From positions 253,001 through 317,000 of the forward strand of contig NZ_KQ130453.1 of NCBI RefSeq assembly GCF_001046635.1: a stretch of 64,000 nt of DNA, read 5' to 3'. This DNA is from Novosphingobium barchaimii LL02 (GTDB lineage: Bacteria > Pseudomonadota > Alphaproteobacteria > Sphingomonadales > Sphingomonadaceae). Positions 1 through 64,000 of the stretch are shown here, piece after piece (position 1 is the first letter of the stretch; every line of letters starts with the position of its first letter). Below the pieces are notes generated by a model, which saw only the letters and a list, made by a program, of their open reading frames with translations, did not search any database and was not told where the DNA came from. A program made the position numbers and the translations under genes.

Positions 1-443
1 AGTGCCACGGCGCGGGCCAACGCGGCCTCGCCGACCTGAGCTTTTGCGCCAAGCGCGGTGCGGGCCATGAAGGCGCCCAGCTGGTCGATGGCGTCGAGGT
101 GCCAGCCGGCGATGCCCATTTGTGCTTCGGGATCGCGAGGGTTCTGGGCTGCCAGTCGTTCGAATATGCCGAGAGACGTACGTGCATCGGAGCGGCTGCG
201 GGTGAGTTTGGCGCGGTAACCGATGGCAACGCCGCGCTGGAGTGCGGCTTCACGGTCGCCGGGACGCGCCGCCAATATCTTTTCGGACGCAGCGATTGCC
301 TGGCCGATCAGGGCCAGAGCCTTCGGTTTGTTTGGGGCCTGAAAGGCGGCGGCTGTCAGAAGTTCGCGCGGGGTCTCGGCCATCGCGGTAGCCGGGGCGA
401 CAGCGACCATTGCGCTCATCGCGAGCATCATAGGGCGGTACAC
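1..443 (-). CDS. Exported TPR-like protein, C-terminus cut by window edge
   Basis: About 147 residues of the N-terminal part are visible. The best start is GTG at 443, which has an AGGAG five bases upstream; an in-frame ATG pair follows at 431. The N-terminus has a short hydrophobic stretch ending in ATAMA, which looks like a Sec signal peptide. After it come alternating helical segments rich in Ala, Leu and Arg with an NPRDPEA turn, the spacing expected of tetratricopeptide-like repeats. It is probably a periplasmic protein-interaction scaffold. No enzymatic motif is visible and the C-terminal part lies outside the window, so no more specific function can be given. Confidence 0.6.
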   Translation of the reverse strand, partial: MYRPMMLAMSAMVAVAPATAMAETPRELLTAAAFQAPNKPKALALIGQAIAASEKILAARPGDREAALQRGVAIGYRAKLTRSRSDARTSLGIFERLAAQNPRDPEAQMGIAGWHLDAIDQLGAFMARTALGAKAQVGEAALARAVA

Positions 444-545
444 ATATTCTCCTGCCGGGTTGGGAAAGGCGGGAGGATGACCGATGATGCGGCTATAGGC
501 CAGTGCTTATCGTCGTTCAGTGCCCGGTAGCCGAGGGACGGTGAT

Positions 546-572
546 TGGCGCCCCGCAGGCTGCGGAGCGCCA
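546..572 (-). terminator. Hairpin after the HU gene
   Basis: TGGCGC (546-551) pairs with GCGCCA (567-572), with a further CCGC/GCGG stem inside. It starts 15 bases after the HU stop codon. There is no T-run behind it, so it is a plausible but not classical intrinsic terminator. Confidence 0.45.
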
Positions 573-586
573 GGTCACCTGAACGA

Positions 587-862
587 TCAGCCGTTCAGCT
601 TGTCCTTGATCGCCTTGGCGGGCGCGAACGCCAGCTTCTTCGAAGCCTTGATGGTCATGGTCTCGCCGGTGGCGGGATTGCGGCCTTCACGCTCCGGGCT
701 GTCCTTGATCTTGAACTTGCCGAAACCGTTGAGCGAGATTTCCTCGCCCTTCGCCGCTGCGTTGCCGATTGCGTCGAAAACGGCATCGACGATCTTGCGG
801 GCGTCGGTCTTGGTGATGCCGGTGTCGGTGGCGATGACGTCGGCGAGATCGCTGTTGTTCAT
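587..862 (-). CDS. HU-type nucleoid DNA-binding protein
   Basis: A 91-residue protein with the full HU/IHF fold signature: an N-terminal helical dimerisation part with DLADVIATDTG, then GEEISLNGFGKFKIKD and the DNA-binding arm containing GRNPATGETMTIKASKK, closing in the usual KAIKDKLNG helix. HU binds DNA without strong sequence preference and bends or compacts it. The start at 862 is chosen because AGGAAG lies seven bases upstream and the family normally begins here; an in-frame extension to 973 adds residues not typical of HU. Single gene, with a hairpin after the stop. Confident as HU family; whether it is the alpha, beta or a homodimeric form cannot be told. Confidence 0.95.
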   Translation of the reverse strand: MNNSDLADVIATDTGITKTDARKIVDAVFDAIGNAAAKGEEISLNGFGKFKIKDSPEREGRNPATGETMTIKASKKLAFAPAKAIKDKLNG

Positions 863-1235
863 GATCGTTCTTCCTGTCGAATTGAGTTTATGGGAAATCA
901 CCCTGGCGGCTTGCGCAGGCACCGTCACTGTCAGGCCATTACCGCTCACCAAAGTACTTCCGCGCTCAGGCATAACGCTCTTTCCGGGCTGGTCCAGCCC
1001 GTCTGAGCATCAAACTGGCTGAAAACAGTGCCTGTAGAGCGGTTTTCCCGAAGATTTGAGCCTCCCGACCGTGATTGAGACGCGAATCACGCTGACCGGA
1101 CGCACTGAAAGGAGCGGACGCGCATTGCGTTACCGTTCGGAAGCATTTGGCTGAAAACGTACTATATGGTCCGGCGACGGGTAGCCAATCCCGATCAGGG
1201 CAGCCGCTGGCGGCTGCCGGATGAAGGAGACGAAT
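863..1235. other. 373-bp intergenic region with a hairpin before the MDR gene
   Basis: This is the divergent upstream region of the HU gene and the oxidoreductase gene at 1236. No convincing gene is seen. GGCAGCCG (1199-1206) and CGGCTGCC (1211-1218) form a perfect 8-bp stem with a four-base loop, immediately before the AAGGAG ribosome binding site at 1224. The rest shows no repeat or promoter I would defend. Confidence 0.5.
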
Positions 1236-2354
1236 ATGACGCTCACCGGACGCGAACTGCGATCGACCCTTGCCGAAGACGGCATCCTCACGATCTCGCT
1301 GGAAAATGTGGTCGTCGGCGATCCGGGCGATGACGAAGTCGTCGTGCGTGTCGAGGCCGCGCCCATCAACCCCAGCGATCTTGGGCTGCTGCTTGGTCCG
1401 GCGGACATATCTTCGCTGACGAGCGGGGCAGGGGGCGGAATTGCCTTCACTGTTCCGCAGGGTCGGCTGGCAGGCGCGATAGGGCGGCTGGGCCAGTCAA
1501 TGGCGGTCGGCAACGAGGGTGCCGGCACGGTGGTCGCCGCAGGGCGAAACGTCAGCCATCTGGAAGGTGAGCGAGTCGGCATGATCGGCGGCGCAATGTA
1601 TGCCGACTATCGCCGCATCGCCGCGCGCGACGTGATCCCGCTGCCCGAAGGCGCGAGCGCAGCGGACGGGGCGTCGATGTTCGTAAACCCGCTTACCGCG
1701 CTGGGCTTCGTGGAAACCGCGCGCAGCGAGGGACACAAGGCGATCGTGCATACCGCTGCCGCATCCAATCTGGGGCAGATGCTGCAGAAGATCTGCCTTG
1801 CCGACGGGGTGCCGCTGGTAAACATCGTACGCTCGGAGGAGCAGGCCCAGATTCTGCGCGAAATCGGTGCCACGCACATCGTCAACAGCAAGGAGCACGA
1901 TTTCATCGCGCAGCTGACCGATGCGCTGGAACAGACGGGGGCGACGATCGCGTTCGATGCCGTCGGGGGCGGCACACTGGGCAACGACATTCTTCAGGCG
2001 ATGGAACGCGCGGCCACCCGCACCATGTCCGAATATAGCCGCTATGGATCGGATACCTTCAAGCAGTTGTATATATACGGCGCCCTGGACACCGCGCCGA
2101 CAGTGCTGGACCGGGTTTCCTTCGGGTTCCAGTGGGGCACCGGCGGGTGGCTGTTGTTCCCGTTCCTGCGCAAGGCCGGGCAGGACGTGGTCGCCCGGAT
2201 GCGGGCGCGCGTGGTCGATGAACTCACCACGACTTTCGCCAGCCGCTACACGAAGGTCATTGGTCTTGCGCAGGCGCTGGAGCCGGACATCCTGCGGACC
2301 TACGAACGCAAGGCGACTGGCGAGAAGTTTCTTATCGACCCCACGCTGGGCTGA
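1236..2354 (+). CDS. Zinc-type alcohol dehydrogenase-like (MDR) oxidoreductase
   Basis: A 372-residue medium-chain dehydrogenase/reductase. The N-terminal GroES-like domain carries VEAAPINPSDLG and the GNEGAGTV signature. A Rossmann domain follows (AIVHTAAASNLGQMLQKI, then IVNSKEHDF and FDAVGGG). The catalytic-zinc cysteine and histidine of true alcohol dehydrogenases are not evident, so an NADPH-dependent quinone or enone reductase is more likely than an alcohol dehydrogenase. The ATG at 1236 is preferred over 1221 because AAGGAG precedes it at 1224-1229. It is followed after 11 bases by the alkylation-repair gene, suggesting co-transcription, although no functional link between the two is known to me. 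Confidence 0.85.
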   Translation: MTLTGRELRSTLAEDGILTISLENVVVGDPGDDEVVVRVEAAPINPSDLGLLLGPADISSLTSGAGGGIAFTVPQGRLAGAIGRLGQSMAVGNEGAGTVVAAGRNVSHLEGERVGMIGGAMYADYRRIAARDVIPLPEGASAADGASMFVNPLTALGFVETARSEGHKAIVHTAAASNLGQMLQKICLADGVPLVNIVRSEEQAQILREIGATHIVNSKEHDFIAQLTDALEQTGATIAFDAVGGGTLGNDILQAMERAATRTMSEYSRYGSDTFKQLYIYGALDTAPTVLDRVSFGFQWGTGGWLLFPFLRKAGQDVVARMRARVVDELTTTFASRYTKVIGLAQALEPDILRTYERKATGEKFLIDPTLG

Positions 2355-2365
2355 GACGGAACCAG

Positions 2366-3517
2366 ATGACAAACGAGACGGCAGGGCCAGCGCTTCTGAA
2401 GGATATTCTTGGGCCTGCCGCCGTGGCGGTGATCGCCAAGGCCGGGGCCGCCGCCTCGCCGCGCTTCGACCGGGCGGCGTTTCTGGACGCTGCCCTGGAC
2501 GGGCTGGACGGCCTTTCGATCATGGAACGGGTCCGGCATATCGCCGATGCCCTGGTGCCCGCGCTGCCGCAAGACTATCCGGCGGCGCGGGAGATCATCC
2601 TCGCGGTGGCGCCCCGGCTCAGTCACGGCTTTCAGGCGGTGGCGGTGAGCGAATTCGTCGCACGCCGGGGGCTGGGCCATTTCGACTTGTCGATGGCGGC
2701 GCTGGCCCGGCTTACCGGGCTTGGGACTGCGGAGTTCGCGATCCGGCCGTTTCTGGCGGACGACCCGGCGCGGACGCTGGCCGTCATGCAGGAATGGACC
2801 CGGAGCGCGGACGAACATGTCCGCCGTCTTGCCAGCGAAGGCAGTCGGCCCCGGCTTCCCTGGGCCGCGCGGGTGCCGGCGATCAAGGCCGAGCCAACCC
2901 TTGCTGCGTCCATCCTTGAGGCGCTCAGGGCGGATGGCAGCGTCTATGTCCGCAAATCGGTGGCCAATCATCTCAACGATATCGCCAAGGACCGTCCCGC
3001 GTGGGTCCTGGACCGGTTGGGCACCTGGCCGCAGGACGATGCCAACACGAAGTGGATCGTGCGCCATGCCTTGCGCACGCTCATCAAAAAGGGCGATCCC
3101 GGCGCGCTTGCCTTGATCGGAGTGGCCCACGGCGCCGACGTGGACGTGCGCCTGTTCGCGGTAACGCCTGCCAGCGTGGCGCTTGGCGGGGAGGTCACGA
3201 TCGGGGCGCAAGTGGCGTCAAGGTCCGCGCAGGCGCAAAAGCTGGTGGTCGATTACCGCATTCACTATGCCAGAACGGGCGGCAAGACCGCTGCCAAGGT
3301 GTTCAAGCTGAAGACCTTCGAACTGGCCGCTGGCGAGGTAGTCAGCCTTGGCATCCGGCAGACGATCCGGGATTTCAGCACCCGCCGACACTATCCCGGT
3401 GTTCATGCTTTGGAATTGCTGGTCAACGGGCAAACGATGGCACGCAGCGAATTCCTGCTGCTGGACAGCGCCGCTCCCGCAGAACCGGCGCCGGGTGTTC
3501 AGACCGTTTCGACGTGA
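2366..3517 (+). CDS. DNA alkylation repair protein, HEAT-repeat AlkC/AlkD-like
   Basis: A 383-residue protein. The middle consists of helical HEAT-like repeats with blocks typical of the DNA alkylation repair family: RRLASEGSRPRLPWA, YVRKSVANHLNDIAKD and KWIVRHALRTLIKKGDP. Enzymes of this family remove N3- and N7-alkylated bases without flipping them from the helix. The last 110 residues, after the HEAT part, are predicted beta-strand (VTPASVALGGEVTIGAQV onward) and look like the Ig-like C-terminal domain seen in AlkC-type members. That, with the length, favours AlkC-like over AlkD. It lies 11 bases downstream of the MDR oxidoreductase on the same strand. Confidence 0.82.
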   Translation: MTNETAGPALLKDILGPAAVAVIAKAGAAASPRFDRAAFLDAALDGLDGLSIMERVRHIADALVPALPQDYPAAREIILAVAPRLSHGFQAVAVSEFVARRGLGHFDLSMAALARLTGLGTAEFAIRPFLADDPARTLAVMQEWTRSADEHVRRLASEGSRPRLPWAARVPAIKAEPTLAASILEALRADGSVYVRKSVANHLNDIAKDRPAWVLDRLGTWPQDDANTKWIVRHALRTLIKKGDPGALALIGVAHGADVDVRLFAVTPASVALGGEVTIGAQVASRSAQAQKLVVDYRIHYARTGGKTAAKVFKLKTFELAAGEVVSLGIRQTIRDFSTRRHYPGVHALELLVNGQTMARSEFLLLDSAAPAEPAPGVQTVST

Positions 3518-5097
3518 AGGCCCGGGCGCCCTGCTTCGAGCGAGAAGCGGGCGATGTCCGCGATCCCCGAATCTTCCCGCAGGGCATCGGCAAGGCCGCG
3601 ATAGGTCACGCTGCCGCCCTTGGCGTCGATATCCAGCCGGCCATAACCGCGCACGTAGCTCTCGGCGAAGGCGAGGCCGTTGGTAGCGGCCAGCCTTTTG
3701 AAGTCCGGGTCGGGGCGCAGTGAGGTGATCGACCCGCCGACGAATTCGGCGGCAATCGGCGCAGCGTCCGGGCGGTCCGGGTCACGGATGTCGGCGGCGG
3801 CGAAGGCGTGGATGTCACCGCCCAGCGCCAGCGGATTGCTGGTCCCGGCCTGAACCCAGCGGCGGAAGATGTGATCGCGCGCCGCCGGATAGCCAGACCA
3901 GTTGTCAGCCGAGTAATGCGGGCCGCCCGAGGGGTCCTTGGGATCGACGACGACAGCCTGGCGCATCAGTGTCTGCTGGGCGAGGACATTCCACTGCGCC
4001 GGGCTGCTGGCCAATCGTTGGTCCAGCCAACGCTCCTGCTTTGCGCCCAGCATCGAGCGGCCGGGGTCGTTGAGATCAGCGCAGTCACCGATGACACTGC
4101 GGTAAGGCTTGTGGGCTTCGACGAGGCCGGGGGGCTGGCAGGCGTGGGGGCCGCGATACTGGCGGTCGTCGACGATCTGCAACTGGGCGAGAGAGCCCCA
4201 GTCCAGCGTCCGGTAGATGCGCATGTCGGCGCCGCGCGGGGGGCGCACGCGCAGGGGCTGATGTTCGTAATAGGCCTGATAGGCGGCGGCGCGGCGGCGC
4301 AGGAAGGCGACCGGATCGCCGTTGCCCTGGTCGAGCGCACCGGCATAATCGTTGGCGACTTCGTGATCGTCCCAGGTCAGCGCCCAGGGCGCGGCATGGT
4401 GCGCACTTTGCAGCAGTGGGTCCAGCTTGTAGGTCGCATAGCGCACCCGGTAACCGGCAAGGTCCATCGGTTCGGGGTTGCGGTGCTGGCGGACCGCATC
4501 TTTGTGGCTGGGCGCGCCTTCGTAGATGTAGTCGCCCAGGAAGAGCACGAGGTCGGGGTCTTCGGCTACGACATGGCGCCAAGCCGCGTAGAAGCCGGCT
4601 TCGTACTTCTGGCAGGATGCGAAGCACAGGCGCAGGCGGTCCACGGAGGCGCCGACTGCGGGAGCGGTTCTGGTGCGGCCGACCGGGCTGGATTCGCCCG
4701 CCGCGATGAAGCGGTAGAAGTACCAGCGGCCGGGCCTCAGGCCCTTGGCCTCGACATGGACGGCGTGGCCCCAGTGCGGTTCCGCGCGGGCAGTTCCGGT
4801 GCGCACAATGCGGGCGAAGCGCTCGTCTTCCGCCACTTCCCAGCGCACGGGAACGGCGACGGGCGGCATCCCGCCGTCTCCCGCCAGCGGCTCGGGGGCA
4901 AGCCGGGTCCACAAGATCACGCTGTCCGCATCGGGATCGCCTGACGCCACGCCCAGCGAGAAAAGACCTGCCGGCAACGGCGTTGCCCCGCGCGCCCCGA
5001 TCGAGATCAGCGCCCCTGCGGCGGCGGCACCGCCGATCACGGTACGGCGCGAGAATTGGAAAACGAGGGGCGGGGGCGGGAGGTCGGACAAGGACAT
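3499..5097 (-). CDS. phoD: Tat-exported alkaline phosphatase D-like phosphodiesterase
   Basis: A 532-residue PhoD-family metallophosphoesterase that acts in the periplasm on phosphodiesters or phosphomonoesters. The N-terminus has a twin-arginine signal (FSRRTVIGGAAAAG, from residue 15) followed by an Ala-rich hydrophobic segment. Metal-site motifs of the family are present in order: the ASGDP block near the mature N-terminus, FLGDYIYEG, LTWDDHEVANDYAG and LGGDIHAF. The ATG at 5097 puts the Tat motif near the start; an upstream ATG at 5178 would add 27 residues without signal character. Its 3' end overlaps the 3' end of the convergent repair gene by 19 bases. No Pho-box was recognised upstream. 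Confidence 0.9.
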   Translation of the reverse strand: MSLSDLPPPPLVFQFSRRTVIGGAAAAGALISIGARGATPLPAGLFSLGVASGDPDADSVILWTRLAPEPLAGDGGMPPVAVPVRWEVAEDERFARIVRTGTARAEPHWGHAVHVEAKGLRPGRWYFYRFIAAGESSPVGRTRTAPAVGASVDRLRLCFASCQKYEAGFYAAWRHVVAEDPDLVLFLGDYIYEGAPSHKDAVRQHRNPEPMDLAGYRVRYATYKLDPLLQSAHHAAPWALTWDDHEVANDYAGALDQGNGDPVAFLRRRAAAYQAYYEHQPLRVRPPRGADMRIYRTLDWGSLAQLQIVDDRQYRGPHACQPPGLVEAHKPYRSVIGDCADLNDPGRSMLGAKQERWLDQRLASSPAQWNVLAQQTLMRQAVVVDPKDPSGGPHYSADNWSGYPAARDHIFRRWVQAGTSNPLALGGDIHAFAAADIRDPDRPDAAPIAAEFVGGSITSLRPDPDFKRLAATNGLAFAESYVRGYGRLDIDAKGGSVTYRGLADALREDSGIADIARFSLEAGRPGLHVETV

Positions 5098-5190
5098 GGT
5101 GGCGGCGCTATCAGGGCCGCTTGTTACTGAACCATGACAGAAATGCGTAAAATCTCCAATTCCATTGACCGCTCCCAAATGATCGCGGTC

Positions 5191-5853
5191 TCAGATCGGC
5201 CAACCCGCGCAGCGGTGGGCGGAATCCCAGAACATCCATTCGTAGCGCGTGGCGTTGCAAAAGGCGGTCTTCATCGCGGCGCGGGTGGCGGGAGTTCCAT
5301 TGGCGGCCGCTTCGTCGACCAGGGCGCGCACGCGGTCGGTTGCCGCGCCGAACGAGGGGTCGGCATATGTATCGATCCATGCGCCATAAGGGTTGGGCGA
5401 TGAGGCGCGCGGCTTGATGGCGCAGCCCACTTCCCAATAGACCCAGAAGCAGGGGAGAATGCCGGCGATCAGTTCCTCGTAGCTGCGCGTTGCGGCGAGG
5501 CTGGCGAGGTAGCTGGTGTAGCCCAGACACTCGGGCGTGGCTTCGGCGGTGCGCGCCATGTCGGCCGTGACGCCGAACTGCGCGAAGAAAGCCTGGTGCA
5601 GGACCTCTTCGACCTGCACTGCGACCTTGGCGCCGTCCGAGAACTCCATCCGGCCTGCCGCCGTCGGCGCGCGGGCGGCGGCTATGGCCAGAACGCGGGC
5701 GTATTCGGCCAGATAAAGGCTATCCTGCACGATGTAGTGCCGGAAAGCCTCCGGGCTCAGGGTGCCATCTGCCAGTTCGGCAAGAAAGGGGTGAGCCAGG
5801 ATAGACTGGCGCAGCGGGGCAACCTCTTCCCAGATCGTGTCGCAGAAGCTCAT
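5191..5853 (-). CDS. tenA: TenA family aminopyrimidine aminohydrolase
   Basis: A 220-residue all-helical TenA/THI-4 protein. Residues at catalytic positions of Bacillus TenA are kept at the same numbers: Cys135 in GILPCFWVYWEVG and Glu205 in YEWMFWDSA. EYARVLAIAAAR in the first third is also typical. The enzyme hydrolyses the amino group of degraded thiamine pyrimidines, or thiamine itself, for vitamin salvage in the cytoplasm. There is no thiamine biosynthesis neighbour and I found no TPP riboswitch upstream, so this is a stand-alone salvage gene. It lies between phoD and the luciferase-like gene on the same strand. Confidence 0.93.
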   Translation of the reverse strand: MSFCDTIWEEVAPLRQSILAHPFLAELADGTLSPEAFRHYIVQDSLYLAEYARVLAIAAARAPTAAGRMEFSDGAKVAVQVEEVLHQAFFAQFGVTADMARTAEATPECLGYTSYLASLAATRSYEELIAGILPCFWVYWEVGCAIKPRASSPNPYGAWIDTYADPSFGAATDRVRALVDEAAANGTPATRAAMKTAFCNATRYEWMFWDSAHRCAGWPI

Positions 5854-5987
5854 GGGGGCTGGTCCTTCGTTGGAGGCGGGATGCTGCGCTGGGGCTGGAT
5901 CTGGCGCCCGGTGTTGCCGCTGAAATTGGCCGAGGGGGTCTAGGAAAAGGAGCCAGTCCGGTCAATCGCAGGCCGCCAGCGGGCGCA

Positions 5988-7004
5988 TCAGCGCCAGCCC
6001 AGCGCCGGAGCCACGTGCGTTAGAATCGCTTCGAGAACGTGGACATTGTAGTCGACGCCCAACTGGTTGGGCACGGTCAGAAGGAGGGTGTCGGCCTCGG
6101 CGATGCCTTCGTCCGCGCGCAGCTGCTCGATCAGGCGGTCCGGTTCGGCAGCGTAGGAACGGCCGAAAACCGCGCGCATGTTGTCGATGATGCCGACCTG
6201 ATCGCTGCCCTCGCCGCGTCCGAAATAGGCACGGTCGCGGTCGTCCATCAGCGCGAAGATCGAACGGGAAACGGATACGCGCGGCTCGCGGGGATGCCCT
6301 GCCTCCTTCCATGCCGCGCGGTAGGCGCGGATCTGGCGGGCCTGCTGGACATGGAACGGCTCGCCGCTTTCGTCTGCCTTGAGGGTAGAGCTTTGCAGGT
6401 TCATGCCCATCTGCGCTGCCCATACGGCGGTGGCGTTGGCGCCGGAACCCCACCAGATACGGTCGCGCAGGCCCGGCGAATGCGGTTCAAGCCGCAGCAG
6501 GCCCGGCGGGTTGGGGAACATTGGTTGGGGACTGGGGCGGGCAAAGCCTTCGCCCTTGAGCAGGCGCAGGAAGACTTCGGCATGGTGGCGGCCCATGTCG
6601 GCATCACTCTGTCCTTCGGTGGGGGCGTAACCGAAGTGGCGCCATCCGTCGATCACCTGCTCGGGCGAACCGCGGCTGATGCCCAGTTGCAGGCGGCCGC
6701 CGCCGATGAGATCGGCGGCCCCTGCATCCTCCACCATGTAGAGCGGGTTTTCGTAGCGCATGTCGATCACGCCGGTGCCGATCTCGATACGGCTGGTCTT
6801 CGCGCCCACGGCGGCCAAAAGCGGGAACGGCGAGCCAAGTTGCTGCGCGAAGTGATGGACGCGGAAATAGGCGCCGTCCGCGCCCAGTTCCTCTGCCGCC
6901 ACAGCGAGGTCGATCGATTGCAGCAGAACGTCGCCCGCGCTGCGTGTGGCCGACTGCGGGCTATCGGACCAGTGCCCGAACGAGAGGAAACCGATCTTCT
7001 TCAT
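5988..7004 (-). CDS. Luciferase-like FMN-dependent monooxygenase
   Basis: A 338-residue TIM-barrel protein of the bacterial luciferase-like (LLM class) family. It begins MKKIGFLSFGHWSD and continues with ADGAYFRVHHF, the IEIGTGVIDMRYENP block and RLQLGISRGSP, which line the flavin site in this family. These enzymes use FMNH2 and O2 to oxidise small substrates, and the substrate cannot be read from sequence. The start at 7004 is chosen because AAAGG lies just upstream and residues beyond it do not fit the family. It is 134 bases upstream of tenA on the same strand, so the two may share a transcript. No reductase partner is seen. Confidence 0.88.
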   Translation of the reverse strand: MKKIGFLSFGHWSDSPQSATRSAGDVLLQSIDLAVAAEELGADGAYFRVHHFAQQLGSPFPLLAAVGAKTSRIEIGTGVIDMRYENPLYMVEDAGAADLIGGGRLQLGISRGSPEQVIDGWRHFGYAPTEGQSDADMGRHHAEVFLRLLKGEGFARPSPQPMFPNPPGLLRLEPHSPGLRDRIWWGSGANATAVWAAQMGMNLQSSTLKADESGEPFHVQQARQIRAYRAAWKEAGHPREPRVSVSRSIFALMDDRDRAYFGRGEGSDQVGIIDNMRAVFGRSYAAEPDRLIEQLRADEGIAEADTLLLTVPNQLGVDYNVHVLEAILTHVAPALGWR

Positions 7005-7067
7005 GTGAACCTTTCGGCGAATGCGCCGTGGCCCGGAAAGAAGGCCGCGCGGACATGCTGCGCTACG

Positions 7068-7096
7068 TTGATGGGGAGCGTAGCGCTCGCCATCAA
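7068..7096. terminator. Long imperfect inverted repeat at the end of the peptidase operon
   Basis: Positions 7068-7080 and 7084-7096 pair over 13 bases with one mismatch around a three-base loop. It lies between the stop of the zinc-peptidase gene (7160) and the start of the luciferase-like gene (7004), both minus strand. A smaller CGCCC/GGGCG hairpin follows at about 7105-7120. There is no T-run, so termination is likely but not certain; it could also be an operator. Confidence 0.4.
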
Positions 7097-7159
7097 TAGC
7101 TGAACGCCCGTTCAAGGGCGCATTCCGACCGCCGTGAAATGGTGAGGCTTCTGGCGCAC

Positions 7160-9052
7160 TTACCGGATGCAAAGGCCCGCAAAGATGTCGCTTCCCAGTT
7201 TCCACACGTTGCCGCTGTCGCGCGACCAGCTGCGTGCGCCTTGGGCGCTTACGGAATATTGTTCGATATCCTGTCGGCGGGCTTCCCGGTTCGGGCTCAG
7301 TGGTGCGCAGGACGAGAGCTTGCCTTCGCTTTCGAAGATCAGGCAGGCGCCCTGGCTCGACATGAACCCGCTGCGGTCGCGCCCTCCAAACGTGCGGCTG
7401 ACGATCTCCACCACGGTACCGAATTCGGTCATGCCGTTGGGGCCGGGGCGCGCGAAACTTCGGATACCGAGGATTTCGGTCGTGATATGCGTACCACTAT
7501 CCGGCGCCGTCTCCAGGCCGAGATGAGCCCGCCATTGCGGGGACTGGTTGATCGTCGCCGCGACTTCGCTTGCCTGGGTCACGGCGGTTTCCATGGGGAG
7601 CAGGTCACCCGGGTTGCCGGCGAAGGCGATCTGCGAAAAACTGAGCGCGGGTATCCGCAGCTTCATGTCTTCCGCGATGCGGTCCCAGGCGATCTGTTCC
7701 TCGGCATAGTGGAGGCCGTCGGTGGGGAAGATGCGGTGATAGCGAAACGCCTCCATCCAGGCATCGCGGATGCCGTCCCCGTCGACGGGGACCAGCCGGA
7801 TGTCGGCTGAGATCACCGCGCGCAGGAAGGTGAAGAAGCTGATGTCGAAGGGGGGGCAGTAGTCGAGCGCGCGGATCAGCATGGTCTGGAATATGCGGGC
7901 GGTCTTGCTCACTCGGTGCGCGATCTCGTCCGCCAGCGAAGGAGACAGCGCGCCGGGCGGGAGTATCCCGGTGCCGTTCGTCGCAATGTCCACAAGGCGG
8001 TCGATGCGCCGGTTGGCGACCACCCGGAACGCCTGATACACGGCCTGAACCAGCACGTTGCCAAGATCGTGCGGTTCCTCGCCGACGGTATCGTACATCA
8101 GGTCGCCTGAGAGCGGGCGCAGGGTATTGCCCAGCCCGGATGTCTTGGCGAAGGTGCGGGCCAGCGAATTGAGGATGTCCAATGCATCGATATTGGCGCG
8201 AGCGTTCCTGATCTGCTCGGCGACGAGGTCTGCGTAGCGAAAGCGCTGGAAGATCGCGATCAGGTCGGCGAACGCCTCGTGAAAGGCCAGCACGTCGCGG
8301 TTGGTAGGGGTGACGAAATGGGGCTTTACCGCATCCAGAAGGGCGTGGGTCATCTCGTGCACGATCACGTCGTGGGACAATGCGGTGAACACCCGGCTGC
8401 CCGGTGCATAGCCTACCGCGTCCTGCTTGGCCTTGTAGTACCCGAAGGATATCCGGGCTTCCTTGCGGTCGTACCAGGCCTGTGCTTCTTCCATGGCCCA
8501 GGGATGGAGTTCGAAGCAGCCGCTGCGCTCCCACAGTTCGGTGCCGTCTTCGCTCGTGTCGACAGGGCGCAGCCCGAGCGCGATCTCCCGGCCAAGCGCG
8601 CGCCGGAAGGTGATGTAAAGATCGGAGGCGACGGCATAGACCATCTGGACGATGAAGCGTGGGTCCGACAACGACGGCGCATAGCCGCTATCGGCAAGGA
8701 TGGCGGCGCTGTCCGGCTTCATGTCGAACATGCCCTGCAGCTTGATCCAGGCATCGCCGTGGGGGAGGACGATAGCGAAACGCTCGCCGCGCACGGCAGC
8801 GGCGGGGGCCGCCGTCACGGTCAGCGGCTCGAAAGGGAGCGCGATAGTGACGATGCCGCCGCGCTGGCTGCGTATCGAGGTATCAGCGGCATACACCCGC
8901 ACCGCGCGCATGATTGGATAGTCGCGCGGGTCTGCGCTGGGGCGCGCTGGCGCTTGGCTCGACGAGCAGGCCGGACGCGGGCTTCGTACTTCGTGCAGCA
9001 CCCGCGCCGATACCGTGACCTTGCCCCCCACTTGCCCGGCCGGGGTGTTCAT
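7160..9052 (-). CDS. Predicted HEMTH-type zinc metallopeptidase
   Basis: A 630-residue protein with a zinc-peptidase core. HEMTH at residues 232-236 supplies two histidine ligands and the catalytic glutamate. HEAFADL at 258-264 could supply the third, glutamate ligand, as in gluzincins, although the 21-residue spacing should be checked by structure prediction. The N-terminal 130 residues look like a separate, mostly beta domain. No signal peptide or membrane segment is evident, so it is probably cytoplasmic unless exported by another route. The ATG overlaps the stop of the caspase-like gene by four bases, so the two are translationally coupled. It is the last gene of the five-gene operon. Substrate unknown. 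Confidence 0.7.
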   Translation of the reverse strand: MNTPAGQVGGKVTVSARVLHEVRSPRPACSSSQAPARPSADPRDYPIMRAVRVYAADTSIRSQRGGIVTIALPFEPLTVTAAPAAAVRGERFAIVLPHGDAWIKLQGMFDMKPDSAAILADSGYAPSLSDPRFIVQMVYAVASDLYITFRRALGREIALGLRPVDTSEDGTELWERSGCFELHPWAMEEAQAWYDRKEARISFGYYKAKQDAVGYAPGSRVFTALSHDVIVHEMTHALLDAVKPHFVTPTNRDVLAFHEAFADLIAIFQRFRYADLVAEQIRNARANIDALDILNSLARTFAKTSGLGNTLRPLSGDLMYDTVGEEPHDLGNVLVQAVYQAFRVVANRRIDRLVDIATNGTGILPPGALSPSLADEIAHRVSKTARIFQTMLIRALDYCPPFDISFFTFLRAVISADIRLVPVDGDGIRDAWMEAFRYHRIFPTDGLHYAEEQIAWDRIAEDMKLRIPALSFSQIAFAGNPGDLLPMETAVTQASEVAATINQSPQWRAHLGLETAPDSGTHITTEILGIRSFARPGPNGMTEFGTVVEIVSRTFGGRDRSGFMSSQGACLIFESEGKLSSCAPLSPNREARRQDIEQYSVSAQGARSWSRDSGNVWKLGSDIFAGLCIR

Positions 9053-11514
9053 GAGAGGCCGCCGAACAGCGCCGAGGCGGCAAGGACATCGGAGCCTTCC
9101 AGCAGCGGTTTCTGGGGATCGCCCCGCATCTCGCGGGCGATGGCTTCGAATGCGGCCTGCGCGCTCAAGGATGCACCCTGCCCCTGAAGGACGCGGGCGG
9201 CGGCGCGGGTGAACAGGCCTGAGCCATTTTCCTCGATCGCGGATTCGTGCGGGAGGCAGGCGCAGAAAGTCAGGTAGGGCAGTTCCGCGCCGTAGGCCGC
9301 TACCCGCGCACTGCCCTTCGCGCGCTTGGGCGCTGCGGCATAGGCCTTGCGGGCGATCTCGTCCGGCAGCGAGACGCTGCGCTTGCGCCGGCGGGATGTG
9401 TCGGCCAGCGCCATGCGGCTGGACCGACCGGAGTGGCAGAAATCATGGAACCGCACGAGCTTCACGCCTTGCGGAACGGCGAGCAGGGCAGGCCATTCAT
9501 CGTCGACGATTAACCCGCCGTCGCGCCAGTCGATGGCGACCAGCGCTTCGTCCAGCGTATCGGTGAACTGGTTGTCGGCGAGTTCGTCGCCGTCGACGTC
9601 CAGCACTTGCGATCCGTGCGAGGATATGTGGATGAATACGGTGTCCCCAGCCCGGCTGCGCAGGAGGGTGCTCCTGATCGCATCGCGGATTTCCCCGGCA
9701 TGGAGATCGACGAGGACTTTCGATTCGAAACCCTGGCCCCTGAAGGTTTGCGCCCAGGTGTTCGCATCGTTGATGCAGCCGAACAGTGCCATGCCGTCGG
9801 GGAAGGCGTTATTACCAATGCACAGCGCGATTTTCTGCGCCCCGACGCGGACTGAGCCGGGGTTGGCCTGAGGGATTGGTGTGGGCGCGGCGTCCCCGCC
9901 GGTCACGGGATCGGCCACAGGCAGGGGCGCGGCGAAGCCTGCGCGGAAAAGCTCCTGCGGTACACCATAGTAGTTGGGTTCGGAGATCGCCCGGGCGAGA
10001 CGCGGCTCGCCGGCAGGAAACGGCGGGGCCACCTGTATGGTCGCTGGTATCCCAAGCATCCGCCTGAGTACGCTTTCCATGGTCGGCGCGTCGTTGTCGA
10101 AGCCGCCGTGCGTGCGCGATGTGGAAGCGCTGTCGAGCGGCGTAGAGGGCTCCGTAGGGGAAAGGAATATATTCCTGCCGAATGCTTTCTCCAGTTTTGC
10201 ATCGCCGCGGTGGAAATCCTCCATCCCCAGGATCGGCGTGTCGCGCTTTTCCTCGAAAGCGCGCGAGACGAGGTAGAGCAGCGACTTGCGGTAGGCTCCA
10301 GCGCAGTTATCGGCGCGTTCGGCCTCGCGCGAGAGGCCGAACAGCAGGGCTTCCTCGATCCTGCTGCCGATCAGCGGCGCCAACTGAGCGTCGAACAAGG
10401 CATTGGTCACCGCCGGGGCAAGGAAATGGACCTGTTTTACCCGGAATTTGCTCGCGCAAAGCAACGGAAGGAGATGGGCGTGGAAGATCGAGCCGGCGCT
10501 GTGGCCGATGGCGAATATCTCCCCCGGCTGGGTCCACTTTGCGGCCAGCTTCTCGACGAAGATATGGGCGCCGCCGTTTGCATCGCTTGCCCGTGCGGCA
10601 CTGTCCTTCATCGCGCGCCACAGCACGCTGCCGATTTTGGCGCCCAGCCGTTCGACGACGAGGTCGGTGGTGTGATCCCAGATATCGCGCGAGACCGCCC
10701 GGTCATGCCTTTGGTTGCTGTCGAGGATCTGCCAGAAGGTTTCCAGCCCGCCCGTTTCCCATACGAAGAACAGTGGATAGATGCCGTGTGCCAGCCACCA
10801 ACGGTGATAAGCCCATGCCATGGCAAGGCCATAGCGCTCGTTGGTCAGCCCGCCGTGGGCATATAGCATCAGCTTGTAGCCCCCGGCCTTGCACTTCTCG
10901 GCGATGCCGGCGACGATGCGGTCGAGATCGGCCGGGGATGTGGCCGCAATGCCGTCATCAGACAGGCGCCCCTTGCGCAGGTTGATCATATGGGGCGCCA
11001 GCGCGCGCAGTTGCTCGGGTGAGCCGCTGAACGGGCCGGGATCCAGGTAGGGTGGCCATGACGGCGCCGGGGGCATCGGCGGGGCCTGCCGCGGCACGGC
11101 GCCGCGGGCCTCGCCGGGTCGATAGCGGCTAGGGGTGCCTTCCACCGCTTCCAGAAAGGGGGGCAGCGGGGCGGCGGCGTCCTTGTTCCAGGCGCCCAGG
11201 AAGCTGTCGAGATCCCCGAGGAGCTTGTGCTGCCCCGAGTTCAGTTCTTCTGCTGCGTCGGCATCCAGCAGCGCCAGCAATTCGACGGGCTCCTTGCCGG
11301 TGATCGCGCGCCGGCTGGCGATCAATGTACCATCGGCGGTCAGCAGGTAATGGCTGAGCGAGTGGCCCGCATCCGCTGCTGCAGTTGCATCCGGGCCGGC
11401 TTGGGATATGGCGTTGTGCCCGCGATAAAGGTCGATGAATTCGGCGGCCGGGATGTTGCCTTTGACCTTCTTCACGGTGATCCACTTCGCGCCATCGGTG
11501 GCTTTCATGGACAT
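9049..11514 (-). CDS. Serine hydrolase-caspase (C14) fusion protein
   Basis: An 821-residue two-enzyme fusion. Residues 210-370 form an alpha/beta-hydrolase-like domain with YAHGG (218-222, oxyanion type) and the nucleophile elbow GHSAG (337-341, Ser339). Residues 558-815 form a caspase-like domain with IALCIGNN at its start, the catalytic His633 in SSHGSQ and Cys693 in DFCHSG, the pattern of bacterial metacaspase-type (orthocaspase) C14 peptidases. Acidic residues after the His block (VDGDELADNQFTD) could bind calcium or basic P1 residues. Both sites look intact. No signal peptide is seen. GGAG stands six bases before the ATG. It is nine bases downstream of the giant membrane-protein gene and overlaps the zinc-peptidase gene. 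The domain calls are firm; the pairing is the unusual part. Confidence 0.85.
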   Translation of the reverse strand: MSMKATDGAKWITVKKVKGNIPAAEFIDLYRGHNAISQAGPDATAAADAGHSLSHYLLTADGTLIASRRAITGKEPVELLALLDADAAEELNSGQHKLLGDLDSFLGAWNKDAAAPLPPFLEAVEGTPSRYRPGEARGAVPRQAPPMPPAPSWPPYLDPGPFSGSPEQLRALAPHMINLRKGRLSDDGIAATSPADLDRIVAGIAEKCKAGGYKLMLYAHGGLTNERYGLAMAWAYHRWWLAHGIYPLFFVWETGGLETFWQILDSNQRHDRAVSRDIWDHTTDLVVERLGAKIGSVLWRAMKDSAARASDANGGAHIFVEKLAAKWTQPGEIFAIGHSAGSIFHAHLLPLLCASKFRVKQVHFLAPAVTNALFDAQLAPLIGSRIEEALLFGLSREAERADNCAGAYRKSLLYLVSRAFEEKRDTPILGMEDFHRGDAKLEKAFGRNIFLSPTEPSTPLDSASTSRTHGGFDNDAPTMESVLRRMLGIPATIQVAPPFPAGEPRLARAISEPNYYGVPQELFRAGFAAPLPVADPVTGGDAAPTPIPQANPGSVRVGAQKIALCIGNNAFPDGMALFGCINDANTWAQTFRGQGFESKVLVDLHAGEIRDAIRSTLLRSRAGDTVFIHISSHGSQVLDVDGDELADNQFTDTLDEALVAIDWRDGGLIVDDEWPALLAVPQGVKLVRFHDFCHSGRSSRMALADTSRRRKRSVSLPDEIARKAYAAAPKRAKGSARVAAYGAELPYLTFCACLPHESAIEENGSGLFTRAAARVLQGQGASLSAQAAFEAIAREMRGDPQKPLLEGSDVLAASALFGGLS

Positions 11515-11523
11515 GGCATTCTC

Positions 11524-14500
11524 CTATGCAATAGCCGGCTGCTGCCGGTTGAGGCGTGACAAGAGCAGGGGCATGGTGGCGGCCGCGCCGGGGATCAGGG
11601 TGAGGATCGATGCGGAAGTGTCGTGATTGAGGTACGTAATCAGCAGCGACCCCGCTGCGACCAGCAGCAGCAGCGGCAGGCGCAGCAGGCTCCACGTGCC
11701 GCCCGTCTCTGCCTCTCGGCGGAACTGGTCGAACCAGTCCGGGTGCTCCAGCGTGCGAACCCAGTGACCGAAACTTTCGTTCATGAGCTGGAAGTTCGGG
11801 TCGGTCCGCACCAGACGGCGGGCGAGCAATCCGTTGATGACGGAGAAGTTGCTGGTGTTGATGAACTTGTCGTGGGCCAGGTGGTACATCACCAGGTGCT
11901 CCTGCTTGGAACATCGCACCCACTGGCCCTGATAATAGTCGCCCAGGAAGTTCGCCATGTATTCATGGATCTGCTCGACATAGACGCATGACAGACTGCT
12001 GGCAGTCTGGTTTGCGGTGAAGCTGAACGATTTGATCTGGTCCTGGATGCGATCGGACGGGATGCGGATCATCTCGTCCGCGATTACCTGGGCGACGCCG
12101 GGATTGGCGCCGGCCCACTTTCTTACGTTGGCCGCCACGTCGCCCGAACCAATCTGCGCGAGCAGGCGGTCGAGGTTGCTGTCGGCTTCGCTCCGGCTTT
12201 GCACCGGGGCGGCCGTATTCTCGTTCCAGGTATAGGTGATGAATTCGGAGAACAGTTCTGCCCAGCGATACGACTCGCTCTCGTTCATCACGCCTGCCAC
12301 CCCTGCGGCATCCGCCTCACGTTTTTCGCGTTCGCGGGTCTGGCGAAGGCGGACCAACGGCAGGGTCTGGGCGAAGAAGAAGATGTTTGCCTCCGGCCGC
12401 GCGGTGAGCTGTTCCAGCAGGCTCAGCGTCTTCAGGCGTAGCTGGCGATTGGCGACGATGCTCTCGAACCCGGTGACGACCCAGGACTTGACGGTGAGCA
12501 AGGCCATGGTCTTGTCTCCCAGTCGGTCGCGTTCGATGGCGAGGTCGAACAGTTCGAACCCCCGGCCATGGGATAGCTCGATCTGAAGGTCCGTAAACTG
12601 GCGATAGGGGTAATCGATGAAGACCGCCTTGACCGGTTCGGTGGCGCTGTTGCTCGTCCACATCTCGCGGATCTGGCTGGGCGAATGCGGTGGGTGCAAG
12701 GCGCGAAAGGCGAAATGCTGCAATCCGAACAGGCTGTTGGCGAGCAGGAGCAGCAGCCGGTAAACCGCATAGATCGCCGCAATCGCGGCAGCCACCACGA
12801 AGAGGATGTCGCCGACAAGGATAGCCAGCTTTCCTGGCAGGTCGGGCGGGAAGGCCTCGCCGGTCTCCTGCGCGGCGTCGCGCACGTTGCTCAGCAAGGC
12901 TGCGGCGGCGGCTCCGGGGTTTGCGACTGAACCCGCGCTGTCTTGCTGGCGCGGGCTCCACAGATAGAGGACCGGCGCCGCCAAAGGCGACCGGGCGCCA
13001 AGATCATGCCGATAGCGTTCCAGCAGCGTCGCTTCGACGAACAGGTGCGGAGTGAAGCGCGCAGGGGCCGGGCCACATGGCGCGGAGGCGGCGTTTTCAC
13101 GCGGCGCGCATGGGTAGAGGCTGCGCTGAAGCGCGCTTATCGCTTTGCTGCCTGCCTCTCTGGCATCCTCCAGACGCAGCATGTTCTGCGGGGCCCGGTC
13201 GGCGCGCACCACTCCGGCACCAGCGCAGTAGGCGGCTATCGGGGGGATCACCGCCAGAAGGTATAGTGCGATCGCCTGCAGGCGCAGCACGCGGCGCAGC
13301 CTGTGCGCGACGGATGCCAACCGGTCGCCCTTGCGGTGCCGGGGCCGCGCCGCGTGCCGGTTTACAACCGCTTCGAGCAGCGCCTGAACGGTGTAGCGCC
13401 CGCGCCAGCCATCGGTGGCGAGCAAGGCGATGGCGACCAGCAGCAGACCGTGGAGCACGATCCGCCACGGCGGTTGCCCTGCCGTGACCATGCAGGCGGC
13501 GGCAAACAGCGCGATGCAAGCGAACCCAGCCAGAGCCGCACCGGCCAGACGCTGCATCCCGCGATGCCACTGTCCATTGGCCTGCGGCTTGGCGAACAGC
13601 ATGGTCAGCACGAAGCTGCCGAGCAAACCGTGCAGCAGCATCGCATCGCCCGACGCCGTGAACAGTCCCGCCAGCATGAGCACGCCAAGGAGGATATGCG
13701 GAACGATGGTTCGGTCCAGCCACTGCTTGCGGGCCGCATCAAGCGCGGGATCGGGATCGGGCCAAAGCCGCCGGACAAGCGCCGCGCGGTCCACCATCGC
13801 CGCCAGTGTCATGGCGATGGCCAGCAGTATTCCAACCGCGAGCATCATCGTTCCGGCCAGATAGGCTGGTGCCAGGGCGAGGTTCTCAAGCCTGGTCTTG
13901 TCGTACCACACAGCGACCAGCCAGCGCGGCGAGCAGGCGGCGCCGAAAGTCATCCGCACTTTTCGGCCGCCATAAAGCCCGGTGAAGGCAAGGGTCGGTG
14001 CCGGTGACGGTGCCCCCATCGCGGCGGCGTCGCAGCGCGCGCGCAATGCCTGCGCGGCACGTTTCAACTCCGTCGTGGTATCGAGTTGCTGGTCGAAATT
14101 CTCGCTGTGTTCGCGGGTGGGGTCGGAGTGGTGCAGGACTTCGAGACTGACGGGGTCGATCACGGCAAAGCCGAAATCGGCGGGCATCGGTACGTCCATC
14201 GCTGAGGCAAGAGGCTTGCCTGCCATGAGGAACCCGCCGCGTGAAAGCGGGTCCGCCAGCAGCGCGACCATGCGTGAGTTGCCGTTGTTGGCGGCCGGGA
14301 CCTGGTCAATGACGTACGTCCAGCCCGAATTGCAGTGGGGCTTCCTGATTATGGCTGGAGGCGCTGTCGACTGTGCTGGAGCCTTGGGGTCGCAGGGCAG
14401 CGTATCGCCGCTACGCAGCCGGACGAAATATCGCCGTTTGGTGATGTCGGCCTGGGGAGGATGGTTGCTGGCCCCCGCGGCATTGAGGACTTGCCCGTCC

Positions 14501-15756
14501 TCCGCCCGGCGCAGTTGCACGACCAGTAGCGGAAGCGGGCTGGGGTCGCTCAGCGCAGCCTGCTCCTTTCCGGTGGTTGGAGGCTTGCCGGCTTTGGCAT
14601 CCAGCAGCGGCGAGGGCGGAGGATATGGGGCACCGTGTCCGGCCCCCAGTTCTCCGGCATGGCTTTGCAGGGCCTTCAGGCTGTCGTCTATTTCGCGGTT
14701 AAGGTCGCGGGCCATCGCTGCCGAAAGCGTCCGGGCCATCACGTCGCTGTCGCGCCGCAGGTCGGTCCATGCCAGCACCACCATGCAGGCGGTCACCAGC
14801 GTCGCGACGATGAGCGGCACGGCAGCCATGATGCCGATGACGTCGACCCAGCTCAACGAGCCATTGGGGTCGATCGAAGCCAGCTTGATGAGCGGCACCA
14901 GCAAAAGCAACAGGACGACCGCAAAGCCGAACACGGCCTTGGTGAAGGGGCTGAGACTGCCTAGCGCCGCATTCACGCTGGGCGGCTCGCCCAGTGCGTC
15001 GATGCGGCATTGACGGGGCAGGCAGATGACATCCGGCTGGCCTTCGCGGGTAATGGTAACGGGCCGGCCCAGGTCCAGCGGCCATGCGTAGAGCAACCGT
15101 TCGATGCCCGCGAACACGATCGGGATCGCGCCGTCCCGCTTGGCCGCATCGGCCAGTTTCACCGCGCCGTCGTCGTTCGTACCAGTGCTTCTGGACGTGA
15201 CCAGGGCTGAAGCCAGCGGCTTGTCTGGCCAGTCGCCATCACCGCGCAGAACCATCAGGACCGTGCCGTCCGGCCCCTCGATGGCCAGATCGCGTGGGCC
15301 GTCGTCGTGGGACTTGTCTCCAAGGATCGTGTCGAAGGAGGCGCGGGCGCAAAGCGGCGGGCCTTTGCTTACGGCGATGATCCGCAGCTTGCGGTCGCGC
15401 GCCTGTGTCCCCTCGGCGCCAAGGCGCAGCTGGGATGCTGTCGCCATCGCGCCCGCGCACCAGTCGGCGGCGGGATCGGTGGGCTTGGCGACTTCGATCT
15501 GGAACCGCTCGGTCCGGCTTTCGCCGATATCCTGCCTGCCTTCTGGCGAAACTCTTTCGGTGACGACATCGCCAAGATCGTGAAGCTGGTGCGCGATCCG
15601 CTGCACCGCGCCGAAATCCGCCTGCTGGCGCCGCAGCGTCAGATCGGAGCGGGCCTGCACGAATAGCAGTCCGAACAGCAGGACGACGATGAGGCAGGTC
15701 GAGACCAGCAGAGCGGCCGTCCGGGTCGCGGGTGCGGAGGATATCTTCTCCAGCAT
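11524..15756 (-). CDS. 1410-residue multi-pass membrane protein of unknown family
   Basis: I do not recognise this protein. It opens with a transmembrane helix (12-34) and a roughly 240-residue probably periplasmic domain, then two helices near 273-330. A second extracytoplasmic-looking domain (335-620) includes DITKRRYFVRLR, reminiscent of Cache-type sensor domains. A cluster of about seven helices spans 627-850, another soluble stretch 855-970 and a helix at 975-1005. A large soluble C-terminal domain (1010-1350) has ESIVANRQLRLKTLSLLEQL followed by ANIFFFAQTLPLVRL, which recalls the core of a P-loop ATPase, but no Walker A motif is visible. Two final helices end the protein. It is the central gene of the protease operon and may be its membrane sensor or anchor. 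Confidence 0.8.
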   Translation of the reverse strand: MLEKISSAPATRTAALLVSTCLIVVLLFGLLFVQARSDLTLRRQQADFGAVQRIAHQLHDLGDVVTERVSPEGRQDIGESRTERFQIEVAKPTDPAADWCAGAMATASQLRLGAEGTQARDRKLRIIAVSKGPPLCARASFDTILGDKSHDDGPRDLAIEGPDGTVLMVLRGDGDWPDKPLASALVTSRSTGTNDDGAVKLADAAKRDGAIPIVFAGIERLLYAWPLDLGRPVTITREGQPDVICLPRQCRIDALGEPPSVNAALGSLSPFTKAVFGFAVVLLLLLVPLIKLASIDPNGSLSWVDVIGIMAAVPLIVATLVTACMVVLAWTDLRRDSDVMARTLSAAMARDLNREIDDSLKALQSHAGELGAGHGAPYPPPSPLLDAKAGKPPTTGKEQAALSDPSPLPLLVVQLRRAEDGQVLNAAGASNHPPQADITKRRYFVRLRSGDTLPCDPKAPAQSTAPPAIIRKPHCNSGWTYVIDQVPAANNGNSRMVALLADPLSRGGFLMAGKPLASAMDVPMPADFGFAVIDPVSLEVLHHSDPTREHSENFDQQLDTTTELKRAAQALRARCDAAAMGAPSPAPTLAFTGLYGGRKVRMTFGAACSPRWLVAVWYDKTRLENLALAPAYLAGTMMLAVGILLAIAMTLAAMVDRAALVRRLWPDPDPALDAARKQWLDRTIVPHILLGVLMLAGLFTASGDAMLLHGLLGSFVLTMLFAKPQANGQWHRGMQRLAGAALAGFACIALFAAACMVTAGQPPWRIVLHGLLLVAIALLATDGWRGRYTVQALLEAVVNRHAARPRHRKGDRLASVAHRLRRVLRLQAIALYLLAVIPPIAAYCAGAGVVRADRAPQNMLRLEDAREAGSKAISALQRSLYPCAPRENAASAPCGPAPARFTPHLFVEATLLERYRHDLGARSPLAAPVLYLWSPRQQDSAGSVANPGAAAAALLSNVRDAAQETGEAFPPDLPGKLAILVGDILFVVAAAIAAIYAVYRLLLLLANSLFGLQHFAFRALHPPHSPSQIREMWTSNSATEPVKAVFIDYPYRQFTDLQIELSHGRGFELFDLAIERDRLGDKTMALLTVKSWVVTGFESIVANRQLRLKTLSLLEQLTARPEANIFFFAQTLPLVRLRQTREREKREADAAGVAGVMNESESYRWAELFSEFITYTWNENTAAPVQSRSEADSNLDRLLAQIGSGDVAANVRKWAGANPGVAQVIADEMIRIPSDRIQDQIKSFSFTANQTASSLSCVYVEQIHEYMANFLGDYYQGQWVRCSKQEHLVMYHLAHDKFINTSNFSVINGLLARRLVRTDPNFQLMNESFGHWVRTLEHPDWFDQFRREAETGGTWSLLRLPLLLLVAAGSLLITYLNHDTSASILTLIPGAAATMPLLLSRLNRQQPAIA

Positions 15757-15777
15757 CGTGTCAGCCCCCGACGCACA

Positions 15778-16992
15778 TCACAGGAACTGTCGCAAGTAGC
15801 GGGCCCAGCCGGTCGTGCGGTCGAAGTGGAGCGCGGAATAGGTCGCTGAGGTGTTGAACCATTCGCCCCGCGACGAGGGAAACCAGAAGGCCAGCCCCCG
15901 CGACCGGGCGACGCTTGGCCCCAGTGCGCAGTGGGCGACGCGTGCGGCGGTGGTGGCCTGTTCCAGCAAACCTGCCGCGCTGCGCAGGGCCATGTCCTGG
16001 GCGATGGAAGCCAGGTTCTGCGCGAAGTCGATGAGGTCGTAGCTGTCCTTGATGTCGAAGGACTGGCTGCGGCGGCGCGCGGTATCAAGGGCGATGAACC
16101 CGGCTTCGCTCAACGGCTGCGCGGCGGCGACCAGCGACTTGAAGGCGGAGACTATCGCGCCCGAGGCGGTGAAGGCGCCCAGCGTGCAGGGAAACAGTTC
16201 GGGCCGCGAAAAATAGGATTGCTCGAAGGCAGCGACAGCGCTTTGGCCCAGTCGCAGCCCGTCCACCGGGCCGGCCGCCAATCCGCCCAGCCAGCGATGA
16301 TAGTCCCAGCCGTCACCCGGCTCCAGGTCTTCAGATGCGGTGATGACCCGGGCCACCGTGTCGAATTCCGCCAGCACCTCGACCATGCCGTTGAGGCAGG
16401 TGTCGGAGAAGACCATCTCCACTTTGGTCCGGCCGGCGGCGGCGAGGCTGCCTGTCAGCACCTTGCCCGCCTCCAGCGTGGTGAGGAGGCCGCCGTTGGT
16501 ATCGTCGTGCAGCATGGCGCGAATCTGCTGGTCGGCAGGGCGGCTCCCCCAGAACAGGCGGCGCCGGGGACGCTGACGCAGGGCGCGGCGGCGCGGCGTT
16601 ACCGCGCGGCCGCGTGCGACGATATCGGCAGCGGGATCGGCTTCGTCGAAGACACCAGAGCCGTGGTCCCAGAAACCGATCGCCACCGGTACTTCGGCAG
16701 GGACACTGGCGAGCGCGCGGGTGAGGAACGCGGTGAGGACGGCGGGGTCGCCGGTGTCGATCTCGCCCCAGTCCTCAAGCGTGCGCAGCCGCCCTCGCGA
16801 GAGTTCGAGTACTTTGGCCGCGCTGCCGAAATGGTCGGTCAGGGCGATTACCAGACCGTCGCCGGGCAGGCCGTCCAGCATTTCGTTGAGATCGGTGTCG
16901 ACATAGCTCGACAGGTTGTTGTCCCCCCCGAACAGTTCGATGATGGCGAACCGGGGGGATTTCATCTGGATCGCAAAGGGTTGCACTGACAT
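15778..16992 (-). CDS. Clostripain-type (C11) cysteine peptidase
   Basis: A 404-residue C11-family protein (clan CD, as are caspases). It begins with the typical FAIIELFGGDNNLSSYVDTDLNEM block. The catalytic dyad is His110 in GFWDHGSG and Cys199 in FSDTCLNGMVEV. The region 125-150 is very Arg-rich (RRRALRQRPRRR), a possible self-cleavage linker since C11 enzymes cut after Arg and often self-process. No clear signal peptide is seen. AGGTAGAC precedes the ATG. It lies 67 bases after the patatin gene and 21 bases before the giant membrane-protein gene, so it belongs to the operon. Confidence 0.88.
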   Translation of the reverse strand: MSVQPFAIQMKSPRFAIIELFGGDNNLSSYVDTDLNEMLDGLPGDGLVIALTDHFGSAAKVLELSRGRLRTLEDWGEIDTGDPAVLTAFLTRALASVPAEVPVAIGFWDHGSGVFDEADPAADIVARGRAVTPRRRALRQRPRRRLFWGSRPADQQIRAMLHDDTNGGLLTTLEAGKVLTGSLAAAGRTKVEMVFSDTCLNGMVEVLAEFDTVARVITASEDLEPGDGWDYHRWLGGLAAGPVDGLRLGQSAVAAFEQSYFSRPELFPCTLGAFTASGAIVSAFKSLVAAAQPLSEAGFIALDTARRRSQSFDIKDSYDLIDFAQNLASIAQDMALRSAAGLLEQATTAARVAHCALGPSVARSRGLAFWFPSSRGEWFNTSATYSALHFDRTTGWARYLRQFL

Positions 16993-17059
16993 GTCTACCT
17001 GCCGGTTGGAGGACAGTTCATTCGGTGCGACCCGTTTATTCTTGGGAACTACGCGCGGT

Positions 17060-18652
17060 TTACGGACCGGCGCCCGCCCATTGCTGCGCTTCCTTGCGGC
17101 CCCGCCCGTAGTCGATGATGCAGCGCATGTAGCGCGGGAAGAACTGCACCGGGTTGAGCAGCCGCTGGTCTTCGCGCCGCCAGTCGGCGCAGGTCATCGT
17201 GCCCTTGCCCAGGGCCGCCTCGTCCAGGGTGAATTCGTGGGTCTGGGCATCGGGGAGGATGCGCACGAGGTTGAAGCAGCCTTCGCAGTCGCCCGCTTTC
17301 GTCCCGATGCGCTGGGCGGAAAAGCGATAGACCTGATTGGCCAGGATTTCCTCGGACCGCAGGGCCAGTGCTATGAAGGTCCAGGGATCGTGCGCCCCTT
17401 CGAGGCCGCCGGTCGGTTGCTCGGCGCTGCACAGGCTGTCATCGGTTTTCGGGCAGGTGTCAGGCTTTGATACCTCCAGCGTGCCGTTGATGATTGCGTA
17501 AGTGACAGGCACCGAGACGGCGCCGCCGGTCAAATCCGAGCGCTTGCGGCGGTCGTCGATCACGGCGCCGATTTCAGCACCGAACAGGCCGAAGCGCGCC
17601 CCGCCATCCACATACATGCGGTTGTCGAGGAACACCGGCGCCGCTGCGATCGGTGCCGAAGATGAGGCCAGGATCGCGGAAATGTAGCAGTCCTTCAGGA
17701 AGGCCGCGTCCTTCGATTCCGGCTGCTGCGGCGTGGGCGGCAGAGGCTGGGCGGCAATGTAGCGGCTCGCCATATCGACCATGTCGAAGGCGACGGCATC
17801 GCCCGTGTCGACGTCGACAGCGCCGACCCATAATGTACGGCCCTGCCGCCGCCCATCGGCCACGGTAGCCAAGGTGCGGTAGGTCAGGTATTTGCCGAGG
17901 TGCTCCCGAAGCGGCTCAAGATCGGCAACGGCGCCGTGCTTGGCCAGCGCGATGCCCGCGTCGAGGCCAAGCCCGCCTGACGCGGATGGCTTGAGATAAG
18001 GCCGCAGCAAGGTGCTTTCGTCGACGATGCTGTATCCGGCTACCGCATCCTCGGTCTGTCCGGTAAATGCAAAAGTGGCGAGAATGGAGCCGGTACTGAT
18101 CCCGGTCACCATCGTGAACCGCGGAAAACCCTTGTTGCTGCGTTCACGCGCCTGGCGCCATGCATCTAGGAAGCCCGCCCCAAAGGCTCCGTGCAGGCTG
18201 CCGCCGGAGAGGAACAGGAATGCCGGTGGTTCTCCGGCAGGGCCGCGCCCGCCGCCGGGGAGGCGGTTGATCGACTCGTCCACCTGCGCCCCGAAGCTGC
18301 TAGCGGCCAGAGTGCTGGTCAAAGGCTCTGCAGGGCCGCGCGCGCCGGGGGGCCGCGGATTGGCGATGGTGGAAGCGAGCGCCGCATCCTCTCGCGGTCC
18401 GGGAAGGTCCACCGCCAGCGGATGCCGCAAGAAGCCGCACATGTGTGCCTGCGGCGTGAATATCGCATCCTGGGCACAGCCGGACAGCACCGCCAGCAGC
18501 AGCGCCATGGCGATAAATAACCCGCCACGCACGGATATCGTCGCTGCTTTCGACCTGACCAGGGTTCGCACGAATCTGGCTTTGAAAAGAAAGCGATAGC
18601 TGTAATTTCTTTGGTAATTGCCCGATATGGATTCCATGACAAATATAGTCAT
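17060..18652 (-). CDS. Patatin-like phospholipase lipoprotein
   Basis: A 530-residue patatin-family hydrolase. The glycine-rich oxyanion loop GGSLHGAFGAG is at 150-160, the nucleophile GISTGS at 184-189 (Ser186) and the Asp of the dyad in DGGA at 349-352. A hydrophobic stretch with lipobox LSGC (Cys59) indicates membrane anchoring as a lipoprotein. The ATG at 18652 has a GGGGGAG site but leaves about 40 residues before the signal. A GTG at 18532 would give a textbook lipoprotein signal but has a weak ribosome site, so the start is uncertain. It is the first gene of the operon, read divergently from the cytochrome gene. It would hydrolyse acyl esters of membrane lipids. Confidence 0.88.
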   Translation of the reverse strand: MTIFVMESISGNYQRNYSYRFLFKARFVRTLVRSKAATISVRGGLFIAMALLLAVLSGCAQDAIFTPQAHMCGFLRHPLAVDLPGPREDAALASTIANPRPPGARGPAEPLTSTLAASSFGAQVDESINRLPGGGRGPAGEPPAFLFLSGGSLHGAFGAGFLDAWRQARERSNKGFPRFTMVTGISTGSILATFAFTGQTEDAVAGYSIVDESTLLRPYLKPSASGGLGLDAGIALAKHGAVADLEPLREHLGKYLTYRTLATVADGRRQGRTLWVGAVDVDTGDAVAFDMVDMASRYIAAQPLPPTPQQPESKDAAFLKDCYISAILASSSAPIAAAPVFLDNRMYVDGGARFGLFGAEIGAVIDDRRKRSDLTGGAVSVPVTYAIINGTLEVSKPDTCPKTDDSLCSAEQPTGGLEGAHDPWTFIALALRSEEILANQVYRFSAQRIGTKAGDCEGCFNLVRILPDAQTHEFTLDEAALGKGTMTCADWRREDQRLLNPVQFFPRYMRCIIDYGRGRKEAQQWAGAGP

Positions 18653-18910
18653 AGGATCTCTCCCCCTTGTTTAATGACAAGGTAAACAAACCATCAAATA
18701 AGAAATTGACTTTAATTTTGGCGAACAAAGACATCTGTCGGTATTGAATGTCAATAATTTTCGATCTTGCTTGACGTTTGGTTTGAAATTTCGTTCTATT
18801 CGTATCGCCGCCACGGCACGCGATAGCGGTGGCCGTGGCGGCGTCGCCAAAACCATAACAGATTGTTTCCGCGAGGATCTGACCGGGCCGGCCGGTCGAG
18901 GGAGGATGTC
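18653..18910. promoter_or_regulatory. AT-rich divergent promoter region of the protease and oxidase operons
   Basis: This 258-bp stretch is clearly richer in A and T than its surroundings. For the plus-strand operon TTGACG (18771-18776) and TCTATT (18795-18800), 18 bases apart, form a plausible promoter, leaving about 105 bases of leader before 18911. For the minus-strand operon a perfect TTGACA lies at 18754-18749, with only a poor -10 behind it. Shared control of both operons is the natural reading, but it is inference. Confidence 0.5.
18665..18682. promoter_or_regulatory. Inverted repeat next to the patatin ribosome binding site
   Basis: CCTTGT (18665-18670) and ACAAGG (18677-18682) form a perfect 6-bp inverted repeat with a six-base spacer. 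It lies 13-30 bases upstream of the patatin ATG and adjoins its ribosome binding site. It could be a repressor operator or a leader hairpin that hides the start. Confidence 0.4.
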
Positions 18911-21364
18911 ATGGCGGTTGGGAAAGGCATTTTGGCGGGGCTCGCGCTCCTCGCGCTGGGCGGCTGCAATGGTGCCAGCGGCAAAAAGGACGAGGCTGTC
19001 CAGGCCGGCCTGTCTGACGATCACTTTGTCCAGGCGGGTGAGGATTATTTCAGGGACATGGATAACGGCGTGCGGCTGACCCCTGCCGAAGCGCGCGGCC
19101 GCAACATGTGGCTCGTCTGGAGCGGGGGCAACGACCGATTCTGGGACGGGATGACGAAGCCGACACTAGGCGGCTTCGACCTGCTCAAGATCGTGGCGCC
19201 CGATCCACGTTCGCCCAACCGCCGGGGCAACCGCTGGTATCAGCTCGGATTGGTGAACGAACCCTGCTTCAAGGCCCCGGCGAAAGTCGACAGCTATGGC
19301 CTGTGGCGCGATGAGCGCGACCCGGCCTGCCCGCCCGATCCTTTCGCCGATGCCGCGCGTTATCCGGGTGTGGCCATAGGCGCGCGGGGCAAGACCGTGC
19401 CGGTGGGCTCCTATTACGGCGAGCCGAGCGGCATTCTTGGTCTGCGGCTGTTTCCCAACCCCGACTTCGACGAGAAGGCGAAAGCCCGGTGGAGCGCTGC
19501 GCGTTATTACGCCGATCCGCGCTATTACAACGATCCCAAGCTGGTCAGGCCATACCGCGTGGGCATGAGCTGCGGCTTCTGCCATGTCGGCCCGAGCCCG
19601 GTGCATCCACCCAGGGATCCCGAGAACCCGACGTTCGCCGATCTCAATTCCACTGTCGGCGCGCAGTACATGTGGGTGGACCGGCTGTTCTTCTGGAACC
19701 CGAACGAGCGCAACTACATGTACCAGCTGGTGAAAACCTATCGCCCCGGTGCGATGGATACTTCGCTGGTATCGACCGACAACATCAACAACCCCCGGAC
19801 GATGAACGCGGTCTACAGTCTGGGAGACAGGCTGACTGCCGCTCGCCAACTCGGCCATGAGGCGCTCAAGAGCGGTGAGCGGGATAACATGCAGTTCAAC
19901 ATGTTCACGAACAGCGCTGCGCTGACCCGCTACTTCGAGGCGCCGGATCAGGTCTGGACACCGCACGTCCTCAAGGACGGCTCGGATGCGGTGGGGGCGC
20001 TGGGGGCGCTGAACCGCGTATATCTCAATATCGGCCTCTACAGCGAGGAATGGCTGACTCATTTCAACCCGGTAGTCGGCGGTAAACCGATCACGCCGAT
20101 CCGCATCGCGGTTGCCCGTAAGAACTCCGCCTATTGGCGCGCGACGGAAAAGGGTACGCTCGACACCGCGCTGTTTTTCCTGAAGGCGGCGCGGCCGGAT
20201 CGACTGGCCGATGCGCCGGGAGGCGCGGCCCATCTTGGCACGCCAGAGGCGGTTGCGCACGGGCGCGACGTTTTTGCGGTTACCTGCGCGCGCTGCCATT
20301 CCAGCAAGCAGCCTCAGGCACCGGCGGGCGTCAGCCTCGCGGATAGTGCCGGGCCGGGCTACATGAGCCGCTTCAAGGCGTGGTGGAAATGGACGCAGGG
20401 ACCCGACTTCCAGCAGAAGATGAAGGCGCTGGCGGCGCGGCCCGACTTTGCGAACGGTAATTACTTCAGCACCGACGTGCGTATCCCGGTCACGTTGCTG
20501 CGCACGAACTTGTGCAGTCCGTTGGCGACCAATGCGTTGGCTGGCAACATCTGGGACAATTTCTCGTCGAGTTCGTACAAGGCGCTGCCCTCCGTTGGCC
20601 GCTCCAGCTACCGCGATCCCTTCACCGGGGCGGCGTTGGCCTATGCGATGCCGGCAGGCGGGCGGGGCTATACGCGGGTGCCGTCGCTGGTTTCGCTATG
20701 GTCCACGGCGCCGTTCCTGCTCAACAATTCGGTGGGGCCGTTCAACGGAGATCCTTCGGTGAGCGGTCGGATGGCTGTATTCGATGCGTCGATCAAGGCG
20801 ATGCTCTGGCCAGAGAAGCGGCCGCGGGACGAGGAGGTGCCCAATGCCGGCGGTGTCATCGACCGGACGACCACGCGCAGCTATCTGTTCGTGCCGTCCA
20901 GCCTCCTGCCCAAGCTGCCGGGCAAGCTCGACGACGAGGCGCAAAAGGCACTGGCGCAACTGACGAACAGCAACGGCGATATTGAGGTGGGGCCGATTCC
21001 CGCCGGGATGCCGGTGAACCTGCTTGCCTCGCTCCAGCCGCTGGCGGAAAGCCGGTCTCCGGCCGATATCACCCGGCACTACGGGCGGGTCCTTATCCTG
21101 CTTGCAAAGCTTAAGGCCGCAATCCTTTCTGTGCCGAAAGGGGCGGACGATGCGGCTTTGCGGGTTCATTTCTCCAACCTGCGCGGTAGTCTGATGGCGC
21201 TGAACAAGTGCCCTGACTTCGTCGTTAACCGGGGGCATTATTTCGGCACGGCAGCCTTCAACGACCAGGAGGGCCTTACCGCCGACGAGCGCGCTTTCGG
21301 CACTGAGCCGGTCTTGAGGGACGAGGACAAGCGGGCTTTGATCTCCTATCTGAAATCGCTTTAG
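18911..21364 (+). CDS. Diheme c-type cytochrome lipoprotein
   Basis: An 817-residue secreted protein. The ATG at 18911 follows GGAGG by five bases, and the N-terminus ends in lipobox LGGC (Cys19), so it should be anchored in the outer periplasm. Two haem c motifs are seen: CGFCH (221-225) and CARCH (459-463), 238 residues apart. Large diheme proteins with widely spaced CXXCH motifs include the MauG/cytochrome c peroxidase superfamily and the rubber oxygenase RoxA; size and layout resemble RoxA most, but I cannot show orthology. Likely role: oxidation or oxygenation of an organic substrate, or electron transfer for the GMC flavoprotein encoded 10 bases downstream. Confidence 0.82.
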   Translation: MAVGKGILAGLALLALGGCNGASGKKDEAVQAGLSDDHFVQAGEDYFRDMDNGVRLTPAEARGRNMWLVWSGGNDRFWDGMTKPTLGGFDLLKIVAPDPRSPNRRGNRWYQLGLVNEPCFKAPAKVDSYGLWRDERDPACPPDPFADAARYPGVAIGARGKTVPVGSYYGEPSGILGLRLFPNPDFDEKAKARWSAARYYADPRYYNDPKLVRPYRVGMSCGFCHVGPSPVHPPRDPENPTFADLNSTVGAQYMWVDRLFFWNPNERNYMYQLVKTYRPGAMDTSLVSTDNINNPRTMNAVYSLGDRLTAARQLGHEALKSGERDNMQFNMFTNSAALTRYFEAPDQVWTPHVLKDGSDAVGALGALNRVYLNIGLYSEEWLTHFNPVVGGKPITPIRIAVARKNSAYWRATEKGTLDTALFFLKAARPDRLADAPGGAAHLGTPEAVAHGRDVFAVTCARCHSSKQPQAPAGVSLADSAGPGYMSRFKAWWKWTQGPDFQQKMKALAARPDFANGNYFSTDVRIPVTLLRTNLCSPLATNALAGNIWDNFSSSSYKALPSVGRSSYRDPFTGAALAYAMPAGGRGYTRVPSLVSLWSTAPFLLNNSVGPFNGDPSVSGRMAVFDASIKAMLWPEKRPRDEEVPNAGGVIDRTTTRSYLFVPSSLLPKLPGKLDDEAQKALAQLTNSNGDIEVGPIPAGMPVNLLASLQPLAESRSPADITRHYGRVLILLAKLKAAILSVPKGADDAALRVHFSNLRGSLMALNKCPDFVVNRGHYFGTAAFNDQEGLTADERAFGTEPVLRDEDKRALISYLKSL

Positions 21365-21374
21365 GCCGCGCCTG

Positions 21375-23168
21375 GTGGAGGCCACTTACGATTATGTAGT
21401 GGTTGGGTCCGGCGCGGGCGGCGGCACGGTCGCGGCCCGGCTGGCGGAAGCGGGCATGCGTGTACTGGTCCTGGAGGCGGGACCCGATCCGGGGGGCGAG
21501 GCGAATTACGAGGTCCCCGCCTTCCATCCGCTGGCGAGCGAGGACCCGCAGTTCTCCTGGGCTCAGAAGGTCTCGCATTTTGAGGCTCCGCAAGAGGCAT
21601 GCCTCGACGAAAAGGCTGATGCGGATGGCAATGTCCTTTATCCGCGCGCGGGGGCACTGGGTGGATGCAGCGCGCACAACGCGATGATTTTCCTGCCGCC
21701 GCCCGATGAAGATTGGGACTGGCTGGCCCGCCAGACCGGCGATGAAGGCTGGTCCGCCGCCGCGATGCGGGGCCATCGCCGCAGCGTCGAACAATGCCGC
21801 CATCGCCCCATGTGGCGCCTTCTTGCCCTGCTGGGTATCGACTCGACCGGGCACGGCTGGCGCGGTTGGCTGCCGGTTGAAAAGGCATTGCCGCTGCGGG
21901 CGATTGTCGACGCCGGCATGATCCGCGCGATCTTCTTCGCCGCCCTTGTCGAACTGGGCCGGGGGAAGGGGCTGAGGGCCAAACTGCGCGCTGTCTGGCA
22001 GAACTGGGGTGATCCCAACGACATTCGCCGGGGCGGCAGCGAACAACTGTGCTACCTGCCGCTATCGACCGACCGCCATGCTCGAACCGGCGCTCGCGAA
22101 CGCCTGCATAGCGTTGCCGCGCGTCATCCCGAGCGTCTCGATATCCAGACCGACGCGCTGGCGACGCGGATCATTCTTGATGACAAAGGCAGGGCCTTGG
22201 GTGTGGATTGGACCAAGGGGCGCCATCTTTATCGTGCCTGCCCCCAACCATCCGAGGAGGAAGGCAGGATGATGACGGCCTACGCCTCGCGTGAGGTCAT
22301 CATTGCGGCGGGGGCGTTCGCAACGCCGCAACTGCTGATGCTTTCGGGCATCGGCGACCCCGAGCGGATGGCCGCGCATGGCATTGCCCCCCGGATCAGC
22401 TTGCCCGAGGTAGGACGCAACCTGCAGGATCGCTACGAGATATCCATCGTCAATCGCCTGGCCCGTCCCTGGAAGTCGATGCGGGGCGCGGACTTTTCAA
22501 TCGGCGACAGGCCCTACTGGCGCTGGCGGTACTGGCGCCTTGGCATGTACGTTTCAAACGGCGCCGCCCTCACGGCCCTGCGCCGCTCGTCGCGGGCACG
22601 GGGCCATGATCCCGACCTTGCGCTGATGGGTCTTATCGGCCGTTTCCGGGGCTATTACACCGGCTATGCGCAGGATACCTGGGCCGGCCGCGACGGCTTT
22701 TCATGGGCGGTACTCAAGGGACAGACGGGCAACCGGGCCGGGTCGGTCGATCTGGCCTCCGCCGACCCGCGCGATCCGCCCTTGGTCAGGTTTCGCAACT
22801 TCGCCGATCACGGAGATGCCGACCTAGATGCGCTGGTCGAAGGGCTGGAGATGGCGCGCGAATTGACTCGCCCGCTGGAGGATTGCGGCGCCATCGCCGA
22901 GGAGGAGGTCCCCGGCCGGCATGTCGAAGGCGGGGCCCTTCGGCAATGGGTGCGGACCCGCGCCTGGGGCCATCATGCCTGCGGCACGGCAGCCATCGGC
23001 CCGGTGCTGGACCCGCGCGGAAAGGTCCACGGCACCAACTGCCTGCGCGTGGTCGATGCCTCGATCTTCCCGCGCATACCGGGGCTGTTCCTGGTAGCTG
23101 CGATCTATCTCGCCGCGGAAAAGCTGGCTGCGGATATCCTTGCGGATGCCGGGCAGAGGAAAGGCTGA
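21375..23168 (+). CDS. GMC-family FAD oxidoreductase
   Basis: A 597-residue flavoprotein beginning at a GTG codon. The N-terminal ADP-binding fold has VVVGSGAGGGTVAARLAE, with the expected acidic residue in VLVLEAG. AGALGGCSAHNAMIF is the GMC signature around the flavin and VIIAAGAFATPQLLMLSGIG is the second signature. The C-terminal active-site His pair region is HHACGTAAIGPV, ending with RVVDASIFPRIPG. GMC enzymes oxidise alcohols or introduce double bonds. There is no signal peptide, so it is probably cytoplasmic or exported with a partner. It lies between the cytochrome gene (10 bases upstream) and the catalase-like gene (3 bases downstream), firmly in one operon. Confidence 0.92.
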   Translation: MEATYDYVVVGSGAGGGTVAARLAEAGMRVLVLEAGPDPGGEANYEVPAFHPLASEDPQFSWAQKVSHFEAPQEACLDEKADADGNVLYPRAGALGGCSAHNAMIFLPPPDEDWDWLARQTGDEGWSAAAMRGHRRSVEQCRHRPMWRLLALLGIDSTGHGWRGWLPVEKALPLRAIVDAGMIRAIFFAALVELGRGKGLRAKLRAVWQNWGDPNDIRRGGSEQLCYLPLSTDRHARTGARERLHSVAARHPERLDIQTDALATRIILDDKGRALGVDWTKGRHLYRACPQPSEEEGRMMTAYASREVIIAAGAFATPQLLMLSGIGDPERMAAHGIAPRISLPEVGRNLQDRYEISIVNRLARPWKSMRGADFSIGDRPYWRWRYWRLGMYVSNGAALTALRRSSRARGHDPDLALMGLIGRFRGYYTGYAQDTWAGRDGFSWAVLKGQTGNRAGSVDLASADPRDPPLVRFRNFADHGDADLDALVEGLEMARELTRPLEDCGAIAEEEVPGRHVEGGALRQWVRTRAWGHHACGTAAIGPVLDPRGKVHGTNCLRVVDASIFPRIPGLFLVAAIYLAAEKLAADILADAGQRKG

Positions 23169-23171
23169 ACG

Positions 23172-24344
23172 ATGCTCACGCCGCTTCACCGCTTGCTCGA
23201 AGCCGGGCTTCATGCCGAGCGGCGTATCGATCCGTTCGTCCGCCCGGCGTTGGATAAGGTGCTGCGCTGGCCGCTTACGCGCTTCTTCAACTGGACCATC
23301 AACCTCACCCGCAGCCGCGATGTGCCGCCGCTCGCCATGGAGCGCATCTGGCCGGACGAGGAACAGAGCCTGGACACGATGGTGGCGGAAATGCAGCGCC
23401 AGCTCGACATAGACTTCACGCCCGGCAATTATGAACGTGCCGGAAATACCAAGACGCACGGCCTCGTCCATGGCGAGCTGACCGTGCTCCCGAACCTGCC
23501 CGAACATTTGCGCTGTGGTATCTTCGCCGCCGAGCGGAGCTATCCCGCATGGGTCCGCTTTTCCAACCCCGGCCCGCATGTCGAGCCTGACATCGACGAC
23601 GTCGGTTTCGGCAGCATCGGCATTAAGCTGATGGACGTGCCCGGGCCTAAACTGATGGACGACGAACGGCACACGCAGGATTTTACCGCCGTTACCACCA
23701 TTACCTTCGTCACGCCGACATCGCGGGAGAACGCATTTCTTCAGTACTGGAGCAGGCGGCACCTCCCCATCTGGTATTTCCTGAACCCGAAGCGCACGCA
23801 TATCCGAGATTTCCTGATGCAGGCGCTGTGGAACCGCACGCTCGCCAATCCGCTGGCGAACGAATACTTTAGTTGTGTACCTTATCTGCTGGGCCCGGGG
23901 CAGGCGATGCAGTACAGTTTTCACCCGCTGACGCCGGTGTCGACGCATATCCCCCGTCTGCCATTGCGCCCGCCCGACAACTACATTCGCGACAATCTGG
24001 CCGAAAGTCTGCGTGCTGGCGAAGCCCGTTTCGAGATGCGCGTCATCCTGCAGAACGATCCGTTCCTGATGCCGATCGAGCAGAACGGCGTGCTGTGGGA
24101 CCCGCGCCGCTCACCGCGTATTCCCGTAGCGACGCTCACTATTCCAAAGCAGGAATTCCAGTCGCCAGAGCAATTCGCTTTTGCGCGCCGCTTGACCATC
24201 AACCCGTGGCACTGCCTCGCCGATCATCGCCCGCTGGGAAACCAGAACCGCGCCCGCAAACGCATGTACTACGAGATGTCGCGCTATCGGCACGCCAGGA
24301 ACGGCGAAACCCACGTAGAGCCGACCGGGGCGGAGAGGTTCTAG
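23172..24344 (+). CDS. Catalase-related haem protein
   Basis: A 390-residue member of the catalase superfamily but shorter than true catalases (about 480 or more). Catalase-like elements include THGLVHGEL (distal His region), YPAWVRFSNPG, DERHTQDF and near the C-terminus HCLADHRPLGNQNRARKRMYYEMSRYRH, where a Tyr would be the proximal haem ligand. Short catalase-related proteins in corals and cyanobacteria act on fatty-acid hydroperoxides rather than hydrogen peroxide. With a patatin lipase and oxidoreductases next door, a lipid-peroxide role is attractive, though unproven. It starts three bases after the GMC stop and ends 13 bases from the convergent DyP gene. Confidence 0.85.
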   Translation: MLTPLHRLLEAGLHAERRIDPFVRPALDKVLRWPLTRFFNWTINLTRSRDVPPLAMERIWPDEEQSLDTMVAEMQRQLDIDFTPGNYERAGNTKTHGLVHGELTVLPNLPEHLRCGIFAAERSYPAWVRFSNPGPHVEPDIDDVGFGSIGIKLMDVPGPKLMDDERHTQDFTAVTTITFVTPTSRENAFLQYWSRRHLPIWYFLNPKRTHIRDFLMQALWNRTLANPLANEYFSCVPYLLGPGQAMQYSFHPLTPVSTHIPRLPLRPPDNYIRDNLAESLRAGEARFEMRVILQNDPFLMPIEQNGVLWDPRRSPRIPVATLTIPKQEFQSPEQFAFARRLTINPWHCLADHRPLGNQNRARKRMYYEMSRYRHARNGETHVEPTGAERF

Positions 24345-24357
24345 CCGCTTTCGCTCC

Positions 24358-25782
24358 TTAGTCTGCAAGTATGGCGGCAAGCCCCTTCAACCCCGGAAGG
24401 AAGAAATACGCCCCGCCCTTGACCGTGACGAACCGGGGCAAGCCGCCGATCAGGCGCGGGCATCCTTGCCTGTCCACATGGCTGAAAGCATCTGTCGCCA
24501 TGCCACCGTTGACCGGTTTTCGGTGGCCGAGCAGGGGGTCGGATTCCCCGCTCAACCCCGCGAAATTGTGGCTGGAAATCCATGCGCCCTGCACGAATTC
24601 GAATTGCCGCGCGAGGTTGGCGTTGAGACAGATGAAGTGGATGCCGCTTGGTTCCAGGGGTGCATCTTCACCTGCCGCCATAGCCTCGCCGGGCGACATT
24701 GCGGGGCCGTAGGACCGCCCCCGCCGCACGATGCGGTGAAAGCGAGCGGCGGCGACGGCATCGTGGATCGCGGTTCCCTTGAGGCCGGCCGACGACAGCA
24801 GATCGCGAAAGAAGCCGCGCCGGCCCTGAGGATCGTCGCTGCTGCGTGGGTTCGCGCGGCGGACGTGCGCGCCGATGGGGCAGGCGATGCCGTCGGGATC
24901 TGCGGCGAAGGTGAAGCTGTTGTCGCGGTCCTGCGTTCCTTCGACCGGCGTTTCAGGCAGGCCGTCCAGCGGCGCGCCATCCATCGTGCGCCCGACCATG
25001 CGCTCCGCCAGAACGCCCGCCCCGTCAGGGCCGGCGGCCTGTGCCAGCCACTGCCAGAACCCGCGAACGTCCTGTTCGAGTTGGCGATAGACGAGGTAGC
25101 TGCCGTTGCGGCCTATCCCCTTTGCGGTGTGGTCGGCGACAAAACCATATTCGTTGGGATAGCCGAGCAATACCTCCCCCATGGCAAGGCGATTGCGGTA
25201 GATCCTGTCACGCACCCCTCCGGGGTGCAGCGTGCCCTCCCAGTCCAGTGCGGGCTGCGATACCCCATCGGCGAAACCGAAAGGCTCGTGGCCGACACGG
25301 GTATTGCTGCGATTGAGGGCGAGCAAAGTGCAGCCGGCAGCGGGTAGGGCGCTTACGATCTGCGTTTCCAGTGCCTCGATCGCCTCTTCGGTGGATAGCA
25401 GGATCAGCAGGACGTGGGGCTCTTTTTCACCCGCGCCCCAGTCCCAGTACTGCGGCGCGTTTTCTCCTGCGTCACCCAGACGGTGCGAGCGGCGTTCGTC
25501 TCCGGCCATGCCGTCCAGAAATTCCGGGGCGAAACCGGGGACGGAGTCCGGTGCGAAGCCCAGCGTGCGCAGACCCGCTGCGGTGAATGCGATCTGATCG
25601 ACACGCGAAACCCGGTGCGATCTTGCATTTGCCAGAGATGTCACGGTCAGGCCCCGCAGCCATGCGCGCGCAGCGGCGGGGTTGATTACGCGCAGCAGCA
25701 GGTAACGTGCCGCCCGCAGCGAACCGAAGCCGCGATCGACGATGGCCTGGATGTCGCCGCTTTCGGCGGCGGCGGCGCTCAT
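24358..25782 (-). CDS. DyP-type haem peroxidase
   Basis: A 474-residue dye-decolourising peroxidase. The signature GFADG is at 169-173 (distal Asp172), and the proximal haem ligand is His306 in CPIGAHVRRANPR. The C-terminal block EFVQGAWISSHNF is also typical of the longer DyP classes. No signal peptide, Tat motif or encapsulin-targeting tail was recognised, so it is probably cytoplasmic. It uses hydrogen or organic peroxides to oxidise a wide range of substrates. Its ATG overlaps the stop of the upstream membrane-protein gene by four bases, so it is translationally coupled and last in its operon. Confidence 0.92.
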   Translation of the reverse strand: MSAAAAESGDIQAIVDRGFGSLRAARYLLLRVINPAAARAWLRGLTVTSLANARSHRVSRVDQIAFTAAGLRTLGFAPDSVPGFAPEFLDGMAGDERRSHRLGDAGENAPQYWDWGAGEKEPHVLLILLSTEEAIEALETQIVSALPAAGCTLLALNRSNTRVGHEPFGFADGVSQPALDWEGTLHPGGVRDRIYRNRLAMGEVLLGYPNEYGFVADHTAKGIGRNGSYLVYRQLEQDVRGFWQWLAQAAGPDGAGVLAERMVGRTMDGAPLDGLPETPVEGTQDRDNSFTFAADPDGIACPIGAHVRRANPRSSDDPQGRRGFFRDLLSSAGLKGTAIHDAVAAARFHRIVRRGRSYGPAMSPGEAMAAGEDAPLEPSGIHFICLNANLARQFEFVQGAWISSHNFAGLSGESDPLLGHRKPVNGGMATDAFSHVDRQGCPRLIGGLPRFVTVKGGAYFFLPGLKGLAAILAD

Positions 25783-27047
25783 ATCTCGGCGATCCAGCGG
25801 CGCAGGGCTGCCCCGGAAGGCGGGTTTTCGAAACCGCGTCTGATGCGGGTGTTGCGCGCCATGTCGTATGTACTGAGGCCGGGCATCGCCTTGTACCAGA
25901 CCTGCGTGGGTATCTGGTGGTGGAACAAGTAGCGCTTGAAATCCTGCTCATGCCGGGCGCCGTCCAGGATCAGCCAGCGCGTGCGCGGATAGCCAAGCCC
26001 GTTGGAGAACGAAAGGTTCAGCCCGAAAGCGACCTTATTGATGAAATCGTCGTTATAGGCCTCGCGGCTGCCGTCGTAGTTGCTGGCGAAGAGCACCCGT
26101 CGTCCTTCGTCGAGGAAAGTCCACGAGGCGAAATGGATCGTGTTCACGCGCGCCAGGCGCCCCTTGCCGAAGATGTGCCGCGCGCCCCAGTCGATGACCC
26201 ATAGAATGGCGATGGTCAGCCAGCGCCGGAACAGGCCCGGTTTGAGCGATCCGATGGCGCTGTACTGGTTGGTGATGTCGTGGTCTTCCAGCGCCGATAG
26301 AGTGCGGTTGCGCTCCCTTGACGGCGTGGGCGCAATCACCGGATCGCGGGTTTCGCGCCAGCGCAGGAGGATCGCCAGAAACGGAAGTGACGGCAGCAGC
26401 AGGGGAGCAAGAGCAATCGCTGCGACGGGGAGCAGCAGGAAGTGAGCGGTCTCGCCGATGCGCCAGGCTACCGGCGGCGCAGCAACCGGGTTGAGCGTCA
26501 CGGCCGCGCCCGCCGCGCGCAGGATGGGCATCAATTGTTCTGGCGAGGCGCGGGGATGGGCCAGCCTTGCCGTGCGTAGCACGTCGTGGAGCGCGGCCTC
26601 CTCGCGCACCTGCGCCGCGCTTCTGCCCCGCCAGTTGACGTAAGTGGCGGCGGAGCGGATGCGATGGGCGTGCAACCATCGCAGCAGGTCGGTGTCATCG
26701 CGGAAATCAGCGCAATGGCCGAAAATCCGCCGCAGTCCGGGCGCCGCGATTGCCACGAGATCGGCGATCAAGCCATCCGGCGTACCGTCGAAGTCGGCGA
26801 TGAAAGCCAGCCTTGTCGGCTCGTGGACGGGAAGGGTGGGGGCGATCAGCCGGTCGGGTAGCGACGGGTCCTCCAGCACGATGAAACGCGCTACGTGCAG
26901 CGAGGCGATCCGGCCGAACGGGACCAGCGGATTGACGGGGTCAGCCTGACCCGGCGCGGCGTTCATGGTTGCAAGCAGCGCGGAAAGTTCGGGCATGACG
27001 CCGTGTCGCAGCACACCGGCCACGAACAGCTGACCCTGCCCCATCAC
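25779..27047 (-). CDS. Membrane protein with duplicated alpha/beta domain, unknown function
   Basis: A 422-residue protein I do not recognise by name. It seems to contain two copies of one fold. HVARFIVLED (51-60) with AFIADFDGTPDGLIADLV (81-98) parallels IHFASWTFLDEG (304-315) with VLFASNYDGSREAYNDDF (318-335). The copies flank a hydrophobic segment (201-228) and a weaker one (277-287), so the protein is probably membrane-anchored with both copies on the same face or one on each. The pattern recalls the ferredoxin-like fold of the DyP/chlorite dismutase superfamily, without recognisable haem ligands. Four-base overlaps tie it to the genes on both sides. Confidence 0.72.
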   Translation of the reverse strand: MMGQGQLFVAGVLRHGVMPELSALLATMNAAPGQADPVNPLVPFGRIASLHVARFIVLEDPSLPDRLIAPTLPVHEPTRLAFIADFDGTPDGLIADLVAIAAPGLRRIFGHCADFRDDTDLLRWLHAHRIRSAATYVNWRGRSAAQVREEAALHDVLRTARLAHPRASPEQLMPILRAAGAAVTLNPVAAPPVAWRIGETAHFLLLPVAAIALAPLLLPSLPFLAILLRWRETRDPVIAPTPSRERNRTLSALEDHDITNQYSAIGSLKPGLFRRWLTIAILWVIDWGARHIFGKGRLARVNTIHFASWTFLDEGRRVLFASNYDGSREAYNDDFINKVAFGLNLSFSNGLGYPRTRWLILDGARHEQDFKRYLFHHQIPTQVWYKAMPGLSTYDMARNTRIRRGFENPPSGAALRRWIAEI

Positions 27048-27490
27048 TGCTGGCTGCCGAACTCCAGGGCGAAATCTATCAGCCGCCTTTCGCCCCAGTA
27101 CACCTTGCCGAGGTAGATCCCGGGTTCGATCATGCGAATTTCATCGCGCACCCGCGAGGCCAGGAGTGAGGTGTCCGAATAGTCGAGGACGATGCACTCC
27201 TTGGTGTCCAGCCAGCTTTCCCCCTTGTAGACCTTGGCGACTATGGCCTTCAGTCCCAGCGGCAGGATATGGTTGCGCAGGAAGCCGTGCCTGGCGTCGA
27301 ATACTTTGCCCTGCCAGGCGAAGAAGTTGATGATCGCTGCGATCTCGTCGGAAAAGCTGGTTCCCGGGGCGATGATCGCGGTGCCCTTGGCTTCTCCATC
27401 GGGGATCGGTCCTGCCTCATGGGACGAGAACAGCGCATCCAGATCTGCCTGCGACATCTTGAGCCACTGCGAAACGACGGTCCCTGTCAT
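27044..27490 (-). CDS. Small soluble protein of unknown function in the DyP operon
   Basis: A 148-residue protein starting at ATG 27490 behind GGGAGGG; a start at 27508 would add six residues. No signal peptide or membrane segment is seen. The C-terminal half has a regular sequence (YKGESWLDTKECIVLDYSD, then EIRMIEPGIYLGKVYWG and RLIDFALEF) that looks like a small beta-rich ligand-binding fold. I cannot name the family. It is the first gene of the operon with the duplicated membrane protein and the DyP peroxidase, overlapping the former by four bases. Confidence 0.65.
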   Translation of the reverse strand: MTGTVVSQWLKMSQADLDALFSSHEAGPIPDGEAKGTAIIAPGTSFSDEIAAIINFFAWQGKVFDARHGFLRNHILPLGLKAIVAKVYKGESWLDTKECIVLDYSDTSLLASRVRDEIRMIEPGIYLGKVYWGERRLIDFALEFGSQQ

Positions 27491-27640
27491 AGTGCCCTCC
27501 CGGTCCATGCGCCGTTTGAATCGACTCGCCGGACAGTTGCCGGAAAGATCTATTGTGCGGCTATATTAGGAGGATTGTCACACCATAAGAGAAACAAGAC
27601 AACACTATTGATGCGTGCCCCTGTTTTTGCGCCAGCCGCG

Positions 27641-29017
27641 CTATTCGGTGGTTGCCGGAAGCGTGAGGACAACGAGCAGGCCGGGGCCATCCTGCCTGTT
27701 CTCAAGCCGGATCGTGCCGCCGGACAGCGTCATGGCCTTCGTGGCGATCGACAGGCCCAGGCCGCTGCCCGATGCCTTTGACGGGCCGCGCTCGAAACGG
27801 CGCAGCAGTCGCTCGCGGTCAGTCATCTCCACGCCGGCTCCCCGGTCGCCGATGGAGATTGCGAGATGGGCGGAACTGCGCACGATCGCGATGTCGATCC
27901 GTCCGCCGGAAAGGGCATGGCGCGTGGCATTTTCGATCACCGCCGACAGCGCGATCTGCAGCGCAGAGGGGTCGCACCGCCAGCGCACAACATGATCGGG
28001 GGTGACGGTGAACTCCATCGCGTCCGCAGCAAGCTGCCCCGCTGCCTGTGCCACCACATCGCCTACCAACGCATGGATGTCGGCAGAGCGGTTGGATACT
28101 GGCGTGGCATTGAGCCGGGCGAGGGTGAGCATGCCGTCGATCAACCCGTTGGCCCGGTCGACCATACCGATCAGCCTGTTCACATCGTCGGAAATTTGTG
28201 AAGGGCCGGTCTTGCGCAGCAATTGCGCCTGCGTGCGTATAGCGGCGAGGGGGGTGCGCAGTTCGTGCGCGACATCGTCGGTGAAGGCCTGTTCCAGCTC
28301 GTAAGCTTGCCCCAGACGCGCGAACAGTTTGTTCAGGGCGACGATCAGCGGGCCCAGATCACGGGACCATTCGCCCGGCTCCAGATGCGTGAGATCGGCC
28401 AGCGAGCGGGCGTTGAGCGTGGATGCCAGCCGTTCGACTTCCGACAGGCTGGTGCGCAGCGTCAGCCACAGCACCGCCATTCCGGCCGCAAGCAGGAGCA
28501 GCATCGGCAGCGCCAGCTTGCGCAGGACGGGCAGGATCGTGAATTCGCGCATCGCATCCCGCTCGGCCACCACGATCAGCAGGCGGGGGTCGCGGCCCGG
28601 CAGGCCGTAACTCCGCCAGCGGTCGCTTACGGCGGTGAAATCGTGCAGTCCGGGCTGGCGGGGGACAAGGCTTACCGGTGCGCCCCATCCCGACTGGGCG
28701 ACGGGCTGGCCTTCCCAGAATACCGCGAACATGCACCAGTCGTAGGATGCGTGGAACGCCTTCTTTTCCTCGGCGGTGAGCAGGGGATCGTCGGCGCTGC
28801 CAAGGCCCACGCCCCGCGATTTCAGCACCGTGGGCGTCAGTTCGTCCTGCATCATCATGTAAAGCAGGCGCGAAGCATTGACGAGCTGTGCATCGGAGGC
28901 GCGCCCGATCTCCCGGCTGGCGACCGTGTAGAGAATGGCGCCCATGGCCAGTCCGGTCAGCGCCAGCAGGATCAGCAGCCGCCGATAGAGCCGCGTCGAA
29001 AGCGAGGACCGTCTCAT
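27641..29017 (-). CDS. Two-component sensor histidine kinase
   Basis: A 458-residue membrane kinase. A transmembrane helix at 13-33 leads to a periplasmic domain of about 120 residues, and a second helix at 166-186 to a HAMP linker. The H-box is DDVAHELRTPLAAIR (phospho-acceptor His251). N-box IENATRHAL and G-boxes GDRGAGV and GSGLGLSIA complete the ATPase domain. The class resembles QseC/TctE sensors. ATG 29017 overlaps the response-regulator stop in an ATGA arrangement; an in-frame ATG at 29029 is also possible. The ligand is unknown. Confidence 0.92.
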   Translation of the reverse strand: MRRSSLSTRLYRRLLILLALTGLAMGAILYTVASREIGRASDAQLVNASRLLYMMMQDELTPTVLKSRGVGLGSADDPLLTAEEKKAFHASYDWCMFAVFWEGQPVAQSGWGAPVSLVPRQPGLHDFTAVSDRWRSYGLPGRDPRLLIVVAERDAMREFTILPVLRKLALPMLLLLAAGMAVLWLTLRTSLSEVERLASTLNARSLADLTHLEPGEWSRDLGPLIVALNKLFARLGQAYELEQAFTDDVAHELRTPLAAIRTQAQLLRKTGPSQISDDVNRLIGMVDRANGLIDGMLTLARLNATPVSNRSADIHALVGDVVAQAAGQLAADAMEFTVTPDHVVRWRCDPSALQIALSAVIENATRHALSGGRIDIAIVRSSAHLAISIGDRGAGVEMTDRERLLRRFERGPSKASGSGLGLSIATKAMTLSGGTIRLENRQDGPGLLVVLTLPATTE

Positions 29018-29682
29018 ACCTCCTGGCATCCCACCATATAGCCCAGACCGCGCGCGGTGCGGATGAAGTCACGCCCGAACTTGCGCCGCAAAGCCGAGAT
29101 GGCGACTTCAACGGTGTTGGATTCCACCCAATGGTCCTGATCGTAAAGTTCGCCTTCGAGATCCGCCTTGGAAACGAACCGTCGGCTGCGCCGCATAAGC
29201 AATGCCAGCACGCGAAACTCCTTGGCGGTCAGCGCAACGGGTTCGCCGTCCAGCGCCGCGATGTGGCCGGTGAAATCCAGCGTTACGCCGCCCACGCTCA
29301 CGCTGTCGTCCTGGCGGCGGTCCTTGCGGCGTAGCTGCGAACGGATGCGTGCGGCCAGCTCCTCCAGGTCCACCGGCTTGACGACATAATCGTCTGCGCC
29401 GGCATCGAGCCCGGCCACGCGGTGGGGCGTGCGGTCGAACGCAGTGATGATGATCACTGGCGTCGCGTCCTTTGCGGAGCGCAGTTCGCGCAGCACTTCG
29501 AGGCCGGACATATGGGGCAAGCCAAGGTCGAGCAGAATCACGTCGTAGCTGGCGACGCGGGCAGCGGCGAGCACGTCGTCGCCGCGAGTGAAAAGGTCGG
29601 CGACGTAACCGTCCAGTTCAAGCGCCCGCTTCATCGCGGGGCCAAGGTCGGCGTCGTCTTCCGCAACCAGCAGGCGGGGCAA
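29014..29682 (-). CDS. OmpR-family response regulator
   Basis: A 222-residue regulator. The receiver domain has the acidic pocket in VAEDDADLG, phosphorylation site Asp52 in DVILLDLGLP, Thr80 and Lys102 in YVVKPVD. The C-terminal winged helix carries LTAKEFRVLALLMRR and VEVAISALRRKFGRDFIRTARGLGYM, typical of OmpR/PhoB DNA-binding domains. It is transcribed with the overlapping sensor kinase gene. A tandem 11-bp repeat 95 bases upstream of its start is a candidate binding site. Confidence 0.95.
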   Translation of the reverse strand: MPRLLVAEDDADLGPAMKRALELDGYVADLFTRGDDVLAAARVASYDVILLDLGLPHMSGLEVLRELRSAKDATPVIIITAFDRTPHRVAGLDAGADDYVVKPVDLEELAARIRSQLRRKDRRQDDSVSVGGVTLDFTGHIAALDGEPVALTAKEFRVLALLMRRSRRFVSKADLEGELYDQDHWVESNTVEVAISALRRKFGRDFIRTARGLGYMVGCQEV

Positions 29683-29776
29683 GGCATGGCTCCAGGCGTG
29701 GTTGAAGGGCCACGTAAGTCGCGGGAGTACGCCACCTTATGGGCGGCCGTCAAACCGCGCGAAAATGTTTCTCGTC

Positions 29777-29798
29777 CATCAGCTTCGCATCAGCTTCG
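29777..29798. promoter_or_regulatory. Tandem 11-bp direct repeat, likely response-regulator site
   Basis: The unit CATCAGCTTCG occurs twice in direct succession (29777-29787 and 29788-29798). OmpR/PhoB-type regulators bind as head-to-tail dimers to direct half-sites about 11 bp apart, so it fits the regulator encoded next to it. It lies between the divergent regulator gene and the kinase-flippase operon and could serve either. Confidence 0.55.
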
Positions 29799-29887
29799 CG
29801 GTCTAGAGCCTGCATTCGGACCTGAACCCAGGCTCCCTTCGGCAGCATGGCCGCTGTGAAGGGATTTGAAAAAATGGCTAACGAAAC

Positions 29888-30661
29888 ATGACGATTCACA
29901 ACCCGCCGGGAGAGCTTTTCTCTTCATTCCGCGGCGCTTCCCCATTCCTTTCCGCCCCGGCGCGTTCGCGGCCCGGGCTGGCCCCTTGCGTGGCGCTGGT
30001 CGGCTGCGATGGGTCGGGCAAATCCACCCTGGCGCGCGATCTTGTTAGCCTGCTTGACCGGCAGGCGCCAACAAAGTCGATGTATTTGGGCCTCGGCACG
30101 GGAGACCTCGGGCGACGCATCGGCGAACTGCCGCTGATTGGGGCGCTCGCCGAACGCTATCTTTCGGGCAAGGCGCGCAAGGCGCATGACGGGCCGGCAA
30201 AGCGCCTGCCTGGGCTGGTCACGGCGCTGGCGATGTACGGCTTGTCGCTCGCGCGCCTACGCCGCTTCCGCAAGGTCCTCGATTACCGCCGCCACGGCGT
30301 TCAGGTGATTACCGACCGCTATCCGCAGGCAGAAGTGTCGGGCAGTTTCGACGGACCGGGCCTCTCGTGGACCCGAAAGGGTTCGGCGCTGGTCGAACGG
30401 CTCGCCTCGCGCGAGCGTGCGCTTTACGCCGGGATGTCGGCCTGGCGGCCGACCGTGGTGATCCGCCTTAACGTGGATGTCGACACGGCTTTGGCCCGCA
30501 AGTCCGACCACCAGCGCGACATGCTCGAAAAGAAGATCGCGGTGGTGCCGACGCTTGATTTCGCAGGCGCCTATATCGTCGATGTCGACGCGACCCGGCC
30601 CTACCGCGAAGTGCTCGAAACCGTGCTTGCCGTGCTGCGCCGCCATGGTCTGAACGCCTGA
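29888..30661 (+). CDS. P-loop kinase of the thymidylate kinase fold (first copy)
   Basis: A 257-residue P-loop protein. Walker A is GCDGSGKST (39-47), followed later by VITDRYPQ, similar to the DRY segment of thymidylate kinases, and by RLNVDVDTALARK (lid side). It differs from housekeeping dTMP kinase in its longer, basic helical middle (LARLRRFRKVLDYRRHG) and its context. It is clearly paralogous to the next gene. The pair precede a polysaccharide flippase, so a role in phosphorylating a glycan- or lipid-linked precursor is possible but only inferred. The ribosome site at the ATG is weak. Confidence 0.75.
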   Translation: MTIHNPPGELFSSFRGASPFLSAPARSRPGLAPCVALVGCDGSGKSTLARDLVSLLDRQAPTKSMYLGLGTGDLGRRIGELPLIGALAERYLSGKARKAHDGPAKRLPGLVTALAMYGLSLARLRRFRKVLDYRRHGVQVITDRYPQAEVSGSFDGPGLSWTRKGSALVERLASRERALYAGMSAWRPTVVIRLNVDVDTALARKSDHQRDMLEKKIAVVPTLDFAGAYIVDVDATRPYREVLETVLAVLRRHGLNA

Positions 30662-30701
30662 TGTGTTCCCCTCAATTTACTGAACTGCTTCTGCCACCAC
30701 G

Positions 30702-31418
30702 ATGAACACTGCTTCTCTTCCTCCCCTGATCGCGGTCATCGGCTGCGACGGGTCCGGTAAATCGACCGTCACCGAGGCGCTCCAGCAATGGATGGATGCG
30801 CGTGTACCGACGAAAATCTGCCATCTGGGCAAGCAATCGGGCAATATCGGCCGCTGGATCGCGCGGTTGCCACTGCTGGGCGGCAGGCTGGACAAGTCGA
30901 TCCATGCCAAGGCCCAGCGCGCGCAAGCCGACAAGGGGCCTGGCCTGCTCGCAGCGCTGGTCATATTCGTATTCTCGATGCGGCGGGTGCGCCGGTTTCG
31001 CCGGATGATGCGCCTGCGCCGCGGCGGCAACGCCATTATAGCCGACCGTTTCCCGCAGCTTGGTGCGCCTGGCCCGATGGACGGCTTGGGACTGGCTCAG
31101 GCGCGCCGTTCCGGCATGGTCGGCCTGCTCGCGCGGGCGGAGCGGCGGCAGTACGAGGGCATGGTGGCTAATGCCCCGGACCTCGTGCTGAGGCTTAATG
31201 TTTCGCTGGATGTTGCCGTGGCCCGGAAGCCGGATCACCGCTTGTCCTCGCTCGCCCGCAAGATCGCGGACGTGCCGCGTTTGACCTTCGGAGGCGCCCC
31301 GATCGTCGAGATCGACGCGGAGCAGCCGCTCGAACAGGTGCTGGCGCAGGCAAGGGCCGCCATTGACGAGCGCGTGGCGCTGTTTGCAGCCGCCCGTCCG
31401 CGGAGTGCCGCGCGGTGA
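30702..31418 (+). CDS. P-loop kinase of the thymidylate kinase fold (second copy)
   Basis: A 238-residue paralogue of the upstream gene. Walker A GCDGSGKST is at 14-22, then RRVRRFRRMMRLRRGG, IIADRFPQ and LRLNVSLDVAVARK in the same order and spacing as in the first copy. It lacks the 25-residue N-terminal extension of that copy. It starts 40 bases after it and overlaps the flippase gene through a GTGA junction. The two copies have diverged enough to suggest different substrates or a heterodimer. Confidence 0.75.
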   Translation: MNTASLPPLIAVIGCDGSGKSTVTEALQQWMDARVPTKICHLGKQSGNIGRWIARLPLLGGRLDKSIHAKAQRAQADKGPGLLAALVIFVFSMRRVRRFRRMMRLRRGGNAIIADRFPQLGAPGPMDGLGLAQARRSGMVGLLARAERRQYEGMVANAPDLVLRLNVSLDVAVARKPDHRLSSLARKIADVPRLTFGGAPIVEIDAEQPLEQVLAQARAAIDERVALFAAARPRSAAR

Positions 31419-32767
31419 AGGCTCTGAACGTAAAGCACTGGTTTGCCGACGGGGTATTCCGCACGATCCTGCGCAATGCCTCGTATCTGGGTTCAAGCAA
31501 GCTCCTTGGCGCCCTGCTGGGCCTGATTGCGCTCGCCTGCGCCGGGCGCGGGATGACGCCGGCGCTGTTCGGCACGCTCGTGCTCATCCATTCCTATGCC
31601 AATGGCGTGGGGGCAGTGGTCAAGTTCCAGACCTGGCAGTTCATCGTGCGCTACGGCGCGCCGGCACTGGGGCGCGGAGACCTTGACGAACTGCGCGACG
31701 TGACCGGCTTCGCCTTCGGACTCGACCTTGCCAGCGGACTGGTCGGGCTGGCCGGGGGGCTGATATTGCTGCCGTTCCTGGCCGAAAGGTTCGGCATCGC
31801 AGCGCAGGACGTCAGCATCGCGATGCTCTATTGCACCCTGATCCCCACCATGACCGCTGCAACCCCTACCGGCATCCTGCGCGTGCTGGACCGGTTTGAC
31901 CAGCTTGCCGTGCAGCAGCTCGTCACCCCGCTGCTGCGCGCGGTCGGCGGGGCGGTTTCGTATTTCGGCAACTTCGGCTTCACCGGTTTCGTCGTTACCT
32001 GGTTCGTAGCCGACCTTGCCGGTGACTTGTGCCTGTGGATCATGGCCGCCATCGAACTGCGCCGCAAAGGCATCGACGGCGCGCTGCGGCCCGGTCTTTT
32101 GGGTCCGGGGCGGCGACTGGAGAATGCCTGGGACTTCGTGTGGACCACCAACATCGCCCATTCGATCTGGGCCGCCTGGGGTCCGATCAGCAACCTGATC
32201 GTCGGCGCCCTGCTGGGCCCGACCAGCGCGGGCCTGTTCAAGATCGCGTCGACTTTCTTCGATTCCGCCAGCAAGCCCGCCGATCTGCTGTCGCGCAGTT
32301 TCTATCCCGAGATCATGCGGCTAGACCCCACCAGCCGGCACCCATGGCAACTGGCGATCCGCAGCGCGTTGATCTCCGGCGCTATCGGCTTCGTGATCCT
32401 GCTTCTGGTGATGCTGGGCGGCGAGCCGGTCATTGGCATGGTCTTCGGCAAACGCTACGTCGAGGCTTACGATCTGCTGCAACTCATGACCGCATCGCTG
32501 ATCGTGACGATGGCAAGCTTCCCGCTCGAATCCCTGCTCTACATGGCCGGGCGGCAGCGGGCGGCGCTGGTCGCCGAAGGCGCGGCGGCGCTGGGCTATG
32601 CGGGCCTGATCTTCATGCTGATCCATGTGTTCGGCATCGAAGGAGCAGGGCTGGCCTATGTCGCGGGGGTGTGCCTGAAGGCGGTGTTCATGCTGCTGCC
32701 CACACTTTGGGCCTATCGTGACCGGAGCAGTCTTTCGCACGTCATGACGCAGGGAGCGCGCGCATGA
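31415..32767 (+). CDS. Wzx/MurJ-like oligosaccharide flippase
   Basis: A 450-residue polytopic membrane protein of the MATE/oligosaccharide-flippase superfamily with about 12-14 hydrophobic segments. The GTG start overlaps the kinase stop codon. Recognisable features are the N-terminal GSSKLLGALLGLIALACAGRGM helix, the central IVGALLGPTSAGLFKIASTF block typical of polysaccharide exporters, and PLESLLYMAGRQRAALVAEG in the last third. Such proteins flip lipid-linked glycans across the inner membrane. No glycosyltransferase or polymerase genes are in the window, so the product it moves is unknown. Confidence 0.85.
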   Translation: MKALNVKHWFADGVFRTILRNASYLGSSKLLGALLGLIALACAGRGMTPALFGTLVLIHSYANGVGAVVKFQTWQFIVRYGAPALGRGDLDELRDVTGFAFGLDLASGLVGLAGGLILLPFLAERFGIAAQDVSIAMLYCTLIPTMTAATPTGILRVLDRFDQLAVQQLVTPLLRAVGGAVSYFGNFGFTGFVVTWFVADLAGDLCLWIMAAIELRRKGIDGALRPGLLGPGRRLENAWDFVWTTNIAHSIWAAWGPISNLIVGALLGPTSAGLFKIASTFFDSASKPADLLSRSFYPEIMRLDPTSRHPWQLAIRSALISGAIGFVILLLVMLGGEPVIGMVFGKRYVEAYDLLQLMTASLIVTMASFPLESLLYMAGRQRAALVAEGAAALGYAGLIFMLIHVFGIEGAGLAYVAGVCLKAVFMLLPTLWAYRDRSSLSHVMTQGARA

Positions 32768-33621
32768 CCACCCGCAGCACATATCCGGCAGCCGTTCTCG
32801 ATGCGATGTTCGAGGCGGTGGAGATGGACGATGTCGTCGATCCCGTGGTCAGCCTGCCGGCCTCGATCCCGGTCGCCTGTACGCAGGAGGAGATGCGCCG
32901 CTGCCTCGATCTGTGCATACAGTTCTGGCGCGCCGGCGCCATTCGCGCCGACTTGCGAAAGTTAGCGACAACGCTGCTGCACACCGGCGACCTGCCGCCG
33001 GATGCCCGCATACGCTACAAGCACATTCGCGCTCGCTACAAGCACTTGCGCTTTGCGCTGGTGCTCTACGGCAAGCCGCATAAGGCACCGCTGCTGTTTC
33101 GTTCGACCGTTGCGGTGATGGGCCACCTTCAGGATGCATTCCGCAATAGACAGCGCGCGGCGGTGCTGGGCTATGCCCTGCTGCTGAGGGGATTGCTGAT
33201 CTGGCCGGTCTGGGCTGCTGTTCAGCGGGAGGTGGATGCCGTGCGTCTGGACAACGCGGCGGGGTTCCTTGCCTTTCGCCGGGCGGAATTTGCCCGCCTG
33301 AAGTCATGGGTTCTGGGCAAGGCATTGACCGGCCACCGTTTCCACGCGATGCGCAAGGTCATCAGCCGGCAGGTCTCGTTCTACGACACCATGCGCACGC
33401 TGGAGCCTGACGATCAGGTTTACCGGATGTCGCGCTTTCTCAGCGCGATAAACGGGCTGATGGGCAGCCTGCACGACGAGCTGGTCGAACAGGCATCGGC
33501 CGGGCACCGGGACTACCATAAGGATGATTTCCCGCTGCCCGAAGACATCCGTTGCCGTCTAGAGGCCCTGACCGCGCGCTATCCCTTGACGGCCGTAGAC
33601 CGGAGCGCGGCGGCTTCTTAG
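32764..33621 (+). CDS. Helical protein with CHAD-like segment
   Basis: A 285-residue, almost entirely helical, strongly basic protein with no signal peptide. Parts resemble the CHAD domain, which binds polyphosphate through regularly spaced His and basic residues: RYKHIRARYKHLRF near the middle and HRFHAMRKVISRQVSFYDTMRT with LMGSLHDELVEQ in the C-terminal part. The resemblance is by pattern only. The ATG overlaps the flippase stop (ATGA), so it belongs to the kinase-flippase operon and may regulate or bind the exported glycan or a polyphosphate. Confidence 0.5.
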   Translation: MTTRSTYPAAVLDAMFEAVEMDDVVDPVVSLPASIPVACTQEEMRRCLDLCIQFWRAGAIRADLRKLATTLLHTGDLPPDARIRYKHIRARYKHLRFALVLYGKPHKAPLLFRSTVAVMGHLQDAFRNRQRAAVLGYALLLRGLLIWPVWAAVQREVDAVRLDNAAGFLAFRRAEFARLKSWVLGKALTGHRFHAMRKVISRQVSFYDTMRTLEPDDQVYRMSRFLSAINGLMGSLHDELVEQASAGHRDYHKDDFPLPEDIRCRLEALTARYPLTAVDRSAAAS

Positions 33622-33674
33622 GGCCGGCCACGCTCCTGCTCTGCGGCTCATCGGTTCTGCAAACAGCCTCGCCG

Positions 33675-34778
33675 TCACTTGGCTACGGGGAAAGCCCTGA
33701 CGAGGGCGTCGTATTGCATTTTGCTGATCTCGATCATCGAGCCATGGCGCAGACCAGCGGGCATTTCGAAGCGGTTCCATTCAGGCACGCCGGAATTGCC
33801 CGATACCTGAAACCACGGGCCTGACAGGCGCGGCGCCTTGGACAGGCCGTAGCTGGTTCCGGCATACTGTTCGTAATACATCAGCCAGTCCTCGCCGCCG
33901 GGGGCGCGGATCAGCGTGGGCGCCTCGCGGAAGTTGGGGCTGACCGGCGCGCCCGGCTGCGGGTAGGGGCCGAGCAATTCCTTGGCGCAGGAGATGCGCA
34001 CCGTCTTGCCGGTCGTCCAGTTGTAGCTCGGATACCGCTCATCCTTGATGACCGCGCAGTACCCGCTGCCGTCTGCCTCGGGCTGGATGAAGGTGTCGAT
34101 CGTGGCCATGTCCCAGTCGAACAGGCGCCTGGGGGCTTTGGCGAACTTTTTGAGATCGGGTGACTGGACGTAGAGCGTGCGCTGGCTGGCCCAATAGCGC
34201 TCCGGGTCCTCGGGCACGCCGGGGACGGTGGCGGTGTGCCAGGTCAGCAGGAACTGGCTGGATGCCTTGTCGAAGAACAGCTTGGGCGCCCCGATCCGCT
34301 GCAGCGCGTGGGGCAGGCCGGGCACGTTCTTCACATCAGGCTTGTAGGTGCCATAGGGCTTCCAGCTAACGAGATCGTCGGAAACCCAAAAGCGGATATA
34401 GGGGTCCTCGTCGCTCTTGTTGCCGACAAGGAAATAGCGTCCGTCGGCGCCGCGCGCGATGGATGGGTGGCCGTGATAATCTTCGGAAACCGGCTTGCCG
34501 CCATTGATCTGCTGCCAGTGCAGGCCATCGCGGCTGACCGTGTAATAGAGCACGCCGTAGCGCTCCTTGGTCATATGCGCGAAAAGATAGGCCTTGTCCG
34601 GGTTGACGTAAGGCGTCTCGGGCGCGCCGGGAATGACTTCGGCGGAAGGCTTCACTTCGGTGGTCGCCGGCATCGCACTTTGCGCGGCCAGAGGCGTCTG
34701 GACCGTCAGGATGGTGATCGCCGCCAGGCCCGCCGTCAGGCTCAGACGCGTGGCTATGCGCGGATTGCCCCGTTCCAA
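33675..34778 (-). CDS. Exported GH43-like beta-propeller glycosidase
   Basis: A 367-residue secreted protein that looks like a five-bladed beta-propeller glycosidase. The repeated blade pattern is visible in YYTVSRDGLHWQQINGG, RFWVSDDLVSWKPYG and TLYVQSPDLKKF. APKLFFDKASSQFLLTWHT and REAPTLIRAPGGEDWLMYYEQ are typical of GH43/GH32-type sequences. The start chosen is TTG at 34778, because GGGAGAG lies just upstream and it gives a normal Sec signal ending LAAQSA; the ATG at 34844 would add 22 unlikely residues. It is read divergently from the sugar symporter gene. The substrate is not clear; arabinan or galactan fragments are possible. Confidence 0.75.
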   Translation of the reverse strand: MERGNPRIATRLSLTAGLAAITILTVQTPLAAQSAMPATTEVKPSAEVIPGAPETPYVNPDKAYLFAHMTKERYGVLYYTVSRDGLHWQQINGGKPVSEDYHGHPSIARGADGRYFLVGNKSDEDPYIRFWVSDDLVSWKPYGTYKPDVKNVPGLPHALQRIGAPKLFFDKASSQFLLTWHTATVPGVPEDPERYWASQRTLYVQSPDLKKFAKAPRRLFDWDMATIDTFIQPEADGSGYCAVIKDERYPSYNWTTGKTVRISCAKELLGPYPQPGAPVSPNFREAPTLIRAPGGEDWLMYYEQYAGTSYGLSKAPRLSGPWFQVSGNSGVPEWNRFEMPAGLRHGSMIEISKMQYDALVRAFPVAK

Positions 34779-34987
34779 ATTGTCTCTCCCATGTTTGTTC
34801 GTGGCGTCAAAAAGCCGCCTCCATCGTGCATTGTCAAGATTCATCTTATAAATACGGTTTTAGTCGTTATGGAAGGTGTTCTGGCTTGACCGGCTGATTC
34901 GACATGCTCGCTGGGTTCCCACCGAGCGCGGCGGGTCGATGGCCGGAAGACCTATCATTGCGAAGCAAGATAATCCGGGGAGACGAG

Positions 34988-36574
34988 ATGGGACTGGCAA
35001 CGATCGATATCACCGTAGTGGTGATCTACGCGATCGGCATATTCGGGCTGGCCCAGTGGGTCAGCCGCGACAAGCCGGGAGCAGGGCCGAAGGGTTCCGC
35101 CGACTACTTCCTTGCCTCCAAGAACCTGCCCTGGTGGGCCATCGGCGCCTCGCTGATCGCGGCGAACATCTCGGCGGAGCAGATCGTCGGCATGTCCGGT
35201 TCGGGCTATGCGATCGGCCTTGCCATCGCCTCCTACGAGTGGATGGCGGCGGCGACCCTGCTGATCGTCGGCAAGTTCTTCCTGCCGATCTTCCTGCGCA
35301 ATGAAATCTACACGATGCCGCAGTTCCTCGAGCGGCGGTACGGCCCCGGCATCCGCACGCTGATGGCGGTATTCTGGCTGGTCCTCTACGTCTTCGTGAA
35401 CCTGACCAGCATCATCTGGCTGGGCTCCATCGCGGTGACGCAGGTGGCGGGGGTCAATCAGGATGTGGCGCTGGTAGTGCTGGGCGTCTTCGCGCTGCTC
35501 TACCAGCTGCGCGGAGGACTGAAGGCTGTGGCGCTGACCGACATCGTGCAGGTTACCCTGCTGGTGATGGGCGGCCTCATCATCGCCTATCTGACGCTGG
35601 GAAAAATCGGCGGCGCTGAAGGCGTTATCGGCGGTTTCTCGCGCCTTCTCGAAGTTGCGCCGGATCACTTCCAGATGATCCTGCACCCCGATAATCCGCA
35701 TTACATGGACCTGCCGGGCCTTTCGGTCCTGATCGGCGGCATGTGGATCGCGAACCTGTCCTACTGGGGCTTCAACCAGTACATCATTCAGCGCGCGCTG
35801 GCTGCCAAGTCCATCGACGAGGCGCAGCGCGGCATGCTGTTCGCGGCGTTCATCAAGCTTATCATGCCGATCATCATCGTGCTGCCGGGCATCGCCGCCG
35901 TCATTCTCGCGCCGGACCTCACCAAGGCGGACGAGGCTTATCCGACGATGATGCGCCTGTTGCCGCCGGGCCTGCTGGGGCTGGTCTTTGCCGCTCTGGT
36001 GGCGGCGATCATCGCTTCCACCGCATCGAAGATCAATTCCATCGCCACTATTTTCACCCTCGACGTCTGGGCGAAATTCCGGGGTGTTCCGGCCGATGAT
36101 GATGCCGTCGCAGCCGACCGGAAGCTGGTGCGGGTGGGGCGGATCGTGGCGGTCGTCGCCATCATCATCGCCATTCTTACCGCGCGTCCGCTGGTGGGAT
36201 CCAGCGAACAGGCCTTCCAGTTCATCCAGGAATTCACCGGCTTCTTCACGCCGGGCATCACCGTGATCTTCCTGCTCGGCCTTTTCTGGCGCCGGGCCAA
36301 TGAGCCGGGCGCGATCAGTGCGGCGGTGGCTTCGGTGCTGCTGTCCTGGGGGTTGAAGGTCTGGGCGCCGGGCGTCCCGTTCATGGACCGCATGGGGATC
36401 GTCTTCCTTGCGGCGCTTGTGCTGGCGGTGGCGGTCTCGCTGCTCACCCCGGCGCGGCCTGACAAGCACACCATCTCGACCGGCGACGTGAAGTATGCGA
36501 CGTCGACCGGCTTCAATGCAGGAGCGATTGCCGTGTTTCTCGTCCTATGTGTCCTCTACGCGGTGTTCTGGTGA
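34988..36574 (+). CDS. Sodium/sugar symporter (SSS family)
   Basis: A 528-residue transporter of the SGLT-like solute:sodium symporter family with about 14 membrane helices. Family blocks include KNLPWWAIGASLIAANISAEQIVGMSGSGYAIG near the N-terminus (the unwound sodium-binding helix) and YWGFNQYIIQRALAAKS. It imports a monosaccharide across the inner membrane. ATG 34988 follows GGGGAG. It heads a tightly coupled operon: its TGA overlaps the GTG of the sugar-acid kinase gene. The neighbours point to galactose, arabinose or a related sugar as substrate. Confidence 0.93.
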   Translation: MGLATIDITVVVIYAIGIFGLAQWVSRDKPGAGPKGSADYFLASKNLPWWAIGASLIAANISAEQIVGMSGSGYAIGLAIASYEWMAAATLLIVGKFFLPIFLRNEIYTMPQFLERRYGPGIRTLMAVFWLVLYVFVNLTSIIWLGSIAVTQVAGVNQDVALVVLGVFALLYQLRGGLKAVALTDIVQVTLLVMGGLIIAYLTLGKIGGAEGVIGGFSRLLEVAPDHFQMILHPDNPHYMDLPGLSVLIGGMWIANLSYWGFNQYIIQRALAAKSIDEAQRGMLFAAFIKLIMPIIIVLPGIAAVILAPDLTKADEAYPTMMRLLPPGLLGLVFAALVAAIIASTASKINSIATIFTLDVWAKFRGVPADDDAVAADRKLVRVGRIVAVVAIIIAILTARPLVGSSEQAFQFIQEFTGFFTPGITVIFLLGLFWRRANEPGAISAAVASVLLSWGLKVWAPGVPFMDRMGIVFLAALVLAVAVSLLTPARPDKHTISTGDVKYATSTGFNAGAIAVFLVLCVLYAVFW

Positions 36575-37443
36575 GCGCCGCCCCCTTCATCGCTGTCGAC
36601 TGGGGCACGACCAACCGGCGGGCCTACCGGATCGAGAACGGCGAAGTCGTTGCGACCGAACGTGACGACCGGGGTATCCTTGCCGTTCCCGCCGGTGGCT
36701 TCCCCGCGCTGGTCGCCGAACTTCGCGCCCGGTTCGACGGACTGCCGGTTGTCATGGCGGGCATGGTCGGTTCGAACCGGGGCTGGCACGATGCCGGCTA
36801 CATCGCCTGCCCCGCCACGATCGAGGCGCTGGCGGCTGGCGTCGTCACGCCGGAAGAGGGCGTCTCCATCGTGCCGGGCGTCTGCGTCGATACCAAAAGC
36901 CGCGCAGATGTGATGCGCGGTGAGGAAGTGCAGCTTCTGGGCGCGGTCGCGGCGGGGCTTGCGCCTGCCGATGCGCTGCTGTGCCAGCCGGGCACGCATA
37001 ACAAGTGGGCCGTGATGAAGCACGGCGCCATCGCCGACTTCACCACCGCCATGACCGGCGAGATGTTCGCGCTGCTCAAAGCCCATGCCCTGATCGGTAG
37101 CGAGATGGCCGGCGAAGTCGATGCCGGGGACGATTTCCGGCAGGGCGTCGAAGCCTGCGCCGATGCCGACCTGCTCGCCGCGCTGTTCGGGGTGCGCGCC
37201 GCCTCGGTCCTTGGCCACCGGGCGCCCGGCGCGGCGGCGGCTTATGTCAGCGGCCTGCTTATCGGCAGCGATTGCCGCGCACGGATTACGCAGCCGGGGC
37301 AGCAGGTTCATCTGCTTGCCGACGGACTGCTCGCCGATCTCTATTCCGCCGCCATCACCATCGCCGGGGGGCAGGCCGTTGTCGTTGACAGCAAGGCCTC
37401 GTTCGTTGCCGGTATCACTCGTATCAGGAACCTCCTCCCATGA
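36571..37443 (+). CDS. dgoK: 2-dehydro-3-deoxygalactonokinase
   Basis: A 290-residue sugar-acid kinase of the ASKHA fold that makes KDPGal from 2-keto-3-deoxygalactonate and ATP. The phosphate-1 loop is AVDWGTTNRRAYRI, followed by the family blocks VMAGMVGSNRGWHDAGYI, MRGEEVQLLGAV and LLCQPGTHNKWAVM. The GTG start at 36571 overlaps the symporter stop, and the stop overlaps the aldolase ATG, so translation of the three is coupled. Confidence 0.93.
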   Translation: MSAAPFIAVDWGTTNRRAYRIENGEVVATERDDRGILAVPAGGFPALVAELRARFDGLPVVMAGMVGSNRGWHDAGYIACPATIEALAAGVVTPEEGVSIVPGVCVDTKSRADVMRGEEVQLLGAVAAGLAPADALLCQPGTHNKWAVMKHGAIADFTTAMTGEMFALLKAHALIGSEMAGEVDAGDDFRQGVEACADADLLAALFGVRAASVLGHRAPGAAAAYVSGLLIGSDCRARITQPGQQVHLLADGLLADLYSAAITIAGGQAVVVDSKASFVAGITRIRNLLP

Positions 37444-38075
37444 CCGATTTCGCTTCCGCCCTCGCGGCATTACCCCTGATCGCCATCCTACGCGGCATTC
37501 GCCCCGATGAGGTCGAAGCTGCGGGCGAGGCGCTGGTCGAGGCGGGCTTCCGCCTGATCGAGGTGCCGCTCAATTCGCCCGACCCGCTGGTCAGTATCGA
37601 AAAGATGGCCCGCCACCTGGGCGACGCTGCCATCGTCGGCGCCGGCACCGTGCTGACCTCGGCGCAAGTCGCGCAGGTGCAGGACGCGGGCGGCGCGATG
37701 ATCGTCTCGCCCAACACCGACATCGCGGTGATCGCCGAGAGCGCGAAGCGCGGCATGGTTTCGCTGCCCGGCTACTTCACGCCGAGCGAGGCCTTCGCGG
37801 CACTGGCGGCGGGGGCCAGCGGCCTCAAGCTGTTCCCGGCGGAGGCGGCAAGCCCGGCCGTCATCAAGGCGCAGCGCGCGGTGCTGCCCAAGGAGACTCC
37901 GCTGTTCGCCGTGGGCGGCATCGGCCCCGACACCATGGCGCCGTGGCTTGCCGCCGGAGCGAACGGCTTCGGCCTCGGCTCGGCGCTTTACAAGGCGGGG
38001 CTGACCACGCAGGAGATCGCCGCCAATGCGCGCGCCTTCGCCAAGGCCTGGGCCGAACTGGAGGGCCGGGCGTGA
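37440..38075 (+). CDS. dgoA: 2-dehydro-3-deoxy-6-phosphogalactonate aldolase
   Basis: A 211-residue class I aldolase of the KDPG/KDPGal family that cleaves KDPGal to pyruvate and glyceraldehyde 3-phosphate. The Schiff-base lysine is Lys130 in GLKLFPAEA, with Glu41 in IEVPLNSPDPL as general acid/base. AILRGIRPDEV at the N-terminus and VGGIGPDTMAPWLAAGANGFGLGSALYK at the C-terminus are typical of the DgoA branch. It overlaps dgoK and the downstream GH43 gene by four bases each. Confidence 0.94.
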   Translation: MTDFASALAALPLIAILRGIRPDEVEAAGEALVEAGFRLIEVPLNSPDPLVSIEKMARHLGDAAIVGAGTVLTSAQVAQVQDAGGAMIVSPNTDIAVIAESAKRGMVSLPGYFTPSEAFAALAAGASGLKLFPAEAASPAVIKAQRAVLPKETPLFAVGGIGPDTMAPWLAAGANGFGLGSALYKAGLTTQEIAANARAFAKAWAELEGRA

Positions 38076-39097
38076 TCCGCCGCATCGCCCCCATCGCACT
38101 GGGAATGGCGCTGGCGCTGGGCGGCTGCGCGGCAACCACCGCAGGTTCGCCGGTGGCCGCCACGCTGACCAACCCGCTGCTGGCCAGCGGTCCCGATCCG
38201 TGGATCGTCCACCACGGATCGACCTTCTACTTCATGGGCACCAAGGGCGACCGGCTGGCGATCCGCCAGACCGACGATCTTTCGAAACTGGCCGATGCGC
38301 CCGAGCATGTCATCTGGACGCCGCCCGCCACGGGCCTGAACGCCATCTCGATCTGGGCGCCCGAACTGCACCGGATCGACGGCAAGTGGTACGTCTACTA
38401 CACCGCCGCCGAGGCCGGGCACGACGATGATGCACATCGCGGCGTCTTCGTGCTGGAGAACGCCAGCGCCGATCCGCTGGCCGGCGAATGGATCGACCGT
38501 GGCCGCATCGTCACCGGCATGACCGGACTTGACGGCACCGTGTTCGAGCATGGCGGCAAGCGCTACTTCGTCTATTCCGCTTATGACGGCCCGGACAGCG
38601 TGCTGGCCATCGCGCCGATGACCAACCCATGGACGCTTGGCCCCGGCGAAACGGTGATCGCGCGGCCGGACCTTCCTTTCGAGCGGCAGGGCGGGCGCCA
38701 GATCCTGGAAGGGCCGGAATTCCTTGCCGGGCCGAAGGGCGACCTGTTCCTGACCTATTCGGCCAGCGCCTGCTGGTCGGACGATTATGCGCTGGGCCTG
38801 CTGCATGCCAGGCCGGGCAGCGATCCGCTGAGCGCGGCAAGCTGGACCAAATCGCCCAAGCCCGTGCTGGCCAAGGCGCCGCAGAACAACGTCTACGGCA
38901 CGGGGCACAACGGCTTCTTCACCACCGATGGCGGCAAGCAGACCTGGATCGTTTACCACGGCAATGACGGCGCCGGGATGAAGTGCAGCGAAACCCGCTC
39001 GCCGCGCGTGCAGCGCATGGAATGGAGCAAGGACGGCATGCCGGTTTTCCCGGTGCCCTCGCGGGCAGGCGACCCTGTTCCGGCGCCGATGCCCTGA
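38072..39097 (+). CDS. Lipoprotein glycoside hydrolase family 43 enzyme
   Basis: A 341-residue GH43 enzyme of five-bladed beta-propeller fold. The GTG start overlaps the aldolase stop. The N-terminus has a lipobox (LALGGC), so the enzyme is anchored at the cell envelope. The catalytic base is the Asp in ASGPDPWIVHHG, SIWAPELHRIDGKWYVYYTA is the second hallmark and EGPEFL carries the probable catalytic acid. Family members are mostly alpha-L-arabinofuranosidases and beta-xylosidases. It would release monosaccharide for the symporter encoded in the same operon. Confidence 0.9.
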   Translation: MIRRIAPIALGMALALGGCAATTAGSPVAATLTNPLLASGPDPWIVHHGSTFYFMGTKGDRLAIRQTDDLSKLADAPEHVIWTPPATGLNAISIWAPELHRIDGKWYVYYTAAEAGHDDDAHRGVFVLENASADPLAGEWIDRGRIVTGMTGLDGTVFEHGGKRYFVYSAYDGPDSVLAIAPMTNPWTLGPGETVIARPDLPFERQGGRQILEGPEFLAGPKGDLFLTYSASACWSDDYALGLLHARPGSDPLSAASWTKSPKPVLAKAPQNNVYGTGHNGFFTTDGGKQTWIVYHGNDGAGMKCSETRSPRVQRMEWSKDGMPVFPVPSRAGDPVPAPMP

Positions 39098-39582
39098 ACC
39101 GCAGATGCTCCCCGTCGCGGTGCGAAGGGGAGTATTTTCGCCGGGCACGGCTTGTCGCCCGCCGGCGAACGCGGGATAACGCCAGGGGAAGAACGCAGCG
39201 CGAAACATCGGGCCGGTATCGGGGCGCCCATAGCACTTGGGACGCGGGACTGGCTGCCTGATATTGCGAACGGCCGGATCGAAAGGCAGCGTCGATGCGG
39301 CTCGGCCCTGGCGGACGCGGTTCGAGGTCGGCGGCGCGGGCTCGCAAACGAGCGCCGACCCGGGTGATCCCGGTAACCCGTTCCCGCAGGAGACGGGCCT
39401 TATGGGGAGCCCTTGGTAGATGAACCGGTCCGGGTCAGGCGCTGGTGGCGTGGTCCACGGCTGATACGCCGCGCCCCTGGCCCCAACACCGGCCCGAAAC
39501 ACCGATGCCAACGTGCGCACGGCAGCAGCGGATGTTGGAGCATATAACCTATATGGTTATATATGTCAAGTGTAACCAGCCG
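39098..39582. other. 485-bp convergent intergenic region with hairpins and a palindrome
   Basis: No convincing gene is seen between the convergent GH43 and SGNH hydrolase genes. From about 39326 several potential hairpins follow each other: an 8-bp stem (39326-39333 with 39353-39360), CCGGG/CCCGG (39360-39364 with 39369-39373) and CCCGT/ACGGG (39377-39381 with 39393-39397). This may be a structured RNA, a double terminator or chance in GC-rich DNA. An AT-rich palindrome follows at 39542-39562. Confidence 0.4.
39542..39562. promoter_or_regulatory. Perfect AT-rich palindrome
   Basis: ATATAACC (39542-39549) and GGTTATAT (39555-39562) are perfect 8-bp arms around a five-base TATAT spacer. It looks like a transcription-factor operator, yet lies just after two convergent genes, 21 bases past the SGNH hydrolase stop. 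Confidence 0.45.
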
Positions 39583-40776
39583 TCAGCCCCTCGGCGTGAG
39601 CAGCGCCAGATTCACCGCATCGCCCATCGCCCGCAGCCCAGCGTCGTTGGGGTGCAGGTGATCGCCCGGATCGAATTCGGGGCGCAGGTCCGCGGGCGCG
39701 GCGGGATTGCGCACGGCGGCCTCGAAATCGACGACGCCGTCGAACACCTTGCCGGTGCGGATGGCGGCGTTCACCGCCTGGCGCACCTGCTCCTTGGCGG
39801 GAGACATGTACCCGGCCCTGAATGCGGGTGTGATGGTGCCGCCGATCACCTTGATCCCCAGTGCATGGGCGCGGGCAACGAATTGACGGTAGCCGTTCAG
39901 CAGGTCTTCCGGGGTGACCGCATCGGCGCCGGAACCGCTGCCGCCGATGTCGTTGATGCCTTCAAGGAATACTACGTGGGTCACGTTGGGCACGCTGGCA
40001 ACGTCGCGCCAGAAGCGTTCCAGCGCGGACACGGCGCGGCCCGCACGCAGGACGCGGTTGCCGCTGATGCCCATGTTGACCACACCGCAGCGGCGCGCGG
40101 CGGGAAGCTGCGCCATGCGTTCGGCAAGGCGTCCCGGCCAGCCGCGCGTCTGGGCGGAAAGGCCCAGGTAGCCGTCGGTGATCGAATCCCCGAAGGCGAC
40201 GACGGTGCAGGGCGCGGCCGGCGCCCGCACCGAAACCAGCGAGAGATAGGGCCGCGCCTTGATCGGCGTGAAAGCGGCTTGCGGCGCGCTGGGCGCAAAG
40301 GCCATTTCCATGCCCAGATTGGTGCGTCCGGGCCGGGTGGGGGTGGAGAACGTGACGCTGACGATCACGTCCTGCGCGTTGGTCAGCGGCAGGACCAGCG
40401 GATCGCTGATGGCGGTGCGGCCCCTTGGCAGGGCGATGCCGGGCTTGCCGCCGAACACGATGGGATGGACGGTATTGCCGCGCGGTTCCGTGCCTGCCGC
40501 GCCGATCGGGCTGGCCACGGTCACTTGCGAAATCGCCAGCGGCGCATCGCCTTCGGCATTGCTGAAGGTAAGCTGCATCGCATTGCCCGCCTGGCTCAGC
40601 CGCACGCGGTAGCGGTAGGTGCCGGCCGGCTGCACGGGTTCCCCGGCGCCGCTGTCCGCAGGCGCATAGCCCCATGCACCGGCCCAGACGGGCGCGGTTT
40701 GTGCATTGGCAGGAACAGCGGAAAAGGCGAGACCGCAGGCGGCCAGGATGATCGGAATACGCATGGTGTTTCCCAT
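39583..40776 (-). CDS. Exported SGNH/GDSL hydrolase
   Basis: A 397-residue secreted esterase. The signal peptide ends at VPANAQ. An N-terminal beta domain of about 190 residues precedes the SGNH core: block I AFGDSITDG (nucleophile Ser), block II NMGISGNRV, block III EGINDIG and block V DHLHPND (Asp-His pair). SGNH enzymes of this layout remove acetyl or other esters from plant polysaccharides. GGAG lies eight bases before ATG 40776; an ATG at 40764 is also possible. It is the last gene of the operon that starts with the sugar-acid dehydratase. Confidence 0.9.
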   Translation of the reverse strand: MGNTMRIPIILAACGLAFSAVPANAQTAPVWAGAWGYAPADSGAGEPVQPAGTYRYRVRLSQAGNAMQLTFSNAEGDAPLAISQVTVASPIGAAGTEPRGNTVHPIVFGGKPGIALPRGRTAISDPLVLPLTNAQDVIVSVTFSTPTRPGRTNLGMEMAFAPSAPQAAFTPIKARPYLSLVSVRAPAAPCTVVAFGDSITDGYLGLSAQTRGWPGRLAERMAQLPAARRCGVVNMGISGNRVLRAGRAVSALERFWRDVASVPNVTHVVFLEGINDIGGSGSGADAVTPEDLLNGYRQFVARAHALGIKVIGGTITPAFRAGYMSPAKEQVRQAVNAAIRTGKVFDGVVDFEAAVRNPAAPADLRPEFDPGDHLHPNDAGLRAMGDAVNLALLTPRG

Positions 40777-40803
40777 CCCGGCCGCTCCGTCAAATGTCCA
40801 GCC

Positions 40804-41955
40804 CTACTTGGCGCTGGTCAGCTTCTTAGCCACCGGAACCACGCCCTTGGGCGCGGCCGACAGGCTGCGGATCAGATCCACCTCGGCCTGGCGGTAGGGG
40901 GTGCCGTCGGTGTGGAACACTTCGTGGAACCAGATCGTGGGTTCTTCCATCGTGTAGGGCTTCTTCCACGAATCCCAGGGCAGGCGGGTCTGCGTCTTGC
41001 CGTCCACGAAGCCCCAGTTCATCATCGCCACGTTCTCGCGCTTGCCGATCGGCAGCGAGCCGTCGAAGGTCGATCCGTTGCCGCGCGCCATGTATTCGGT
41101 GCAGAGGATCGGGCGGCCATAGCCCTTGAGCTGGTTCACCCGGTCCTGGAACTTCTCGGGCCAGTTGTAGTCGTGGAACGAGATCACGTCCGACTGGGTC
41201 AGCTGCAGCTGCTCCATAGGGGTGAGCGCGCCCGGCGTCTTCCAGTCGTCATGCTGCCACACGCCCGAGGTCAGCGGCTGCGAAGGCTCCGCCTCGCGCG
41301 CCCAGCCGTAGACTTTGGTAAGCAGGGCGAGGACAAGTTCCTGCTTGCCTTCCTGGCCCTTGTACTGGTCGGCGCCATTGTCCGGCTCGTTCCACAGGTC
41401 CCAGCCCAGCACCCGGTCGTCCTTGCCGAACGCGCCGATCACGCCCTGGACATAGGCCTTGAAGCGCCCCTCCTGCGAAGGATCGCGCATCGCGGGCAGG
41501 CCGGGGCCCTGCACCCAGCCGGAGTTGTGGACGCCGGGGATCGGCGGGTGCTGCGGACCCAGGACGGGGACCGGGTCCCAGCAGCTGTCGAACAGCACGA
41601 ACAGCGGCTTGATCTTGTGCTTCGCGGCGATGGTCAGGAATTCGTCGATGCGCTTCTTGAAGCCTTCCGGGTCCTGCTGCCACAGCTGGTCGTGCAGGAA
41701 CACGCGCATGGTGTTCATGCCGATCCCTTGCGCCAGGCCCAGTTCGTAGTCGATCCGCTTGGGGTCCCAGGTGGCGGCCTGCCACATCTCCAGCTGGTTG
41801 ATGGCATTGGCCGGCGCGAAGTTGGAGCCGACCAGCCAGGGCTGCTTGGCGTACCAGGTCTTGGCCTGAGCAGGCGTCCACTGCGGGCGGGCCTCGGCGG
41901 GCAGGGCGACAAGGGCCGCCACGGTCGCCAGCAGGCAGGTTGCGAGTGTTTTCAC
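40804..41955 (-). CDS. Exported GH5-like glycoside hydrolase
   Basis: A 383-residue secreted TIM-barrel glycosidase. The signal peptide ends near PAEA. The acid/base is Glu190 in GWDLWNEPDN and the nucleophile Glu287 in PILCTEYMA, as in clan GH-A. NTMRVFLHDQLW and VISFHDYNWPE are other conserved barrel strands. Sequences of this type are often labelled beta-1,4-xylanase, but the exact family and substrate cannot be read by eye. It lies between the mutarotase and SGNH hydrolase genes, with gaps of 13 and 27 bases. Confidence 0.85.
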   Translation of the reverse strand: MKTLATCLLATVAALVALPAEARPQWTPAQAKTWYAKQPWLVGSNFAPANAINQLEMWQAATWDPKRIDYELGLAQGIGMNTMRVFLHDQLWQQDPEGFKKRIDEFLTIAAKHKIKPLFVLFDSCWDPVPVLGPQHPPIPGVHNSGWVQGPGLPAMRDPSQEGRFKAYVQGVIGAFGKDDRVLGWDLWNEPDNGADQYKGQEGKQELVLALLTKVYGWAREAEPSQPLTSGVWQHDDWKTPGALTPMEQLQLTQSDVISFHDYNWPEKFQDRVNQLKGYGRPILCTEYMARGNGSTFDGSLPIGKRENVAMMNWGFVDGKTQTRLPWDSWKKPYTMEEPTIWFHEVFHTDGTPYRQAEVDLIRSLSAAPKGVVPVAKKLTSAK

Positions 41956-41968
41956 AGGTAATCCCCTC

Positions 41969-43090
41969 TTATCGCGTAAAGAACTTGTAGGTCATGACGT
42001 TCCGGTAGGTCTTGCCCGGATCGAGGCGGACCGACGGAAACTGCGGCTGGTTGGGCGTATCCGGGAACAGTTGCGGCTCGAAGACGAGGCTGTCGCCTTC
42101 GCGGTAGATCTGGCCGGACTTGCCGGTGATCGTGCCGTCCATGAAGTTGCCCGAATAGAACTGCAGCCCCGGCTGGTTCGACCACAGTTCGAAACCGCGC
42201 CCGGAGGTGGGTTCGACGAGGCGGGCCATCAGGTGCTCGTCCCTGGTCACACCTTCGGCCACCACCCAGTTGTGGTCGTAGCCGCGCGCATAGCGGACCT
42301 GTTCGTCGCTGCCGTCGCGCACGCGGGCGCCGACCGGGGTGGGCTGGCGGAAATCGAACACGGTGCCCGCCACGCTCTTGTGCTCGCCCAGCGGGATCGA
42401 GCCGGAGTCGGTGGGGGTGTAGCGCTCTGCCGGGATCGTCAGGACGTGGTCCATCGCCGTGGCGCCCGGCCCGGCGAGGTTCCAGTATGTGTGGTTGGAG
42501 ATGTTCACCACCGTCGGACGGTCAGTAGTGGCGGTGTAGGTGATGGTGAGCTGGTTCTGCTCATCGAGGGCATAGGTCGCGTCGGTGGTCAGCGTGCCGG
42601 GATAGCCCATGTCGCCATCCGGGCTGACATAGCGCATGGTGACGCTGGCCTTCGCGCCGTTCTTCACCTCGCGGACCGTCCAGACGACCTTGTCGAACCC
42701 CTTGGTGCCGCCATGGAGCGAGTTGGCGCCGTTGTTGACGGGCGTGGTGTAATCCTTGCCGTCGAAAGTGAACTTGCCCTTGGCGATGCGGTTGGCGACG
42801 CGGCCCACGGTGGCGCCGAAGAACTGGCCGTCCTTCGCATACCCATCGAGGCTGTCATACCCTACGGCGACGTCCACCGCCTTGCCGTCCTTGCCGGGTA
42901 GCATGACCGACTGGATCGAGGCGCCCAGCGTCATCACCCGCACCGACATGCCCTTGGCATTGGTGAGCGTCACCGCTTCCACGCTGGTGCCGTCCGGCAT
43001 CCGGCCGAAGGTTTCGCGCCTGGCCTCGGCACTGAGCGCGGGGGTCGAAACCGCGCATAGCAGCGCGGCGGTCGCCATAATCCGAAGCAT
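41969..43090 (-). CDS. galM: Exported aldose 1-epimerase
   Basis: A 373-residue mutarotase with a signal peptide (STPALSA), so it acts in the periplasm. NGANSLHGGTKGFDKVVW, SNHTYWNLAG (catalytic His) and the late block FYSGNFMDG fit GalM; the catalytic Glu is expected near the C-terminus. It interconverts alpha and beta anomers before uptake. ATG 43090 stands behind GGAGGAGAG. An upstream in-frame extension is rejected because it lacks a signal and runs into the lactonase gene. Confidence 0.93.
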   Translation of the reverse strand: MLRIMATAALLCAVSTPALSAEARRETFGRMPDGTSVEAVTLTNAKGMSVRVMTLGASIQSVMLPGKDGKAVDVAVGYDSLDGYAKDGQFFGATVGRVANRIAKGKFTFDGKDYTTPVNNGANSLHGGTKGFDKVVWTVREVKNGAKASVTMRYVSPDGDMGYPGTLTTDATYALDEQNQLTITYTATTDRPTVVNISNHTYWNLAGPGATAMDHVLTIPAERYTPTDSGSIPLGEHKSVAGTVFDFRQPTPVGARVRDGSDEQVRYARGYDHNWVVAEGVTRDEHLMARLVEPTSGRGFELWSNQPGLQFYSGNFMDGTITGKSGQIYREGDSLVFEPQLFPDTPNQPQFPSVRLDPGKTYRNVMTYKFFTR

Positions 43091-43119
43091 CGTCTCTCCT
43101 CCTGGTCCCGTAGTCTTGT

Positions 43120-43971
43120 TTAGTCGCGGTAGAGGCAGGGCGGCAGGCCCTTGCATCCCGGATCTAGTTCGAACAGGGCGCCGCCCAGTTCCTCGTCGAC
43201 GCCGTTGGCGGCGCTGGTGACGTAGAGCCGGTCCAGCCCGTCGCCGCCGAAGGTGCAATTGGTGATCTGGCTGGCGGGCAAGGCGATGCGCCGATCCACC
43301 GTGCCATCGGGGGCGAAGCGCGTCACGCACGAAGCGCCCCAGCAGGCCACCCACAGATAGCCCTCGGCATCGAAGGTCATACCGTCAGGCGAACCCCATC
43401 CGTCTTCGAACGTGATGAACGGTTCGCGCGTGCCCAGGACGCCGTCTTCCAGCGGATAACGGAAGATCACGCCCAGGGCGCTGTCGGTGTGCAGGACGAA
43501 GCGGCCCTCAGGGTCGATCGCCGGGCCGTTGGGGATGGTATAAGCATCCGGCGCGGCGCGGGTGAGGGCGCCCTTCTCGAAGCGGTAGAACGTGCCGACC
43601 GGCTCGTCGCAGGAGAACGGCATGGTGCCCAGCCACAGGCGCCCTCGCGCATCGGCGACCGCATCGTTGACGCGGTTGCTTTCCGGCTCGCCGGGAATGT
43701 CAGCCAGGGTCTCGAATGTGGGGGGATCGAGCGTCACCCGGGTTATCGAACGGCCGATGCCGGCCATGAAACCCCCGCTTTCCCGTCCGATGATCCAGCC
43801 GGCGGCGCCGTCTGTTTCCCAGCTTTCGACCCGCCCGGTCGCGGGAAAGAGGCGGTTGACGCGCTGGCCGATGATGTCCGTCCACAGCAGCGCGTCGTCC
43901 GCCGCCGACCAGAACAGGCCCTCGCCGAGCAAGTCGACGCGGCCGCGTTCGATGATGCGCACTGTCGTCAC
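43120..43971 (-). CDS. SMP-30/gluconolactonase family sugar lactonase
   Basis: A 283-residue six-bladed beta-propeller lactonase. The metal site is Glu17 in GEGLFW, Asn in NRVNDAVAD, a further Asn in YTIPNGPAI and Asp in WGSPDGMTFD. It opens aldonolactones made by a sugar dehydrogenase, giving the aldonate for the dehydratase encoded 11 bases upstream. It is cytoplasmic (no signal). Gene order, dehydratase then lactonase then mutarotase, fits an oxidative sugar pathway. Confidence 0.92.
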   Translation of the reverse strand: MTTVRIIERGRVDLLGEGLFWSAADDALLWTDIIGQRVNRLFPATGRVESWETDGAAGWIIGRESGGFMAGIGRSITRVTLDPPTFETLADIPGEPESNRVNDAVADARGRLWLGTMPFSCDEPVGTFYRFEKGALTRAAPDAYTIPNGPAIDPEGRFVLHTDSALGVIFRYPLEDGVLGTREPFITFEDGWGSPDGMTFDAEGYLWVACWGASCVTRFAPDGTVDRRIALPASQITNCTFGGDGLDRLYVTSAANGVDEELGGALFELDPGCKGLPPCLYRD

Positions 43972-43982
43972 CGCTGCTCTCC

Positions 43983-45893
43983 TTAGTGACTGTCCCGCGG
44001 CAGGCCCTTGATCTGGGCGATGCGCTGGTACTTCACGGCGGATTCGATCACCGCGCCGGTCGCGAACTGGCCCACGAGATCACGCTGGATTTCCTGCCAC
44101 GGCGTTTGCGATTCAGGCGTGATGGTGTCTTCCACAGCGGCGAGATCGGCGCGGCGGCGATCAAGCTCGGCCTCGTCCACCAGCATGTTCGCGCTGCGGG
44201 CCTTGAGGTCGATGCGCACGCGGTCGCCGGTGCGCAGCAGGGCAAGGCCCCCGCCGACCGCCGCCTCGGGCGAGGCGTTGAGGATCGAGGGGCTGCCCGA
44301 AGTACCCGACTGGCGCCCGTCGCCGATGCAGGGCAGGGCGTGTACGCCGGCGCGGATCAGCGCGGCGGGCGGGCGCATGTTCACCACTTCGGCGCCGCCG
44401 GGATAGCCGACCGGCCCCGCGCCCCGGATCACCAGGATGGAGTTCTCGTCGATGCCCAGGTCCGGCTCGTCGATGCGGTGGTGGTAGTCCTCCGGCCCGT
44501 CGAACACCACCACGTTGCCCTCGAAGGCGTCGGGGTTGGCGGGATCGGAAAGGTAACGGCCCCGGAATTCGTCCGAGATGACCGAGAGCTTCATCACCGC
44601 GCCTTCGAACAGGTTGCCGCTCAGCACGGTGAGGCCTGCCGCTTCCTTGAGCGGGCGGTCGATCGGACGGATCACCTTGTCGTCATGGATCCGCACGCCG
44701 ACGAGGTTCTCGGCCACGGTGCGCCCGTTGGCGGTCAGCACGGCGCCGTCGATCAGGCCCGCCTTGGACAGTTCGCCCATCACGGCGGGAACGCCGCCGG
44801 CGCGGTAGTAGTCCTCGCCCAGATATTCGCCTGCGGGCTGAAGGTTGACCAGCAGCGGCACGTCTGCGCCGGTCGTCTCCCAGTCTTCCAGCGTCAGCTC
44901 AACGCCGATGTGGCGGGCGATGGCGTTGAGGTGGATTGGCGCGTTGGTGGAGCCGCCGATCGCCGAGTTCACCCGGATCGCGTTAAGAAAGGCCTCGCGC
45001 GTCAGGATGTCGGAAGGCTTGCGGTCGGCCTTGACCATCTCGACGATGGCGCGCCCGGTTTCCCAGGCGCATTCCTGCCGGTCCCGGTAAGGCGCGGGGA
45101 TCGCGGCGGAACCGGGCAGCGACATGCCCAGCGCTTCGGCCAGCGAATTCATCGTCGTCGCCGTGCCCATGGTGTTGCAGTAGCCGGTGGAGGGAGAGCC
45201 TGAGGCGACCAGCTTGAGGAAGCCGGCATAGTCCAGTTCGCCCTTGGCCAGCATCTGGCGGGCTTTCCACACGATGGTGCCCGCGCCGGTGCGCTCGCCC
45301 TCATGCCAGCCGTTCAGCATCGGGCCGACCGACAGCGCGATGGCGGGGATGTTGACGGTGGCCGCCGCCATCAGCGCGGACGGGGTGGTCTTGTCACACC
45401 CGATCGTCAGGACCACGCCGTCCAGCGGGTAGCCATACAGCACTTCGACAAGGCTGATATAGGCAAGGTTGCGGTCCAGCCCGGCGGTGGGGCGCTTGCC
45501 GGTTTCCTGCAGCGGGTGGGTGGGAAATTCGATCGGGATGCCGCCCGCGTCGCGGATGCCTTCCTTGACCCGTTCCGCCAGCACCAGGTGGTGACGGTTG
45601 CAGGGCACAAGGTCGCTGCCGGACTGGGCGATGCCGATGATCGGGCGATCCGACTGCATTTCCTCGATGGAAAGACCGTAGTTCAGGTAGCGCTCAAGAT
45701 AGAGCGCGGTCATGTCGGGGTTCGCCGGGTTGTTGAACCACGAGCGTGACCTCAGGCTGGACCCTGCGGCGGTGATGCTGTCGTCAGCGGAAGAAATGTC
45801 GGCCTCCCTTAAACCCGCTCGTTCGTCATGGGTGCGTTGCCGCGAGAGCGTTGGAAAAGCGGCTACCATCGTCATTTTATCATGGCAACTCAT
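43983..45893 (-). CDS. IlvD/Edd-family sugar-acid dehydratase
   Basis: A protein of up to 636 residues related to dihydroxy-acid and pentonate/hexonate dehydratases. Probable iron-sulfur cysteines are in [18 protein letters not shown] and the [13 protein letters not shown] block. [24 protein letters not shown] is typical of the arabonate/xylonate-type branch. It would convert an aldonate to 2-keto-3-deoxyaldonate, the DgoK substrate if this is galactonate. The N-terminal 32 residues look unlike the family. An in-frame ATT at 45797 sits five bases behind GGAGG and may be the true start. It is the first gene of a five-gene operon. Confidence 0.88.
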
Positions 45894-45990
45894 TTATCAG
45901 ACAAATATGTCTTGTCGGACTAGAATGGGATAGCTATGAGCCGGGACAAGGCCCCGACAGGGGGCCGATTTGGTTTCTGGAGGGAGGCAC
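45894..45990. promoter_or_regulatory. Divergent promoter region of the dehydratase operon and TonB receptor
   Basis: This short gap must hold both promoters. AGACA (45899-45903) and TGTCT (45908-45912) form an inverted repeat around AATA, overlapped by a GACAA/TTGTC pair (45900-45904, 45912-45916). This is a candidate operator for an unseen sugar regulator. The TonB receptor ribosome site GGGAGG lies just before 45991. Confidence 0.4.
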
Positions 45991-48735
45991 ATGAAAAGCA
46001 TCACCCATTCGTTCGTACTGACATCTTCCGTGCTGGCCATGGTGGCCTGTGCGCCTGCCGCTTTTGCGCAGGATGTTCCGCAGGATGCAGCCGCTCCGTC
46101 CGTTGCCGAGGGCAACGAGATCGTCGTCACCGGCCAGCGCGCCAGCCTAGAGGCAGCGCGCAACGTCAAGAAGAACTCCGACCTTGTCGTCGATTCGATC
46201 GTCGCCGAAGACATCGGCAAGCTGCCCGATACCTCGGTCGCCTCCGCGCTGCAGCGCGTTGCCGGTGTCCAGGTCACGAACGGCTTCAACAACGAAATCC
46301 AGAGCCCGATCGTGCGCGGCCTGGGTGACATTCTGACGACGCTGGACGGACGCGAGATCTTCACCGGTGTGGGCCGCGGCTTCTCGTTCCAGGATCTTCC
46401 GGCGGAGGCGATCGGCGGGATCGACGTCTACAAGTCGAACTCGGCCAACCTCGTCGAAGGCGGCGTTGCCGGCGTCATCGACATGAAGCTGCAAAAGCCC
46501 TTCAACTTCGACAAGGGCCTGACCATCGCCGCGAACGGGCGTGTCTACAACGGCCGCGTTTCGGACAAGACCAGCTACACCGCAGGCCTGCTCGTCGCCA
46601 ACACCTGGGACGTGGGCGATGGCCGTCTGGGCGCGCTGATCGACGTGTCCTATGCGCGCAACAACTTCAGCCGCCCTGTCTCGTTCAACTGCGACCCGCG
46701 CTCATCCAACAACGGCCCCGCAGGCGCGCCGGGTCTGGTCCTGCCGACCTGCGTGGGCGGCACCACCGACACCGGCCACAACACCCGTCCGCAGGTTAAC
46801 GCCGCGCTCCAATGGGAAGTGACCCCGGAACTCGAACTTTACCTCGACGGTGTCTACACCGGCTACCGTTCGGAATTCGCAACCAACTTCATCTTCGCAG
46901 ACCTGTTCGCGGGCAGCAGCATCAGCAACGGTGTCGCCAGTGACGATTGCTTCACTGCGCCGGTCAACCCTGCTGACGGTTTTCTGGGAGACGCCGACAA
47001 CCCCGCTCACCTGCCGCAGAACCTCTGCATCGCCAAGTCTGCCACCTTCAACGGCGTCGACGCGCTCACCAGCACGCAGGCCAAGAAGCAGCGCACCGAC
47101 CAGTACGTGCTGGGCGGCGGCGCGAAGTGGAACACCGACACCATCCATGTCGTGTTCGATGCCAGCTACATCCAGTCGAAGAATTCCAACCGCGCGATCA
47201 TCGTCGACGTTGCCAAGCACAACACGGCGGTCGACGTGGTGGTGGACGACAACGGCCACGGCACCTCGGTGATGCAGGGTAATCCGTTGGGCACGCCGGA
47301 CGGCTTCGTGTTCGCCAACACGTTGTTCCAGGACCTCAACAAGTCCAACAGCCGCCAGTACGCCTTCAAGCTGGACACCGCGTTCGATATCGACAGCAGC
47401 TTCCTGCGCCAGATGCAGTTCGGTGCGCGCTACAGCGACCGTCAGGGTTCGTTCCGCGCGGTTGCCGGCGGTCCGGGCTTCCCCGGGCCGAACCGCGGCA
47501 CGCTGGTGTCCTCTGTCGGACTGCCGTCCGACTTCATGGTCCGTTCGCCGGATTCGATCCCCTCGCTCAACGGCGGGGAGCACTGGTACACGCCAAACGC
47601 GGGCTACCTGCTCAACAATACCGATGACCTGCGCGCGCTCTACGGCGCCCCGGCCGGTGACCCCGACTGGGATCCCACCCGTAACTACGATGCGGCGGAA
47701 AAGACTTTCGCGGCTTACGTTCAAGGTAAGTACCAGCTCGACATCGGCGACGTTTCAGCGATTGACGGTCTGTTCGGCGTGCGCGTGGTCAGCACCAGCC
47801 GCACCATCGACGGCACTTCGCGCGTGATCGGCGGCGGGGCTGGCGGCAGCGACCTGTTCGTGCCCGTGAACCGCGACACCAGCGACGTCTACATCCTGCC
47901 CAACGCCAGCATCCGCTTCAAGGCGACCGACCAGCTGCAGTTCCGTGCGACTTACGCCAAGACGGTGTCCCGCCCGACCTTCGGCGATCTCAACCCCGGC
48001 CTGTCGCTGGCGGCGCCGGGCGGGAACCCCAACGTCATTCTGACGGGCACGGGCGGCAACCCGGACCTCAAGGCCCAGCAGTCCAACAACTTCGATGTGA
48101 CCGCCGAATACTACTTCGGTCGTTCCAGCTACCTCTCGCTGGCCGGTTACATGCGCAAGCTGAAGGACCGCGTTGCGGGTGACAACACGGTCCAGGTGAT
48201 CGACGGTCAGACCTACCGCATCACGCAGCCGCGCAACCTGGGTTCGTCGGAACTGAAGGGCATCGAGGCTGCCGGTCAGGTCTTCTTCGACTTCCTGCCC
48301 GAAGGCTTCGACGGCTTCGGCGTCATGGGCACGTTCACTTATGCGGACAGCAAGGTGACCACCAAGGGCGACGAGCTGGAAGGCCAGCAATTGCTGGGCG
48401 TCTCGAAGTACAGCTATACCGCCGGCGCGCTTTACGAGAAGTACGGGATCACCGCCCGCGTGGTTTACACCTGGCGCTCGGGGTTCAACGATTCGACCTT
48501 CGGTATCGGCACGCTGACCGGTTCGCAGGATGACGTACAGTTCAACAAGGTCAAGTCCAACGGCCGCCTCGACTTCTCGGTCGGCTATGACGTGACGCCG
48601 AACATCACGGTCACCGTCGACGGCGTGAACGTCAACGGCGGCAAGTACTACAGCTACTTCGACAACCCCTCCTTCCCGCACGATATCCGCCTGGACGACA
48701 AGTTCTACGGCATGAGCGTTCGCGTGAAGTACTAA
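45991..48735 (+). CDS. TonB-dependent outer-membrane receptor (sugar locus)
   Basis: A 914-residue outer-membrane receptor. The signal peptide ends PAAFAQ, the TonB box is EIVVTGQRAS, and the plug has GKLPDTSVASALQRVAGVQV and GLGDILTTLDGREIF. A long 22-strand barrel follows, ending in RVKY with the terminal aromatic residue needed for assembly. Start 45991 follows GGGAGG; the in-frame start at 45970 only adds residues before the signal. The subtype is the large sphingomonad/Caulobacter carbohydrate receptor. It probably imports oligosaccharides released by the local glycosidases. A strong terminator follows. Confidence 0.95.
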   Translation: MKSITHSFVLTSSVLAMVACAPAAFAQDVPQDAAAPSVAEGNEIVVTGQRASLEAARNVKKNSDLVVDSIVAEDIGKLPDTSVASALQRVAGVQVTNGFNNEIQSPIVRGLGDILTTLDGREIFTGVGRGFSFQDLPAEAIGGIDVYKSNSANLVEGGVAGVIDMKLQKPFNFDKGLTIAANGRVYNGRVSDKTSYTAGLLVANTWDVGDGRLGALIDVSYARNNFSRPVSFNCDPRSSNNGPAGAPGLVLPTCVGGTTDTGHNTRPQVNAALQWEVTPELELYLDGVYTGYRSEFATNFIFADLFAGSSISNGVASDDCFTAPVNPADGFLGDADNPAHLPQNLCIAKSATFNGVDALTSTQAKKQRTDQYVLGGGAKWNTDTIHVVFDASYIQSKNSNRAIIVDVAKHNTAVDVVVDDNGHGTSVMQGNPLGTPDGFVFANTLFQDLNKSNSRQYAFKLDTAFDIDSSFLRQMQFGARYSDRQGSFRAVAGGPGFPGPNRGTLVSSVGLPSDFMVRSPDSIPSLNGGEHWYTPNAGYLLNNTDDLRALYGAPAGDPDWDPTRNYDAAEKTFAAYVQGKYQLDIGDVSAIDGLFGVRVVSTSRTIDGTSRVIGGGAGGSDLFVPVNRDTSDVYILPNASIRFKATDQLQFRATYAKTVSRPTFGDLNPGLSLAAPGGNPNVILTGTGGNPDLKAQQSNNFDVTAEYYFGRSSYLSLAGYMRKLKDRVAGDNTVQVIDGQTYRITQPRNLGSSELKGIEAAGQVFFDFLPEGFDGFGVMGTFTYADSKVTTKGDELEGQQLLGVSKYSYTAGALYEKYGITARVVYTWRSGFNDSTFGIGTLTGSQDDVQFNKVKSNGRLDFSVGYDVTPNITVTVDGVNVNGGKYYSYFDNPSFPHDIRLDDKFYGMSVRVKY

Positions 48736-48802
48736 ATCGTTTCCCCGGGGGCAGGGCCGAGCGCAAGCGGCCCTCCCTCCTCCAATGCTCCCGGGTATAT
48801 CG

Positions 48803-48837
48803 GGCGGGACGGCTTTGCCGCTGTCCCGCCTTTTTTT
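48803..48837 (+). terminator. Intrinsic terminator after the TonB receptor gene
   Basis: GGCGGGAC (48803-48810) pairs with GTCCCGCC (48823-48830), with an inner GGC/GCC pair, followed by seven T (48831-48837). Confidence 0.9.
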
Positions 48838-48854
48838 GCGTCCCGCCGCGACCC

Positions 48855-49931
48855 TCAGGAAATCAGGCGCGGCACTGACATGGCGCGGATCGAGAAGCGG
48901 GCGTCCTTATGCTCCACCCCGCCGCGGTGAGCGGCGCGGTGCTGGACGACGCCGTTCTTGCCGAAGCCTTCCACCACCGGGCGGTTCGTCCTGCTCGACA
49001 GCCACAGGCGAAGGAGGTGGCGCTTGCGCTGAGGTTCGGGGTGATCGAAGAATTCCGTGCGCGAATGCAGCGCGGCATAGTTCGACAGCCACTGGATGTC
49101 GCCGGGGCGGAAATCCATGGCGATGGCCATGCCCGGCTCGTACGTGATCTCGTCAAACAGGCGCAGGACCTCGATCTGGTCCTCGGTCAGCTGGGGCACG
49201 CCGGGATATTCCTGCGCGGTGAGGATGTAGAGCGAGCCCGCGTACATCGAGAACACGCCGTCCTCCACACTCACCACCGGCGAGGTGTAGGTATCGGCAG
49301 GCGCCTCCTGGTCCTGCCGGCGCCAGTCCCAGTGGAACGGTTCGAGCAGGAGGTGCGCCAGATCCGGGCGGCGGCGCAGGATCTCGTTATAGATCTCCGC
49401 CCCCGATACGAGGCATGAAAGCCCGCCCTCCCTCGCGCCGCGCAGACACATCAGCGCGACGATGTCCGAGCTGTCCGAATGATATACCAGCTTGTCGCGC
49501 ACCTTCGAGGACTTGGCGGTGGGATCGTCCATCGTCTTGTCGGATGTGGCGTAAACATGGTCGAGCAGGTCGCCCATCTCGTTCTGGCGGATGGGATCGC
49601 CCATGTGCAGGCCCAGCACGTAGTAGATCGCGCTGGAGAGCGCGTCGGAATAAAGATCAGAACGAAGCCCCCGCACCAGCACGAAGCCGCGCCCGAAGTC
49701 CACGTCGCGGCGCCACGACAGCAGGCCTTCGGCGCAGGCCACCAGTGGGTATTCCTCGGCCTGGACGAAGCGAAGGTCAGGATCGGCGTCGAGGAAGCGT
49801 TTGCCCAGTTCTTCCAGCTCGGCAACCTGCGCCTCGCTCAGTTCATAGACCCAGTCCTGGCCTTCCATCAGCCGGTCCCCGCGCCAGGCGGCGTCGGTCA
49901 GGACGGGGGACGGGATTTCGGCGACGCTCAT
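48855..49931 (-). CDS. TauD/TfdA-type Fe(II)/2-oxoglutarate dioxygenase
   Basis: A 358-residue dioxygenase. The iron-binding HxD is in YHSDSSD, the distal His in AALHSRTEF and the 2-oxoglutarate-binding Arg in RKRHLLRLWLSS. Such enzymes hydroxylate or cleave small acids and ethers using O2 and 2-oxoglutarate. It starts behind AAGGAG. It lies 89 bases downstream of the MFS carrier gene on the same strand, probably one transcript, at the left end of the GntR-controlled cluster. It could make the first attack on the imported substrate. Confidence 0.9.
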   Translation of the reverse strand: MSVAEIPSPVLTDAAWRGDRLMEGQDWVYELSEAQVAELEELGKRFLDADPDLRFVQAEEYPLVACAEGLLSWRRDVDFGRGFVLVRGLRSDLYSDALSSAIYYVLGLHMGDPIRQNEMGDLLDHVYATSDKTMDDPTAKSSKVRDKLVYHSDSSDIVALMCLRGAREGGLSCLVSGAEIYNEILRRRPDLAHLLLEPFHWDWRRQDQEAPADTYTSPVVSVEDGVFSMYAGSLYILTAQEYPGVPQLTEDQIEVLRLFDEITYEPGMAIAMDFRPGDIQWLSNYAALHSRTEFFDHPEPQRKRHLLRLWLSSRTNRPVVEGFGKNGVVQHRAAHRGGVEHKDARFSIRAMSVPRLIS

Positions 49932-50020
49932 GCTGGATCTCCTTGGGCACTTGGGCGGTACCCTAGCCGCGTCGACCGCCTGCGTCTTGATGCTGGACGC
50001 ACATCGTTATGCGTATGCGC

Positions 50021-51304
50021 TCAATGCGCGGCTGCGAATTCACGCGGGTAGCGGCCCAGAGTGAAGATGATCGCCACCGCTACCAGCATCAATACGATGG
50101 AAAGCTGCACGGTGGGGTCATAGCTGCCCAGTCGATCATGAAGCGCGCCGTAGGCGGCAGGCGCCGAACCCGCGCCGATGCCGAAGGCGGCGTACTGGAT
50201 GCCGTAAAGCTCGCTGAAATGCCGTTGCCCGAAATAGCGCGCGGTCATGAAGGCGACAAGGTCGAACTCCGCGCCGGCGACAAGGCCCAGCATCACCACC
50301 GCGCCGATCACCACACCGCCGCCAAGGCCGGGCGTCACCAGCAGGACCAGCGCCGCCACCGCCGGCAAAACCAGCACGGCGCAGACGATGGGCGCCCAGA
50401 GCCGGTCAAGCAGAAAGCCGGACAGCACGCGGCCCGCCGTGACGCTGATCGCCAGTGCGGCCAGTGCGCTGGCGGCGCTGGCTTCGGGAATGCCGCGTTC
50501 CAGCAGCAGCGAGAACAGGTTGGGCACCAGACCGCTGACCCCGAAGGCCAGCACCAGCGCCGCAAAGGCAAGTGCCCAGAAGCGGTATCCCCGCAGCGCC
50601 TCGCGCACGGTGACGCCGCTGATCGATGCGTGGCCCTCGGCGCCGGGCGCGATCTGCGGCGCCTCGCGCAGCCATGCCAGCAGCACCGGCACCGCGATCA
50701 CCAGCGGCAGGAAGGCGAGGGCAAGATAGCCGCCGCGCCAGCCCATGGCGTGGATCGCGGCAGTCATCATGAACGGCATGATGACGCCCGCCAGCCCGGT
50801 TGCCGCAAGCGCAAGGCCCAGCGCAAGGCCGCGCGCATGGTCGAACCACCCGTTCAGCAACTTGGCATACGTCATCGGCAAAGTGCCAATGGACAGCAGC
50901 GCCAGCACGCCCCAGGCCAGGTAATAGCCGGGCAGAGTGGAGCCGATCGCGGCGACCAGCAGTTCCGAAAAGCCCAGGCCGATGGTTGAGGCGATCGCCA
51001 CCTTGCGCGGCCCCACCTTGTCGATCAGGCGGCCAACGTGCCGTCCCAGCAGCACCAGCACGATGGGCGCCAGCATCAGCACGGCAAGGATATCGGCCCG
51101 CGCCCAGCCGAGTTCCTTCTGCATGGCGCCGGCAAGGATGCCCGATGCATAAGGCGCGATCGGAGAAAGCCCGAAGGCCAGCCCCGCTCCGCAGGCGACC
51201 AGCGCCCGCCAGCCCCGGCGAAATTCCCCGGCGCTGCCGATGGCGGCGCGGCTGGGGGCTGAAACGGGGGGCGGCGCAGGTTCGGTCATGCCAAGCAATT
51301 CCAT
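50021..51304 (-). CDS. MFS transporter, monocarboxylate-porter-like
   Basis: A 427-residue major facilitator protein with 12 predicted helices. After helix 2 comes GRHVGRLIDKVGPRKV, the MFS loop 2-3 motif, and the second half repeats it weakly in AGRVLSGFLLDRLW. The overall sequence resembles oxalate/formate- and monocarboxylate-type porters. It would bring an organic acid into the cytoplasm. No strong ribosome site is seen at ATG 51304; an ATG at 51289 is an alternative. It is read divergently from the ThDP enzyme gene, with two copies of the regulon motif in between. Confidence 0.88.
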   Translation of the reverse strand: MELLGMTEPAPPPVSAPSRAAIGSAGEFRRGWRALVACGAGLAFGLSPIAPYASGILAGAMQKELGWARADILAVLMLAPIVLVLLGRHVGRLIDKVGPRKVAIASTIGLGFSELLVAAIGSTLPGYYLAWGVLALLSIGTLPMTYAKLLNGWFDHARGLALGLALAATGLAGVIMPFMMTAAIHAMGWRGGYLALAFLPLVIAVPVLLAWLREAPQIAPGAEGHASISGVTVREALRGYRFWALAFAALVLAFGVSGLVPNLFSLLLERGIPEASAASALAALAISVTAGRVLSGFLLDRLWAPIVCAVLVLPAVAALVLLVTPGLGGGVVIGAVVMLGLVAGAEFDLVAFMTARYFGQRHFSELYGIQYAAFGIGAGSAPAAYGALHDRLGSYDPTVQLSIVLMLVAVAIIFTLGRYPREFAAAH

Positions 51305-51668
51305 GTCAATGTGGGCCGTCCGGGGCGTTCCTGGACGGCCCGGATGGCGGATAAGTCACTCGGGTGCGTCCCCTCCCCGGCTCATGCTTGGCGGTGACCC
51401 TAACGGTTATCGCGGCCAGCGCGAACGCGCCGCGCGAACTTTCCACCAGACGGAGGTCGTTATCCCAAGTTTGTATGCTAAATCTTGAGAACGTGAAAAT
51501 TCACTGCCAAAAAATTAGTCATGCAGGGGAAATCCATGCCTATTTTGTATGCATATTCGCACCGTGAAAACTTTCCGCGCCCCTTCTCCTTGCGGGGCGG
51601 GATGTATGTCAGCTTCCCGGTCATGACGAATTGTGACACCAGCTTCCGCTCCGTTCTCGAGTCTTTCC
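51305..51668. promoter_or_regulatory. Divergent promoter region with two TTGTATGC sites
   Basis: The 364-bp gap between the MFS and ThDP-enzyme genes is AT-rich in its middle and holds no gene. Two copies of the cluster motif lie in the same orientation: TTGTATGC at 51471-51478 (within TTTGTATGCTAAA, 51470-51482) and at 51545-51552. They are the likely binding sites of the GntR protein encoded at 60954-61598. Confidence 0.6.
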
Positions 51669-53378
51669 ATGACTGAGGCGGCGGCGACCCCGGCCGGGGA
51701 ACAGACCTGCGCCAGCTATCTGGCGGACGCCATCGTCGGTACGGGCTGCGGCACCGTCTTCGCGCTGGCCGGGGCCACCCATGCGCCGCTGCTGTTCGCG
51801 CTCGAGGACCGGGGCGTCGCCATCGTCGGCGGGCGCCATGAAAGCGGCACAGTTGGCGCGGCCGATGGCTATGCGCGCCGCACGGGGCGCACCGGCTTCG
51901 CGTTGATCGTGGCCGAGCAGGGCCTGGCCAACGCCATGACCGCGCTGATGACAGCCGCACAGGCCGAAACGCCGCTGGTGGTCATCGCCACGCGCTTCCC
52001 CGATAGCTGGGTGGAACCGGCGATCCAGTACGACGTCGACCGGCACGAGATGACCGGGCCGTTCCTCAAGTACAGTCGCACCGTCTCCTCGCCCGACCGG
52101 CTCGGCGACTACATGCACGCCGCGATCAAGGCCGCGAATGAGGGCGTTCCCGGTCCGGCGCTGTTGGTCCTGCCGCTCGATTTCCTGAACAAGCCATGCG
52201 CCAGCCGTCCGCGCGCGGCGTTTATCGCCGCCCCGCTGCCCTGTGCGGACCAAGCCGGCATCGAGAGCGCAATGGCTCTGATCGGCGCGGCGCAGCGCCC
52301 GATAGTAGTGACCGACAACCGCGCCGCCCTGTCCGACACTACCGGTCCGCTGACCGCGCTGGCGGCGATGGGCGTGCCCGTTCTTGGCAACGGCCTTGGC
52401 CGCGGCCTTGCCCCCGAAGTGGCGCCCACCGGTTATCCCTGGCCGTATGCGCAGCGCGCCGTGAACCAGGCGGACCTCGTGATCGTGGTCGGGGCGCGGA
52501 TGAACATGTGGTTCGGCTACGGCCTTGCCCCGCGCTTCGGCGCCGAGGCCCGCTTCATCCATATCGACAGCAGCGCCGAGGCCATCGGCCGCAACACCGC
52601 CGTCGATCTGGCGCTGGTCGCCGATCCGGGCCGCACGCTGGCCGCGCTGGTAGAGGGACTGAACGCCGCGCAGTTCAGCCGCGATCCCGCCTGGATCGCC
52701 GAGGCGCTGGCCCCGCGCGCGCAGTGCGTCGACGCGTTGCTCGAAAGCTACGGCGAGGGCCTGCACTCCGCCTCCATCGGTGCCGCGCTCGACGCCATCC
52801 TGCCCGAAGAGCGCGTTTTGGTGTGCGACGGCGCGGACTCGATGAACTTCACGTATGCGAAGATGCGCGTGCACCGCCCGCGCTCATACTCGAACCTCCT
52901 GCCGTTCGGCGCGATGGGTGCGGGCTTCCCGCTCGCGGTAGGCATGGCCGCTGCCGAAGCCGAAACCGCCCTGCGTGAAGGCCGTGCCGCCAAGCCGGTC
53001 GCCTTCGTCACCGGGGACGGTTCGCTGGGCTTTTTCCTGGCGGAGATCGACACGCTGGCCCGTTCGGCCCTGCCGCTCACCGTGCTTGTCGCGAACGACG
53101 GCAAGTGGGGGACCGAGTATCACGGCCAGCAACTGGTTTACGGCCGCACCTCCAACACCGATCTGAACGGTGTGGATTACGCCGCCATCGCCGGCGGTTT
53201 CGGCTGCCCCGCAAAAGTGGCGACGACGCGTGGCGAGCTCGATGCCGCCATCGCACAGGCCCATGCCTCTGCCGGTCCGATGCTGATCGACGTACGCGTC
53301 GATCCCGATAGCGGCCGCATCCGCAAGGCCGAACCGCTGCTGGCGATGATCCTCTTCGAGGACATCCCGCACTCCTGA
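51669..53378 (+). CDS. Thiamine diphosphate-dependent enzyme, acetolactate synthase-like
   Basis: A 569-residue ThDP enzyme with the three-domain order of acetolactate synthase and benzoylformate decarboxylase. The activating Glu58 is in GGRHESGTVGAADGYARR. The ThDP/Mg motif starts GDGSLGFFLAEIDTLA near residue 448 and ends NDGKWG. The usual FAD-site and quinone features cannot be judged by eye. It likely decarboxylates or cleaves a 2-keto acid or acyloin in the cluster pathway. ATG 51669 is chosen; a GTG at 51633 is possible and neither has a good ribosome site. The TonB receptor gene follows after 53 bases. Confidence 0.88.
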   Translation: MTEAAATPAGEQTCASYLADAIVGTGCGTVFALAGATHAPLLFALEDRGVAIVGGRHESGTVGAADGYARRTGRTGFALIVAEQGLANAMTALMTAAQAETPLVVIATRFPDSWVEPAIQYDVDRHEMTGPFLKYSRTVSSPDRLGDYMHAAIKAANEGVPGPALLVLPLDFLNKPCASRPRAAFIAAPLPCADQAGIESAMALIGAAQRPIVVTDNRAALSDTTGPLTALAAMGVPVLGNGLGRGLAPEVAPTGYPWPYAQRAVNQADLVIVVGARMNMWFGYGLAPRFGAEARFIHIDSSAEAIGRNTAVDLALVADPGRTLAALVEGLNAAQFSRDPAWIAEALAPRAQCVDALLESYGEGLHSASIGAALDAILPEERVLVCDGADSMNFTYAKMRVHRPRSYSNLLPFGAMGAGFPLAVGMAAAEAETALREGRAAKPVAFVTGDGSLGFFLAEIDTLARSALPLTVLVANDGKWGTEYHGQQLVYGRTSNTDLNGVDYAAIAGGFGCPAKVATTRGELDAAIAQAHASAGPMLIDVRVDPDSGRIRKAEPLLAMILFEDIPHS

Positions 53379-53431
53379 TCCGATTGCCTTCACAACCATA
53401 AGAACAATATCTTCAAAGGGATAAGCGAACC

Positions 53432-55591
53432 ATGACCAAGTTTTCGGCAATGCTTCTTGCCACTACCGCACTGCTCTGCGCTGCCCCTGCCTTTGCCCAG
53501 GACGCCGCGCCCGCGCCTGAGAGCGGATACGGCGGCGATATCGTCGTCACCGCCGAGCGCCGCGAAGGCACGCTGCAGAAGACGCCGATCTCGGTCACGG
53601 CAATGGACGCCACCGCGCTGAAAGACCTGCAGATCAACCGCACCGCCGACCTGCAGCGCTTCACCCCGAGCCTCAACGTGGCGCAGGGCACGGTCGATCC
53701 GACCACGCTGACCGTGTTCATGCGCGGCGCGGGGCAGAACGCGGGCACCTGGGTGGGCTACGAATCCGCCGTTGGCCTCTACATCGACGACCTCTATTTC
53801 GCGAGCCTCACCGGCGCCAACCTCGACCTTGCCGACCTTGAGCGCATCGAAGTGCTGCGCGGCCCGCAGGGCACGCTCTACGGCCGCAACACGCTGACCG
53901 GCGCGATCAAGTACGTGACCAAGAAGCCCGGCGACAAGCCCTTCGGCGACTTCGAGGCTGAATACGGCAGCTATGACATGAAGCGCCTGAAGGGCACCGT
54001 GTCGACCCCGCTGTCGGACAACTGGTCAGTCCTCGTCAGCGGCAATTATTATGAGCGCGACGGCTACTTCAACGCCCCGGCGCTGGGCAAGGACGACTAC
54101 GGTTTCGCCAAGGAATACGGCGCCCGTGCAGCGCTGAAGTACATCGGCGCCGGTCCATTCGGCCTCTCCGCCTCGGCATTCTACTCGCGGGCGAAGAACG
54201 ACGGCTCGATCGGTCTGGCCACCAATGCCACCACGCTCGCGCCCGCCGCATCGAACCCCTACACCTATCTCAGCCCGGTTGACGGTTACGGCGATGCCGA
54301 GACTTACGGCGGCGACCTGACGCTAAGCTATGACATCGGCGGCGCTACCTTGAAGTCGATCACCGGCGTGATCCACACCACCGAGGCGTTCCTGGCCGAC
54401 ACCAGCGCGGGCCGCCCGACCAACACTGTCGACGGCCCCTATGCCCTCGGTTTCGACCGCCTTGAATCCGAGGCCGCCCGCACCGAGATCACGCAGGAAC
54501 TGCAGATCCTGGGCGACACCATGGACGACAAGCTGCACTACATCGGCGGCGTCTATTACTTCCGCGAAAAGGGCCATCAGGGCCGCACCGACTATCTGCT
54601 CGGCCTGTATGACCTGCTGCCGCAGATGGTGAGCATGAAGACGGAAAGCTACGCCGCCTATGGCCAGCTGACCTATGACTTCACGCCCAGCCTCTCGGTC
54701 GTGGCGGGCCTGCGTTACACGCATGAGGAAAAGTCGGTGCTGGGCCGTCAGCAGAACAACCTCACCACGGTCCTGGCCAACCGCACCTACGGCGCCATCG
54801 ACGCGACCCGTACCGCCAAGGCCTGGACGCCCAAGTTCGGCATCAACTGGCAGGCCACCGACGATGTCCTCGTCTACGCCAGCGTTTCACGCGGGTTCCA
54901 GGCGGGCGGCTTCAACTACCTCGCGCTGGCCAACCCGACCAATTACGAGAACGGCTTCGATCCGCAGACCGTCTGGGCATACGAACTGGGCGTGAAGACC
55001 CAGTTCCTGAACCGCAAGGCGCGCCTGAACCTGGCCCTCTACCGCAACGACTTCTCGGACATCCAGACCAACGTCGTGATCGCCGGCTCGGCGCTGACCC
55101 AGAACGCGGGCACCGCGCGCGTGCAAGGCGTCGAGGGTGAATTCTCGTACACCCCGCTCAAGGGCTTCACCCTGTTCGCAACGGGCGCCTACGGCGACGA
55201 CAAGTACATCAAGATCGACCCGGCCAGCTCTGCCGCCACGTCCGGCGCGCAACATCTGCCCAACGTGCCGCATTGGCAGGGCGCTGCCGGTTTCTCGGGC
55301 CGCTTCCCCTCCAGCCACGGCGACCTGCTGATGGGTGCGGACTATTCGTACCAGGGCGGCAAGTACCTGAGCGGCAACAATGCGCCGATCACGTACATGC
55401 CCTCATACGAACTGGTGAACGCGCATGTGGGCTGGGCGCCTCCCGGCATCGACAACCTGGAAGCGCGCTTCTCGGTGTCGAACTTGCTCAAGGAACGCTA
55501 TTACGTCTACGGCAACGTCCTTGGCGCTTACGGCCTGCGCAGCCCCGGCGAACCGCGTACCTGGAAGATTTCGCTAAGCTATTCCTACTGA
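53432..55591 (+). CDS. TonB-dependent outer-membrane receptor (catabolic cluster)
   Basis: A 719-residue receptor. The signal peptide ends APAFAQ, the TonB box is DIVVTAERREGTLQKTPISVT, and the plug includes ADLQRFTPSLNVAQG and IEVLRGPQGTLYGRNTLTGAIKYVTKKPG. The barrel ends in SLSYSY with an aromatic terminal residue. The type is the smaller sphingomonad class linked to uptake of aromatic or other small hydrophobic compounds, different from the receptor at 45991. It lies between the ThDP enzyme gene and the isochorismatase-like gene on one strand and probably imports the substrate of the pathway. Confidence 0.95.
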   Translation: MTKFSAMLLATTALLCAAPAFAQDAAPAPESGYGGDIVVTAERREGTLQKTPISVTAMDATALKDLQINRTADLQRFTPSLNVAQGTVDPTTLTVFMRGAGQNAGTWVGYESAVGLYIDDLYFASLTGANLDLADLERIEVLRGPQGTLYGRNTLTGAIKYVTKKPGDKPFGDFEAEYGSYDMKRLKGTVSTPLSDNWSVLVSGNYYERDGYFNAPALGKDDYGFAKEYGARAALKYIGAGPFGLSASAFYSRAKNDGSIGLATNATTLAPAASNPYTYLSPVDGYGDAETYGGDLTLSYDIGGATLKSITGVIHTTEAFLADTSAGRPTNTVDGPYALGFDRLESEAARTEITQELQILGDTMDDKLHYIGGVYYFREKGHQGRTDYLLGLYDLLPQMVSMKTESYAAYGQLTYDFTPSLSVVAGLRYTHEEKSVLGRQQNNLTTVLANRTYGAIDATRTAKAWTPKFGINWQATDDVLVYASVSRGFQAGGFNYLALANPTNYENGFDPQTVWAYELGVKTQFLNRKARLNLALYRNDFSDIQTNVVIAGSALTQNAGTARVQGVEGEFSYTPLKGFTLFATGAYGDDKYIKIDPASSAATSGAQHLPNVPHWQGAAGFSGRFPSSHGDLLMGADYSYQGGKYLSGNNAPITYMPSYELVNAHVGWAPPGIDNLEARFSVSNLLKERYYVYGNVLGAYGLRSPGEPRTWKISLSYSY

Positions 55592-55599
55592 GGATCCGC

Positions 55600-56166
55600 A
55601 TGAGCAAGTATCTGCTTCTTATCGACTTCATCTCCGATCTCGTCAGCCATGATCCCATGGCCGGCGAGATCGCCCGGCGCGGCGTCCTGGCCAACGCCGC
55701 CGCTGCACTGGAAAAGGCGCGCGCCGCCGGTGTGCCGGTGGGCCACGTCCGCGTCGCCTTCAGCGCGCCCGACCTGCCCGAGGCACCGGCCCGTTCGCCG
55801 CTGTTCGCCCAGTTCAAAGGGCTGGGCGTGCTGCAGCTGGGTTCGCCCGGCGTGGAGTTCGCGGCCGAAGTCGCACCGGCCGAGGGCGAGGCGATCATCC
55901 TCAAGCATCAGGTCAGCCCGTTCTGGAAGACCATGCTAGACGCGGAACTGGAAAAGCACGGCGTTACCGAACTGTATCTCGCAGGCGTGTCCACTACGCT
56001 GGCGATCAGCGCGGCGGTGCGCGAAGGCCATGACCGCGGCCTTGCGGTGACGGTGATCGCGGACGCCTGCGCCGCGCATTCGCTGGCTGCGCACGAAGCG
56101 GAACTGGAGGCTTTCGGCGTGCTGTGCGGCGTCCGCAACGCGGCACAGATCGACTTCACCGCCTGA
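55600..56166 (+). CDS. Isochorismatase-fold protein lacking the catalytic cysteine
   Basis: A 188-residue protein of the isochorismatase-like cysteine hydrolase fold. Asp9 (LLLIDF) and Lys102 (IILKHQVSPF) of the usual Asp-Lys-Cys triad are present. At the position of the nucleophilic Cys, in GVSTTLAISAAVREG, there is Ala135, where functional amidases have Cys. True isochorismatases also lack this Cys, so the protein may hydrolyse a non-amide bond, act as a binding protein or be inactive. It starts eight bases after the TonB receptor stop and is followed by a strong terminator. Compare the second family member at 58086, which has the full triad. Confidence 0.85.
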   Translation: MSKYLLLIDFISDLVSHDPMAGEIARRGVLANAAAALEKARAAGVPVGHVRVAFSAPDLPEAPARSPLFAQFKGLGVLQLGSPGVEFAAEVAPAEGEAIILKHQVSPFWKTMLDAELEKHGVTELYLAGVSTTLAISAAVREGHDRGLAVTVIADACAAHSLAAHEAELEAFGVLCGVRNAAQIDFTA

Positions 56167-56185
56167 ACCCGGCGCGGTTGAAACG

Positions 56186-56217
56186 AAAAGGGCGCCGCAG
56201 CGATGCGGCGCCCTTTT
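56186..56217. terminator. Bidirectional intrinsic terminator
   Basis: A perfect 14-bp stem (56186-56199 with 56204-56217) closes a GCGA tetraloop. It begins with four A and ends with four T, so it can stop transcription from both the isochorismatase-like gene and the convergent aldehyde dehydrogenase gene. Confidence 0.93.
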
Positions 56218-56241
56218 CTGTGTCGGCGACAGTCCTTTGTA

Positions 56242-57720
56242 TCACTCCTTCGCGGCCGCTCCGAACTGCGGCAGCGCCACGTCGCGCAGCGCAATGCTGG
56301 TGGTCTTAAGCTCGGTGAAGAAATCGGCGCTGCTGGTCGCCCCGTCGCGGCCGGTGCCGCTGTCCTTGAAACCGCCGAACGGCGCGCGCAGTTCGCGCAT
56401 CATGGGGGTGTTGATCCAGATCGTCCCGGCGCGAATTTCGCGGCTGCACCGCATCGCGGCGCCCAGATCGGACGTCCAGGCATAGGCTACCAGCCCGAAG
56501 TCGGAGGCATTGGCGATCTCGATGGCCTGATCCAGCGTGTCGAAGATCAGGAAGCTGGCGAAAGGCCCGAAGATCTCGTCCTGGCAAACCCGGCTGGCAT
56601 TGTCCTTCGCCAGCACCGCGATCGGCTCCATGTACCAGCCCTTGTCCAGCCCCTCGGGACGACCGCCGCCGCACAACACTTCGGCGCCGTCCGACGCCGC
56701 TACGTCGAGGTAGGACAGCACCCGGTCATGGTGCGCCTTGAAGGCCAGGGGCCCCATCTCGGTGGTGGGATCGACCGGGCTGCCGATGCGCATGGCCTTG
56801 GTGCGGCGCACGAATTCGGCAATGAAGCGGTCGGCGATGCGGCGGTCGACAAGTATGCGCGAGCTGCCCAGGCACTGCTGCCCGTTGCTGGCATAGATGC
56901 CCGCCAGAGTGCCGTCGAGCGCACGCTCGAAATCGGCGTCGGCGCAGACGATCGCGGCCGATTTTCCGCCCAGCTCCATGATCGAGGGCTTCAGTCGCCG
57001 GCCTGCCGCCGCCATGATGTGCCGCCCCGTGGCGGTGCCCCCGGTGAAGCCGACCATGTCGATTTCCGCATGGTCCACCAATGCCGCGCCGGTCACACCG
57101 CCGCGCCCGTTGACGACGTTGACGACGCCATCGGGCAGGCCCGCCTCGTGCATCAGTTCGACCATGCGAAGCACCGATTGCGGCGTATATTCCGAGGGTT
57201 TGAGCACGCAGGTATTGCCGAAGGCGATGCACGTCGCGATCCGCATGGATGACAGCGCCAGCGGCGCATTCCACGGCGAGATAAGCGCGGCCACGCCCTT
57301 TGGCTCGCGCGTCACATACGTCAGGTAGTCCGGGTTCTGGCTGTAGCTTTCCCCCGACAGCGTGCTGGCCACTTCGGCAAAGCTGCGGAAGTTGATCGCG
57401 GCGCGGCGCACCAGTCCTGCAAGGGTGCGGATCGGCAGGCCGGTGGTGCGGGCCTCAAGCTCGGCCAGCGGTTCGGCCTCGGCGATGAGGCGGTCGTGGA
57501 TGGCGTAGAGGATGTCATTACGCTGGTCGGTGCCCATGCGCGACCAGCCCGAAAAGGCGCGCCGGGCCGAACGCACCGCGCGGTCGACGGCGGGCGCATC
57601 GGCTTCCTCCAGCTCGCACAGCGGCAATTCGGTGGCGGGGTCGATCACTTCGAGCCGGTGACCGTGCTGCGCGCGGTCGGGAGCGCCGTCGATCAGGCTG
57701 GTGGCGAGGGGGAGGTCCAT
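56242..57720 (-). CDS. NAD(P)-dependent aldehyde dehydrogenase
   Basis: A 492-residue aldehyde dehydrogenase. Asn151 (ISPWNAPL), Glu249 (MELGGKSA) and catalytic Cys283 (GQQCLGSS) are all in place, and FGGFKDSGTGRDG is near the C-terminus. The sequence style is like semialdehyde dehydrogenases such as HpaE. It would oxidise an aldehyde intermediate to a carboxylate. ATG 57720 follows AAAGGA; an upstream in-frame extension to 57900 contains one of the regulon motifs and is unlikely to be translated. It is read divergently from the second isochorismatase-fold gene. Confidence 0.93.
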   Translation of the reverse strand: MDLPLATSLIDGAPDRAQHGHRLEVIDPATELPLCELEEADAPAVDRAVRSARRAFSGWSRMGTDQRNDILYAIHDRLIAEAEPLAELEARTTGLPIRTLAGLVRRAAINFRSFAEVASTLSGESYSQNPDYLTYVTREPKGVAALISPWNAPLALSSMRIATCIAFGNTCVLKPSEYTPQSVLRMVELMHEAGLPDGVVNVVNGRGGVTGAALVDHAEIDMVGFTGGTATGRHIMAAAGRRLKPSIMELGGKSAAIVCADADFERALDGTLAGIYASNGQQCLGSSRILVDRRIADRFIAEFVRRTKAMRIGSPVDPTTEMGPLAFKAHHDRVLSYLDVAASDGAEVLCGGGRPEGLDKGWYMEPIAVLAKDNASRVCQDEIFGPFASFLIFDTLDQAIEIANASDFGLVAYAWTSDLGAAMRCSREIRAGTIWINTPMMRELRAPFGGFKDSGTGRDGATSSADFFTELKTTSIALRDVALPQFGAAAKE

Positions 57721-58085
57721 GCGGTCCTTTCGGGGAAATGCTGGGAATTTGCTCTGGACACCAAGCACCACGCGCCGATCTTTTGCGCAACCATGCAACG
57801 GTGCGATTTCCGCGACGTGGAGGTCGCCGGGCGCAAGCTGGCGAGATGATTGCCATGCGGGCATTTGCATACAAGGACCAATTTCAGCGGGTGACACCAT
57901 TTCGGTCGCTATCCCGCAGCAATGCTACCGCGCGACGAAGATTTGTACGGGGCGATTTTCACGGCCAGTTGACCTTCTTCAAATTTGTATACTAAAGGCG
58001 AGGTATGGAAATGGGCATCAAGCAACCGGGATTCGGCTGCATCGCTGCCACAGGCCTGCAGCATAAACGGGAGCCGGGACGGGCG
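57721..58085. promoter_or_regulatory. Divergent promoter region with two TTGTATRC sites
   Basis: The gap between the aldehyde dehydrogenase and the amidase-like gene has no gene of its own. The motif occurs as GCATACAA on the plus strand at 57867-57874 (TTGTATGC on the minus strand, facing the dehydrogenase) and as TTGTATAC at 57984-57991 within TTTGTATACTAAA (57983-57995), facing the amidase operon. One site per direction fits control of both operons by the GntR protein. Confidence 0.6.
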
Positions 58086-58721
58086 ATGAGTGATGCGCTG
58101 ACACAGAACTACGCAGGCGCGTTCGGCGGCAAGGCAGGATTTGGCAAATCGCCTGCGCTGATCCTCATCGATTTCGTCGAAGCCTATTTCGCGCCCGAAA
58201 GCCCGCTCTATGCCGGCGTCGAGGATGCGCTGGACTCGGCCCTGCGCGTGCGCGCCGCAGCGCGCGCCGCCGGCGTGCCGGTGATCCTGACCAACGTCAT
58301 TTACCACCCCGGTGGCATCGACGGCGGGCGCTTCTTCGAAAAGGTGCCTGCCCTTCGCGCGTTCGAGGCAGGCAGCGCCATGGGCGCGTGGCCCCGCGGC
58401 CTTGTCCCCCACGCGGACGAACTGGTGCTGACCAAGCAGTACCCCAGCGCCTTCTTTGGCACTTCGCTGGCTTCCACGCTGACCGCGCGCGGCATCGATC
58501 AGGTAATCCTCACCGGCCTGTCGACCAGTGGCTGCGTGCGCGCAAGCTGCGTCGATGCCGTCTCGCACGGTTTCCGCACCGCCGTCGTCGCCGAGGGATG
58601 CGGCGATCGCCACCCCGCACCGCATGAGGCGAACCTGTTCGACATGAACGCCAAATATGCCGACGTCGTCTCGGAAGAGGCGATCATCACGTATCTGTCC
58701 GCTCTGGAGCTGCCCGCATGA
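58086..58721 (+). CDS. Isochorismatase-family amidohydrolase
   Basis: A 211-residue cysteine hydrolase with an intact triad: Asp29 (ALILIDF), Lys117 (VLTKQYPSAF) and Cys150 (GLSTSGCVRAS). The sequence around the cysteine and the GGRFFEKVPAL segment resemble N-carbamoylsarcosine amidase and maleamate amidohydrolase (NicF) more than isochorismatase, so it probably releases ammonia or carbamate from an amide. ATG 58086 gives a normal family length; an ATG at 58005 would add 27 residues and lies only nine bases after an operator-like motif. Its stop overlaps the next gene (ATGA). Confidence 0.87.
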   Translation: MSDALTQNYAGAFGGKAGFGKSPALILIDFVEAYFAPESPLYAGVEDALDSALRVRAAARAAGVPVILTNVIYHPGGIDGGRFFEKVPALRAFEAGSAMGAWPRGLVPHADELVLTKQYPSAFFGTSLASTLTARGIDQVILTGLSTSGCVRASCVDAVSHGFRTAVVAEGCGDRHPAPHEANLFDMNAKYADVVSEEAIITYLSALELPA

Positions 58722-59626
58722 TCGAAATCGTCGAAGTCGGCCCGCGCGACGGGCTGCAGAACGAGAAAGTCCTCGTCTCGCTGGAAGACAAGGCCGAGAT
58801 GATCGCCCGCTCCATCGCCTACGGCGCGCGCCGGATCGAGGTCGGCAGCTTCGTGAACCCCAAGAAGGTGCCGCAGATGGCGGGCACCGACGAATTGGTT
58901 GCGATGCTGCCCCGCCGCGATGACGTGACCTACATCGGCCTCGTCATGAACCAGCGCGGGCTGGACCGCGCGCTGGAAGCCGGGATCGACGAGGCCGGCG
59001 CCGTCTGCGTGGCCACCGATACGTTCGCCATGCGCAACCAGGGCCAGACCAGCAACCAGTCGGTCATCGTCGCCTCCGATATCGTCCGCAATGCCATCGC
59101 GGCGGGCAGGGGCGGACAGGTGACCATCGGCGCGGCCTTCGGGTGCCCGTTCGAGGGCGAAGTCGCGCAGGCCCATGTCGTCGCCATGGCCCGCCAGCTG
59201 GCCGAGGCGAACCCCCGCGAGATCGCGCTGGCCGACACCATCGGCGTCGCCACTCCGGGGGAAGTCGATGCGCTGGTGCGCGCGGTGGTCGCTGCGGTCG
59301 GGCCGATCCCGGTACGTGTCCATTTCCACAACACCCGCAACACCGGCCTCGCCAATGCGTGGATCGCGGTGGCGGCGGGCGCCCGCGTGGTCGACGCCTC
59401 GCTCGGCGGGCTGGGCGGCTGCCCCTTCGCACCCAAGGCGACCGGCAACGTGCCGACCGAGGATGTGGTCTACATGTTCGAACGCTCAGGCCTGGCCACC
59501 GGGCTGGACCTCGACCGCGTGATCGAGGCGTCGCACTGGATGGAAGGCGTCATGGGCACCGCCCTTCGCGGCATGGTTTCGAACGCGGGCAACTTCCCGG
59601 CGGTAGCGCTGGGCAGGGACATCTGA
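58718..59626 (+). CDS. HMG-CoA lyase-family enzyme
   Basis: A 302-residue TIM-barrel lyase of the HMG-CoA lyase family. EVGPRDGLQNE carries the metal-binding Asp, VRVHFHNTRNTG the two His ligands and GLGGCPFAPKATGN the catalytic Cys. SFVNPKKVPQMAGTDEL differs slightly from the SFVSPKWVPQ of leucine-pathway enzymes, hinting at a related 3-hydroxyacyl-CoA such as citramalyl-CoA or another branched acid. It would cleave such a CoA ester to acetyl-CoA or pyruvate plus a keto compound. It is coupled to the amidase gene and followed after 69 bases by the CoA-transferase that could supply its substrate. Confidence 0.9.
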   Translation: MIEIVEVGPRDGLQNEKVLVSLEDKAEMIARSIAYGARRIEVGSFVNPKKVPQMAGTDELVAMLPRRDDVTYIGLVMNQRGLDRALEAGIDEAGAVCVATDTFAMRNQGQTSNQSVIVASDIVRNAIAAGRGGQVTIGAAFGCPFEGEVAQAHVVAMARQLAEANPREIALADTIGVATPGEVDALVRAVVAAVGPIPVRVHFHNTRNTGLANAWIAVAAGARVVDASLGGLGGCPFAPKATGNVPTEDVVYMFERSGLATGLDLDRVIEASHWMEGVMGTALRGMVSNAGNFPAVALGRDI

Positions 59627-59695
59627 TTTTCACCGACGTGACTGGGTCAGGGGCAAAGCCCCGGCCCCTGTTCCCACTTTGCAGGAAGACATCAA

Positions 59696-60919
59696 ATGAC
59701 GAATGAAGGGGTGCTCGCCAACCAAGGGGCTTTGGCCGGAATCCGGGTCATCGAACTGGGCCAGCTTATCGCGGGGCCGTTCTGCGGGCAGTTGCTGGGC
59801 GACATGGGCGCGGAAGTCATCAAGGTGGAGCCGCCGCAGGTCGACGGCAAAGGTGGCGGCGATCCGATGCGCAACTGGGGCCACGGCGAGGCCAAGCTGT
59901 GGTGGGAAGTCGTCGCCCGCAACAAGAAGTCGGTCAGTGCCAACCTGCGCATCGCCGAAGGGCAGGAAATCGTGCGCAAGCTGGTCGCCCATGCCGACAT
60001 CCTGATCGAGAACTTCAAGCCCGGTACGATGGAGAAATGGGGCCTTGGTCCCGATGCGCTTCACGCGATCAACCCGCGCCTCATCATCGTGCGTGTCTCG
60101 GGCTATGGCCAGACCGGGCCTTATTCCTCGCGCGCGGGCTTTGGCGGCATTGGCGAGGCCATGGGCGGCTGGCGCTACATCGTCGGCGATCCCGACCGCG
60201 CGCCTTCGCGCATGGGCGTTTCCATCGGGGACAGCCTTGCCGCGACTTACGGTTGCATGGGCGCGCTGGCCGCGCTCCACGCGCGGGAGCGTACCGGCAA
60301 GGGCCAGGTCGTCGACAGTGCGCTTTATGAAGCGGTACTGCAGGTGATGGAGAGCCTGGTGCCCGAATACATGGTGTCGAACCACGTGCGCCAGCGCACC
60401 GGCTCGATCCTCGAAGGTATTTCACCGTCCAACGTCTACCCCACCAGCGATGGCGAATACCTTATCGGCGCCAATCAGGACGCGGTGTTCAAGCGCCTGT
60501 GCGGTGCGATGGGCCGCCCCGACCTTGCCACCGACCCGCGCTATGCGACCCACGTTGCACGCGGCGAGAACTTGCGCGAACTCGACGATATCATCGCGGA
60601 GTGGACCCGCACGCTGACGGTCGAGGAACTGGAAGCGAAGATGATCGAATTTTCGGTTCCCGCCGGCAAGATCTACCGCGCGGCAGAGATGCTGGAAGAC
60701 CCACACTTCGAGGCGCGCGATGCGCTGGTCGAGATGGAGCATCCGCGCTGGGGCACCTACAAGATGCAGAATGCCTTCCCCAAGCTGTCCGACACGCCCA
60801 GTTCGGTGCGCCGCCGCGCGCCGCTGGAGGTCGGGCAGGATAACGCCCAGGTCTACGGCGAACTACTTGGTCTTTCCGCGGAAGACATGGCAGGATTGCA
60901 GGCGCGTCAGGCGATCTGA
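59696..60919 (+). CDS. Class III (CaiB/BaiF) CoA-transferase
   Basis: A 407-residue family III CoA-transferase. The covalent-intermediate Asp179 is in GVSIGDSLAATYGCMGAL. The N-terminus has GIRVIELGQLIAGPFCGQLLGDMGAEVIKVE and the middle RVSGYGQTGPYSSRAGFGGIGEAMGG, all typical. It moves CoA from a donor such as succinyl-CoA to an organic acid. With the HMG-CoA lyase-like enzyme it forms an activate-then-cleave module. GGAAG precedes the ATG. A GC-rich hairpin follows the stop codon. Confidence 0.93.
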   Translation: MTNEGVLANQGALAGIRVIELGQLIAGPFCGQLLGDMGAEVIKVEPPQVDGKGGGDPMRNWGHGEAKLWWEVVARNKKSVSANLRIAEGQEIVRKLVAHADILIENFKPGTMEKWGLGPDALHAINPRLIIVRVSGYGQTGPYSSRAGFGGIGEAMGGWRYIVGDPDRAPSRMGVSIGDSLAATYGCMGALAALHARERTGKGQVVDSALYEAVLQVMESLVPEYMVSNHVRQRTGSILEGISPSNVYPTSDGEYLIGANQDAVFKRLCGAMGRPDLATDPRYATHVARGENLRELDDIIAEWTRTLTVEELEAKMIEFSVPAGKIYRAAEMLEDPHFEARDALVEMEHPRWGTYKMQNAFPKLSDTPSSVRRRAPLEVGQDNAQVYGELLGLSAEDMAGLQARQAI

Positions 60920-60924
60920 CCGAC

Positions 60925-60950
60925 AGGCCGCGTCCCCGCCGGGGCGCGGC
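60925..60950. terminator. GC-rich hairpin between convergent genes
   Basis: GGCCGCG (60925-60931) pairs with CGCGGCC (60944-60950), with CCCC/GGGG inside. There is no T-run. It lies between the convergent CoA-transferase and GntR genes. Confidence 0.5.
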
Positions 60951-60953
60951 CCG

Positions 60954-61598
60954 TCAGCCTGCCGGCTCAGGCTTGAGGCGCGCGTGCAGGGCGCGGCGGA
61001 TATGCGCGATCATCAGCGCTTCCGCCCAGTCCGGGTCGCCCTGCGCCAGCGCGGCCGTGATCTCGGTGTGCTCGCTATAGCTGCGGCCCAGCTGTTCGCG
61101 GCTGTAGGCCATGGCCGTCTGCTGGACCACCGGCTGCATCACGAGGCGGCCGAGCAGCGCCGCCAGCCGGTCCGACGCGGCGATCTCCAGGATCAGCGAG
61201 TGAAATTCGGCATTTGCGGCAAGGTATGCCTGCACGTCGAGCGTGGGCGCGTCGAGTACGTCGCGCAGGTTCTCGTTGATGGTGCGCAGGCGCGCGATCT
61301 GCGCCTTGCCGGCACGGCTGGCGGCGCGGCGCACGGCGTAGCCTTCCAGCATGCCGCGAAGCGTGAAGACTTCCTCGATGTCCTCCAGCGTCCATTCCGC
61401 GACGAAGGAACGCTGGCTGTCGGTGCGGCGCACGAACAGTTCGGTCTCCAACCGGCGGATGGCATCGCGCACCGGGGTACGCGACACGCCGCAGATGGCG
61501 GCAAGTTCCTCTTCCTTGAGCTGCGTACCGGGCGCGAGTTCACCCGAAAGAATACGCGCGCGCAGTTCGAGATAGGCCTGATCGCTGGCTTTCGACAA
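60954..61598 (-). CDS. GntR-family (FCD subfamily) transcriptional regulator
   Basis: A 214-residue regulator. The N-terminal winged helix has LRARILSGELAPGTQLKEEELAAICGVSRTPVRDAIRRLETE, the GntR signature. The C-terminal all-helical FCD domain has VFTLRGMLEGYAVRRAA, FHSLILEIAASDRL and SEHTEITAALAQGD, whose acidic and His residues bind metal and an organic-acid ligand in this class. The TTG at 61598 is taken as start because GGGGAGG lies five bases upstream; a more distal TTG at 61646 would place the start upstream of the operator-like motif at 61632-61643. It probably represses the cluster from 48855 to 60919 and itself. Confidence 0.92.
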   Translation of the reverse strand: MSKASDQAYLELRARILSGELAPGTQLKEEELAAICGVSRTPVRDAIRRLETELFVRRTDSQRSFVAEWTLEDIEEVFTLRGMLEGYAVRRAASRAGKAQIARLRTINENLRDVLDAPTLDVQAYLAANAEFHSLILEIAASDRLAALLGRLVMQPVVQQTAMAYSREQLGRSYSEHTEITAALAQGDPDWAEALMIAHIRRALHARLKPEPAG

Positions 61599-61631
61599 AT
61601 ATGCCTCCCCGGCGATGTGACGAAGCTGCGC

Positions 61632-61643
61632 AGTATACAAAAT
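61632..61643 (-). promoter_or_regulatory. TTGTATAC site upstream of the GntR gene
   Basis: The motif reads ATTTTGTATACT on the minus strand (core TTGTATAC, 61640-61633), 34 bases before the regulator start. It matches the four motifs in the two divergent promoter regions of the cluster and suggests autoregulation. Confidence 0.6.
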
Positions 61644-61863
61644 CAAGCGCCTTCGCGAGAGCTATGCGTGGTCGATAAAAAGTTTTTTACGCGACGCGGG
61701 AAAATTCGAGCGTGGCTGCTTTGAAGATTTTCACCCATGAGCTGCCAAATCAGCGACATTCCGGTCGCGCCACCGTGCAGACGTTGAAGAACTTTGCCTT
61801 GTCGGACCGTGTTGAATACAAAGCCGGGACTCAGCGGTTTCAGCAAGCAAACAGGCACAGACA

Positions 61864-62082
61864 ATGGCGGATTTCGACTGGCATGGCGGCGTCATTGAAC
61901 CGACTACTCCGGTGGATCGAAATTACCGTAACACGCAGAATGTCCGAAGATTTTTCGTTAGCGCCTGCGGGGCCTCCTTTACCTTCGACCGCGCCTTTAT
62001 GGCATTTCTTAAAGATGGAAAGGCGAAGACCATGGGGGATGCGGCGATGGAATGGACCAGCCGTCGATCTTCACAGGGATAG
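61864..62082 (+). CDS. Small DUF6434-like protein
   Basis: A 72-residue protein with a pattern I associate with the DUF6434 family: FDWHGGVIEPTTPVDRNYRNTQNVRRFF, then FDRAFMAFLKDG and KTMGDAAMEW. The pattern suggests a small helical domain; no biochemical function is known to me. It stands alone between the divergent GntR gene and the convergent efflux gene. The ribosome site is weak. Conserved composition over the full length argues that it is a real gene despite its size. Confidence 0.62.
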   Translation: MADFDWHGGVIEPTTPVDRNYRNTQNVRRFFVSACGASFTFDRAFMAFLKDGKAKTMGDAAMEWTSRRSSQG

Positions 62083-62141
62083 GCTAAAAGGGAAAAGCGT
62101 CCGTTCCCACCAAAGTTCCGCCATTCCAGCGACAAGCAGGG

Positions 62142-62171
62142 CGTCCTGAAAGCGGCCAGACATTCAGGACG
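62142..62171. terminator. Inverted repeat between convergent genes
   Basis: CGTCCTGAA (62142-62150) and TTCAGGACG (62163-62171) form a perfect 9-bp stem with a 12-base loop, between the small DUF6434-like gene and the convergent outer-membrane efflux gene. No T-run is present on either side. Confidence 0.5.
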
Positions 62172-62197
62172 AATCTGGTCCCCACGACGGCACTCGA

Positions 62198-63613
62198 TCA
62201 GGTTGCCGGAGCGTCCTGCCATGTGCCGCCCAGAGCGCGGAACAGGTCGACCTGGGCGAAGGCCACGTCGCGGGTTGCGGCGGCGGAATCCGCTTCGGCC
62301 TGCGCCAGGGTGCGCTGGGCGTCCAGCACGGCGAGGGAATCGATCTCGCCCCGGCTCTGACGGGCCAGGCCGACATTCGCGGCGCGGCTTGCCGCATCGC
62401 GTGAGGCGGCGAGGCGCTCCTTGCGCAGCAGCGCGTTGCGGTAGGCAGAAAGCGCGGTTTCCGTTTCCCCCAGCGCGCGCAGGACAGCGCCGTCGAACGT
62501 GGCGAGGTCCGCCTTGGCATCTGCCCTGGCGCCGCCGATACGGGCGCGGATCACTTCCTGATTGGGGAAGGCCCATGATATCATCGGGCCGAGCAGCCAG
62601 CGCAGAGGGCCGCCGCCGAACACTTCGGTGGCGCCCACAGCCGTGGTGCCCACCGAGCCGCCCAAAGTGATGCGCGGATAGAGGTCTGCCGTGGCTACGC
62701 CGATGCGTGCGGTGTCGGCGGCCAGGCGGCGCTCCGCGGCCTTTACGTCAGGGCGGCGTGCCAGCAGTGTTGCGCCGTCGCCGACCGGTATGGGCTGGCC
62801 GACATCGGGCGTGGTGGTGCGGGAAAGCACTGCGTCGGGCAGGTCCTGCGGAGTGCGGCCGGTGAGGACCGCGATGCGGAACAGGGCCGCATCGCGCCGC
62901 GCCTCCAGCGCCGGGATCGTGGCAGCCTGAGCCTCGCGCAGCTGGATGGTGCGGATCACGTCGAGCTTCTGGTTGAGGCCGCGCTCGAAGCGGGCGTTGG
63001 TGATGCGCTCCGACCGGGCGAGCAGGTCCACCGTGCGCTCGGCGACGTCGATCTGTTCGCCCGCGCTGGTGGCATCGACATAAGCGCGCACGGTATCCGC
63101 CACCACGGTTACCCGCACGGCGTCGGCATCCTCCTGCGCAGCGCCGAGATCGGCGCGCGAGGCTTCGATGCCGCGCTTTACCCGGCCGAACAGGTCCAGC
63201 TCGTAGCCGACCGATAGACCGCCATCGACGCGGCGACCTTCGCGGTCGTAGCCGGGCAGGACCTGGCTTTCCGAGGCGCGGCCATAGGTGCCGGTGGCGT
63301 CGATGGTGGTCTGCGGCAGCGCGTCCGATCGCGACCCGCGCAAGGAAGCGCGGGCGCGCTCGATCCGGGCCAGCGCGATGCGCAGGTCGGTGTTGGCGCG
63401 TAGCGCATCGGTGACGAGGCCGTCGAGCACGGTGTCGTTGTAGAGGTGCCACCACTGCCCCACGGGCGCGCCGGTGGTCACTTCGGCGGACTGCACACCT
63501 ACGAACGGTGCCTCGGCCGAGGGCGGCGGCGTGGGCGCGACATGGTCGGGGCCGACCGCGCAGGCGGAGAGGGCGGTGGCGGCCAGCAGGGCCGCTATGG
63601 TCTTCGTAATCAT
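62198..63613 (-). CDS. NodT/OprM-type outer-membrane efflux lipoprotein
   Basis: A 471-residue outer-membrane factor of RND efflux systems. Lipobox LSAC near residue 18 is followed by VGPDH, the typical start of NodT-family mature proteins. The long helical halves contain two related repeats (LRIALARIERARASLRGSRSDALPQ and ERRLAADTARIGVATADLYPRITLGGSVG), as expected for the TolC fold. The trimer spans the outer membrane and docks with the inner-membrane pump encoded 100 bases upstream on the same strand. Confidence 0.94.
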   Translation of the reverse strand: MITKTIAALLAATALSACAVGPDHVAPTPPPSAEAPFVGVQSAEVTTGAPVGQWWHLYNDTVLDGLVTDALRANTDLRIALARIERARASLRGSRSDALPQTTIDATGTYGRASESQVLPGYDREGRRVDGGLSVGYELDLFGRVKRGIEASRADLGAAQEDADAVRVTVVADTVRAYVDATSAGEQIDVAERTVDLLARSERITNARFERGLNQKLDVIRTIQLREAQAATIPALEARRDAALFRIAVLTGRTPQDLPDAVLSRTTTPDVGQPIPVGDGATLLARRPDVKAAERRLAADTARIGVATADLYPRITLGGSVGTTAVGATEVFGGGPLRWLLGPMISWAFPNQEVIRARIGGARADAKADLATFDGAVLRALGETETALSAYRNALLRKERLAASRDAASRAANVGLARQSRGEIDSLAVLDAQRTLAQAEADSAAATRDVAFAQVDLFRALGGTWQDAPAT

Positions 63614-63672
63614 CGAAGATATCCTGTCATTCGCCGCGACTGGCGGCGGTGTGAATTCTGCGGTCTTGGGCG

Positions 63673-63705
63673 AGTCCAGGGCGGGCGGCGCGCCTACCCT
63701 GGACT
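63673..63705 (-). other. Inverted repeat between pump and outer-membrane factor genes
   Basis: AGTCCAGGG (63673-63681) and CCCTGGACT (63697-63705) form a perfect 9-bp stem just after the pump stop codon. It may partly terminate or stabilise the transcript between the two efflux genes. Confidence 0.45.
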
Positions 63706-63713
63706 GCCAAGGA

Positions 63714-64000
63714 TCATTCCGCCGGTTGCAGTGCGTGGCTGGCGTGATGGTTCGGGCCGCGTCGGCCGCCGAGCCTTTCGGCAAGATTGCGGCACACGAC
63801 GTAGAATGTCGGCGTGAACAGAAGGCCGAACCCGGTGACGCCGGCCATGCCGAAGAACACCGCGGTGCCCAGCGCCTGGCGCAGTTCGGAACCGGCACCC
63901 TGCGCGATGACCAGCGGCACGGCGCCCAGGATGAACGCGAAGCTGGTCATCAGGATCGGGCGCAGACGGGTCCGGGCGGCGTATATGGCGGCCTCGACCG
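63714..64000 (-). CDS. RND efflux pump inner-membrane protein, C-terminal part only
   Basis: About 95 residues of the C-terminus are in the window; the gene continues past 64000. AARTRLRPILMTSFAFILGAVPLVIAQGAGSE followed by LGTAVFFGMAGVTGFGLLFTPTFYVVCRNLAERL is the unmistakable end of an AcrB-type HAE1 pump (helices 11 and 12). It forms a drug/proton antiporter working with the outer-membrane factor encoded downstream. The membrane-fusion protein gene would be expected further upstream, outside the window. Confidence 0.95.
   Translation of the reverse strand, partial: VEAAIYAARTRLRPILMTSFAFILGAVPLVIAQGAGSELRQALGTAVFFGMAGVTGFGLLFTPTFYVVCRNLAERLGGRRGPNHHASHALQPAE

Follow-up and report, generated by a model that had tools for sequence, protein, structure and literature searches.

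The eleven genes studied here, in a 64,000-nucleotide stretch of the Novosphingobium barchaimii LL02 genome (the window), are two modules: a redox cassette of six genes, which recurs in alpha- and betaproteobacteria and Acidobacteria, and a hydrolase operon, found complete or in part next to the cassette here and in four further genomes, all of one sphingomonad clade. A sequence-only reading of this DNA had proposed one eleven-gene system. This was not upheld, since the conserved unit is the cassette: among the best 80 of 400 cytochrome relatives, 53 loci carry all six cassette genes, and the hydrolase-caspase gene is present at three of the 80 and the clostripain gene at two. A single system is also countered by peptidase-poor cassette genomes and by the betaproteobacteria described below, where none of seven cytochrome genomes has the peptidase.

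The list of open reading frames with translations gave eleven genes in three tight operons with their catalytic motifs present (Table 1), as had been described. In transcription order, the genes of the minus-strand hydrolase operon are separated by 67, 21 and 9 bases and the last two overlap by 4 bases; in the plus-strand redox operon the gaps are 10 and 3 bases, and in the convergent minus-strand operon both junctions are 4-base overlaps. The cytochrome gene probably begins at 18911 and not at 18863; the ATG at 18911 is kept in the relatives L008 and L012. The description as an envelope locus fits part of the products: the patatin and the cytochrome are predicted lipoproteins and the 1410- and 422-residue proteins predicted membrane proteins (called from hydropathy and a lipobox pattern rather than by a signal-peptide program). 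The other six have no hydrophobic segments, and the short ones of the GMC protein were taken as buried. Pfam and PADLOC scans each took in ten of the eleven proteins. At E 0.1, Pfam matched neither the 1410-residue protein, the zinc peptidase, catL nor dupM. The 154-residue protein, scanned with NCBIfam instead of Pfam, had no match there and nothing below E 1 among PDB profiles.

Table 1. Features of the locus (positions in the window; genes of each operon in transcription order)
Feature	Position	Strand	Basis
Patatin-like phospholipase, 530 aa, lipobox LSGC, first hydrolase-operon gene	17060..18652	-	Pfam 7.7e-17, motifs
Clostripain-family (C11) cysteine peptidase, 404 aa	15778..16992	-	Pfam 1.4e-24
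Polytopic membrane protein, 1410 aa	11524..15756	-	hydropathy segments, alignment
Alpha/beta serine hydrolase-caspase (C14) fusion, 821 aa	9049..11514	-	PF00656 7.6e-24
M4-like zinc metallopeptidase, 630 aa	7160..9052	-	HExxH plus E259 in AFHEAFAD
Divergent promoter region, hydrolase versus redox operon	18653..18910		identity versus Sphingobium arseniciresistens
Dihaem c-type cytochrome lipoprotein, 833 aa	18863..21364, likely start 18911	+	two CxxCH
GMC flavin oxidoreductase, 597 aa	21375..23168	+	Pfam 2.6e-22
Catalase-fold haem protein (catL), 390 aa	23172..24344	+	cAOS profile match
Conserved small protein, 154 aa	27044..27508	-	66/80 loci (best 80 of 400)
Membrane-anchored tandem ABM-like protein (dupM), 422 aa	25779..27047	-	AlphaFold, Foldseek
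Divergent DyP-type peroxidase, 474 aa	24358..25782	-	TIGR01413 5.1e-25

Two neighbours were left outside the locus. The two-component pair at 27641-29682 was rejected as a part of it, being found at E 1e-40 only in the 95%-identical L008; looser clustering added one further locus. The luciferase-like gene at 5988-7205 has a weak match (1e-7) to a luciferase-like gene adjoining the cytochrome in Polymorphobacter and was not counted.

The 80 loci were all fetched by the cytochrome (80, as the query), and several lie on short contigs. The GMC gene is present at 78 of them, the small-protein gene at 66, dupM at 59, catL at 58 and the DyP gene at 57; the complete set of six reaches 47 of 58 among loci of at least 18 kb, and 32 loci share the one-directional order cytochrome-GMC-small-dupM-DyP-catL. 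The recurrence of all six at 53 loci rules out a chance cluster of the redox genes. The literature, searched mostly at abstract level, yielded no description of the cassette, which is apparently widespread yet unstudied. Variants exist on plasmids as P450-dupM-DyP fusions, and within 20 kb, pRlX3 of Rhizobium ruizarguesonis encodes a dupM-DyP protein, a patatin and an S8 peptidase that has an M4-like domain.

The term catalase-like, given to catL before, holds for its fold and not for its activity. The closest solved relative in the profile search is coral allene oxide synthase (cAOS, 1u5u, E 6.9e-5). Of the catalase hallmarks, the proximal tyrosine with R-x-x-x-Y is present (R362, Y366), and Y366, R362 and R373 are kept in 63/63 sequences. 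The distal histidine (R-x-x-H) is absent: its position is Asn92 in all 62 sequences with a residue there, in a register set by the 1u5u profile alignment (its N-terminal segment is not significant by itself, i-Evalue 1.5e+03) together with the equal spacing of R64-H67 and R89-N92. Of the cAOS residues (PMC5617202), the haem ligands R64, R102, R360 and Y353 correspond to R89, R129, R373 and Y366 of catL, all conserved, whereas the distal T66/H67 stands against Gly91/Asn92 (62/62), so that the distal set T66/H67/N137 of catalase-related AOS/HPL enzymes is not complete in catL. The substrates of cAOS are fatty-acid hydroperoxides, whose cleavage is started by the distal histidine (PMC5617202); the lack of this residue in catL counts against a lipid pathway. 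The distal residue predicts a non-catalase chemistry.

The cytochrome (Pfam cytochrome c, 2.9e-4) keeps its CxxCH motifs in 91/91 and 90/90 sequences with residues there and matches NF040606 at 9.9e-6, below its cut-off. It is perhaps of the dihaem-peroxidase/RoxA-like kind. Like RoxA/RoxB rubber oxygenases and dihaem cytochrome c peroxidases, it is a large exported protein with two CxxCH haems, and in several lineages RoxA-like dihaem proteins adjoin the same cytochrome-GMC pair (PF21419 in L002, with two, L032 and G178; phmmer similarity at L001, L060 and L087). In contrast to RoxA/RoxB, PF21419 is absent from the window cytochrome in the Pfam scan and hhalign to RoxA-like proteins covers the C-terminal cytochrome domain only, by which an assignment as a proven RoxA was rejected. 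The motif P[FY]L.N[NG]SV, a pattern of our own, is present in only 40/90 homologues. A fold search with a query model of pLDDT 67.6 gave no significant match; MauG or MauG-like entries make up 4 of 30 non-significant rows.

DyP peroxidases are marked by the distal aspartate of GxxDG and a proximal histidine. Both are found here, as D172 (64/64 sequences with a residue there) and H306 (65/66), and the matches to Dyp_perox_C (9e-4) and the NCBIfam DyP model (TIGR01413) are below their cut-offs. That dupM is a duplicated membrane protein was right: the AlphaFold model (pLDDT 88.7) consists of two alpha/beta halves plus a long hydrophobic helix. Its Foldseek matches (9lmn, E 4.8e-6; 9ltx, 4.3e-5) are polyketide ABM-type enzymes, and a profile comparison with DyP, which would have made it a degenerate peroxidase, was negative.

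Our preferred reading, held tentatively and at somewhat less than even confidence, is lipid release and haem-dependent oxidation with proteolytic control, carried by two joined modules; we infer the substrate, the reaction order, the co-regulation and what the proteases do. It counts against this reading that the cytochrome is exported while most core proteins have no export signals, so that a substrate common to them would need to be in the inner membrane or pass through it. The cassette may oxidise a lipid-derived substrate, either an unsaturated acyl chain or a membrane isoprenoid. In the sphingomonad clade, the lipoprotein patatin of the opposite operon, which lies behind a shared and partly conserved promoter region, would supply it. 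The cytochrome and the GMC protein would start the oxidation or accept its electrons, and catL, the DyP peroxidase and the ABM-like protein, the latter perhaps with the 154-residue protein as partner, would turn over the resulting hydroperoxide. The membrane protein, the caspase fusion, the clostripain and the M4-like peptidase would act as a proteolytic arm, either for control or as effectors.

The patatin is a recurring bridge between the two modules, and its link to the redox genes holds beyond the window. It is present at 10 of the best 80 of 400 loci against 1.33 expected, where the expectation uses the patatin density by Pfam profile in 24 cassette genomes selected partly for interesting loci, and the ten loci were found by phmmer with two queries. 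Among the ten, L016 is a partial match at the edge of its locus, while L008, L009 and L012 are one clade; the other 70 loci, many of them incomplete, gave no patatin by these queries. In addition, a GMC-patatin fusion of 1562 residues is found in Mesorhizobium.

A possible, if rather doubtful, alternative is that the cassette degrades or detoxifies an aromatic or other non-lipid compound, with the GMC protein and the cytochrome as a dehydrogenase, the DyP peroxidase, an ABM-fold oxygenase and catL as a catalase-fold peroxide handler, while the hydrolase operon, serving nutrient release or envelope upkeep, is merely co-located or co-regulated. The substrates of GMC-cytochrome pairs and of DyP peroxidases include sugars, alcohols and aromatics, and the polyketide ABM-type matches of dupM fit such a role. 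So do Cupriavidus variants with a molybdopterin dehydrogenase, to which L030 and L031 add a KatG-like peroxidase, as well as the commonest neighbour cluster beyond the core six (15 sources), whose listed example is an MFS transporter (L004). The repeated linkage to patatin, the GMC-patatin fusion and the use of fatty-acid hydroperoxides by the nearest solved catL relative argue against it.

The hydrolase operon has a narrow distribution. In the tree, the five operon-bearing rows all lie inside one 7-row clade with support 100/100, a pattern that a single gain with two losses could explain. The complete locus is present again in Sphingobium arseniciresistens, with the same 11 genes (the ten proteins measured are 72-89% identical), and partial versions occur in N. 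resinovorum and G127, where the identity of the 1410-residue protein is down to 29%. In the rebuilt G127 locus, the M4-like, hydrolase-caspase and 1410-residue genes lie opposite catL, DyP, dupM and the small gene, and the place of patatin, C11, cytochrome and GMC is taken by an animal-type haem peroxidase (PF03098, 1e-45). The superfamily of this peroxidase includes fatty-acid dioxygenases.

Outside sphingomonads, the modules are mostly separate, and the earlier interpretation is supported in part. Protease and oxidase operons kept apart elsewhere, which had been named as the finding that would speak against a joint system, were largely what was seen there: in the family of a Variovorax genome (165 genomes), 7 have the cytochrome, 5 the peptidase and none both, and 41 of 50 non-sphingomonad cassette genomes have no peptidase. 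Nine do have it, three of them Variovorax (L037, L042, L046), which would allow for a weak link at the level of genomes. In the family of G003 (199 genomes), the M4-like peptidase is present in 7/7 cytochrome genomes (p 1.6e-9, hypergeometric and ignoring relatedness; 3e-7 when three Polymorphobacter-like genomes are counted once), and relatives of the 1410-residue protein in 8. Only one of seven cytochrome-peptidase pairs in the N. resinovorum family, that of G003, is adjacent, which counts against the joint reading. A tblastn of plasmids with the 1410-residue protein gave no match. The alpha/beta-hydrolase domain was found in 9 further genomes of 385, and at five of these loci no gene was labelled a relative of the other ten proteins.

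That the three operons are unrelated and were read together from a chance cluster is very unlikely. The rarity of the hydrolase-caspase and C11 genes among the 80 loci and the lack of co-occurrence in the 165 betaproteobacterial-family genomes would fit it; the S. arseniciresistens locus, the partial versions with a membrane protein as divergent as 29% identity and the recurrence of the six redox genes do not. Neither does the divergent promoter region, with 78% identity to S. arseniciresistens over 198 aligned columns versus 60% at third codon positions of the adjoining cytochrome gene, as quantified in this one, distant genome pair; the region is not clearly conserved in L009 and L010. Within the one clade, a chance pairing of hydrolase and redox genes is unlikely.

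The hydrolase proteins keep their catalytic residues. The GxSxG serine and DGG aspartate dyad of patatin-like phospholipases (S186 in GISTG, D349) is kept in 3/3 homologues (L008, L009, L012), with Pfam above its cut-off. Clostripains are marked by a His-Cys dyad, calcium and self-processing; of these features the dyad, H110 and C199, is kept in 2/2 relatives of the C11 protein. S339 (GHSAG), H633 and C693 of the fusion are kept in 3/3, the last two forming the C14 His-Cys dyad within PF00656. In the zinc peptidase, H232, E233 and H236 (HEMTH) and E259 are invariant in an 11-row alignment and give the M4-like gluzincin signature of HExxH plus a downstream glutamate; Pfam Peptidase_M4 did not match it and matched a homologue weakly (0.0099). 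By hydropathy and alignment, large parts of the 1410-residue protein lie outside the membrane and its C-terminal region is conserved; our guess is a sensor or organiser.

Such a set recalls CBASS phospholipase effectors and bacterial caspase/gasdermin systems, which likewise use patatin and caspase-family enzymes. The hydrolase operon could then be an immune or regulated-death module in which the membrane protein is the sensor and the patatin the effector, along with caspase, clostripain and M4-like peptidase; the redox genes would provide its toxicity or signalling. We consider this unlikely. PADLOC gave weak matches only, to two phospholipase effectors (patatin, 2.5e-8), a caspase (6e-6) and a desaturase model (GMC); these, the peptidase in 7/7 cytochrome genomes of the G003 family and its presence near patatins in G254, G244, G237 and G228 are in its favour. 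In contrast to CBASS, which pairs a CD-NTase with an effector, and to gasdermin systems, Pfam and PADLOC matched no nucleotidyltransferase and no gasdermin in the ten proteins scanned. Furthermore, the operon rows form one clade, versus the patchy spread expected of defence islands, and the cassette is without proteases at most of the best 80 of 400 loci.

Lipid oxidation with proteolytic control has parallels in oxylipin pathways. Plants use a lipase-LOX-AOS-OPR pathway, and fungi dioxygenase-P450 oxylipin fusions. The shared classes are lipase, haem (per)oxidase and a catalase- or P450-type enzyme, with an OYE-family flavoenzyme in rhizobia (at the cassette, PF00724 in L002 and similar genes in L001 and L087); the parallel is one of enzyme class, not of demonstrated chemistry. 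With cAOS/cHPL the locus shares a catalase fold by profile in a haem protein that presumably does not dismutate H2O2, and differs in that no lipoxygenase is among the genes scanned. A further and quite improbable version is a lipoxygenase-free oxylipin-type pathway under a sphingomonad protease cascade, with oxidised lipids as signal or weapon of a stress or death response. Here, release by the patatin would be followed by oxygenation by the dihaem or animal-type haem protein and by rearrangement of the lipid hydroperoxides by catL, whose distal asparagine would mark a new class of catalase-fold enzymes; in sphingomonads, the membrane sensor and the caspase/clostripain/M4-like cascade would control it.

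The cassette is a clear target for biochemistry, with a catalase-fold haem enzyme whose chemistry is predicted to differ from that of catalase, and an ABM-like partner anchored in the membrane. Should it act on a lipid, these bacteria would have an oxylipin-like pathway that does without lipoxygenase, linked in the sphingomonad version to caspase-family proteases.

The eleven genes in three tight operons, which the sequence-only reading had placed at 7160..27490, are borne out by the open reading frames and translations. Pfam and NCBIfam assign patatin, clostripain, caspase, cytochrome c and GMC domains, and DyP more weakly, and the 630-aa M4-like peptidase keeps HExxH and the downstream Glu in an 11-row alignment. 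The parts of the locus and of its redox cassette belong to known families; no earlier description of either was found in the open-access literature (most subscription papers lie outside this search). The label of an envelope locus given to the stretch is only partly right, because lipoboxes or membrane segments are seen in 4 of the 11 proteins; GMC has some short hydrophobic stretches and the remainder are without. Two further features adjoin the operons (Table). In Polymorphobacter, the gene immediately upstream of the cytochrome is weakly similar to the luciferase-like one, and the kinase recurs at E 1e-40 only in Novosphingobium sp. 18050 (L008), a looser cluster adding one locus.

The redox cassette consists of a dihaem cytochrome, GMC, catL (a 390-aa haem protein), DyP, dupM (a 422-aa membrane-anchored tandem ABM-like protein) and a 154-aa small protein. 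A cytochrome profile scan, using one genome per species, gave 400 relatives, of which the best 80 were retained with flanks. GMC occurs in 78 of these 80 loci, the small protein in 66, dupM in 59, catL in 58 and DyP in 57, and the complete set in 53 (47/58 among loci of at least 18 kb). The commonest order, cytochrome-GMC-small-dupM-DyP-catL, all one way, is found in 32 loci; 12 share the order of the window. By record titles, complete sets occur in alphaproteobacteria, betaproteobacteria and Acidobacteria, and one Sorangium-labelled and one Nitrospira-labelled record, both short contigs, hold only a partial cassette. In Cupriavidus (L030, L031, L033, L049), a molybdopterin dehydrogenase comes after the cytochrome-GMC pair; L030, L031 and L049 also have the small protein, L033 a 2Fe-2S protein, and L030 and L031 a KatG-like peroxidase.

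Both CxxCH sites are kept in every cytochrome homologue with residues there, and DyP homologues keep the Asp in 64/64 and the His in 65/66. Profile methods assign catL to the catalase fold, the nearest solved structure being coral allene oxide synthase (cAOS, 1u5u, 6.9e-5). PMC5617202 lists R64, R102, R360, T66, H67, N137 and Y353 as cAOS haem residues. Tyr366 and the Arg residues of catL are kept across homologues. However, the distal T66 and H67 of cAOS correspond to Gly91 and Asn92, as judged from spacing and a profile alignment that is weak in that segment; Asn92 is present in 62/62 homologues. Because of these two residues, we conclude on sequence grounds that catL is neither a catalase nor a standard cAOS. 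In the confident AlphaFold model of dupM (pLDDT 88.7), a long helix that spans the hydrophobic stretch 199-230 connects two alpha/beta halves. Foldseek returned only two matches below 1e-3, the ABM/SchA-like polyketide protein 9lmn (4.8e-6) and the polyketide decarboxylase 9ltx (4.3e-5).

In several sphingomonads, relatives of the hydrolase operon genes (patatin, clostripain, 1410-aa membrane protein, hydrolase-caspase and M4-like peptidase) stand beside this cassette. All five relatives adjoin it in Sphingobium arseniciresistens (L012, L142), four in L008, where the contig ends within the hydrolase-caspase gene, three in N. resinovorum (L010), and the patatin as sole relative in N. lentum (L009). 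In genome G127, the M4-like, hydrolase-caspase and 1410-aa genes are retained opposite catL, DyP, dupM and the small protein; here, an animal-type haem peroxidase (PF03098, 1e-45) occupies the place of patatin, clostripain, cytochrome and GMC. Those catalytic residues of the operon that were compared are kept in every relative checked. On the catL tree, the five operon-bearing rows fall within one 7-row clade (support 100/100), and the three label changes can be read as a single gain plus two losses. Between the window and S. arseniciresistens, the divergent intergenic region is 78% identical over 198 columns, above the 60% seen at the cytochrome's third codon positions, which argues that, for part of the clade, this putative promoter region is under constraint; the same clear conserved blocks were not seen on comparison of the L009 and L010 regions. 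Other genomes in the class also carry the hydrolase portion of the caspase fusion on ~630-aa proteins (L156-L160), with no cassette gene seen nearby; by eye, their N-termini look papain-like.

Among 199 genomes of the N. resinovorum family, the cytochrome is found in 7, 1410-aa relatives in 8, the M4-like gene in 14 and PF03098 in 31. All 7 cytochrome genomes carry the M4-like gene, versus 0.5 expected, and 5/7 a 1410-aa relative, with relatedness partly remaining in both counts; collapsing three Polymorphobacter-like genomes to one gives 5/5 and 3/5, relatedness being not fully removed. Within this family, the cytochrome adjoins the M4-like gene in N. resinovorum only, and the 1410-aa relative there and in genome G178. 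Hydrolase-caspase matches are strong in N. resinovorum and G127 only, and weak in three further cases. In contrast, among 165 genomes from the family to which one Variovorax genome belongs, 7 have the cytochrome, 5 the M4-like gene and none both; of 50 non-sphingomonad genomes with the cassette, 9 have the M4-like gene, outside the fetched flanks. Therefore, the link between the modules is mainly a sphingomonad feature. Inside fetched flanks, the M4-like gene is seen in 1 of the best 80 of 400 loci. An exception in kind is Rhizobium ruizarguesonis plasmid pRlX3 (L007), where an S8 peptidase with an M4-like domain, a patatin and a dupM-DyP protein share a 20-kb stretch. The M4-like domain also lies near patatin genes in genomes G254, G244, G237 and G228; in G010, G147 and G006 (L131, L128, L132), the M4-like gene is paired with a metallo-beta-lactamase-fold gene, the cytochrome lying elsewhere in the same genome.

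Table. Positions of fused, substituted and adjoining genes
Feature	Position	Context
M4-like peptidase domain fused to S8 subtilases	L102 5986-10353; L127 7082-11170; L007 1-2448	
GMC-patatin fusion, 1562 aa	L003 14777-19465	Mesorhizobium plasmid
P450-dupM-DyP single polypeptides, 1423-1620 aa	L004 9814-14145; L005 9835-14106; L006 9775-14637	alphaproteobacterial plasmids
Animal-type haem peroxidase, 1122 aa	L101 14545-17910	heads protease operon, G127
Luciferase-like monooxygenase gene	window 5988-7205	adjoins M4-like peptidase gene
Histidine kinase and response regulator genes	window 27641-29682	directly behind DyP operon

Patatin genes occur in 10 of the best 80 of 400 loci (L008, L009, L012, L016, L021, L024, L032, L051, L066, L083), L016 being a partial match at the locus edge and L008, L009 and L012 one clade. 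The expectation is 1.33 in 1.55 Mb, from 122 patatins per 142.3 Mb in 24 cassette genomes, which were picked partly for interesting loci and scanned with a Pfam profile, versus phmmer with two queries for the loci. Beyond these 80, cytochrome-GMC-patatin operons are found on rhizobial plasmids together with an OYE-family enzyme and RoxA-like dihaem proteins. Next to its 1410-aa relative, G178 has a run of RoxA-like, cytochrome, GMC and patatin-like genes, the last scoring below the Pfam cut-off. Plasmid-borne fusions in Novosphingobium, Pararhizobium and Sulfitobacter place a P450 domain, weak in L004, ahead of dupM and DyP. The recurring annotated partners release, oxygenate or process lipids or hydroperoxides; most other neighbour clusters are unannotated. 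The chief alternative reading is an oxidative pathway for a non-lipid substrate, beside which the hydrolase operon is merely co-located. Because of the partners, we prefer a lipid substrate.

We observe that the genes and motifs are present, linked and conserved; we infer every reaction of the lipid pathway, their order, a sensor role and proteolytic control. Most likely, the patatin would free acyl chains, which the dihaem cytochrome and GMC would oxidise, a RoxA-like protein or an animal-type haem peroxidase taking that role elsewhere. CatL, DyP and dupM would then convert the hydroperoxides. The 1410-aa membrane protein may sense the state of the envelope, with the caspase, clostripain and M4-like peptidases acting downstream of it.
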